This document shows, piece by piece, positions 1-28,729 of a stretch of 28,729 bases of DNA (position 1 is the stretch's first letter; each line of letters starts with the position of its first letter). Origin of the DNA: a virus; IMG/VR virus record IMGVR_UViG_3300017739_003779, positions 1-28,729 of that record. One strand, 5' to 3'. The notes under the pieces were generated by a model. It worked only from the letters and a program-made list of their open reading frames with translations. It was not told the DNA's origin and ran no database searches. The translations under genes were made by a program, and so were the position numbers.

Positions 1-35
1 GTTAACTCATCTTTGAAAAATCTTAATACTTGCAT
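1..35 (-). CDS. Start of a gene running off the left edge (partial)
   Basis: Only the first 11 full codons are visible, giving MQVLRFFKDEL, which is too little to assign a function. The ATG at 35-33 is preceded by an A-rich leader containing AAAGG a few bases upstream, one of the few Shine-Dalgarno-like signals in the window. A promoter-like element (62-92) lies about 25 bases upstream, so this is probably the first gene of a new transcript. The frame stays open to the window edge. Confidence 0.5.
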   Translation of the reverse strand, partial: MQVLRFFKDEL

Positions 36-51
36 AACCTTTATTTTTTTA

Positions 52-66
52 ATTTACGCCGTAAAT
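52..66. promoter_or_regulatory. 15-bp palindrome overlapping the left-end promoter
   Basis: Seven-base arms ATTTACG and CGTAAAT flank a single central base. The palindrome overlaps the downstream half of the -7 element and the predicted transcription start of the left-edge gene. On the minus strand it is followed by an A-rich rather than T-rich stretch, so it does not look like a terminator for the leftward transcript. It could be an operator, or chance in AT-rich DNA. Confidence 0.25.
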
Positions 67-92
67 ATACGAACCCTTCTTCAGGTAGCCAA
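62..92 (-). promoter_or_regulatory. Bacteroidetes-type promoter for the left-edge gene
   Basis: On the minus strand TTG (92-90) is followed by exactly 20 bases and then TATATTTA (69-62). This resembles the Bacteroidetes primary sigma consensus, -33 TTTG and -7 TAnnTTTG with about 19-21 bases between. The same 12-mer TTCGTATATTTA and the same 20-base spacer occur at 592-623, the only other real gap at this end. The element overlaps the end of the 114-aa gene, so it lies partly in coding sequence. The predicted start site is near 58, giving a leader of about 23 nt. Confidence 0.5.
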
Positions 93-425
93 GGATTCCA
101 CAATAGAACTTACAGCTTTTTCAGCTTTTTTTTTCTCTAACCAATCCATTGCTTTTTTAATTTCAGCACATTTTTCATATTTCTCTTGCTCTTCATATGC
201 CTTTAAACTTTCTTCTAATGTATGGTGAAAATCTTGTTTATCAATGGTAATATCATATATAGCATCTTCATCTGTACTTATTACACTTAAAGCATGGTGG
301 TGACGTTTTTTACTAGTTAGGTTTTTTAATATTGTACTAACTAAAGCTTCATATACCCTAAAATCTCTGGATTTAATTAATTTTTCAAATTCCTCAGCGT
401 TTTGTACTTCAAATTCAGTTGCCAT
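81..425 (-). CDS. 114-aa phage protein with UVR-like C-terminal helix pair
   Basis: This is a small acidic/basic soluble protein of unknown function. Residues about 75-100 (LKAYEEQEKYEKCAEIKKAM and after) resemble the UVR motif, the helical hairpin by which UvrB and UvrC interact. In phages such a hairpin may only be a protein-docking helix. The N-terminal part (FEVQNAEEFEKLIKSRDF) looks helical. A short His run, KKRHHHALS, lies mid-protein. The gene starts one base after the stop of the 52-aa gene, so both are probably read from the promoter at 592-623. The UVR resemblance is by eye and weak. Confidence 0.7.
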   Translation of the reverse strand: MATEFEVQNAEEFEKLIKSRDFRVYEALVSTILKNLTSKKRHHHALSVISTDEDAIYDITIDKQDFHHTLEESLKAYEEQEKYEKCAEIKKAMDWLEKKKAEKAVSSIVESLAT

Positions 426-426
426 A

Positions 427-585
427 TTAAAACAGTTTTAAAAAGTTACTATCTATACTTTTATCTTTTAATTTACTAAAATATTCATCTTTTTTAAGCA
501 TTTTAGTAGCTTGACGTTCAAGATGTTTTGATTTAGTATTTTTAAAATCCTTAACTATTTTATCGTGTTTACGATTTTTTTTCAT
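427..585 (-). CDS. 52-aa highly basic small protein
   Basis: Translation from the ATG at 585-583 gives 52 residues beginning MKKNRKHDKIVKDFKN and ending SNFLKLF. Lysine, arginine and histidine make up about a third of the residues, with no membrane segment, so binding to nucleic acid or an acidic partner is possible but unproven. It lies between the HNH-like gene and the 114-aa gene with one-base spacing to the latter. A promoter-like element ends only about seven bases before the ATG, so the message would be almost leaderless if that promoter is used. An alternative start at Met29 would leave only 24 residues. I do not recognise the family. Confidence 0.6.
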   Translation of the reverse strand: MKKNRKHDKIVKDFKNTKSKHLERQATKMLKKDEYFSKLKDKSIDSNFLKLF

Positions 586-591
586 CGTACA

Positions 592-623
592 TAAATATAC
601 GAAGGTGGGATATTATTGACAAA
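592..623 (-). promoter_or_regulatory. Bacteroidetes-type promoter in the gap before the 52-aa gene
   Basis: On the minus strand TTTG (623-620), then 20 bases, then TATATTTA (599-592). It fits the -33 TTTG / -7 TAnnTTTG pattern except that the last G is A. It occupies almost exactly the short gap after the stop codon of the HNH-like gene. It shares TTCGTATATTTA and the 20-base spacer with the element at 62-92. The predicted start site falls within a few bases of the ATG at 585. Confidence 0.55.
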
Positions 624-1271
624 TTATCTATATGAAACTAAATTATAGGGATCATCTTTATCTATGGGATTTTCACCATCTAGACCCAATTCACGTAATC
701 TTTGTAAATGGTAGTCATCTAGTTGCATATCTACAGCATCAGTAGTTTTAGAAACTGAAATGTTATCTTCTAATTTTTTTATATCTCTTTGGGTAAATAT
801 TTCTCCTATAAATAAAAAGTAACAATTATAACATAAAAATTCTATATTATTTAAATTATAATTTAATTTATTTTTATCTTTAAAATGTAATATTAGGGGT
901 ACTTTATGGTCAGTTACTCTATGTTCTTGAAATCCACAATTACCACAACATTCTTCTAAATATCCTTCAGTTGTTAATCTATATTTTAATTTATCAGGTG
1001 AAAATGAAGCAGGGTTAATTTTACCCTCTATTATATCTATTAAAGCAGGTTCTTTACCACTAGATTTTAAAAACTTAGGTACACCTTTACCACTTTGGTT
1101 TTTATGTACTTCAAATAGGGTTTTTCCTGATTCCTCATCTACATACAGCTTCATATAACGCTTTAAATGGTGGTATGAGCAATTTAGGTATCTAGCTGCT
1201 GCCCTAACTGATTTAGTCTTATTCATAGCAGCTAAACACATATCCTTTGATATAGGTTTAGGTGCGGGCAT
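624..1271 (-). CDS. HNH-like zinc protein with helix-turn-helix, degenerate active site
   Basis: Residues about 8-42 look like a helix-turn-helix (KSVRAAARYLNCSYHHLKRYM), as in DNA-binding halves of phage HNH proteins. Residues about 105-156 carry a zinc-ribbon-like HNH core: C109-x2-C112, then LILHF with H129, Asn residues 139-142, and C147-x2-C150. In active HNH enzymes the last cysteine is usually followed by the catalytic/metal His; here it is Tyr151. The protein may therefore bind DNA without cutting it, or use different ligands. Its ATG overlaps the stop of the upstream zinc-ribbon gene (TAATG), implying coupled translation. A C-terminal tail of about 55 residues is acidic and unassigned. 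Confidence 0.65.
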   Translation of the reverse strand: MPAPKPISKDMCLAAMNKTKSVRAAARYLNCSYHHLKRYMKLYVDEESGKTLFEVHKNQSGKGVPKFLKSSGKEPALIDIIEGKINPASFSPDKLKYRLTTEGYLEECCGNCGFQEHRVTDHKVPLILHFKDKNKLNYNLNNIEFLCYNCYFLFIGEIFTQRDIKKLEDNISVSKTTDAVDMQLDDYHLQRLRELGLDGENPIDKDDPYNLVSYR

Positions 1272-1582
1272 TAATTATCCGTTTCTACTATTGTAAATGG
1301 ACCCTGTAGATTATCTCTGTCTTGTTTATTGGGTCTAATTTCAGATTTAGTTTTATTTTCCATCTCCTCATATCTCTCAAATTGTTCTTGTGTCATTACC
1401 TCCAAATCAACCCAAGTATGATCACCCGTTCCTCTCATTACAGGTATTCCCCTTTTAGCTGATACTGTAGAACAATTAACACAAACATGGTAACCTAATT
1501 CTCTTCGTTTTACAGGCATAGGTCCACCACATTGAGGACATTCCATCATTTCTAATTTCTCCATTGTTTTTGTTTGATACAT
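1271..1582 (-). CDS. Zinc-ribbon protein, 103 aa
   Basis: Two CxxC pairs, C15/C18 (CPQC) and C34/C37 (CVNC), 16 residues apart, make a treble-clef or zinc-ribbon fold very likely. The rest, including QEQFERYEEMENKTKSE, is charged and probably helical. Such proteins in phages often contact RNA polymerase or nucleic acids, but nothing here fixes the role. The ATG follows three bases after the upstream stop codon. Met7 and Met12/13 are other possible starts that would keep both CxxC pairs. The start has no Shine-Dalgarno sequence. Confidence 0.7.
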   Translation of the reverse strand: MYQTKTMEKLEMMECPQCGGPMPVKRRELGYHVCVNCSTVSAKRGIPVMRGTGDHTWVDLEVMTQEQFERYEEMENKTKSEIRPNKQDRDNLQGPFTIVETDN

Positions 1583-1585
1583 ATA

Positions 1586-1978
1586 TTAATTTTTAAATAA
1601 CTTTAACTTTTTACAAACGTTGTATACTTGTAAAGGTGTTTTTGCTTTATATCTTTTACCAGTATCTTTATCTTCTATATACTGTTGTTCATCCTTAATT
1701 TTAGCTCCATTAACAAACCAAAATATTACTTCAGCTACTTTTTCATCATAATATTCATATACTAGATCCTCTATTACTTGAAAATATAAATCCTCATACA
1801 TTATAAGATTTAAACCATATTCCGAAAAAACTTTATCTGTTCGTTCCTGTATTGAAACTAATCTATTTACTAAGTGAATAAAAAATTTTTTATGCTTACT
1901 TTCTATCTTTTTGGGATTTTCTTTTATTTGAAGTTTTAATCCTCCGATAGTAATAGACTTTTTATTTTTATCTTTCAT
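1586..1978 (-). CDS. Conserved-looking phage protein, 130 aa, function unknown
   Basis: A soluble, probably helical protein. A basic N-terminus (MKDKNKKSITIGG) leads into a helical core with two aromatic/acidic stretches, EDLYFQVIEDLVYEYYDE and AEVIFWFVNG, and it ends with a basic tail. No catalytic motif or membrane segment is visible. It overlaps the C-terminus of the upstream glycosyltransferase gene by 11 bases, so it is co-transcribed with the sugar cluster although its content looks like a phage core protein rather than a sugar enzyme. I do not recognise the family with certainty. Confidence 0.65.
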   Translation of the reverse strand: MKDKNKKSITIGGLKLQIKENPKKIESKHKKFFIHLVNRLVSIQERTDKVFSEYGLNLIMYEDLYFQVIEDLVYEYYDEKVAEVIFWFVNGAKIKDEQQYIEDKDTGKRYKAKTPLQVYNVCKKLKLFKN

Positions 1979-3191
1979 TTATTATTAAATTATTTTCATA
2001 AGTTTTTAGTTTATTAACTGTAATTTTTAAATTGCCTAATTCAAATTCTCCTATTTCACCACTATCCTGTATTATTTCTGATATCTGTTGTATTATAGAA
2101 TAATCCTGATTATTAAAAGTATTTCCATTTATTTTTATAAAAATATCTGTAGGTAAAAAGCCATTATTAGTGTAATCATTTAAATTACCTATAGTATTTA
2201 TTTTTTCTTTTAAATTAAAAGAAGTTTTTGGTTGTTCTAATTCTATATATTCTTGAAAATTATCATTTACATAGATTTTATCACACCAGGGTTCTAACAT
2301 CCCTAATAACTGTGTATTGGAATTATCTATAGAAATACCTATATTATATTTTGGTGGTACAATTGGTTTCATTAAAGCATCGTGTTTACAATAATGCCCC
2401 CATTTACGTAGAAACTCTCTAGTTGATCTTTGGTTTTGAGCTAACCATTCATCTGTTTCTCTATTTTTCATAAATACTTCACCATTAGGATTTCGTGTAG
2501 CTCCATCTGCAAATCTTGAACCCCTACAAGTCATATGATAAACAAATCCCTCCCATGTTTGTATAAACTTAATTCCATTTAAGTGGAATCTATTAAATAT
2601 GTCCGTATCTTCTTTAGATTGGGGTGCAAATATTTCATCATGCCCCCCTATTTCTTGAAAATCTTTTTTCCAAAATGCCCAAGGTGCAAATATGCCCTCC
2701 GTTATTTTACCCTTTGATTTTAATCTACCTAGTTGAGTAAGTAAAATATCTTCATTAAACTCTTCAGGTTCAATGCCACAATCTAATAATATCTTTTCTG
2801 GTCCATCTGGGTGTAATGGTGGTTCAATTCTAGTAAGTGATACTATAGTTTTCTCTTTTAATTCTTTCTCAATTGAATCCAAAGCATAGGGGCATAAGTA
2901 CATATCAGCATGATAAATCATACAAATATCATTTGTAGCTACTTCATTCACTAGAGTATCATATAATATAGTATGACCTAAACGTGTGGGTCCTTCATTT
3001 CTAATTGCCCTAAATAATGGATCTTTTTCCATCATTTCCCGACACCACCCCCAAGTATCATCTTTATTGCTAAAATCATCAGCTACACAAATTTCTACTT
3101 TATGGTTACCTTGATTTCTACGAATTGAATCATATGACCATTTTAAATATTTAAGATTATTTCTACTAGGCTGTATTAAGGATATTTTCAT
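1968..3191 (-). CDS. Family 2-type glycosyltransferase with extra C-terminal domain
   Basis: The first 230 or so residues read as a GT-A family 2 enzyme: MKISLIQPSRNNLKYL at the start, an acidic pair in ICVADDFS (D38/D39), and YHADMY (residues 93-98) where the metal-binding DxD normally sits. EDTDIFNRF further on is the usual acceptor-side ED motif, here EDTD. The expected reaction is transfer of a sugar from a nucleotide-sugar with inversion; donor and acceptor are unknown. Residues about 270-407 form an unassigned domain. This is the last gene of the glycan cluster and its start overlaps the stop of the gene at 3191-4147 by one base. Confidence 0.75.
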   Translation of the reverse strand: MKISLIQPSRNNLKYLKWSYDSIRRNQGNHKVEICVADDFSNKDDTWGWCREMMEKDPLFRAIRNEGPTRLGHTILYDTLVNEVATNDICMIYHADMYLCPYALDSIEKELKEKTIVSLTRIEPPLHPDGPEKILLDCGIEPEEFNEDILLTQLGRLKSKGKITEGIFAPWAFWKKDFQEIGGHDEIFAPQSKEDTDIFNRFHLNGIKFIQTWEGFVYHMTCRGSRFADGATRNPNGEVFMKNRETDEWLAQNQRSTREFLRKWGHYCKHDALMKPIVPPKYNIGISIDNSNTQLLGMLEPWCDKIYVNDNFQEYIELEQPKTSFNLKEKINTIGNLNDYTNNGFLPTDIFIKINGNTFNNQDYSIIQQISEIIQDSGEIGEFELGNLKITVNKLKTYENNLIINER

Positions 3192-4147
3192 TAAAATGTA
3201 TTTTTTATAGTGTTAATAAATGTTTTATAGTTAGAAATGTTATGGGGAAAAGTTTTTTGAATATCTTCAACTAAAATAATATTATTATTAGATAAATTTC
3301 TATAATATGAATCTTTGCTAAAATAATCTTTACGACTTTCTACCCCTCTAGAAAGCCACATAATACTATCTCCCCCAAAATAGCTAGTTAATATTCCAGC
3401 ACCTCCTATATAGCTTATAAATTTATTACAATTAGCATATAACATACATTGTAATTCATTAAATTCTAAATCACTATTTTGAGATAATATATCCTCAAAT
3501 AAAATAACATTTTCAAAATACTTCGTTAACTCGTAATCATTTAGTAAACCTATTCCCTCAACTATAGCCTCAATATTAATTTGGTTGGGTAGAGTATTTA
3601 ATTCATTTTGATCCTGAGTTGGAAGATTATTACATAGAGGTCTATGGTAAATAATTTTATAATTTTTTTCAGTTAAATAAGTAAAAATTTCGTATAAGCA
3701 TTCTATGCTAAAATATCTTAAACTATGAGTATTAGAATGAGGTTGGTATGAATTATTTATTATAATATATTCTTTATTAAATTTAAATCTGTTATTTTTA
3801 TATTGATCTTTTAATGGAGGAGGTGTCCATTTACTATAATCTAAAACTCCATTTGCCTTATTTTGTTTTTCTTTAGTAAGTTCTCCATAACTTTGTCCAA
3901 ACATAGCCATAGCATTATGGTGTAACCAATCATTAGGTAAAGAGGATAAATTGGCAGCTTCATTGCTAATTGTTCTTATATTATATTTTTCTTCTACATT
4001 ATCGCAAAAATAATAAAAAGGTTTCATTCCTTTACTAGTAATAACCTTTTCTAACTTATTATTTTGATATAGCCAATAAGCATAAGGAACACTTAAAACT
4101 AACTCTATTCCAAACTCGGGATTAGTATCTACTACTATTTTATTCAT
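3191..4147 (-). CDS. Probable GT-B-like glycosyltransferase, 318 aa
   Basis: No textbook motif is present, so the assignment rests on overall character and context. The N-terminus (KIVVDTNPEFGIELVLSV) resembles the opening strand and helix of GT-B enzymes that begin with an EFG(W/Y)E-like stretch, as also seen in the gene at 18453-19460. The C-terminal third has LYANCNKFISYIGGAGILTSY, a strand-turn-helix reminiscent of the donor-binding half of GT-B folds. It is embedded between a GT2 gene and the formyltransferase, with an 8-base overlap to the latter. It has no membrane segment. It could instead be a non-catalytic relative. Confidence 0.5.
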   Translation of the reverse strand: MNKIVVDTNPEFGIELVLSVPYAYWLYQNNKLEKVITSKGMKPFYYFCDNVEEKYNIRTISNEAANLSSLPNDWLHHNAMAMFGQSYGELTKEKQNKANGVLDYSKWTPPPLKDQYKNNRFKFNKEYIIINNSYQPHSNTHSLRYFSIECLYEIFTYLTEKNYKIIYHRPLCNNLPTQDQNELNTLPNQINIEAIVEGIGLLNDYELTKYFENVILFEDILSQNSDLEFNELQCMLYANCNKFISYIGGAGILTSYFGGDSIMWLSRGVESRKDYFSKDSYYRNLSNNNIILVEDIQKTFPHNISNYKTFINTIKNTF

Positions 4148-4802
4148 TAATATAGGATTTAGTTATATATAATTTACTACCATCTTTAAACTCTATATAA
4201 GCATTGGGATAGGGATCTTGTAAACATCTTATTTTATTATAAAAATATTCGGCATTTTTATCTTCTAAATCCTTTAAAGTTATTTTACTTTCAACAGGTT
4301 TTCTTCTTTTGTAATAACTTGATTTTGAATTATCCTGTTTTATACCCTTAAGATTAGGTGAAAAATTTTGTATTAAATCCCTAGTTAATTTTACTCCTAA
4401 AATAATTATTCTATCAAATATATCATTTAAATCCCCCTCTAAAGAAAATTCTTCTTGATAGAGTATATTTCCTGTATCTATACCTTCATCCATTTTAAAC
4501 AAAGTTACAGCACTTTTATTTTCACCATTTATTATTTGATTCTGGATTGGACTTCCTCCCCTGTACTTAGGTAGTGGTGAAGGATGTAACATAACTGAAA
4601 AATAGTTTAATAAAAAATCATCCTTTATTATCCAACTCCAACCATACCAAAGAATTAAAGTAGGATTAAAATTTTTAATTTTTTTATTAGTTAATTCTTC
4701 CCTTGAACTAATTATTAAAAATTCATAATTATTATATTCTTTTTCTATAATATTATAAATTTGTTTAGCCCAATCACGGTATCCACAACATAATATTTTC
4801 AT
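4140..4802 (-). CDS. Formyltransferase (sugar N-formyltransferase-like)
   Basis: The core HPSPLPKYRGGSPIQNQI (residues 73-90) and MDEGIDTGNIL (104-114) are the hallmark of the methionyl-tRNA/sugar N-formyltransferase catalytic domain, which moves a formyl group from N10-formyl-tetrahydrofolate to an amine. His73 and Asp109 of the usual Asn-His-Asp triad are present, but the Asn position two residues before the His is Met71. At 220 aa it is shorter than Fmt (about 315) and lacks room for the full C-terminal tRNA-binding domain, so an amino-sugar substrate is more likely than Met-tRNA. It overlaps the deacetylase gene upstream by ATGA, implying tight coupling. Confidence 0.8.
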   Translation of the reverse strand: MKILCCGYRDWAKQIYNIIEKEYNNYEFLIISSREELTNKKIKNFNPTLILWYGWSWIIKDDFLLNYFSVMLHPSPLPKYRGGSPIQNQIINGENKSAVTLFKMDEGIDTGNILYQEEFSLEGDLNDIFDRIIILGVKLTRDLIQNFSPNLKGIKQDNSKSSYYKRRKPVESKITLKDLEDKNAEYFYNKIRCLQDPYPNAYIEFKDGSKLYITKSYINE

Positions 4803-5473
4803 ATAGTTTTTCTTATTAGTTTAAAGGCTTCAGCATATTTGTTTCCTGATTGCATCCCTCTTTGTTCTGCTTGAATTGTTATTCCTTTTTTATTTCTAGG
4901 AAAAGGCCAAGGTCTTTCCTCTGATATAAAACATTTCATTGCCTTACATTTATTATTAATATCTTCTAGGGATAAATTGAAAAAAACATTAGGTAAAAAA
5001 GATGTCCTAAACCCCCATTCAGAACTACTTAATACTTCATAAGCATAAACCTGTTTTACAGTACCACTTGGTCTAGTAGCTATAATAGTAGCATTATGTA
5101 CCTTTCTATGATCCATATTACTATCACTATGCCAATGAGTAAATATTGTATCAGGTTTAAAATTATTAATTTCTTTTTCAATAATTTTATTTATTTCTAT
5201 TTGGGGGATAATATCTAATCTTCCACAAGGTAAATTATAAAATTCATATTTATCTACACCTATAATTTCTAATGCCTCTTTAGCATAACTATTTCTAATA
5301 GTTATTTCTTTTTCCGCATCAGGTTCATATGTAGGATTACTAAATCTACAAGTAGTACCCTCTGCAATAAAAACTACTTTAAATTTAACTTTATTACGAA
5401 ATCTATTCATAATACCCCCACAACCTAGTATATCATCATCTGGGTGAGCTGCTATTATTAAGGCTTTTTTCAT
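4799..5473 (-). CDS. PIG-L/LmbE-family N-deacetylase
   Basis: IIAAHPDDD at residues 6-14 is the family signature (usually AHPDDE), giving zinc ligands His10 and Asp13 and the probable general base Asp12. The second metal motif is THWHSDSNMDH (112-122), ending with His122. Members such as MshB, PIG-L and BshB remove an acetyl group from N-acetylglucosamine in small molecules or lipid-linked sugars. It shares ATGA overlaps with both neighbours: the dehydratase gene before it and the formyltransferase gene after it. The order suggests that it exposes an amine that the formyltransferase then caps. The family call is firm; the substrate is inference. Confidence 0.87.
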   Translation of the reverse strand: MKKALIIAAHPDDDILGCGGIMNRFRNKVKFKVVFIAEGTTCRFSNPTYEPDAEKEITIRNSYAKEALEIIGVDKYEFYNLPCGRLDIIPQIEINKIIEKEINNFKPDTIFTHWHSDSNMDHRKVHNATIIATRPSGTVKQVYAYEVLSSSEWGFRTSFLPNVFFNLSLEDINNKCKAMKCFISEERPWPFPRNKKGITIQAEQRGMQSGNKYAEAFKLIRKTI

Positions 5474-6417
5474 AATACCTTATTTTCTTTTAAGAATTCA
5501 TAAACTTCATTGTCAGGCATAAGGGAATCAAAACTATTATAAGATTTAAATTCTGAGGTTACAATATTATCAGTTATTAAATAATTCTCTTTTAAATTAA
5601 TAGTTTTAGTCCATTCCACCTCGGAAATCATTGCTTCATGTAATTTTTCACCCGGACGTATTCCTACAACATTTAGGTTTCCTTTTATATTTTTCCATTT
5701 GAATAAAGCCTCGGCTATAGAAGGTATACTAAAGGATTTTACTTTAGGAACACATATACACCCATGGGTGTCATTATTATAAGCAAAATCAATTAAATCT
5801 GTTGCTTTTTCTAAAGATAATAAAAATCTGGTCATTCTCATATCAGTAATAGGAAGAGAAGTGGATCCATTATTTAATAAATTTTTAAAAAATGGAATTA
5901 CTGAACCAGTAGATTCTAAAACATTACCATATCTAACTAAACAAACCTTAATTTTATTTTGTTGTTTAGCATAATCAATATATAACCTTTCAGAAATAGC
6001 CTTACACATCCCATACACATTTATAGGAGAACATGCTTTATCTGTACTTATAAACATTAAAGTTTCTATTTGATGATTACTACATTTAACAGATTGTATT
6101 AAATGTTGATGACCTAATATATTTACATTTACAGATTCAAAAGGGTTTAATTCACAAATAGGAACATGTTTTAAAGCTGCAGTATTAATGATTATGTGGG
6201 GTTTATAATCCTCTATAGAATTTCTTATACTATTAATATCTTTTACATCTCCTATTTTAAAACTTAAATTTTTATGGTTATATTTTTTTTCTAGATTAAC
6301 ATGTTTATGTTCATCTCTACTTAAAACCATAATAAAATTATTTTTAATATAACGTGAAATTAAGGTTTGTCCAAGAGCCCCGGTACCACCTATAATTAAT
6401 ATTTTTTTATTTTTCAT
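5470..6417 (-). CDS. PseB/CapD-like nucleotide-sugar 4,6-dehydratase
   Basis: An extended short-chain dehydrogenase. The NAD(P) loop is IIGGTGALGQ (GxxGxxG at 10-16). The catalytic section FISTDKACSPINVYGMCKA contains D126, K127, Y135 and K139 with the same spacing as in PseB (D132, K133, Y141, K145). NxxALKHVP, VRYGNVLESTGSV and IRPGEKLHE are also typical. The likely reaction is conversion of UDP-GlcNAc to a 4-keto-6-deoxy HexNAc, with or without C5 inversion. At 315 residues it is close to soluble PseB (about 333) and lacks the membrane half of CapD/FlaA1-type proteins. It overlaps the gene before it by 11 bases and the deacetylase by 4. Confidence 0.85.
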   Translation of the reverse strand: MKNKKILIIGGTGALGQTLISRYIKNNFIMVLSRDEHKHVNLEKKYNHKNLSFKIGDVKDINSIRNSIEDYKPHIIINTAALKHVPICELNPFESVNVNILGHQHLIQSVKCSNHQIETLMFISTDKACSPINVYGMCKAISERLYIDYAKQQNKIKVCLVRYGNVLESTGSVIPFFKNLLNNGSTSLPITDMRMTRFLLSLEKATDLIDFAYNNDTHGCICVPKVKSFSIPSIAEALFKWKNIKGNLNVVGIRPGEKLHEAMISEVEWTKTINLKENYLITDNIVTSEFKSYNSFDSLMPDNEVYEFLKENKVL

Positions 6418-7363
6418 ATTCTAAAATTATTTTATCCCATATAGTTTTATAAACTGATTCATGAAAATATTTTTTATACAACTTTTTTGATTTATTGCTA
6501 CAATGTACGTAAAATTCTTTATTTTTCCTAAGTTTTTTTACTAATTCTTTTCCTTTTTTTATGTCACTAGGTTCAATAGATAAATCAGGAAAACATAATT
6601 TTTGGGTATTAGTATCTATATTACCTATACAAGGTATACCTAAATAAGCACAATTTAAATGAAATGTTCCCCCTATTGTGTTAGGATTTAAATGTACAGC
6701 ATATTTAAACTGGCTTAACTTAATTATCCATTCATTCCATTGCATGTAGGGTAAATGGTTTATTTCCTCTAAACTTATTTCATCTTTTTCCATTCTACCC
6801 ATTTGTGGGGCATATATTTTTTCTCCTGATTCGTTTGCTACTATTAAGGAATTAAATCCTCCGTACCAACGAACTAAATTCCCCCCAATTATAGTTCCTT
6901 TTCTATTATCTATAGTAGTAAGTAAATTATTAGAAATAGGGTCTTCTATCATTAAAGTTGGATTTATAAAACATTTCTTTTCTAATAATCCCTCATAATA
7001 TCTTTTATCCTTATCATTATGGGCTAATGCAAAATCAGCATTTATCATTATATTAAAAAACCAAAACGATTGATTTAAAGGTAATGATTGAAAATACCAA
7101 GATGGGCCCTCTTGCATAAAAGCATATTTTTTACATACACGTTTTAATTCATTTACTATATCAAAACCCATAAAATTTTTAACGTTTTTTGGGATTATAA
7201 TTATTCCTAATTCACAATAATTATCCGGTAATTGTTTTAATTTAAGAATATTATGGTGAGTTGCATTCTGTGCTACCCACCAAGCATATTCCGTTCTCAT
7301 ATTAGGATGATTTCTTTTTATCTTTCCATCAAAATTCATTTCTGTTAACCAAACTATTTCCAT
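6407..7363 (-). CDS. Probable GT-B glycosyltransferase, 318 aa
   Basis: I place the start at the ATG at 7363 (MEIVWLTEMNFDG); an in-frame ATG at 7375 would add four residues and a longer overlap. Two Rossmann-like halves can be guessed: an N-terminal part with EYAWWVAQNATHH, and a C-terminal part with KYAVHLNPNTIGGTFHLNCAYLGIPCIGN, which resembles the donor-binding region of GT4-type enzymes, where a glycine-rich loop and a conserved acidic or hydrophobic helix follow. No ER membrane or secretion signals are seen. It overlaps the upstream gene by 10 bases. The family assignment is by overall character. Confidence 0.6.
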   Translation of the reverse strand: MEIVWLTEMNFDGKIKRNHPNMRTEYAWWVAQNATHHNILKLKQLPDNYCELGIIIIPKNVKNFMGFDIVNELKRVCKKYAFMQEGPSWYFQSLPLNQSFWFFNIMINADFALAHNDKDKRYYEGLLEKKCFINPTLMIEDPISNNLLTTIDNRKGTIIGGNLVRWYGGFNSLIVANESGEKIYAPQMGRMEKDEISLEEINHLPYMQWNEWIIKLSQFKYAVHLNPNTIGGTFHLNCAYLGIPCIGNIDTNTQKLCFPDLSIEPSDIKKGKELVKKLRKNKEFYVHCSNKSKKLYKKYFHESVYKTIWDKIILEYEK

Positions 7364-8301
7364 ACATCTTCCCATTTAAATGATTTATAATTAGGATTAA
7401 ATATATTATAACAATTTTGTTCACTCATTTTATTTGCTTTAACATACCAATCATTACTTCTTCTTTTTTGATTCATAGTACCATCTTTTCTTTCACCTTT
7501 TATATATTTTCTTTTATTTGGGTGATTTCTGTTATGTACTAATAAAATATTTTTTATGATATATTGTGGAATATTGCCTAATACCTGATTTGTCATATGC
7601 ATAAATGCAGTATCTTCATGTACAAAAAATACAGATTTTGGAATATTTACACCCGCTTTTATCACTTCGGAAGATATTACTAAACCACAACCATTAAATT
7701 TATGTTGTGGTGCTATTAATACCTCTAAATCTTCCGTTTTTTCATTAATTTTATCCATTTCCTCCTTAGTCATTGTGTACTTTAATGACCACCAATTATC
7801 GTAATCATTTTCAATAAAAGGCTTAACTGTAAAATCGGGGTGTTCTAATATTTCCCAACTTTTATCCCACATTTTACAAGTACCAAAAAAGGCTAAATAT
7901 TTAAAATTATTATTTTGTAATGATATCTTATGTAAATTATCTAATATATTAAATGTTTGTTTAGGTATTAATGCATCTGTTTCACCCCACATTAACACAT
8001 CAGCTAACTCACAATATTTTTCATTAAATTTTCTACGATAATCTGCTATAGTAACTAAATCATATGTAAATAACTTTAAAAATCTTCCATCCGAAAGTAA
8101 ATTTTTTATTTTAATTTGACAATCTTCATATTGTTTTTTACTAATACATTTTTCAAGATCCTGATTAGCACATACTAAAAAATCCACTATTACTTCACCA
8201 TTATATTCATCCAACGCTTGTTTTAAAGTCTCAATATATTCTCCAATGATATCACATTCATACCATTGTATTAAACACCCTATTGCAAATTTAGTTTTCA
8301 T
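7354..8301 (-). CDS. Putative GT-A-like glycosyltransferase, 315 aa
   Basis: The N-terminus (KFAIGCLIQWYECDIIGEYIETLKQAL) matches the first strand and helix of GT-A folds, and LMWGETDALIPKQ at about residues 103-115 sits where the metal-binding DxD would be (here ETD). A later stretch, FFVHEDTAFMH, offers an acidic pair like the ED of family 2 enzymes. The C-terminus is strongly basic (NRNHPNKRKYIKGERKDG). No named family is recognised, so this is a probable transferase rather than a certain one. It overlaps the fusion gene upstream by 11 bases. Confidence 0.5.
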   Translation of the reverse strand: MKTKFAIGCLIQWYECDIIGEYIETLKQALDEYNGEVIVDFLVCANQDLEKCISKKQYEDCQIKIKNLLSDGRFLKLFTYDLVTIADYRRKFNEKYCELADVLMWGETDALIPKQTFNILDNLHKISLQNNNFKYLAFFGTCKMWDKSWEILEHPDFTVKPFIENDYDNWWSLKYTMTKEEMDKINEKTEDLEVLIAPQHKFNGCGLVISSEVIKAGVNIPKSVFFVHEDTAFMHMTNQVLGNIPQYIIKNILLVHNRNHPNKRKYIKGERKDGTMNQKRRSNDWYVKANKMSEQNCYNIFNPNYKSFKWEDVWK

Positions 8302-10042
8302 TTATTAAGTTTACGATTTTTTCTGCAGCTTCAACACAATTCCCAACTTTACCACTAAATAAAATAAAATTATTACCCATTTTATTTACTATAGTAGGTC
8401 TCTCATCAGTCTTATCTTTATTAGGTAGTACCGTTCTTATAGTATACATAGAACCTATGTGTTTAGAACTTTCTATTTCCGGAAAAAACTTTTTAGCTGA
8501 TTCTATAAATCTATTTACATTTGTATATTTAGGTTTTTTTATAATATCCTTATTTATATATTTTTTATAAACCGTTGGTATTTCAGGTTTATTTCCCACA
8601 TTACGAATATGAATAGCATGAACTACATTTCCAGCTAAATGATAATCAGTATCTGCTAGGGGATCAAAACACATAAAAGGTCCATCCATTATTACCATAC
8701 TTTTATTTTTATACTTATTGGGAAGTTTAAATATGGGTTTTTCACAAAGTTCAAATTGGTATTCTTTTTTTTCTAGAGCTAAATCATTTAATGAAGCATA
8801 AGTAGCATATACTTTATATTTATATCCTTTTAACTCTTCCCTAACTTTAGTGTTTAAAATTAAATTTATACCATTTCCATAAATTCTTTCATTGCACATT
8901 TTTCTTAAAGTATTATGATTATAAAGTTTTTCATTTACCTTTATAGTAAGATTACATTCAGGTTGGGATTCTACTATTTCCCATTCTAACCCAGTTTTAT
9001 CTAAAATAGCCAAATATTTTTCTGGGGATGTTAAACTATCTTTAGTAGAAATGGAATAAAAGTGATCAATATTATTATTAACTATTGAACGGTGGTAATA
9101 TTTTATAAATGAAGGTTCATTATTTTTACATGACATTATTGTATCATAACTTCTAGGATAATGATATCCCCTATGAACCCTATATTGATTAATTCCCGAA
9201 GCTGCTTTCATAATATCACCTTCAGCCTCATATAAATCAACATTAAATCCTATAGTTTTTAGTTTAATAGCTGCTGTTACTCCATATATTCCTCCTCCTA
9301 CAACAGCACATTTTCCATATATTTTACTTTTTATTTCTTCACTTAATTCAGTAGCAAATAAACTTCTTTTTAAATTTAAATTAAAATCAACTTTTTCTTG
9401 AAATACTAAATTTAACATGCAATATAAAGCATCTTCTTTATATTGGGGTTCTATATTATGAATTTTTTCTTTATACCAATTAAAATCATATTCAAAATTA
9501 TAACTAATATGTTTTATGCCATAACTATCATAAGAAGTATCTAAAAAATCTATTTTAAATGATTTATAATTTGTAGTGTTTTTTATAATTTGTATTTCTT
9601 TTGACTTAATATGTTTAACTCTATCGTATATTAGATAAAAATGATGATAGGCCATTCTATCTATAATATTAACCCCCAAACCACCCCATTTTTTATAAAT
9701 AAAATTATTAGTAGATTTAATATTTTCATAGATTAAAACGTCATCAATGTAAAAATTTAAATTATTTTTTTTAGATATTTGTATAAGTTCCTTTAAAGAT
9801 TTAGAACATAAAGTACCAGGTTTTTCACAAAAAACATTAGTATTATTTTCCAAAAAATACTTAGCCTGTTCATAATGAAATTCGTTAGGAGATGCTATTA
9901 TAGCCCAATCTACTTTATTTTGTTTCCACCATTTATCCTGTGAACCACAAATCCACCTAATAGAAACATTATCTATTCTTTTTAATTTCAATAAAATTTT
10001 TTTACCAAAACTACCCTTACCTATTTGACCTATTTTAATCAT
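8291..10042 (-). CDS. Fusion: Gfo/Idh/MocA dehydrogenase + FAD-dependent (DAO-type) oxidoreductase
   Basis: The start is placed at the ATG at 10042, which begins the Rossmann strand directly (MIKIGQIGKGSFGKK); the ATG at 10087 would add 15 residues and overlap the previous gene more. Residues 1 to about 235 are a Gfo/Idh/MocA enzyme: GQIGKG (5-10), WAIIASPNEFHYEQA, and FCEKPGT with Glu73-Lys74-Pro75. From about 244 a second dinucleotide fold begins, VVGGGIYGVTAA (GGGxxG at 249-254) with Glu272 placed to hold FAD ribose, then a motif near 285-298 ending GYHYPRS. The C-terminal FSGKVGNCVEAAE is typical of the DAO superfamily. Both halves look intact. Each family oxidises or reduces sugar or amino-sugar carbons; the shared substrate is unknown. 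Confidence 0.82.
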   Translation of the reverse strand: MIKIGQIGKGSFGKKILLKLKRIDNVSIRWICGSQDKWWKQNKVDWAIIASPNEFHYEQAKYFLENNTNVFCEKPGTLCSKSLKELIQISKKNNLNFYIDDVLIYENIKSTNNFIYKKWGGLGVNIIDRMAYHHFYLIYDRVKHIKSKEIQIIKNTTNYKSFKIDFLDTSYDSYGIKHISYNFEYDFNWYKEKIHNIEPQYKEDALYCMLNLVFQEKVDFNLNLKRSLFATELSEEIKSKIYGKCAVVGGGIYGVTAAIKLKTIGFNVDLYEAEGDIMKAASGINQYRVHRGYHYPRSYDTIMSCKNNEPSFIKYYHRSIVNNNIDHFYSISTKDSLTSPEKYLAILDKTGLEWEIVESQPECNLTIKVNEKLYNHNTLRKMCNERIYGNGINLILNTKVREELKGYKYKVYATYASLNDLALEKKEYQFELCEKPIFKLPNKYKNKSMVIMDGPFMCFDPLADTDYHLAGNVVHAIHIRNVGNKPEIPTVYKKYINKDIIKKPKYTNVNRFIESAKKFFPEIESSKHIGSMYTIRTVLPNKDKTDERPTIVNKMGNNFILFSGKVGNCVEAAEKIVNLINEN

Positions 10043-10781
10043 AAAGATATTTGTAAGTTTTTTCCATCCAATGCCCGGGTTTTCCATATTCTTTTGGGAT
10101 AGTATTAAAATGATAAATCCACCCCACTTTAGTCATTGTAAATTGATCATCTAATATTTCTTTTCTTAATAAATCGCACATATTATACTCATAGGGTAAA
10201 AATGTATGTTTTATATTTTTTTGCCTTAGGAAATAATTAAATACTGGTTGGCAAGTGCCAACATGATAAGTTTCCTGCAGAGAAATTATTAACTCCCGGT
10301 GTTTTTGATAAAAATCAATAAATTCCCTTAAAAATTTTTTATGGGATTTATTAAATATAATAAAGCCTGTATTAATATATTCCCAAAAATTAAATGGTAT
10401 AGGATTATCACTAAACATATGTTTATGATAATTTTCCATACTTCTTATAACCCAATCATAACATCCCTCATTATGTACCACTGTTAAATCATTATTAGTT
10501 TTTTTAAAAAAATTAGGGGTATCGGGATGAATAATTGTATCAGCATCAACCATTAATACCTGGTCATATTTAATTTCACTATATTCTAAAATTTCCAATA
10601 CATGGTATCTTTGCCATGTAATTTTCATATCTTTAATGGGGCATAATAATTGATCCATTACTATTAGATTACAATTATTTTTATTACACCATTTTTTCCA
10701 ACTATTAATAGAATATTGATATGGACTGTTTCTACCATCCCCTGCATCTATACAGGGAAGAAATACAATATTTTTTTTCAT
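10035..10781 (-). CDS. GT-A glycosyltransferase with DxD (paralogue of 13751-14545)
   Basis: YDQVLMVDADTIIHPDTPNF puts a clear DxD (D79, D81) at the end of a strand, the manganese/nucleotide-sugar site of GT-A enzymes such as GT8 and GT34. Upstream, SINSWKKWC and KITWQRYHVLEILE form the donor-base pocket; FNFWEYINTGFIIFNKSHKK is the NTGF acceptor-side motif common in retaining GT-A enzymes. The C-terminal GWIYHFNTIPKEYGKPGHWM fits the final His ligand region. Length 248 is that of a single catalytic domain. The ATG overlaps the previous stop (ATGA), and its stop lies within the start of the fusion gene. Confidence 0.78.
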   Translation of the reverse strand: MKKNIVFLPCIDAGDGRNSPYQYSINSWKKWCNKNNCNLIVMDQLLCPIKDMKITWQRYHVLEILEYSEIKYDQVLMVDADTIIHPDTPNFFKKTNNDLTVVHNEGCYDWVIRSMENYHKHMFSDNPIPFNFWEYINTGFIIFNKSHKKFLREFIDFYQKHRELIISLQETYHVGTCQPVFNYFLRQKNIKHTFLPYEYNMCDLLRKEILDDQFTMTKVGWIYHFNTIPKEYGKPGHWMEKTYKYLYD

Positions 10782-11773
10782 TGAATAAAAGTTAATTTAT
10801 TATTATTTATATCTTCTATTTTTGATTTATTTAATTCTTCAATATAACATGGGTGAGATTTAATATGTTTAGGATGATCAATATTAAAAAATCTAATATA
10901 TCTAAAAGTGCTTTCAATTGAATTAGGTCCCATTCCAGGCCTAACATCAATATCCAAATATTTATTTTCTTCTATTTTACTTAATCCCCTTTGAAAATAT
11001 TTCCAATATAAAGGATGTCTATTTAATTGTTTAAATCTTAATTCTTTATATTTTCCTAATCTCCACCAGGCATAGTGATAAGTAATTAAATCAGTAGGAT
11101 ATAACATTTCATATTTTTGACTTTCAAAATTTAATATAATAGATTTGTATGTTTCCATATCCCCAAATCTAATACAAATTTTTCTACTTCTACCCTGGTT
11201 TTCCCAATTAGGATTACTATTTTTAATATTTTGCCATATAAAAGGTTTTAGAGAAGATTTTTCAGCATAGTACTGATTTTCAATAAAATCTATCCATTTA
11301 GATCTAAATCCCTCATTAGGTTTAATTTGGTTTAAATATTCCTTAATATCTTCTTTAGAATTTTCATGATGAAATACATCCCCCTCATAGGGAAAAATAT
11401 AATCCCCCTTTTGTACATTTATATTTAACTCATTAAAGTTACTACAAGCATGTACATAATTAACAGAAGCCGAAGAATCTCTATACTCCATATTATTTAA
11501 AATTATTTTAGTATTGGGGTATAACTTCTGGGCATTATTTATTATTTCCCTTAATTCTAGGTAATCAAAACCTCTTTTACCTTCGCCATTAAGAGTATAA
11601 TTATCTAAAAAAGTTTTATCTACTATAGTACTACTTTCAGGTCCAACGGGAAACATCCCTTCATTATATATGATATAATCAGGATTAATAGTATCAATAA
11701 TATTAGGAATTTGATACTTAATTAAATGAGCTTCACAAAATACAGGTATTATAACTATTTTTTTATTACTCAT
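10778..11773 (-). CDS. Putative glycosyltransferase, 331 aa
   Basis: The ATG at 11773 overlaps the preceding stop codon (ATGA) and begins MSNKKIVIIPVFCEAHLIKYQI; a TTG at 11800 would add nine residues but is less likely. The protein opens like a GT-A fold and carries KGDYIFPYEGDVFHHEN, where an acidic triplet follows a strand, as in family 2 or family 17 transferases. YEMLYPTDLITYHYAWWRLGKY later could be the acceptor side. It is aromatic-rich and soluble. I do not recognise a specific family, so the role is inferred from fold-like features and from its position among glycosyltransferases and methyltransferases. Confidence 0.5.
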   Translation of the reverse strand: MSNKKIVIIPVFCEAHLIKYQIPNIIDTINPDYIIYNEGMFPVGPESSTIVDKTFLDNYTLNGEGKRGFDYLELREIINNAQKLYPNTKIILNNMEYRDSSASVNYVHACSNFNELNINVQKGDYIFPYEGDVFHHENSKEDIKEYLNQIKPNEGFRSKWIDFIENQYYAEKSSLKPFIWQNIKNSNPNWENQGRSRKICIRFGDMETYKSIILNFESQKYEMLYPTDLITYHYAWWRLGKYKELRFKQLNRHPLYWKYFQRGLSKIEENKYLDIDVRPGMGPNSIESTFRYIRFFNIDHPKHIKSHPCYIEELNKSKIEDINNNKLTFIQ

Positions 11774-12345
11774 TTTCTTTTTATTATTGTAAGTCCACAA
11801 CTTTTTTCTGTTTCATAAACTTTTTCCCATTCAAAGGATGTGGGATAAGTTCCTAAAAATTCATGTAAAGCTTTTGTCATTGATGGAAACATATGGGTAT
11901 CATGAAAAGCTATATATTTACTTACTTTACCTGCGTGAAGTTTTAATTCTATTTTTAATTGTTCATAACTATGGTCAGTGTCAATAAATAAAAACTCAGT
12001 AGGTTCAATGTCTATTTTTGTTGTATCTCCTAATATAAATTTAAAATCAATATTTTCTTTTTTAGCTAAATCACTTGCCAACTGAAGGATGGAGGGGGCC
12101 TTATAATTATTTATATCTATGGATATTAGTTTTTTTGGTTTGGATGCTAAAAAAGACCAAGTAGTATTAACACCATCAACTCCCATTTCAGTTATATGAT
12201 TACATTCAGATGCATATTTTTTTAAAATTTCTAAATGGGATCTAATAAATCTGGTTTTTTGGTTATTTACCTCATTATATAGATACTGAAGATTATCTTC
12301 TATGCTACCCTTAGCAAGAGCATTATTTTCTATATTATAACTCAT
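11770..12345 (-). CDS. Class I SAM-dependent methyltransferase (Methyltransf_24-like)
   Basis: ITEMGVDGVNTTWSFL (about residues 51-66) is motif I, binding S-adenosylmethionine; LISIDINN is the acidic end of strand 2; KFILGDTTKIDI is strand 3/4; FLFIDTDHSYEQLKIEL is the characteristic DxDHSYE segment, and YIAFHDTHMFP gives a His-Asp pair near the active site. Enzymes of this type O-methylate sugars or sugar-like antibiotics (for example TylF-like and cephalosporin-hydroxylase-like proteins), often using a divalent metal. Within a glycan cluster, methylation of a sugar hydroxyl is the natural guess. A TATAAATA lies 26 bases upstream of the start, inside the previous gene. Confidence 0.7.
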   Translation of the reverse strand: MSYNIENNALAKGSIEDNLQYLYNEVNNQKTRFIRSHLEILKKYASECNHITEMGVDGVNTTWSFLASKPKKLISIDINNYKAPSILQLASDLAKKENIDFKFILGDTTKIDIEPTEFLFIDTDHSYEQLKIELKLHAGKVSKYIAFHDTHMFPSMTKALHEFLGTYPTSFEWEKVYETEKSCGLTIIKRK

Positions 12346-12355
12346 AATTTAATTT

Positions 12356-13360
12356 TTATTCTGTTTTCCAATATTTATATATCCCTTTTTCTAATTCATA
12401 ATTACCCCAAAAAAATCTTTTTCTATTAGGTTGAGATTGAGCCCAATTCCACATTCTAGTTAAACCTTCTTCTAGGCCAATTTCATGTTTAAAATCTAAT
12501 AATTTAACTGATTTATCCCATGTTGCCCAGGCATGCTTTGCCTCATGGCGTTCTTCAAGATATTTAGGTTTTAATTGTGTATTAGTTACCTTTAGTAATA
12601 TTTCACACGCCTCATTTATTGTATATTCTCTTATACCTCCTAAATTAATTATTTCATCAATACATTCATCTCTCTGAGAAGCATTCCAAAAGGGAATAAT
12701 AGAATCATCAACATAACTGAATGCTCTTACCTGTTCACCATCACCAAAAATAGTTGGTTGCATTTGATTTATAATTTGATACATCCAAATTCCTAATACA
12801 TTTCTATATTTATCCCATATATTTTGATTTATACCATAAAAATTATGAGGTCTAATAATAGTATATTTTAAACCATGTTGTTCATAAGCTATTTTTAGAT
12901 CCTGTTCTACTGAAAATTTAGCTACACCATAGGGATCTATGGGATGTTGTTGTAAATCTTCATGAAATGGGGGATTATATGAATTCCCGTATACCGACAT
13001 AGAACTTGCAAATATAAACCTTTGTACATTAAATTTTATACTACATGTGATAAGATTAGCAGAAGCAATTAAATTATTTTCATAATTAAATTTTCTGATA
13101 AAGGGAGATAAACCCTCAGCTGCATATGCTGCAAAATGGTATATTATATCCGGTGTATGTTTTTCAAATAATTCATTAATACTATTTAGTTCTTTAAGAT
13201 CAAACTTAAAAAACTCTACCCCTTGAGGAATATTTTCAGTATACCCCCCTGATAGATCATCTATACCAATTACTTTACAGTTAGTATTTTTAAGAATCCA
13301 ATCAGCTAACCTACTACCTAATAACCCAGCTACTCCGGTGATTAATATTTTATTTTTCAC
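12356..13360 (-). CDS. NAD-dependent nucleotide-sugar epimerase (extended SDR)
   Basis: The start is GTG at 13360, placing the cofactor loop TGVAGLLGS at residues 8-16. The catalytic residues are in FASSMSVYG (Ser/Ser-Met region about 119-125) and DPYGVAK (Tyr144, Lys148). IIRPHNFYG, GDGEQVRAFSYVDD and NLGG are also standard for UDP-glucose 4-epimerase-type enzymes. It would epimerise or dehydrate an NDP-hexose via a 4-keto intermediate. An insertion with two Trp-rich stretches near the C-terminus (HAWATWDKS, MWNWAQSQ) is seen in a subset of the family. It overlaps the 134-aa gene by 11 bases. Confidence 0.85.
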   Translation of the reverse strand: MKNKILITGVAGLLGSRLADWILKNTNCKVIGIDDLSGGYTENIPQGVEFFKFDLKELNSINELFEKHTPDIIYHFAAYAAEGLSPFIRKFNYENNLIASANLITCSIKFNVQRFIFASSMSVYGNSYNPPFHEDLQQHPIDPYGVAKFSVEQDLKIAYEQHGLKYTIIRPHNFYGINQNIWDKYRNVLGIWMYQIINQMQPTIFGDGEQVRAFSYVDDSIIPFWNASQRDECIDEIINLGGIREYTINEACEILLKVTNTQLKPKYLEERHEAKHAWATWDKSVKLLDFKHEIGLEEGLTRMWNWAQSQPNRKRFFWGNYELEKGIYKYWKTE

Positions 13361-13754
13361 TTTTAATTATTTTACTAAATTCTTTGTCTATATTATTTTT
13401 ATTCCTTGATCTTCCTTCATTACTTTTTCTAAGACGTTTTTCTTCTAACATTGCTATATTTAATCTAGCTCTATCAGATTCTCCTATATGAATATCATTA
13501 GTAACTAATTCCGAAATTTCTTCTACAATATTACTTGATGTAAATGTACGTTTTTCATCTATGTAATCATAAGATTCGTTATTATATACCTCTACAAAAA
13601 GATTTGTTAACTTTTTTTTAATTTCTTTTATTATTACCTCCTGATGTTCTACTTTTGTATTTAATTTATCTTTTTTAAAAAAAAACAATTTTATATTCTC
13701 AGTAATAAGCCTATCTAATAATGATGATAATGTATCTATGTTTGTTATTCTCAT
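13350..13754 (-). CDS. Unknown helical 134-aa protein inside the glycan cluster
   Basis: The protein starts MRITNIDTLSSLLDRLITENIKLF and is rich in Lys, Glu and Ile, with long predicted helices and no membrane span or Cys motif. A middle block (EKRTFTSSNIVEEISELVTNDIHIGESDRARL) is followed by a Lys/Arg/Asn-rich tail. No enzyme signature is visible. It sits between a glycosyltransferase and an epimerase, with an ATGA overlap to the former and an 11-base overlap to the latter, so it is made with them. It may be an adaptor or regulatory subunit, but nothing in the sequence proves it. Confidence 0.65.
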   Translation of the reverse strand: MRITNIDTLSSLLDRLITENIKLFFFKKDKLNTKVEHQEVIIKEIKKKLTNLFVEVYNNESYDYIDEKRTFTSSNIVEEISELVTNDIHIGESDRARLNIAMLEEKRLRKSNEGRSRNKNNIDKEFSKIIKSEK

Positions 13755-14545
13755 GCCGTATAATTATGTTTAACTAAATCCCAGGTTTGTTTCATAACCT
13801 GTGGTCTTTGATTTTTTGGAATACCATTAAATATCCAATTATATCCATACTTAATAAAATATGGAGTATTATCTTCATTTAATTGCCAATTATACCCAAA
13901 TAAAGATTTTCTATGCATATGAGTTAATTTAAATCCCATAGGTAAATCTGTTTTAACTTTAACGTTATTAATTTGTAGCCAATAATTTAAAGGAGTTTGT
14001 TCCGTTCCTTTTTTTACTATTTTATCCTGGAGTTCTACTAATTTATCTATATTTTCAATATAATGGTTTTTAAATCCATTAATTAATTTCTTATGTTTTT
14101 TATTAAAAACCATAAAACCCGAGTTTATATATTTAGTTTGATCTAATTTAAAATTATTATAAAAACTCCTATAACCCTTAATTGAATCATAAATCCATTT
14201 CATATTGTCCGTATCTCTCCAAGCTGTAAATTTGTTACCAGTAAGATGGAAAAAATTTGGTGCATTCCATTTTATCATACATGAACTATCTACTAAACAT
14301 ATTTGATCATAATTTATTTTTTTTCTTTCTAACTCATCAAAAATAAAAATAATTTTTTGCCAGTTCACTCTAAATTTAAATAAATTTGATTCAACAGGTT
14401 CATTAAATTCAATGAATAAACAATTATTTTTTTTACACCAATATTTCCAAGTATTTTTAGAGTATTCAAAATATTCAAAATTTCCATATTTAGATGAAAG
14501 ATCCTTATTCCTTATACCAATCCAATATATAACATTTTGTTTCAT
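13751..14545 (-). CDS. GT-A-like protein with lost DxD (paralogue of 10035-10781)
   Basis: It aligns along its length by eye with the 248-aa transferase: SKNTWKYWCKKNNC against SINSWKKWCNKNNC, YDQICLVDSSCMI against YDQVLMVDADTII, APNFF against TPNFF, YINSGFMVFNKKHKK against YINTGFIIFNKSHKK, and YNWIFNGIPKN against VGWIYHFNTIPKE. The metal-binding DxD has become Asp86-Ser-Ser88. This suggests either a non-metal enzyme or a catalytically weak or dead partner. Length 264 is normal for the pair. It shares ATGA overlaps with the genes on both sides. Confidence 0.65.
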   Translation of the reverse strand: MKQNVIYWIGIRNKDLSSKYGNFEYFEYSKNTWKYWCKKNNCLFIEFNEPVESNLFKFRVNWQKIIFIFDELERKKINYDQICLVDSSCMIKWNAPNFFHLTGNKFTAWRDTDNMKWIYDSIKGYRSFYNNFKLDQTKYINSGFMVFNKKHKKLINGFKNHYIENIDKLVELQDKIVKKGTEQTPLNYWLQINNVKVKTDLPMGFKLTHMHRKSLFGYNWQLNEDNTPYFIKYGYNWIFNGIPKNQRPQVMKQTWDLVKHNYTA

Positions 14546-15360
14546 ACTTTATTGTTTTTAAAAAGTTTACTTTGATTTAAAATATATTCTAAACTTTTAA
14601 GTATTTCACTTCTATATCTAGTCATTGTACTTCTAAGATTAATATGGTTAATAATCCATGTATTGGCAATAAACATATCAACAACAGATCCAGGATCAAT
14701 TACAATTTTATTTATGCCCAATTTCCATAATCTTCCAGCTAAAACTCTTGATGAAAACCCGGAAGCTAAAATAATAACATCCACATCATTAACTAATTTT
14801 AATAATTCTGGAAACCAATTATTAATGGTACTATAGCTGTTAGTACTAGGAGTTTGTATATGGTGTTCTATATTACCTAGTATAGTTTCTATATTTTCAT
14901 GCCAATATTGATTTATCCATAACTTTTTTTTATTATATAAAAGCTTAGTAAATTCTAAAAATTTATCAGGTTTATATACAAAATTAGACTCAAAAGTTGG
15001 GTGACTATAAAAATTAAATCTTTCAATAATTATTTTATCATCCATTAATTGTCTAATTTTATTATGCATTTTTGGACCACCATCCGTAGTATTAATACTA
15101 TCTAAATTTAAAGACCCAGCTACCCAATAATTATCATCAATAATATTCCATGTATTGTATAATTCTTGTTGTAATTCCTTAGTTATAAGAAATTGGTTAG
15201 ATCTACCTCCTATAGTACCTATTTCTTCTGGGTACATTGCATATATATCAGCATCCCCATATCTAACATAGTAAAAAGGTTCATCTTTCTTATGATTTTT
15301 TAAACGTTTAATTATTAAATTAAACGTATCATAATCATTAATAGTTTTAAAATCTTTCAT
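14542..15360 (-). CDS. GT-D-like glycosyltransferase (DUF1792-type), tentative
   Basis: PFYYVRYGDADIYAMY (about residues 28-43) resembles the RxGDGE-type strand and acidic DxE motif that starts GT-D-fold enzymes of the DUF1792 class, which act as third-step glucosyltransferases on serine-rich streptococcal adhesins. DVIILASGFSSRVLAGRLWKLGINKIVIDPGSV further on matches the second Rossmann half, where a glycine-containing loop would hold the nucleotide. The motif here is GDAD rather than GDGE. No membrane segments. The family call is by pattern and is moderate; a general unassigned transferase is the alternative. Confidence 0.5.
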   Translation of the reverse strand: MKDFKTINDYDTFNLIIKRLKNHKKDEPFYYVRYGDADIYAMYPEEIGTIGGRSNQFLITKELQQELYNTWNIIDDNYWVAGSLNLDSINTTDGGPKMHNKIRQLMDDKIIIERFNFYSHPTFESNFVYKPDKFLEFTKLLYNKKKLWINQYWHENIETILGNIEHHIQTPSTNSYSTINNWFPELLKLVNDVDVIILASGFSSRVLAGRLWKLGINKIVIDPGSVVDMFIANTWIINHINLRSTMTRYRSEILKSLEYILNQSKLFKNNKV

Positions 15361-15375
15361 AACATAAAAAACGAT

Positions 15376-16107
15376 TTATTTATTAATAATTTTTTCATGA
15401 AAGTTTTTTAGTTCTATTAATTGAGATTTAATATTTTCAGTTTTTATATCACCTTCTAAACTTCTATCTATTCCCTTGGGAATATTATTAATTTTAATTT
15501 TTTTACCCCAAACCTGAGAAATTATTTTAAGTAATTCATATTTGGACACTGTTTCACCCTGAAGTATGGTTTTAGTTTTATATCTATCCCAATTTTGAGT
15601 TAAATCATAACCATGTTTAGCCCATTCCAAAGTAGTATTTCCACTCCATATAGCTTTTGAGTAACCATCAACTTCACCCTCTTGGGATAAAAACCATTCT
15701 AATAAACTAGCATTACCCTTTAATTCTGTTCCTAAAATAGAAGTTTTAATAATTTTAGTTTGAATTCCTTCTTTAACTATATAATTTGTAGCTCTTTTTT
15801 TAGAATTTCCATAGTCATCATCATCATTACAATCCGTACCTGGGTGGATAATTTTACTACTAGAATGTTTATCTAACCATATAGGTAATTCATAATTAAT
15901 TTCAAATATAGTTTTTCTCTGTGGGATTGCTCCTATGCAATTAATTATAAAATCAGGTTTTATTTCTATAATATAATTTTTCATTTCCTCTGATGGCCAT
16001 CTATGGTTACAGACTTCTATTTTTTGTTTTTTGTATTCAAAATAGTTTTTTACCATATGACCTAACATACCTCTATGTCCTAGTACTAATATTTTTTTAT
16101 CTTTCAT
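15376..16107 (-). CDS. RmlD-like short-chain sugar reductase, compact form
   Basis: LGHRGMLGHMVK (residues 9-20) is the GxxGxxG cofactor loop in the form seen in RmlD, the dTDP-4-keto-rhamnose reductase. FIINCIGAIPQ corresponds to the strand ending in N-x-A of that family, and YGNSKK gives Tyr99 and Lys103 as the catalytic YxxxK. At 243 residues it is about 50 shorter than RmlD and its substrate half looks reduced. An acidic NDDDDYG run directly precedes the Tyr. It would reduce a 4-keto (or similar) NDP-sugar. The neighbours are the PLP dehydratase upstream and a transferase downstream. Confidence 0.75.
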   Translation of the reverse strand: MKDKKILVLGHRGMLGHMVKNYFEYKKQKIEVCNHRWPSEEMKNYIIEIKPDFIINCIGAIPQRKTIFEINYELPIWLDKHSSSKIIHPGTDCNDDDDYGNSKKRATNYIVKEGIQTKIIKTSILGTELKGNASLLEWFLSQEGEVDGYSKAIWSGNTTLEWAKHGYDLTQNWDRYKTKTILQGETVSKYELLKIISQVWGKKIKINNIPKGIDRSLEGDIKTENIKSQLIELKNFHEKIINK

Positions 16108-16110
16108 ATT

Positions 16111-17256
16111 TTATGATTTAAAAAACTCTTTAATTTTATCACAGACATAATCCACATCACTTAATTTCATACCATGATGCATACCTAATAAAAAACCATT
16201 TTTCATTATAGTATCAGAATTTTTAAATTCTTTTAAATATTTTCTATATATAGGATGTCTGGTGACATTTCCGGCAAATGTAACTCTTGTTTGGATATTA
16301 TTATTTTCCAAAAAAGTTAGTAATTCAAACCTATGTTTAGTTTGTAAAGGAATAGCTAACCAATTAGGTTTAATATCATCATTAGGAAGTAATATTTCTT
16401 TTACATCTTTAAGATTTTGTAAATAGCGTTCAAAATTAATTCTTCTAATGCCTTTAAATTTTTTAAATCTTTTTAATTGAACTAACCCAAAGGCAGCACT
16501 CATTTCAGAACATTTCATATTATACCCTAAAACACTATATAAAAATTTATGATCATATGGTATACCATCTATACTATGATTAAAACGATCATCCATAATT
16601 TCTGAATCATCACCCATTCTACCCCAATCTCTATATTGTAAGGCTTTTTTAACCTGATTTTTATCATTAAACATTACCATACCCCCTGTACCACCAGCAG
16701 TAATAACATGGCTAGCATAAAAACTAGTAGTAGATATATCTGTTGATTGGGTTTTTGTAATGGTATCAGCTGAATCTTCAATAAGAAAAATATCTTGTCT
16801 TTTAATATTTAATAGAGAACTTTTTAAAAGATCCCAATTTGGTTTATTACCTATTAAATTAGGTAACATTATAGCTTTTACATCTTTATCTAAAGCAGCC
16901 ATTACATCTTTAACCTCAGCGCAATATGTAGTTAAATTTACATCTATAAAAACTGGTATATACCCCAATTGAATAATAGGAGCTAATGTAGTATTAAAAG
17001 TACAAGCTGGGGTTATTATTTTACTTCCTTTTGGTAGATTTAAAGAAGCAAGGGCAAGTAAACAAGCAGATGAACCCGAATTAACAAATACCCCATATTT
17101 TTTTCCAAAACGTTTAGCTATTTTTTTTTCAAACTCAATTGATTTAGGTCCTTGCCCCCCTAACCATCCAGATCTTAGGGATTTTTCAACGGCTTTAATT
17201 TCTTCTTCCCCATAAGACTCAAACTTATATGGGGCATACCATACTTTTTTTTTCAT
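16111..17256 (-). CDS. E1/RfbH-like PLP-dependent sugar 3-dehydratase (His replaces PLP Lys)
   Basis: A fold-type I DegT/StrS-family protein. VNSGSSACLLALASL (58-72), ITPACTFNTTLAPIIQLG, RDWGRMG, DHKFLYSVLGYN and FAGNVTRHP recall the CDP-6-deoxy-hexulose-3-dehydrase (E1, RfbH) group. Asp161 would hold the pyridine nitrogen. In SFYASHVITAG the residue at the Schiff-base lysine position is His183, as in E1 and ColD, which remove the C3 hydroxyl instead of transaminating. The cysteines that bind the [2Fe-2S] cluster of E1 just after RDWGR are absent here (MGDDSEIMDD instead), and it is shorter (381 against about 437). It probably makes a 3-deoxy sugar intermediate; the electron or amino-group source is unclear. 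Confidence 0.8.
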   Translation of the reverse strand: MKKKVWYAPYKFESYGEEEIKAVEKSLRSGWLGGQGPKSIEFEKKIAKRFGKKYGVFVNSGSSACLLALASLNLPKGSKIITPACTFNTTLAPIIQLGYIPVFIDVNLTTYCAEVKDVMAALDKDVKAIMLPNLIGNKPNWDLLKSSLLNIKRQDIFLIEDSADTITKTQSTDISTTSFYASHVITAGGTGGMVMFNDKNQVKKALQYRDWGRMGDDSEIMDDRFNHSIDGIPYDHKFLYSVLGYNMKCSEMSAAFGLVQLKRFKKFKGIRRINFERYLQNLKDVKEILLPNDDIKPNWLAIPLQTKHRFELLTFLENNNIQTRVTFAGNVTRHPIYRKYLKEFKNSDTIMKNGFLLGMHHGMKLSDVDYVCDKIKEFFKS

Positions 17257-17265
17257 TTTATTTTT

Positions 17266-18429
17266 TTATAGTTTTTTAAATTTTTTAATAGATTCAATTA
17301 CATAATTTACATCCTTTTTTGATAAACTTTGATGTAATGGTAAATTTAAAGTATAGCGAGCAGCCCATTCTGCCTTTGGTAAATTAATATTAGTATTATA
17401 ATACTTTACCCAATGCAAAGGATAATATCTAAAAGTAGTATATATATTTCTATCTCTTAAAAATTTAGCTAATTTATTTCTATTTTTTTCTTTTTTTACT
17501 TGTATATAATACATATAATATGAACTTGTAATAGATGAATTAAATGGTTTTGGTGTATTTAACCAATCCAAATCTTTTAAACCCTCATTATAAGCATTAT
17601 GAATTGATTTTCTTATATTAAGAAATTTATTAACTTTTTTCAATTGTTCTAATCCAACTGAAGCCGACAAGTCATTCATTGTAGATTTTGAGCCTGGAGA
17701 TTCCACATCAAATTCCCACCATTTATTATCAACAGGGTTAGTGGATCCACTAGATTTTAAACCTAAATAAGTATTATATTTTATTTGTTGAAGAATTTTT
17801 TTATCCTTACAATAAATCATCCCCCCATCTCCTGTTGTAATTATTTTCATTGGATCAAATGACCATAAACCTATATCTCCAAAAGTACCAGTATTTTTTT
17901 CTTTAACTTTAGAAAAAGGACTACTAGCATTATCCTCTATTAAAATAATATGATTTTTTTTACAAAATGTTGATATTCTTTCTATATCACAAGGTACTCC
18001 GGCATAATGTAAAACTATAATAGCAGTAGTTTTACCCGTAATACATTTTTCTATATCCTCAAGTGTGGGATTTAAGGTATTAGGATCCACATCACAAAAT
18101 ATAGGAGTTGCATTTGCTGATATTACAGCATTAGCAGCCGCAACAAAACTAATAGTAGGCATTATTACTTCATCCCCTTCTTTTACATATACTTTAATTG
18201 CTTGAAATAAAGCTTCAGAACAACATGATATTGTTGTCATTTCTTCGGGATCAGCATATTCAAAATTTATCTTATTTATTTTTTTAACTACTAGTTTTTT
18301 AGAAAAACGTTTTACAAATTCATCTTGTTTATTTCCATTTCTCCCATACCCCAACCAGTTAGATTTAAATACTTGTCCTACGGCACTTAATTCTTCTTTT
18401 CCTAATGATGGTTGGTAAATATTTATCAT
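17266..18429 (-). CDS. DegT/DnrJ/StrS PLP-dependent sugar aminotransferase
   Basis: Standard family features are present: ISCCSEALFQAIK near the start, GDEVIMPTISFVAAANAVI (85-103), LHYAGVPCDI, IEDNASSPFS with Asp166 for the pyridine nitrogen, and SFDPMKIITTGDGGM (190-204) with Lys195 as the PLP Schiff-base lysine. Its length of 387 is normal. It would transfer an amino group, usually from glutamate, to the keto carbon of a 3- or 4-keto NDP-sugar, such as the product of the 4,6-dehydratase at 5470-6417. It precedes the His-type paralogue by nine bases, so a true aminotransferase and a dehydratase are made side by side. Confidence 0.88.
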   Translation of the reverse strand: MINIYQPSLGKEELSAVGQVFKSNWLGYGRNGNKQDEFVKRFSKKLVVKKINKINFEYADPEEMTTISCCSEALFQAIKVYVKEGDEVIMPTISFVAAANAVISANATPIFCDVDPNTLNPTLEDIEKCITGKTTAIIVLHYAGVPCDIERISTFCKKNHIILIEDNASSPFSKVKEKNTGTFGDIGLWSFDPMKIITTGDGGMIYCKDKKILQQIKYNTYLGLKSSGSTNPVDNKWWEFDVESPGSKSTMNDLSASVGLEQLKKVNKFLNIRKSIHNAYNEGLKDLDWLNTPKPFNSSITSSYYMYYIQVKKEKNRNKLAKFLRDRNIYTTFRYYPLHWVKYYNTNINLPKAEWAARYTLNLPLHQSLSKKDVNYVIESIKKFKKL

Positions 18430-18452
18430 GTAATGAATATAATAAAAAATTA

Positions 18453-19460
18453 TTAACTTTCCAAATTATTTAAATAATCTTTTACCCAATTTATAAATAA
18501 ATCCATGTTATCTTGAGAATAAATTAATTGTTCATATACTATGGGTAACATTTGTCCCCCAAATTTAAATACATTTTTATTCCAAAAATTAATTGGGGCT
18601 TGGGGCATATTTAAAATATCTTGTGGAGAGATTATAATCACATTTTTACCAACAAAAGGTGGGATATATAAATGACTTCTAAAGTCTCCTTCTGTAAAAA
18701 ATATACAGGCTTCAGCATTTTTAATTAATGAAACTTGATCATTAAAATTATCACATGAAATTATTTCAAACCTTTTATCATCAAATTTTGAAAAACTATC
18801 ATCTTTCTTCCCAGTATTGAAATCTAATAATAAGATTTTAATTTTTAATAATTTTAAGCTATCTAAAATTTTAGAATAATCAATTTTTACTTTAGATCTT
18901 TGAACATGAGTTCTCCAGGCTGTTTGAAGTAATATATAAGGTTCTTTTATTTGTCTGGGAGAATCAAAGTTACAAAGTTTTATAAAAACATTATTATTTA
19001 AATCTAAATAATTATGATGAATTTTGTATATTCCATTTTTAAAACCATTGGGTAAATAATGACCTGTACCAAAATTTACTCCATCAATTGAATTTTTATC
19101 ACTACTAAAAATCCATTTAAATTCTTTAATATTTGGAAACTTTTTTTTAAAAAAATCTTTTATATCATTCTCTATTTTATAAGTTCCATTTTCACAACAT
19201 TTAATATTAAAGTTTTGGTTTTCATAACAAATTTTACAAATACTAGTAGTTCCCCCACCTATACTATTTTTAAATGACTTAATGTTGGATATATCCAAAT
19301 AGTAGTCAGCAAACTCATAAATGTGTTCTAATCCTTTTCTAGAGCAGATGAATATTTTATCTTTTGATTGTTTATATTCTTTTACCCATTTTCTAATATT
19401 ACCCTGCCATTGAAATAATTCATAACCAAATTCTCCAGTATATGCAAATACATAGTTCAT
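18453..19460 (-). CDS. Probable GT-B-like glycosyltransferase, 335 aa
   Basis: It opens with YTGEFGYELFQWQGNIRKW, a start that recurs in poorly studied sugar transferases of surface-polysaccharide loci and is distantly echoed in the gene at 3191-4147. The C-terminal half has QVSLIKNAEACIFFTEGDFRSHLYIPPFVGKNVIIISP, a strand-helix arrangement like the donor-binding domain of GT-B enzymes, with SHLYIPPF as the probable nucleotide-sugar loop. Four cysteines at about residues 75-90 (CKIC, KCC) could form a small metal site or be structural. No catalytic residue can be named with confidence. Confidence 0.5.
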   Translation of the reverse strand: MNYVFAYTGEFGYELFQWQGNIRKWVKEYKQSKDKIFICSRKGLEHIYEFADYYLDISNIKSFKNSIGGGTTSICKICYENQNFNIKCCENGTYKIENDIKDFFKKKFPNIKEFKWIFSSDKNSIDGVNFGTGHYLPNGFKNGIYKIHHNYLDLNNNVFIKLCNFDSPRQIKEPYILLQTAWRTHVQRSKVKIDYSKILDSLKLLKIKILLLDFNTGKKDDSFSKFDDKRFEIISCDNFNDQVSLIKNAEACIFFTEGDFRSHLYIPPFVGKNVIIISPQDILNMPQAPINFWNKNVFKFGGQMLPIVYEQLIYSQDNMDLFINWVKDYLNNLES

Positions 19461-19466
19461 TTAAGT

Positions 19467-20426
19467 TTATTTTGAAATATTTAATATTATTTGTCTAATA
19501 GCATCATATGAATAAATTTTACATAATTTACTATAAGCATCTTGTATTATTAATTCTCTATAGTCTTTATCTAATATTATTTTTTCCATTTCTAATTCTA
19601 GTTTTTTTATATCTAGAGTATTAGTTGAGGGGTATAAATAACTATTAGCATCATTATTTCCTCCAAACATTATAGTACCTGTAGATGGACATAATGTACT
19701 TTGTTGGCCATAACTTGTAGTAGGATCCATATTAACCATAAATAAACATTTACTCCAAGATTCTATATGGATTTTTAATTGATCATTACCATGTATTCTA
19801 TGATCTGTATATTTTTCAAATATTGGGATGTTAAATTTATTAGATAAATGTGCAGCTATTTCCTTTGTATTAGCATTTCTATGTGTTTGATGATGTTGAT
19901 AGCAAAATATTGAAAGAGTTTTATCAACATAATAATTATCTTGTAAATAGTCTATATTTACGGGTTGAGGAATCCAATGTAATTTTTTACTTGATAAAAG
20001 TTGAAATTCTTTACTAATAGGATTATTTAAGCTCATTGGGGTAGATACAGCATCTGCTTCATTAAAAAGCTTTTTTCTAAATTCTGCATTATTAGTTTTA
20101 CTATTATCCCCAATACTTAACATTTCTTTAACTGAGGCTATTATAAAGGCATTTGGGAACTTTTTTCTTAAAATAGAAATAGTAACTTCTTTAATATTAT
20201 CATTAGCAAACATTATGATATCTAAATCCTCATTTATAAGATGTAAATCAGATATATTTAAATAATATCCATCAAATAAAAAAGGATAATTCCAAAATCC
20301 CATAAAAAACTCATTCCCTATACTATGGCTATAACTGTATGGCTGCCCCTCTAAAGTATAAGCCTTACCATTAACAACCTTATAACTTTTAACAACAAAT
20401 GCTTGACTTATTAATGCAAATTTCAT
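19467..20426 (-). CDS. Probable GT-B glycosyltransferase, 319 aa
   Basis: The N-terminal part (KFALISQAFVVKSYKVVNG) is a plausible acceptor-side Rossmann start. IIMFANDNIKEVTISILRKKFPNAFIIAS and ADAVSTPMSLNNPISKEF resemble the inter-strand segments seen before the donor domain of GT4-like proteins. The final third, KCLFMVNMDPTTSYGQQ then CPSTGTIMFGGN, and a C-terminal helix with YRELIIQDAYSKLCKIYSYDAI, matches the donor-binding half and the closing helix. The EX7E motif of GT4 is not visible. The gene is coupled by ATGA to the upstream gene. Confidence 0.55.
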   Translation of the reverse strand: MKFALISQAFVVKSYKVVNGKAYTLEGQPYSYSHSIGNEFFMGFWNYPFLFDGYYLNISDLHLINEDLDIIMFANDNIKEVTISILRKKFPNAFIIASVKEMLSIGDNSKTNNAEFRKKLFNEADAVSTPMSLNNPISKEFQLLSSKKLHWIPQPVNIDYLQDNYYVDKTLSIFCYQHHQTHRNANTKEIAAHLSNKFNIPIFEKYTDHRIHGNDQLKIHIESWSKCLFMVNMDPTTSYGQQSTLCPSTGTIMFGGNNDANSYLYPSTNTLDIKKLELEMEKIILDKDYRELIIQDAYSKLCKIYSYDAIRQIILNISK

Positions 20427-21463
20427 AATTCCGTTTCTACTGTGTTTAAATCTTTTAAAATATTATAAGTATGTAATACTAGTTTTTCGGGGTTATATTC
20501 TTCTATTAATAATTTTCTTGCATTTTCTGTCAAATAAGGTTGTAATTCTTTAAAATTTGATAAAACATAATCAACCTTTTCTTCCAAATCACTAAAATCA
20601 TCTTTACAAGCTATATAAGTTTTATCTTCTATATACATGTTTGGAGTTGTATTGACCCAGTCTATTTTGGGTTTTATTAAAATTGAACCAAATTGATGTG
20701 CTTGAACATCACGTGGTGCACCGTATGCCCCAAACCCATAAGGAGAAAAAATAATTTTTGAATTATACATATTTTGCATATATTCCTGCTCAGAAACTCT
20801 TTTACCATTTACAAGTTTGCAAGCACTATATTTTAAGTTATTAATTAAATCATAAACGGGTTTTCTACCTTTATTATAGTAGGGGGTTTGACAAAGTCCA
20901 TGTTCATATACTTCTTTTTTTAATGGATATTGAAACATCCCACATAAATCATATTTTTTATTACTATCGTAATTATAAAATTGAAATTGACCGTTTGGAA
21001 AAAAAGTATTGCCCCAATTTGTTCCTGATAGTTTCATTTTAGATTTTAAAGTATTGATATCAGAAACTTTATAATCCCCTCTGCCCCAATACATTCTACC
21101 GTTGACCCATCCTTTTTTATATAAGTTAAAATCATTTAAGTAAACTGTTTTTAAAAATAAAAGAGCATTAGATTCTCTAAAAACATCAATAGTACCCATT
21201 AAACTTGTAGAATCTTGTCCATCAAAAATAAAATAATCCCCCGTTATCTTTGATAAAAATTCTAATCCTTTATTAATAGATTTCTTTAGTGATACTTTTT
21301 TATCAATAATGCTAGCTTGACCTACAAAAGCATAATCATAATCTAAAGAATCTAAAGTAAATTCTATTCCTATCTGTTTAAAAATTTCTTTATTAACCCA
21401 ATAGTAACGAAATGTTGTTTCATTACGATGAAGTTGATAGTCTAATAATTTTATTTTTATCAT
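20423..21463 (-). CDS. Probable GT-B glycosyltransferase (exostosin-like C-terminal half)
   Basis: The recognisable part is near residues 230-300: EYMQNMYNSKIIFSPYGFGAYGAPRDVQAHQFGSILI, where a strand, glycine-rich loop and Arg/Asp before a helix match the donor site of exostosin-type and related group 1 transferases. The tail (LEEKVDYVLSNFKELQPYLTENARKLLIEEYNPEKL) is the usual closing helical region. The N-terminal half has no familiar motif but keeps FDGQDS after a strand. It is soluble. The gene overlaps those before and after it by ATGA, within the block of four consecutive transferase or methyltransferase genes. Confidence 0.6.
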   Translation of the reverse strand: MIKIKLLDYQLHRNETTFRYYWVNKEIFKQIGIEFTLDSLDYDYAFVGQASIIDKKVSLKKSINKGLEFLSKITGDYFIFDGQDSTSLMGTIDVFRESNALLFLKTVYLNDFNLYKKGWVNGRMYWGRGDYKVSDINTLKSKMKLSGTNWGNTFFPNGQFQFYNYDSNKKYDLCGMFQYPLKKEVYEHGLCQTPYYNKGRKPVYDLINNLKYSACKLVNGKRVSEQEYMQNMYNSKIIFSPYGFGAYGAPRDVQAHQFGSILIKPKIDWVNTTPNMYIEDKTYIACKDDFSDLEEKVDYVLSNFKELQPYLTENARKLLIEEYNPEKLVLHTYNILKDLNTVETEL

Positions 21464-22053
21464 CTTTTAATACCCCAAAACATTAAATCGCAATGATTTT
21501 TTTCTACTTCAAATTCATATAAACTAAAAACTTTATCAATATCACAAAAAGATCTTATATCTTTTTCCGTTACATTTTTGTAATATTCATTGTCCCAATT
21601 TTCTTTTTTTACGTTAGGCATAGTTTTCCATTCTACAATTTTATTGCCCTGAGAAGTTCTGCCTCTGGATTTATCAATTGCATCCTGAGATAAAGTCCCA
21701 TGGATTGGCCTTCCTGTTGTAGCACAAGTCCATATGAAATACCCTCCAGATTTTAACATTCTTATTGCATTTTGTATACTTTCTTTATAAAAGGGATTAT
21801 GTTCCCAACACTCACAAGATATTATAGTATCAAAAGTTTCATTAGGTGCATTATATTCATTAGCAGGGCATGCTATATCCACACCCGGACCCGGAAGTAA
21901 ATCCAGCCCTGTAAAATCACAATTATCGAACCAGGGTTTTTCGTTTCCATTAACATCAAATGATCCAATATCTAAAACTTTTACATTTTTAAAAGCTTGG
22001 GGAAATTTTAGTTTTATCCTATCTAAATAATCCTTTTGTTCCTTATGAGCCAT
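21460..22053 (-). CDS. Class I SAM-dependent methyltransferase (Methyltransf_11-like)
   Basis: VKVLDIGSFDVNGNEKPWF (24-42) is motif I with the glycine region, FTGLDLLPGPGVDI is strand 2 ending in the SAM-ribose-binding Asp, FDTIISCECWEHNPFYKESI is the D-x-[I]-[I]-x-C-x-E-x-x-E-H motif of Methyltransf_11, and MLKSGGYFIWTCAT is motif III. In sugar clusters such enzymes usually methylate a glycan hydroxyl or the chain end, which can stop elongation. Length 197 is that of a minimal catalytic domain. Tight spacing to GT2 (one base) and to the GT-B gene (ATGA overlap) ties its use to chain building. Confidence 0.8.
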   Translation of the reverse strand: MAHKEQKDYLDRIKLKFPQAFKNVKVLDIGSFDVNGNEKPWFDNCDFTGLDLLPGPGVDIACPANEYNAPNETFDTIISCECWEHNPFYKESIQNAIRMLKSGGYFIWTCATTGRPIHGTLSQDAIDKSRGRTSQGNKIVEWKTMPNVKKENWDNEYYKNVTEKDIRSFCDIDKVFSLYEFEVEKNHCDLMFWGIKR

Positions 22054-22054
22054 A

Positions 22055-22678
22055 TTAAGTTATAGTATTATAATAGTTATTTTGTTTTTCCTGCCTTTCT
22101 ATGGTTTTATCATGGATTAAACACCAAGGTTCCTCCAAAGGCAATTCGCTAATAGTAGCAAACCCTTCCAATATTTCATGTACCTTATTTTTCCAATTTA
22201 TATTAGGTGAATTTTTATATATTCTAAATTGAAAATCAGGGAAATTTATCCATCCTTTTTCATTTACTTTCCATCTCCATTTTTCAATATGTTTTTGGGT
22301 CAAACCCTTTACTATATTAATCCTAGGTACTAATAAAACATCAACTGGATTATAATTTAAAACTAATGGTAAGTTTTGAGTAGCATATTCGGAAATCATT
22401 TCATCAGCATCAATTTGGTATATATAATCCCCAGAACATAAATTAGTTAATTGATTTTTCCAATTACCAAAATGACCGTTAAATGGAGATTTTTTTAATA
22501 TAAACCAATTTAGTTGGTTATAATGATCCAAAAATGATTCTACTTCTTTAGTTCCATTTTTAGTATCATATAATACTACAATTTCATCTTGATCACGCTT
22601 ATTTTCTAATAAAAAACCTATTAGCCTTTGAATTTCTATTAATTCATTACAGACTGGTATTGCATAACTTATTTTCAT
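22055..22678 (-). CDS. Family 2 glycosyltransferase, short
   Basis: KISYAIPVCNELIEIQRLIGFLL at the start and DEIVVLYDTKNGT are the first two strands of GT2 enzymes. GDYIYQIDADEM (83-94) carries the DxD (D90, D92) followed by Glu93. FQFRIYKNSPNINWKNKVHEIL near residue 150-170 is the strand with the R-x-[Y/F]-x-N and H residues typical of WaaE/KdtX-like GT2 proteins that add a sugar to lipopolysaccharide core. At 207 residues it is among the shorter members and lacks membrane segments. The donor is unknown. Confidence 0.8.
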   Translation of the reverse strand: MKISYAIPVCNELIEIQRLIGFLLENKRDQDEIVVLYDTKNGTKEVESFLDHYNQLNWFILKKSPFNGHFGNWKNQLTNLCSGDYIYQIDADEMISEYATQNLPLVLNYNPVDVLLVPRINIVKGLTQKHIEKWRWKVNEKGWINFPDFQFRIYKNSPNINWKNKVHEILEGFATISELPLEEPWCLIHDKTIERQEKQNNYYNTIT

Positions 22679-22681
22679 GTT

Positions 22682-23143
22682 TTAACTAGGTAATACCCCA
22701 ATATACGAAAGAGCATCCATAAAATCACGTTCCTTAAAGTGTTTTACAGTTGTCATATCCATTCTAAATTCATAAAATTGCCCTTCTTTTTTAGGAATAG
22801 GGTATTTATGTTTTTCTTCTTCTTTAACTTCTACTGCCTTAACTGCTGCCCAAGCCCAATTTTTAGTTGTAGATCCATCTGCAAATATCATTCCTTGTTT
22901 TGGTAAATTTACGGTTGAGGGAAACCATATTTGGCCATTTTTATCTTTATATTTAAGATCTTTATACAATTCAGGAAGAATTGACATTTGTTCTTCAGTT
23001 ATTTCTTCACCCTCCCTCATTAATGTATTGGATTGAAACCCACAACCGTAACAAAAATAATTGTTTATATCCTGGTTTACTTCAGTTACATAGCATGCAT
23101 CTGAATCACATCTAGGACATATATCTAATTTATCTGCGCTCAT
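22682..23143 (-). CDS. Zinc-finger protein of unknown function, 153 aa
   Basis: C9-x2-C12 (CPRC) and C31-x2-C34 (CYGC), separated by 18 residues, form a zinc ribbon; C17 may be a fifth cysteine outside it. After the ribbon an acidic linker (EGEEITEEQ) leads to a domain of about 90 residues containing GQIWFPSTVNLPKQGMIFADG and WAWAAVKAVEV, with no recognised enzyme motif. It has no sugar-enzyme character yet sits between GT4 and GT2 genes with an ATGA overlap upstream. Similar ribbon-plus-domain proteins occur in phage genomes as uncharacterised proteins. The function is open. Confidence 0.7.
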   Translation of the reverse strand: MSADKLDICPRCDSDACYVTEVNQDINNYFCYGCGFQSNTLMREGEEITEEQMSILPELYKDLKYKDKNGQIWFPSTVNLPKQGMIFADGSTTKNWAWAAVKAVEVKEEEKHKYPIPKKEGQFYEFRMDMTTVKHFKERDFMDALSYIGVLPS

Positions 23144-24465
23144 ACTTTTTTAAGTTTAGGTAATTTTAGTTTAGGAAGTTCAGTTTTAGTATCCCCTCCT
23201 ATCTTTTTTAACTTAGGTAATTGTAAAGGTACCTGTTTAGGAGCTTCAGTAACATTTTCATTTAGAATATTTTTAAGTTTTTCAACCATTTTCCCATAAC
23301 TAAAATTTTCTTTAGCAAAATTACCCTGTTGTTTTGCTTTAACCCCCCAGCTTTTATAATTTTTATACATATCTTTTAATGCCCTACCTAATTGCATAGT
23401 ATCAACATCAAACCATTGTGATCCCTCTATTAACCATTTATTTTGAGCACTTTTATGTACTTTACCCAAAGTACCAGGTAATAAAATACTCATATCAGGT
23501 TGTAAAAAGTCTATATGGCCTGACCATCCTGTAGATATAATTGGTTTTTTAGCTTGGGTGAATTCAAGTAAGGGTCTACCAAATCCTTCTCCTTTAGTAA
23601 TATTAACCATACATTTTACTTTTGGATGGTTATATAATTGATTCATTTCCTCATCTAAAAGATCACCATGTATTAAATAAATTTTAGGTAATTTACCTTT
23701 TACTGTTTTTTTAATATCATTTATTTTAGATAAGATAGAATCTCTATCTAAGTAAGAAGGACTACCTTGGGAAGTTTTTAAAATAAGAGCAGGTTGCTTT
23801 TGTTTATTTTTAAATGTTTCTAAAAATGACTTTATCAATAAAGCTACATTTTTTCTATCATGTCCAAAATCTCCTTGAATCCAATGTCCTACAAATAAAA
23901 AACAAAAAGATTCTCTAATTTCGGGTAAATCCAAAAATTCATTAGTTTGTTTATATATGTCTGTTTTAACACCTTCAAATAATATATCAGTTTTAATACT
24001 AGAATTAAATTCTACATTTTTAACTACTTGATTAGTTCTATTATCCTTTTGTTCAAATTTGGAGGCTTTTAAAACATCTATAGTATGTTTGGAAGAACCT
24101 AATATTAAATTCATTCTATTGCATCCCTCAACCCAATCAACAGGTGCTATAGTAGATTCAATCCCCGCAGTAATTCCTATATTATAATTTCCTTGTGGCA
24201 TAAATTCATTAGGAATTGTTATTTGAATCCAAACATCAGGTTTAGGATATTGTTTATTAGGTTCGGGCATCCATAAATATTTACTTAAATAACTCCACTC
24301 TTCATGATCTTCTAAAAATCCCCAAGGTGTAGAACCCCATCTTTGAGGTAATATTTTTATGTCATACTTATCTATTTCTATAAGAGCTTTTACTACATCT
24401 CTTGATCTTGCTCCATAACCTGAGTAGGTATCTATAGGGCAACTTATTATTAAAGTAGATTTCAT
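23140..24465 (-). CDS. GT4-family glycosyltransferase with LPKLK-repeat tail
   Basis: A GT-B enzyme. The N-terminal start TLIISCPIDTYSGYGARSRDVVKAL includes the GYG loop of GT4 proteins. FVGHWIQGDFGHDRKNVALLI is the donor-domain entry strand, and KGEGFGRPLLEFTQAKKPII carries the EX7E motif (E293, E301) that holds the nucleotide-sugar. It retains configuration on transfer. The last 30 residues hold three copies of LPKLK (LPKLKK, LPKLK, LPKLKK), a basic proline-containing tail outside the catalytic fold that could mediate binding to a partner or polyanion. Length 441 is normal apart from the tail. Confidence 0.85.
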   Translation of the reverse strand: MKSTLIISCPIDTYSGYGARSRDVVKALIEIDKYDIKILPQRWGSTPWGFLEDHEEWSYLSKYLWMPEPNKQYPKPDVWIQITIPNEFMPQGNYNIGITAGIESTIAPVDWVEGCNRMNLILGSSKHTIDVLKASKFEQKDNRTNQVVKNVEFNSSIKTDILFEGVKTDIYKQTNEFLDLPEIRESFCFLFVGHWIQGDFGHDRKNVALLIKSFLETFKNKQKQPALILKTSQGSPSYLDRDSILSKINDIKKTVKGKLPKIYLIHGDLLDEEMNQLYNHPKVKCMVNITKGEGFGRPLLEFTQAKKPIISTGWSGHIDFLQPDMSILLPGTLGKVHKSAQNKWLIEGSQWFDVDTMQLGRALKDMYKNYKSWGVKAKQQGNFAKENFSYGKMVEKLKNILNENVTEAPKQVPLQLPKLKKIGGDTKTELPKLKLPKLKKV

Positions 24466-24466
24466 A

Positions 24467-25912
24467 TTAATATATTAAATTATGTGTTTGCATTTTTCTA
24501 ACTTCTTCATCTGTATCTATTACTTCAAAGGCTTCTCTAGATTCCCAAGTATTAAATAATTCATCTATTGCCTCTATTACTCTATTAGACATTTTTTCAG
24601 CAGTAAATCCTATTTCATCACTAATTGACCATTCTCTTCCCCTAAGGCCTAATTCTTTTCTTTTTTCTCTTCCTAAATCATATACTTCTTTTATTCTATC
24701 GGCTGCATCTTCAGGCCTACATCTATCATCCCAAATATAAGGTGTAACAGGAGAACCTTGAATTGATCTTGAAGCTGGATAAACTGGAAAAGCCCAATCA
24801 CCATGTAGTTTATATTTTCCAGTGTTATTGGAAGGTATTTCTGGTGAAGGGGTAAACCATTCCCCATTTTCATCTTCAAATCCCATTTGATCCTGCATGC
24901 CTCCAGTAACATTAGCTATAATAGGTGTTCCTGCTAACATAGCTTCCGTTAATGTTAATCCCCACCCCTCATTTGAGGTTAAGAGAATTTGACAATCAAC
25001 CATATTATATAGAGTATTTAGACCCTCCACTGGGAGTTTATTAGTTGAAAATTTAATAGCATTAGGATATTTTTTCGCAAAGAGTAATTCAACTACAACT
25101 TCCAAATTAGTTCCTGCTTCATGGCTTTTTTCAGTATGAAGTATAAACCTACATTTATCTGCTTTTTCTTTAGGTAAACCATCTAAAAACATTTTAAATG
25201 CCCATAAAGTATCAGGTATTTGTTTTCTTCTAATATTTCTGGAGTTAAAAAATAGTATAAAATCTACTTCATCTTTACCAAAAAAATCTAATTTCATTTT
25301 TTCTACTTTATCTAAATCCTCAGTAGTTTCAAAGGGGTAATAAAGTTTATGATTTAAACCATGAGGTACATATCTTATAATTTTATTTTTAGATTTTTCC
25401 CCTAAAACAATTTTATTAATATTTACTGTTTGTTTTGAAATTCCAAGTAAAGCATCACACGATTCATAAAAAGCTTTATTATATAAAGGAGCAGGATAAT
25501 CATCCCAAATATTAAGATATATAATTGGAAGTTCTTTTCTTATTTCATTTTCAAATCTAAATAACCAATCAAAATATCTGGGATCTGTAATAATAAATAA
25601 AGCATCAGGTTTTTCAATTTTTATTAATTGTCTTACTAATTCTTGGTTCCCATAACCATCAACAGGATATAAAATTATACTAGAATCACTTAACCCCGTT
25701 TGTTCATTAGTATGTTGGCTTAAATCAAATCTTTTACCTTTTTCTGGATGTTTTACTGCTCCTGCTATTTGAACCCAGTTAAAATGTTGTGCAGTGTGTA
25801 TAACCATTTCTTTTCCTACAGTAGCTACTCCTGAGGTTACTCTAATATCATCGCATATTAGTAGTATTTTCTTCCTTTTATCTTTAGGAAGATACTTAAA
25901 ATCCTTATTCAT
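24467..25912 (-). CDS. GT4-family glycosyltransferase, first gene of the glycan block
   Basis: KKILLICDDIRVTSGVATVGKEM (14-36) is the GT-B acceptor-domain start with the glycine loop. LLGISKQTVNI and YVPHGLNHKLYYP match the linker region of GT4 enzymes (the VPHGxD-like stretch). ILFFNSRNIRRKQIPDTLWAF is the donor-domain entry. SNEGWGLTLTEAMLAGTPII contains EX7E (E315, E323). An insert of about 50 residues after it (FEDENGEWFTPSPEIPSNN and beyond) is longer than in most relatives. It sits 11 bases downstream of the ribbon-helix-helix gene and 1 base before the second GT4 gene, so the pair is probably translated together. Confidence 0.87.
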   Translation of the reverse strand: MNKDFKYLPKDKRKKILLICDDIRVTSGVATVGKEMVIHTAQHFNWVQIAGAVKHPEKGKRFDLSQHTNEQTGLSDSSIILYPVDGYGNQELVRQLIKIEKPDALFIITDPRYFDWLFRFENEIRKELPIIYLNIWDDYPAPLYNKAFYESCDALLGISKQTVNINKIVLGEKSKNKIIRYVPHGLNHKLYYPFETTEDLDKVEKMKLDFFGKDEVDFILFFNSRNIRRKQIPDTLWAFKMFLDGLPKEKADKCRFILHTEKSHEAGTNLEVVVELLFAKKYPNAIKFSTNKLPVEGLNTLYNMVDCQILLTSNEGWGLTLTEAMLAGTPIIANVTGGMQDQMGFEDENGEWFTPSPEIPSNNTGKYKLHGDWAFPVYPASRSIQGSPVTPYIWDDRCRPEDAADRIKEVYDLGREKRKELGLRGREWSISDEIGFTAEKMSNRVIEAIDELFNTWESREAFEVIDTDEEVRKMQTHNLIY

Positions 25913-25923
25913 TTATTTTATTT

Positions 25924-26112
25924 TTATAACTCGAGGTTATGGTGATTATTAATTGTTCTTCTAAAATCATCATCTGTAAGATACAAATGAATAGCACGGT
26001 CGGCAAGTTTCTGAAAGGAAAATTTACGTTTTACACACTCTATTTTAAAATTTTCAAATAAATCACTTTTAACTTTTACACTGGTTAGTGTCATGTCTTT
26101 TTTTGCTGTCAT
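25924..26112 (-). CDS. Ribbon-helix-helix (Arc/MetJ-type) DNA-binding protein
   Basis: TLTSVKVKSDLFENFKIECVKRKFSFQ and ADRAIHLYLTDDDFRRTI fit a ribbon-helix-helix unit: a short strand (TSVKV) that would pair between two subunits and enter the DNA major groove, then two helices. Such dimers are repressors or regulators. I place the start at the ATG at 26112, which has the A-rich leader seen at other genes here; an ATG at 26145 would add 11 residues with a poorer leader. It is the last gene before the glycan block and may control it, which is inference from position. Confidence 0.75.
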   Translation of the reverse strand: MTAKKDMTLTSVKVKSDLFENFKIECVKRKFSFQKLADRAIHLYLTDDDFRRTINNHHNLEL

Positions 26113-26132
26113 AATCTTTAATTTATTAAAAC

Positions 26133-26140
26133 TATTTATA
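26133..26140 (-). promoter_or_regulatory. TATAAATA, candidate T4-type late promoter
   Basis: On the minus strand TATAAATA, the T4 late-promoter core recognised by gp55, lies 20 bases before the preferred start of the ribbon-helix-helix gene. In DNA this AT-rich the octamer is expected by chance many times, and it occurs inside genes and on the other strand too, so the call is weak. Confidence 0.2.
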
Positions 26141-26159
26141 TCCATACATACGTATAGAC

Positions 26160-27107
26160 TTAAAAATGTTCACCTAATCCACATAATTTTTTATTATTTT
26201 TATAGGGGCAAAACCCACAATTCCATTTACTAGGATTTGGTAACATTTCTTTTGTTGAATATTCATTTTTTATAAAACATTCACTCATAAATTCTTCCAT
26301 TGCTTTAGTTGCTCTGTTTATTTTTATTTTACCTGAAGGTGGGGAATACATTTGGAATCGTTTTTGTGGATAATCTCCATCCTCATATACCTTTCTTCTA
26401 GTGATAAAGAATTCAATATCAATATCTTTTACATCTACTCCAAATTGTTCTGCAAAGAATTTTTTGTATAGTATAAGCTGAAATTGTTTATCTTCATCAT
26501 TTTTAACATAATTTAATTTCCAACCATTAGTAGATGTTTTAATGTCTATTATTTTAAATTTATTCAACTTTTCATTATACATTACAATATCTAAGTAACC
26601 CATAAATAAAATATTAGGATTATATTTTACAGGAGGCATTAGTATAGGAGTTTCAATTCCTACTAAATACCAACCTCGTTTTGAAAAATATTTACCTCTA
26701 TGTTTTTTTAGGTAGTTTAAAATTTCAACCCCATCTTGATAAAATTCACTTAATTCACCGGGATTAGAAAAATGTTGTTTATTGTTTTTTTTATATTCTT
26801 CTTGATAATGGAATCTAAGTTGATCCTTAAGTATTTCTAATATATCTTCTCTATTAGCTGCTGCAGCACTTGTTTCATACATTACTTTAATATAATGTTG
26901 AAAAGCCTCATGTAATGCTTTTCCAAATACTGTATGAATACTGGGTGTATAGATTTTATGACCATCTCTGTATTGTAGTGCCCACTGTTTAGGACATTTT
27001 TTCCACATTGAATATTGTGAATAAGAAATATTCTTTTGGTAAGAATAGTCTAATTCTCTTTTAGGAAATAATTGTATCTCCTTTACTATAGCAGGTGTTT
27101 TGGGCAT
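26160..27107 (-). CDS. PD-(D/E)XK nuclease with Cas4/RecB-type Fe-S cysteines
   Basis: The order of motifs is that of Cas4/AddB-like exonucleases: C38 (KKCPKQW), FGKALHEAF with His66, Glu152, YLDIV with Asp173, IIDIKTS with Asp188 and Lys190, FQLILY with the Q-x-x-x-Y helix, and C297, C300, C309 near the C-terminus (WNCGFC, KLCG). The four cysteines would hold an iron-sulfur cluster that pins the ends of the domain. The protein should cut single-stranded DNA ends and probably serves phage DNA recombination or repair. No cas genes are present, so it is not part of a CRISPR system. It starts one base after the Nmad1-like gene. Confidence 0.85.
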   Translation of the reverse strand: MPKTPAIVKEIQLFPKRELDYSYQKNISYSQYSMWKKCPKQWALQYRDGHKIYTPSIHTVFGKALHEAFQHYIKVMYETSAAAANREDILEILKDQLRFHYQEEYKKNNKQHFSNPGELSEFYQDGVEILNYLKKHRGKYFSKRGWYLVGIETPILMPPVKYNPNILFMGYLDIVMYNEKLNKFKIIDIKTSTNGWKLNYVKNDEDKQFQLILYKKFFAEQFGVDVKDIDIEFFITRRKVYEDGDYPQKRFQMYSPPSGKIKINRATKAMEEFMSECFIKNEYSTKEMLPNPSKWNCGFCPYKNNKKLCGLGEHF

Positions 27108-27485
27108 TTATTTTTTCCACTTACCACGTCCTACTAACATACCAATTATACCATAATTAGCTATGTCTATAAACGTGTCTTCCATTCCTTCACCTTTAAC
27201 AAAATTTCTACCATTAGTAAGTAAATTTCTTAGTCTTGAAATTTTATCTGTTAATCTAATAGCTAAACCGGTTAATGAGAATTTTTTATCGTTTTCTTTA
27301 GTTAAATCTCCTCCTAATGAAATGTTTTGTAAACCATAATCCATATGTTTAGCTGCAAACATTCTATACATTTCATCTTGAATTATTTTAAATTCCTGAG
27401 ATAGTTCAGGATATTCTTTTTCAAAATGAGCTACTGTATGATCTGATTCTGCTTGGTATGCTTTGAAGTCTTCTGCTGTATTCAT
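27108..27485 (-). CDS. DUF1599 / nucleotide-modification-associated domain 1 protein
   Basis: KHMDYGLQNISLGG, LTGLAIRLTDKISRLRNL and EDTFIDIANYGIIGM are the conserved blocks of DUF1599 (Nmad1), a helical MazG-related group found in phages next to nucleotide-metabolism and DNA-modification genes. Their reaction is not established; a nucleotide pyrophosphohydrolase-like fold has been proposed for relatives. I use the ATG at 27485 (MNTAEDFKAYQ), one base after the upstream stop; a GTG at 27509 would add eight residues. It is 125 aa, and this suits the family. Confidence 0.75.
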   Translation of the reverse strand: MNTAEDFKAYQAESDHTVAHFEKEYPELSQEFKIIQDEMYRMFAAKHMDYGLQNISLGGDLTKENDKKFSLTGLAIRLTDKISRLRNLLTNGRNFVKGEGMEDTFIDIANYGIIGMLVGRGKWKK

Positions 27486-27486
27486 A

Positions 27487-27714
27487 TTAGAAAGGTAGAG
27501 GTTGATCACCCCAATATTTATTTAATGTTTCTAATTTATCATCAGCATCTGTTAATAATTCTAATGCTTCATTTGCATCCTTAAAAAAATCATTTACTGT
27601 ATGATCACCAATTCCTACTGCTTGGTTTTCTAATAAATCTAATGCCATTAAGGCTCTTGATTTATCTGCTTCCGCTTGCCTGATTAAGGCTTCTATAATT
27701 TTACTTTTTTTCAT
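27487..27714 (-). CDS. Small helical phage protein, 75 aa
   Basis: The protein begins MKKSKIIEALIRQAEADKSRALMALDLL and continues with a second helix (NDFFKDANEALELLTDADDKLETLNKYW), so it is likely a helical hairpin or dimer with an acidic C-terminal half. No catalytic or metal motif is visible. Its ATG overlaps the stop of the 50-aa gene (ATGA) and its own stop is one base from the next start. It belongs to the phage core block; its role is unknown. Confidence 0.65.
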   Translation of the reverse strand: MKKSKIIEALIRQAEADKSRALMALDLLENQAVGIGDHTVNDFFKDANEALELLTDADDKLETLNKYWGDQPLPF

Positions 27715-27863
27715 GTTTTCATTACATTTTGATATGCTTGTTCATATTGTTGCTCTAAAGTGAGATTAGGATCTTCCATTCTTACTTTTTTTAACTCTTT
27801 AAACATTTGTTGCCTTTTACCATGTTCTTCAGCACTCCAAAGTAGTTCCTCTAATTTACTCAT
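27711..27863 (-). CDS. Small helical phage protein, 50 aa
   Basis: Translating from the ATG at 27863-27861 gives 50 residues starting MSKLEELLWSAEEHGKRQ and ending YEQAYQNVMKT. It is charged and almost wholly helix-forming. Both ends show overlapping start/stop codons (ATGA) with the gp62-like gene before it and the 75-aa gene after it, which strongly supports translation of this reading frame. It has no recognised function. Confidence 0.7.
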   Translation of the reverse strand: MSKLEELLWSAEEHGKRQQMFKELKKVRMEDPNLTLEQQYEQAYQNVMKT

Positions 27864-28297
27864 TTTAATAGCTTTTTTATTTCTTTATTATCTTTACCCA
27901 TTTCACTTAGTACAATAGATATTTCTTCCTTAGTCATTACTGCAATATATGAAGTAGCATCTGCTGCTCCAATCTCATAGTATTTTGCTATATCTTCTAT
28001 TAAATCTTTATTTACAGTTTTTGTTTTTGACTTTATATATTGTAACCAGACTTTACGTTTTGGTATCATTTCTTTATAAAAATTATATATTTCTTTTTTC
28101 ATTGTTGGTAACATACTTTGCGCATAATCAGCGACTTCAACGTAATATGGGCTCATGCTTATAAACCTATGTACCATATATGAATTAAAATTTTCCCAGT
28201 CGTTATCTGTAAATTCAGAAGCTGGTGTTTTATACAACGTTATATGTTGTAACCAGTCAAAAATATTTCTAATCTTGTTTTTTTCTTTCTTGCTCAC
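27860..28297 (-). CDS. 62: Clamp-loader small subunit, gp62-like
   Basis: It resembles T4 gp62 and its marine-phage relatives, the small subunit that works with gp44 to load the gp45 sliding clamp on primed DNA. Shared features seen by eye: FNSYMVHRFISMSPYYVEVA near residue 30-50, MIPKRKVWLQYIKSK (PKxK...W...K; T4 has PRGKRYGKW), and IAKYYEIGAADATSYIAVM against T4 AKRYQVNTNDAINYKSIL. The 145-residue length is below T4's 187. I choose the GTG at 28297 (MSKKEKNKIRNIF); a TTG at 28318 adds seven residues and a longer overlap with the 30-aa gene. gp44 and gp45 are not in the window. Homology is moderate, so a relative with another name is possible. Confidence 0.62.
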   Translation of the reverse strand: MSKKEKNKIRNIFDWLQHITLYKTPASEFTDNDWENFNSYMVHRFISMSPYYVEVADYAQSMLPTMKKEIYNFYKEMIPKRKVWLQYIKSKTKTVNKDLIEDIAKYYEIGAADATSYIAVMTKEEISIVLSEMGKDNKEIKKLLK

Positions 28298-28361
28298 TTT
28301 TATATACCCAAAGACCAACTAGGCCTAGTCCTATTAATGTAAATACTCCTACATATATCAT
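28269..28361 (-). CDS. 30-aa single-pass membrane peptide overlapping the gp62-like start
   Basis: From the ATG at 28361 a 30-residue frame ends at TAG (28271-28269). Residues 2-20 are hydrophobic with glycine and end in Trp-Val-Tyr, followed by a polar tail KSEQERKKQD; this is a single membrane segment with the charged end probably cytoplasmic by the positive-inside rule. The ATG overlaps the stop of the 81-aa gene (ATGA), and the frame overlaps the gp62-like gene by 29 bases. The start/stop overlap is good evidence for real translation, but the peptide is too short for a family call. Confidence 0.5.
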   Translation of the reverse strand: MIYVGVFTLIGLGLVGLWVYKSEQERKKQD

Positions 28362-28603
28362 ATCGTAATATCTTTATAATCCTCTCTAATTTCCTTAGGT
28401 AAAGAATCTTTAATTATTTTTTTAGTATCTAAATCATAAAATACAGGTATTGGAAGCATTGCATCCTCATCTGTTCCTGCTACGAATTTAGATACCTTTC
28501 TTAACACAAATGCTTGACCGAATAATAATCCCCCGTCAAAACCTTCTATCATTGTTGTGTTTTTAAAATCTATATTTAGTCCTTGTTGTTGTGGGTTGTT
28601 CAT
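28358..28603 (-). CDS. Conserved-looking phage protein, 81 aa
   Basis: A compact beta-rich-looking protein: NIDFKNTTMIEGFDGGLLFGQAF, then FVLRKVSKFVAGTDEDAMLPIPVFYD. The central VAGTDEDAMLPIPVF looks like a conserved loop and strand, and I believe similar proteins occur beside replication genes in T4-like marine phages, though I cannot search for them. It has no cysteine or catalytic motif. Its ATG overlaps the stop of the partial gene upstream, and its stop overlaps the start of the membrane peptide. The function is unknown. Confidence 0.65.
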   Translation of the reverse strand: MNNPQQQGLNIDFKNTTMIEGFDGGLLFGQAFVLRKVSKFVAGTDEDAMLPIPVFYDLDTKKIIKDSLPKEIREDYKDITI

Positions 28604-28729
28604 ATTACTTGTGGTTTTTTTATTTCAATTATTTTTGCTAATGCACTTGCTATATTGACTTCCTTGTCAATACGAAAGTTAGAATGATATTGATGCTCAT
28701 TCAAAATTATTGCTACACTTCCTTCTCTA
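28600..28729 (-). CDS. C-terminal end of a gene running off the right edge (partial)
   Basis: The last 42 codons are visible, ending IASALAKIIEIKKPQVI and a TGA that overlaps the next ATG (ATGA). The preceding stretch VAIILNEHQYHSN is mixed strand and turn. By T4 gene order a replication protein such as gp44 could precede gp62, but this tail shows nothing diagnostic of an AAA+ subunit, so no name is given. Confidence 0.5.
   Translation of the reverse strand, partial: REGSVAIILNEHQYHSNFRIDKEVNIASALAKIIEIKKPQVI

Follow-up and report, generated by a model that had tools for sequence, protein, structure and literature searches.

The purpose served by the large glycan clusters of marine T4-like phages has been an open question ever since P-SSM2, and at the time of the 2010 genome comparison it was unknown whether they even function (PMC3037559). 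The same question is raised by the window analysed here, a stretch of 28,729 nucleotides covering IMG/VR record IMGVR_UViG_3300017739_003779 from its first position. The initial annotation had described in it a glycan-building block of 26 genes in a T4-like phage.

All 26 open reading frames (134-598 aa) were confirmed on the minus strand, where they fill positions 1968-25912 (Table 1). The enclosing block measures 25,289 bp with a coding density of approximately 100%; each of the 26 frames is open, and no non-overlapping ORF of at least 150 aa could be found on its opposite strand. Phage genes flank the block as first described, with a PD-(D/E)XK exonuclease (phrog_69, at 26160) and a clamp-loader gene (phrog_225, at 27860) on one side and HNH and Zn-ribbon genes on the other. 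The objection that the contig might be bacterial was checked, and the contig is viral. The source fragment is a relative of Flavobacterium phage immuto, with which it shares flank synteny. The label 'T4-like' is fair, since the Gp23 major capsid protein is encoded by relatives larger than 130 kb and also by immuto, while the window itself carries no capsid gene. Judged by the Gp23 of its relatives and the syntenic flank, the fragment can be assigned to an immutovirus-like, T4-related myovirus. The late-promoter motif TATAAATA was found 10 times against 18 expected, giving no signal on late or early timing, and a sigma-70 scan stayed below chance.

Table 1. Predicted genes of the glycan block and its flanks, from the proximal to the distal side
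Feature	Position	Strand	Evidence and occurrence
PD-(D/E)XK nuclease, proximal flank	26160..27107	-	PF12705 8e-18
GT4a, GT4 glycosyltransferase opening the block, 481 aa	24467..25912	-	PF00534 above cut-off; 28/28 blocks
GT4b, GT4-type glycosyltransferase, 441 aa	23140..24465	-	PHROG 2170 E 1.6e-16; weak PF00534; 28/28 blocks
153-aa protein, no known family	22682..23143	-	28/28 blocks
GT2, small GT2 glycosyltransferase, 207 aa, constant	22055..22678	-	PF00535; 28/28 blocks
Methyltransferase	21460..22053	-	PF13489; 84% aa to G002; 65% aa to 634-kb phage LR745206
Chance-level GT-like protein	20423..21463	-	PF13524 E 0.15 only; no homologue in other blocks
Possibly GT-B-like protein	19467..20426	-	No family match
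Protein without informative family match	18453..19460	-	No phage match either
Sugar aminotransferase, DegT family	17266..18429	-	PF01041 4e-81; PDB TlmJ E 2e-94
NDP-4-keto-6-deoxysugar 3-dehydrase-like	16111..17256	-	PF01041; PDB E1 dehydrase E 2e-57, ColD
RmlD-like NDP-sugar reductase, weak	15376..16107	-	PF04321 E 0.007
Possible GT-D-fold glycosyltransferase	14542..15360	-	PF08759 E 0.0019, sub-threshold
Putative GT, paralogue of 10035	13751..14545	-	Same cluster as 10035; PF02709 E 0.02 only
134-aa protein	13350..13754	-	No Pfam match
NAD-dependent sugar epimerase/dehydratase, GalE-like	12356..13360	-	PF01370 7e-44
Probable methyltransferase, weak	11770..12345	-	PF13578 E 0.05
Protein without Pfam match	10778..11800	-	Likely start at internal ATG near 11773
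Putative GT-A, VDADT motif	10035..10781	-	Sequence motif; PHROG of unknown function
Gfo/Idh/MocA + FAD-dependent oxidoreductase fusion	8291..10087	-	PF01408 + PF01266; likely start near 10042
Protein without informative family match, kept in one relative	7354..8301	-	83% aa to G001
Putative GT-B	6407..7375	-	In 4 relatives; weak match to immuto mannosyltransferase
UDP-GlcNAc 4,6-dehydratase-like, PseB/FnlA family	5470..6417	-	PF02719 1e-76; PseB 4e-78, below cut-off
PIG-L family N-deacetylase	4799..5473	-	PF02585 2e-22
Sugar N-formyltransferase-like	4140..4802	-	PF00551; PDB formyltransferases incl. sugar formyltransferases
Possibly GT-B-like protein	3191..4147	-	No informative family or phage match
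Distal GT2 glycosyltransferase, closes block	1968..3191	-	PF00535; ortholog in 16/28 blocks
130-aa protein, distal flank	1586..1978	-	Present in 21/28 blocks
Zn-ribbon protein, distal flank	1271..1582	-	Present in 28/28 blocks
HNH endonuclease, distal flank, anchor for comparison	624..1271	-	PHROG HNH; 26/36 contigs

The enzyme inventory given by the initial annotation could be upheld in part. Only four to five of its 14 glycosyltransferases are backed by profiles, namely the GT4 at 24467, a weak GT4 at 23140, the GT2 proteins at 22055 and 1968, and a sub-threshold GT-D match at 14542. The genes at 13751 and 20423 yielded chance-level matches to glycosyltransferases, those at 3191, 7354, 10035, 10778, 18453 and 19467 had no informative family match, and querying the PDB with 10035 and 20423 by phmmer returned chance matches only. 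Seven of the eight proposed sugar-modifying genes are profile-backed (4140, 4799, 5470, 8291, 12356, 16111 and 17266), and the eighth, 15376, is weak; for the two methyltransferases, support was found for 21460 and weakly for 11770. Isoelectric points of the glycosyltransferases were mixed and uninformative. In the 16111 protein, His occupies the position of the PLP-binding Lys within the motif SHVITAGG. The 5470 protein shares 73% amino acid identity with the 634-kb phage LR745206; a search of bacterial genome contigs for a donor with 5470 and 16111 gave no match.

The aminotransferase at 17266 retains the catalytic Lys (motif MKIITTGDGG), and its closest PDB match is TlmJ, whose entry states an aminotransferase and nothing more specific. 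We take TlmJ to be an aminotransferase of antibiotic biosynthesis, and this likeness could point to a free or secreted small molecule (an antibiotic, signal or storage product) as the end product rather than a conjugate. Such a product is very improbable, as the block encodes no exporter and has too many glycosyltransferase-like genes for a small product.

Comparison of 28 homologous blocks (9.4-25.3 kb) showed that GT4a, GT4b, the 153-aa protein and GT2 occur in every one, and that the blocks end in the Zn-ribbon and HNH genes. The interior is hypervariable, with 229 clusters of which 153 are singletons, and each relative has just 0 to 3 of the window's 21 interior genes, including relatives whose flanking HNH gene is 97% identical. 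Across the sequences compared, the constant core of predicted glycosyltransferases and the 153-aa protein, usually joined by a distal GT2, frames a cassette of predicted sugar-modifying enzymes and putative glycosyltransferases, which is replaced wholesale between close relatives. The core gene order and the PD-(D/E)XK flank are also common to immuto (NC_055915) and Microcystis phage Mel-JY01 (PP395634); the latter keeps the order GT4a-GT4b-GT2 and lacks the 153-aa protein. The recorded host of Mel-JY01 is a cyanobacterium, that of immuto a Flavobacterium. A dN/dS of 0.01-0.22 in close pairs, interior genes included, indicates purifying selection. The variable content and size of the blocks could also be explained by glycan genes piling up as non-functional DNA to fill the headful, an idea put forward for the LPS clusters of cyanophages (PMC3037559). 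The intact frames and nearly complete coding of the window, the low dN/dS, the invariant catalytic residues and the presence of the core in all blocks make this explanation extremely improbable.

Within the core, the E-x7-E motif of GT4a (E315/E323) is invariant in at least 27 of the 28 blocks; E293/E301 of GT4b and the DAD motif of GT2 (residues 90-92) are invariant. The best PDB match of GT4a is the chlorovirus NY-2A protein B736L, confined to the common GT-B C-terminal domain; the acceptor of B736L is not established (PMC9614988). The 153-aa protein adjoins GT4b in 77 of 79 loci. Folded from its single sequence it gave a useless model (pLDDT 35), and a rerun with an alignment of 52 relatives reached pLDDT 94 and pTM 0.84 (AF2); a search of this model against the PDB gave no match at E<=0.7. 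C9 and C34 are invariant, while C12 and C31 are both cysteine in 45 of 52 sequences and both serine in the other 7, and a strict zinc finger was therefore rejected as a general feature. A candidate for a new fold, the protein is clearly tied to glycosyltransferases by its genetics.

The reported lack of multi-span proteins was borne out: none of the 26 carries a transmembrane segment. By the 19-residue Kyte-Doolittle mean used, the highest value in the window was 1.52, in globular enzymes; the same method recovered nine spans in E. coli Wzx and six in E. coli Wzy. Multi-span GtrA and GtrS of GtrABS serotype conversion are accordingly absent from the window. The window also has no NTP_transferase, Polysacc_synt_3 or Wzy_C match, as had been noted from the start. 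The lack of activating enzymes holds for the window but not for the lineage, where the interior representatives of relatives include four NeuB and four CTP_transf_3 (CMP-sugar synthetase) proteins and two relatives carry an NTP_transferase. Flippase, polymerase or initiating-transferase genes outside the window, which would have spoken against the original description, were sought by family searches in 13-20 relatives and none was detected: Polysacc_synt_3 and Wzy_C, the export families covered by the profile search, were absent from 20 records, and PF02397, the initiating-transferase family covered, from 13 relatives. Among 562 ORFs of the 28 blocks, the only multi-span protein is one of 112 aa, which occurs twice, close to the distal flank. 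In three near-complete relatives, the only proteins of at least 200 aa with at least four predicted spans are the tape measure, a PrsW protease and a coiled-coil protein with four spans, which are not transporters of the flippase or polymerase kind. The block is very probably a functional, soluble and modular glycan pathway.

For the acceptor of this glycan, the reading we lean towards, at somewhat less than even chances, is that a soluble cytoplasmic pathway assembles an oligosaccharide specific to each type on an acceptor that the phage itself encodes, most likely one of its virion proteins. The constant glycosyltransferases would draw on host NDP-sugars to prime this acceptor and extend the chain to a shared core, assisted by the 153-aa protein as a possible adaptor or acceptor-recognition factor. 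Products of the swapped genes would synthesise and add rare sugars (amino-deoxy, formylated, 3-deoxy and methylated), and each phage would therefore display its own outer glycan. The glycosyltransferases are virus-encoded and soluble, with no spans and invariant motifs, as for virion glycosylation. A conserved phage acceptor is also the simplest explanation for a glycosyltransferase core common to phages whose hosts belong to two phyla with different surface glycans. B736L, the nearest solved structure to GT4a, likewise comes from viruses that glycosylate their own capsid, a pointer weakened by the limits of that match given above. More tentatively, and less likely than not, the lineage may have a serotype system of its own, in which GT4a, GT4b, GT2 and an accessory protein of candidate new fold would form a shared stem on a virion protein within the cytoplasm. 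Cassettes that can be exchanged, with 600-kb phages among the partners, would then give each phage a distinct glycan coat. Against a virion protein as acceptor, no tail or capsid gene adjoins the block, and in G002, G008 and immuto Gp23 lies approximately 63-75 kb from it; nor could a protein-glycosylating enzyme (oligosaccharyltransferase, Maf or SRRP-type) be recognised.

Borrowing of the host's initiation and flippase machinery would account just as well for the absence of membrane parts. The phage glycosyltransferases could then act at the inner membrane face on host undecaprenol- or lipid-A-linked precursors, together with the host initiating transferase, flippase and polymerase, and the changed O-antigen or capsule would block superinfection or grazing. 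Such remodelling of the host surface, a published hypothesis for P-SSM2 and pelagimyophages (PMC2984593, PMC7029224), is the leading rival reading, which we consider somewhat less likely. The gene content is O-antigen-like, constant flanks around a variable middle have the look of serotype loci, the NeuB and CMP-sugar synthetase genes of relatives are common in capsule loci, and some O-antigen glycosyltransferases are themselves devoid of spans (E. coli WbbI and WbbK). However, acceptors should differ between the Bacteroidota and Cyanobacteria phages that have the core in common, no membrane-anchored component occurs in the 28 blocks apart from the 112-aa protein, and a lytic phage has little time to rebuild a surface; the usefulness of complete O-antigen modification during lytic infection has likewise been doubted (BASEL paper, PMC11990801). 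The original proposal, that host NDP-sugars are placed on a soluble acceptor, perhaps a virion protein, or that host precursors are altered, survives in both halves, which sequence alone does not separate.

Glycosylation of modified bases of the phage genome, evading restriction, looks very unlikely. Phage glycosyltransferases adding several sugars to DNA have been described (Pyle 2024, cited in PMC12619734), and proteins of the thymidylate synthase family occur in some relatives, but PF00303, which includes hydroxymethylases, is absent from the block-bearing G002, G008 and G009 (155-160 kb; the present genome is a fragment). Immuto has a separate 7-deazaguanine DNA system with DpdA, and restriction evasion needs neither up to a dozen sugar-modifying genes nor total cassette turnover. 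The purpose of such clusters can be tested directly here, since the core is conserved and a close phage-host pair has been isolated, immuto with Flavobacterium sp. LMO8. Should the virion be the target, phages would bear type-specific sugar coats, a layer of diversity missed by sequence surveys.

T4-like phages with large 'LPS' clusters that lack membrane proteins are already known, P-SSM2 among them, and the block is a variant of these clusters. Those of P-SSM2 and S-SSM7 likewise combine one-strand glycosyltransferases, epimerases and a methyltransferase in a T4-like phage without export genes. None of the 15 genes of the P-SSM2 cluster encodes a transmembrane protein, so lacking membrane parts does not by itself set the block apart. 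The cyanophage clusters differ in being known from few genomes, near hli03 or phoH (PMC3037559), and in having no reported core of GT4a, GT4b, the 153-aa protein and GT2, whereas the present block occupies one position with a constant frame in 28 cases; a search of P-SSM2 stretches with the 153-aa profile alone gave no match. The glycan blocks of immuto and Mel-JY01 lie at the same locus as that of the window and carry different interior genes. We know of no description of either as a system.

Bacterial O-antigen and capsule serotype loci resemble the block in their constant flanks, exchangeable sugar and glycosyltransferase genes and enzyme classes, but they come with Wzx/Wzy or ABC export genes and, as a rule, with nucleotidyltransferases, while the block has no export genes, nucleotidyltransferase or PF02397. 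Mycobacteriophages, in which phage glycosyltransferases modify virion proteins (Freeman 2023, cited in PMC12619734), offer a parallel to the proposed acceptor; these systems have few glycosyltransferases, a proven target in the reported cases and no known large cassette. Chloroviruses themselves add the glycans of their capsid protein, and do so in the cytoplasm, with a conserved core and a virus-specific periphery (PMC9614988). Chloroviruses and mimiviruses infect eukaryotes, their capsid or fibril glycans are proven, and the similarity of their glycosyltransferases to those of the block is distant; even so, their gene sets match it in virus-encoded glycosyltransferases and rare-sugar enzymes, a conserved core, virus- or clade-specific outer sugars and comparable cluster size (PMC9614988).

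The IMG/VR virus fragment (28,729 bp) carries 26 ORFs between positions 1968 and 25912, every one on the minus strand and most overlapping their neighbours by a few bases. Coding density is about 100% across the enclosing 25.3-kb block, and on its opposite strand no ORF of at least 150 aa was found. For 8291-10087 and 10778-11800 the listed starts run into upstream genes, and internal ATGs near 10042 and 11773, respectively, are more likely start candidates. As the initial annotation had stated, phage genes flank the block on both sides. The nearest named phage is Flavobacterium phage immuto (NC_055915), in whose genome (160 kb) a syntenic block occupies 49-62 kb, followed by Microcystis phage Mel-JY01. 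The label 'T4-like' is fair, since Gp23 was found in immuto, in Mel-JY01 and in each of the four IMG/VR relatives that exceed 130 kb.

Features of the glycan block and its flanks (single numbers are the lower coordinates of genes)
Feature	Position	Strand	Basis
Proximal flank: clamp loader (phrog_225), PD-(D/E)XK exonuclease (phrog_69)			PHROG match
GT4a (GT4)	24467..25912	-	Pfam
GT4b (GT4)	23140..24465	-	Pfam, weak
153-aa protein	22682..23143	-	
GT2	22055..22678	-	Pfam
DegT protein	17266	-	Pfam
DegT protein	16111	-	Pfam
GT-D	14542	-	Pfam, sub-threshold
NAD epimerase, PseB/FnlA-type dehydratase, PIG-L deacetylase, formyltransferase		-	Pfam
Gfo/Idh-FAD oxidoreductase fusion		-	Pfam
Methyltransferase (n=1)		-	Pfam
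Distal GT2	1968..3191	-	Pfam
Distal flank: Zn-ribbon	1271..1582		
Distal flank: HNH endonuclease	624..1271		

DegT protein 16111 has His in place of the PLP lysine, its nearest matches being the 3-dehydrases E1 and ColD, while 17266 should be a transaminase, since it retains this Lys. From these and the other enzyme families, 3-deoxy, amino and N-formyl sugars are the likely products. The 14 glycosyltransferases counted initially could not be upheld: about eight interior proteins matched no informative family in profile searches, and glycosyltransferases among them were called by motif and context only.

Twenty-eight blocks, cut from GT4a to HNH in 26 contigs, in immuto and in the window, range from 9.4 to 25.3 kb, the window's being the largest. 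All contain GT4a, GT4b, the 153-aa protein, GT2, Zn-ribbon and HNH, and 16 the distal GT2. Clustering of their ORFs at 35% identity gave 229 clusters, including 153 singletons. Any single relative has 0-3 of the window's 21 interior genes; contig G001, with an HNH 97% identical to the window's, still has only three. Some interior genes resemble those of distant relatives more closely than the flanks do, e.g. 16111 (76% identity to contig G013, against 65% for GT4a). Moreover, 5470-6417 and 21460-22053 show 73% and 65% aa identity to genes of the 634-kb uncultured phage LR745206 (locus L180), situated in a co-directional ORF run with further glycan-gene homologues. These similarities indicate that cassette genes are exchanged among phages, including between size classes. 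That the block is filler (stuffer DNA) is unlikely, since GT4a and GT4b keep their E-x7-E motifs, and GT2 its DAD motif, without change in at least 27 of 28 blocks and pairwise dN/dS estimates among close pairs are just 0.01-0.22, interior genes included; block function is thus under selection.

The 153-aa protein adjoins GT4b in 77 of 79 testable loci. Its AlphaFold model (pLDDT 94, pTM 0.84; 52 relatives in the input) had no Foldseek match in the PDB (best E 0.74) and a single significant homologue among viral proteins, itself of unknown function, making this lineage-conserved protein a candidate new fold. Of its five cysteines, C12 and C31 are both Cys in 45 of 52 relatives and both Ser in seven. 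A profile search of one Mel-JY01 stretch did not find it, so it was probably added in this lineage to a GT4a-GT4b-GT2 core common to both.

In agreement with the initial annotation, no block protein in the window reached the transmembrane threshold by hydropathy (used instead of DeepTMHMM), which gave nine spans for E. coli Wzx and six for Wzy. Since the 15-gene cluster of cyanophage P-SSM2 likewise has zero spans by this method, a membrane-less block is the usual state for phage clusters of this kind and no surprise by itself. The reported lack of flippase, polymerase and initiating transferase was borne out in relatives: Polysacc_synt_3 was found in 0/20 records (PF01943 and ABC families being outside the profile set), Wzy_C in 0/20 and an initiating transferase by family search in 0/13 (PF00953 being outside the set). 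The relatives are mostly contigs; in three judged near-complete from length, the only proteins of at least 200 aa with at least four predicted spans were a PrsW protease, a coiled-coil 4-span protein and the tape measure. In a 160-kb relative (stretch L274, 6000-6782) a PrsW-family intramembrane protease gene lies about 3.5 kb outside the block and adjoins a 3-span protein that in contigs G008 and G009 is part of the block, at its distal end. The claimed absence of activating enzymes holds for the window, which lacks NTP_transferase, but not for all relatives: two of 20 records have it, and Pfam analysis of 117 interior proteins of relatives gave the window's classes plus NeuB and CMP-sugar synthetase (CTP_transf_3). 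Three cassettes (L158, L160 and L168, in G008, G011 and G019) have a common run of clusters, which looks like a CMP-nonulosonate (pseudaminic/legionaminic-type) pathway.

DNA is unlikely to receive the glycan, because three relatives (155-160 kb) yielded no PF00303 hit and immuto encodes a separate set for 7-deazaguanine DNA modification. The latter, at 18.6-37 kb (L284), comprises FolE, QueC, QueD, QueE, QueF and DpdA, apart from the glycan block. Between a virion protein and the host surface the sequence leaves the target undecided. Modification of the host surface is favoured by the enzyme classes and an architecture as in serotype loci, and has already been proposed for P-SSM2 and pelagimyophages (PMC2984593, PMC7029224). 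A virion protein as target loses one expected support, as no virion genes (tail or capsid) adjoin the block; it is favoured by membrane parts being found nowhere, by a core constant across phages of hosts in two phyla, and by likeness to the chlorovirus and mimivirus glycosylation systems, which combine a conserved core with a virus-specific periphery (PMC9614988).
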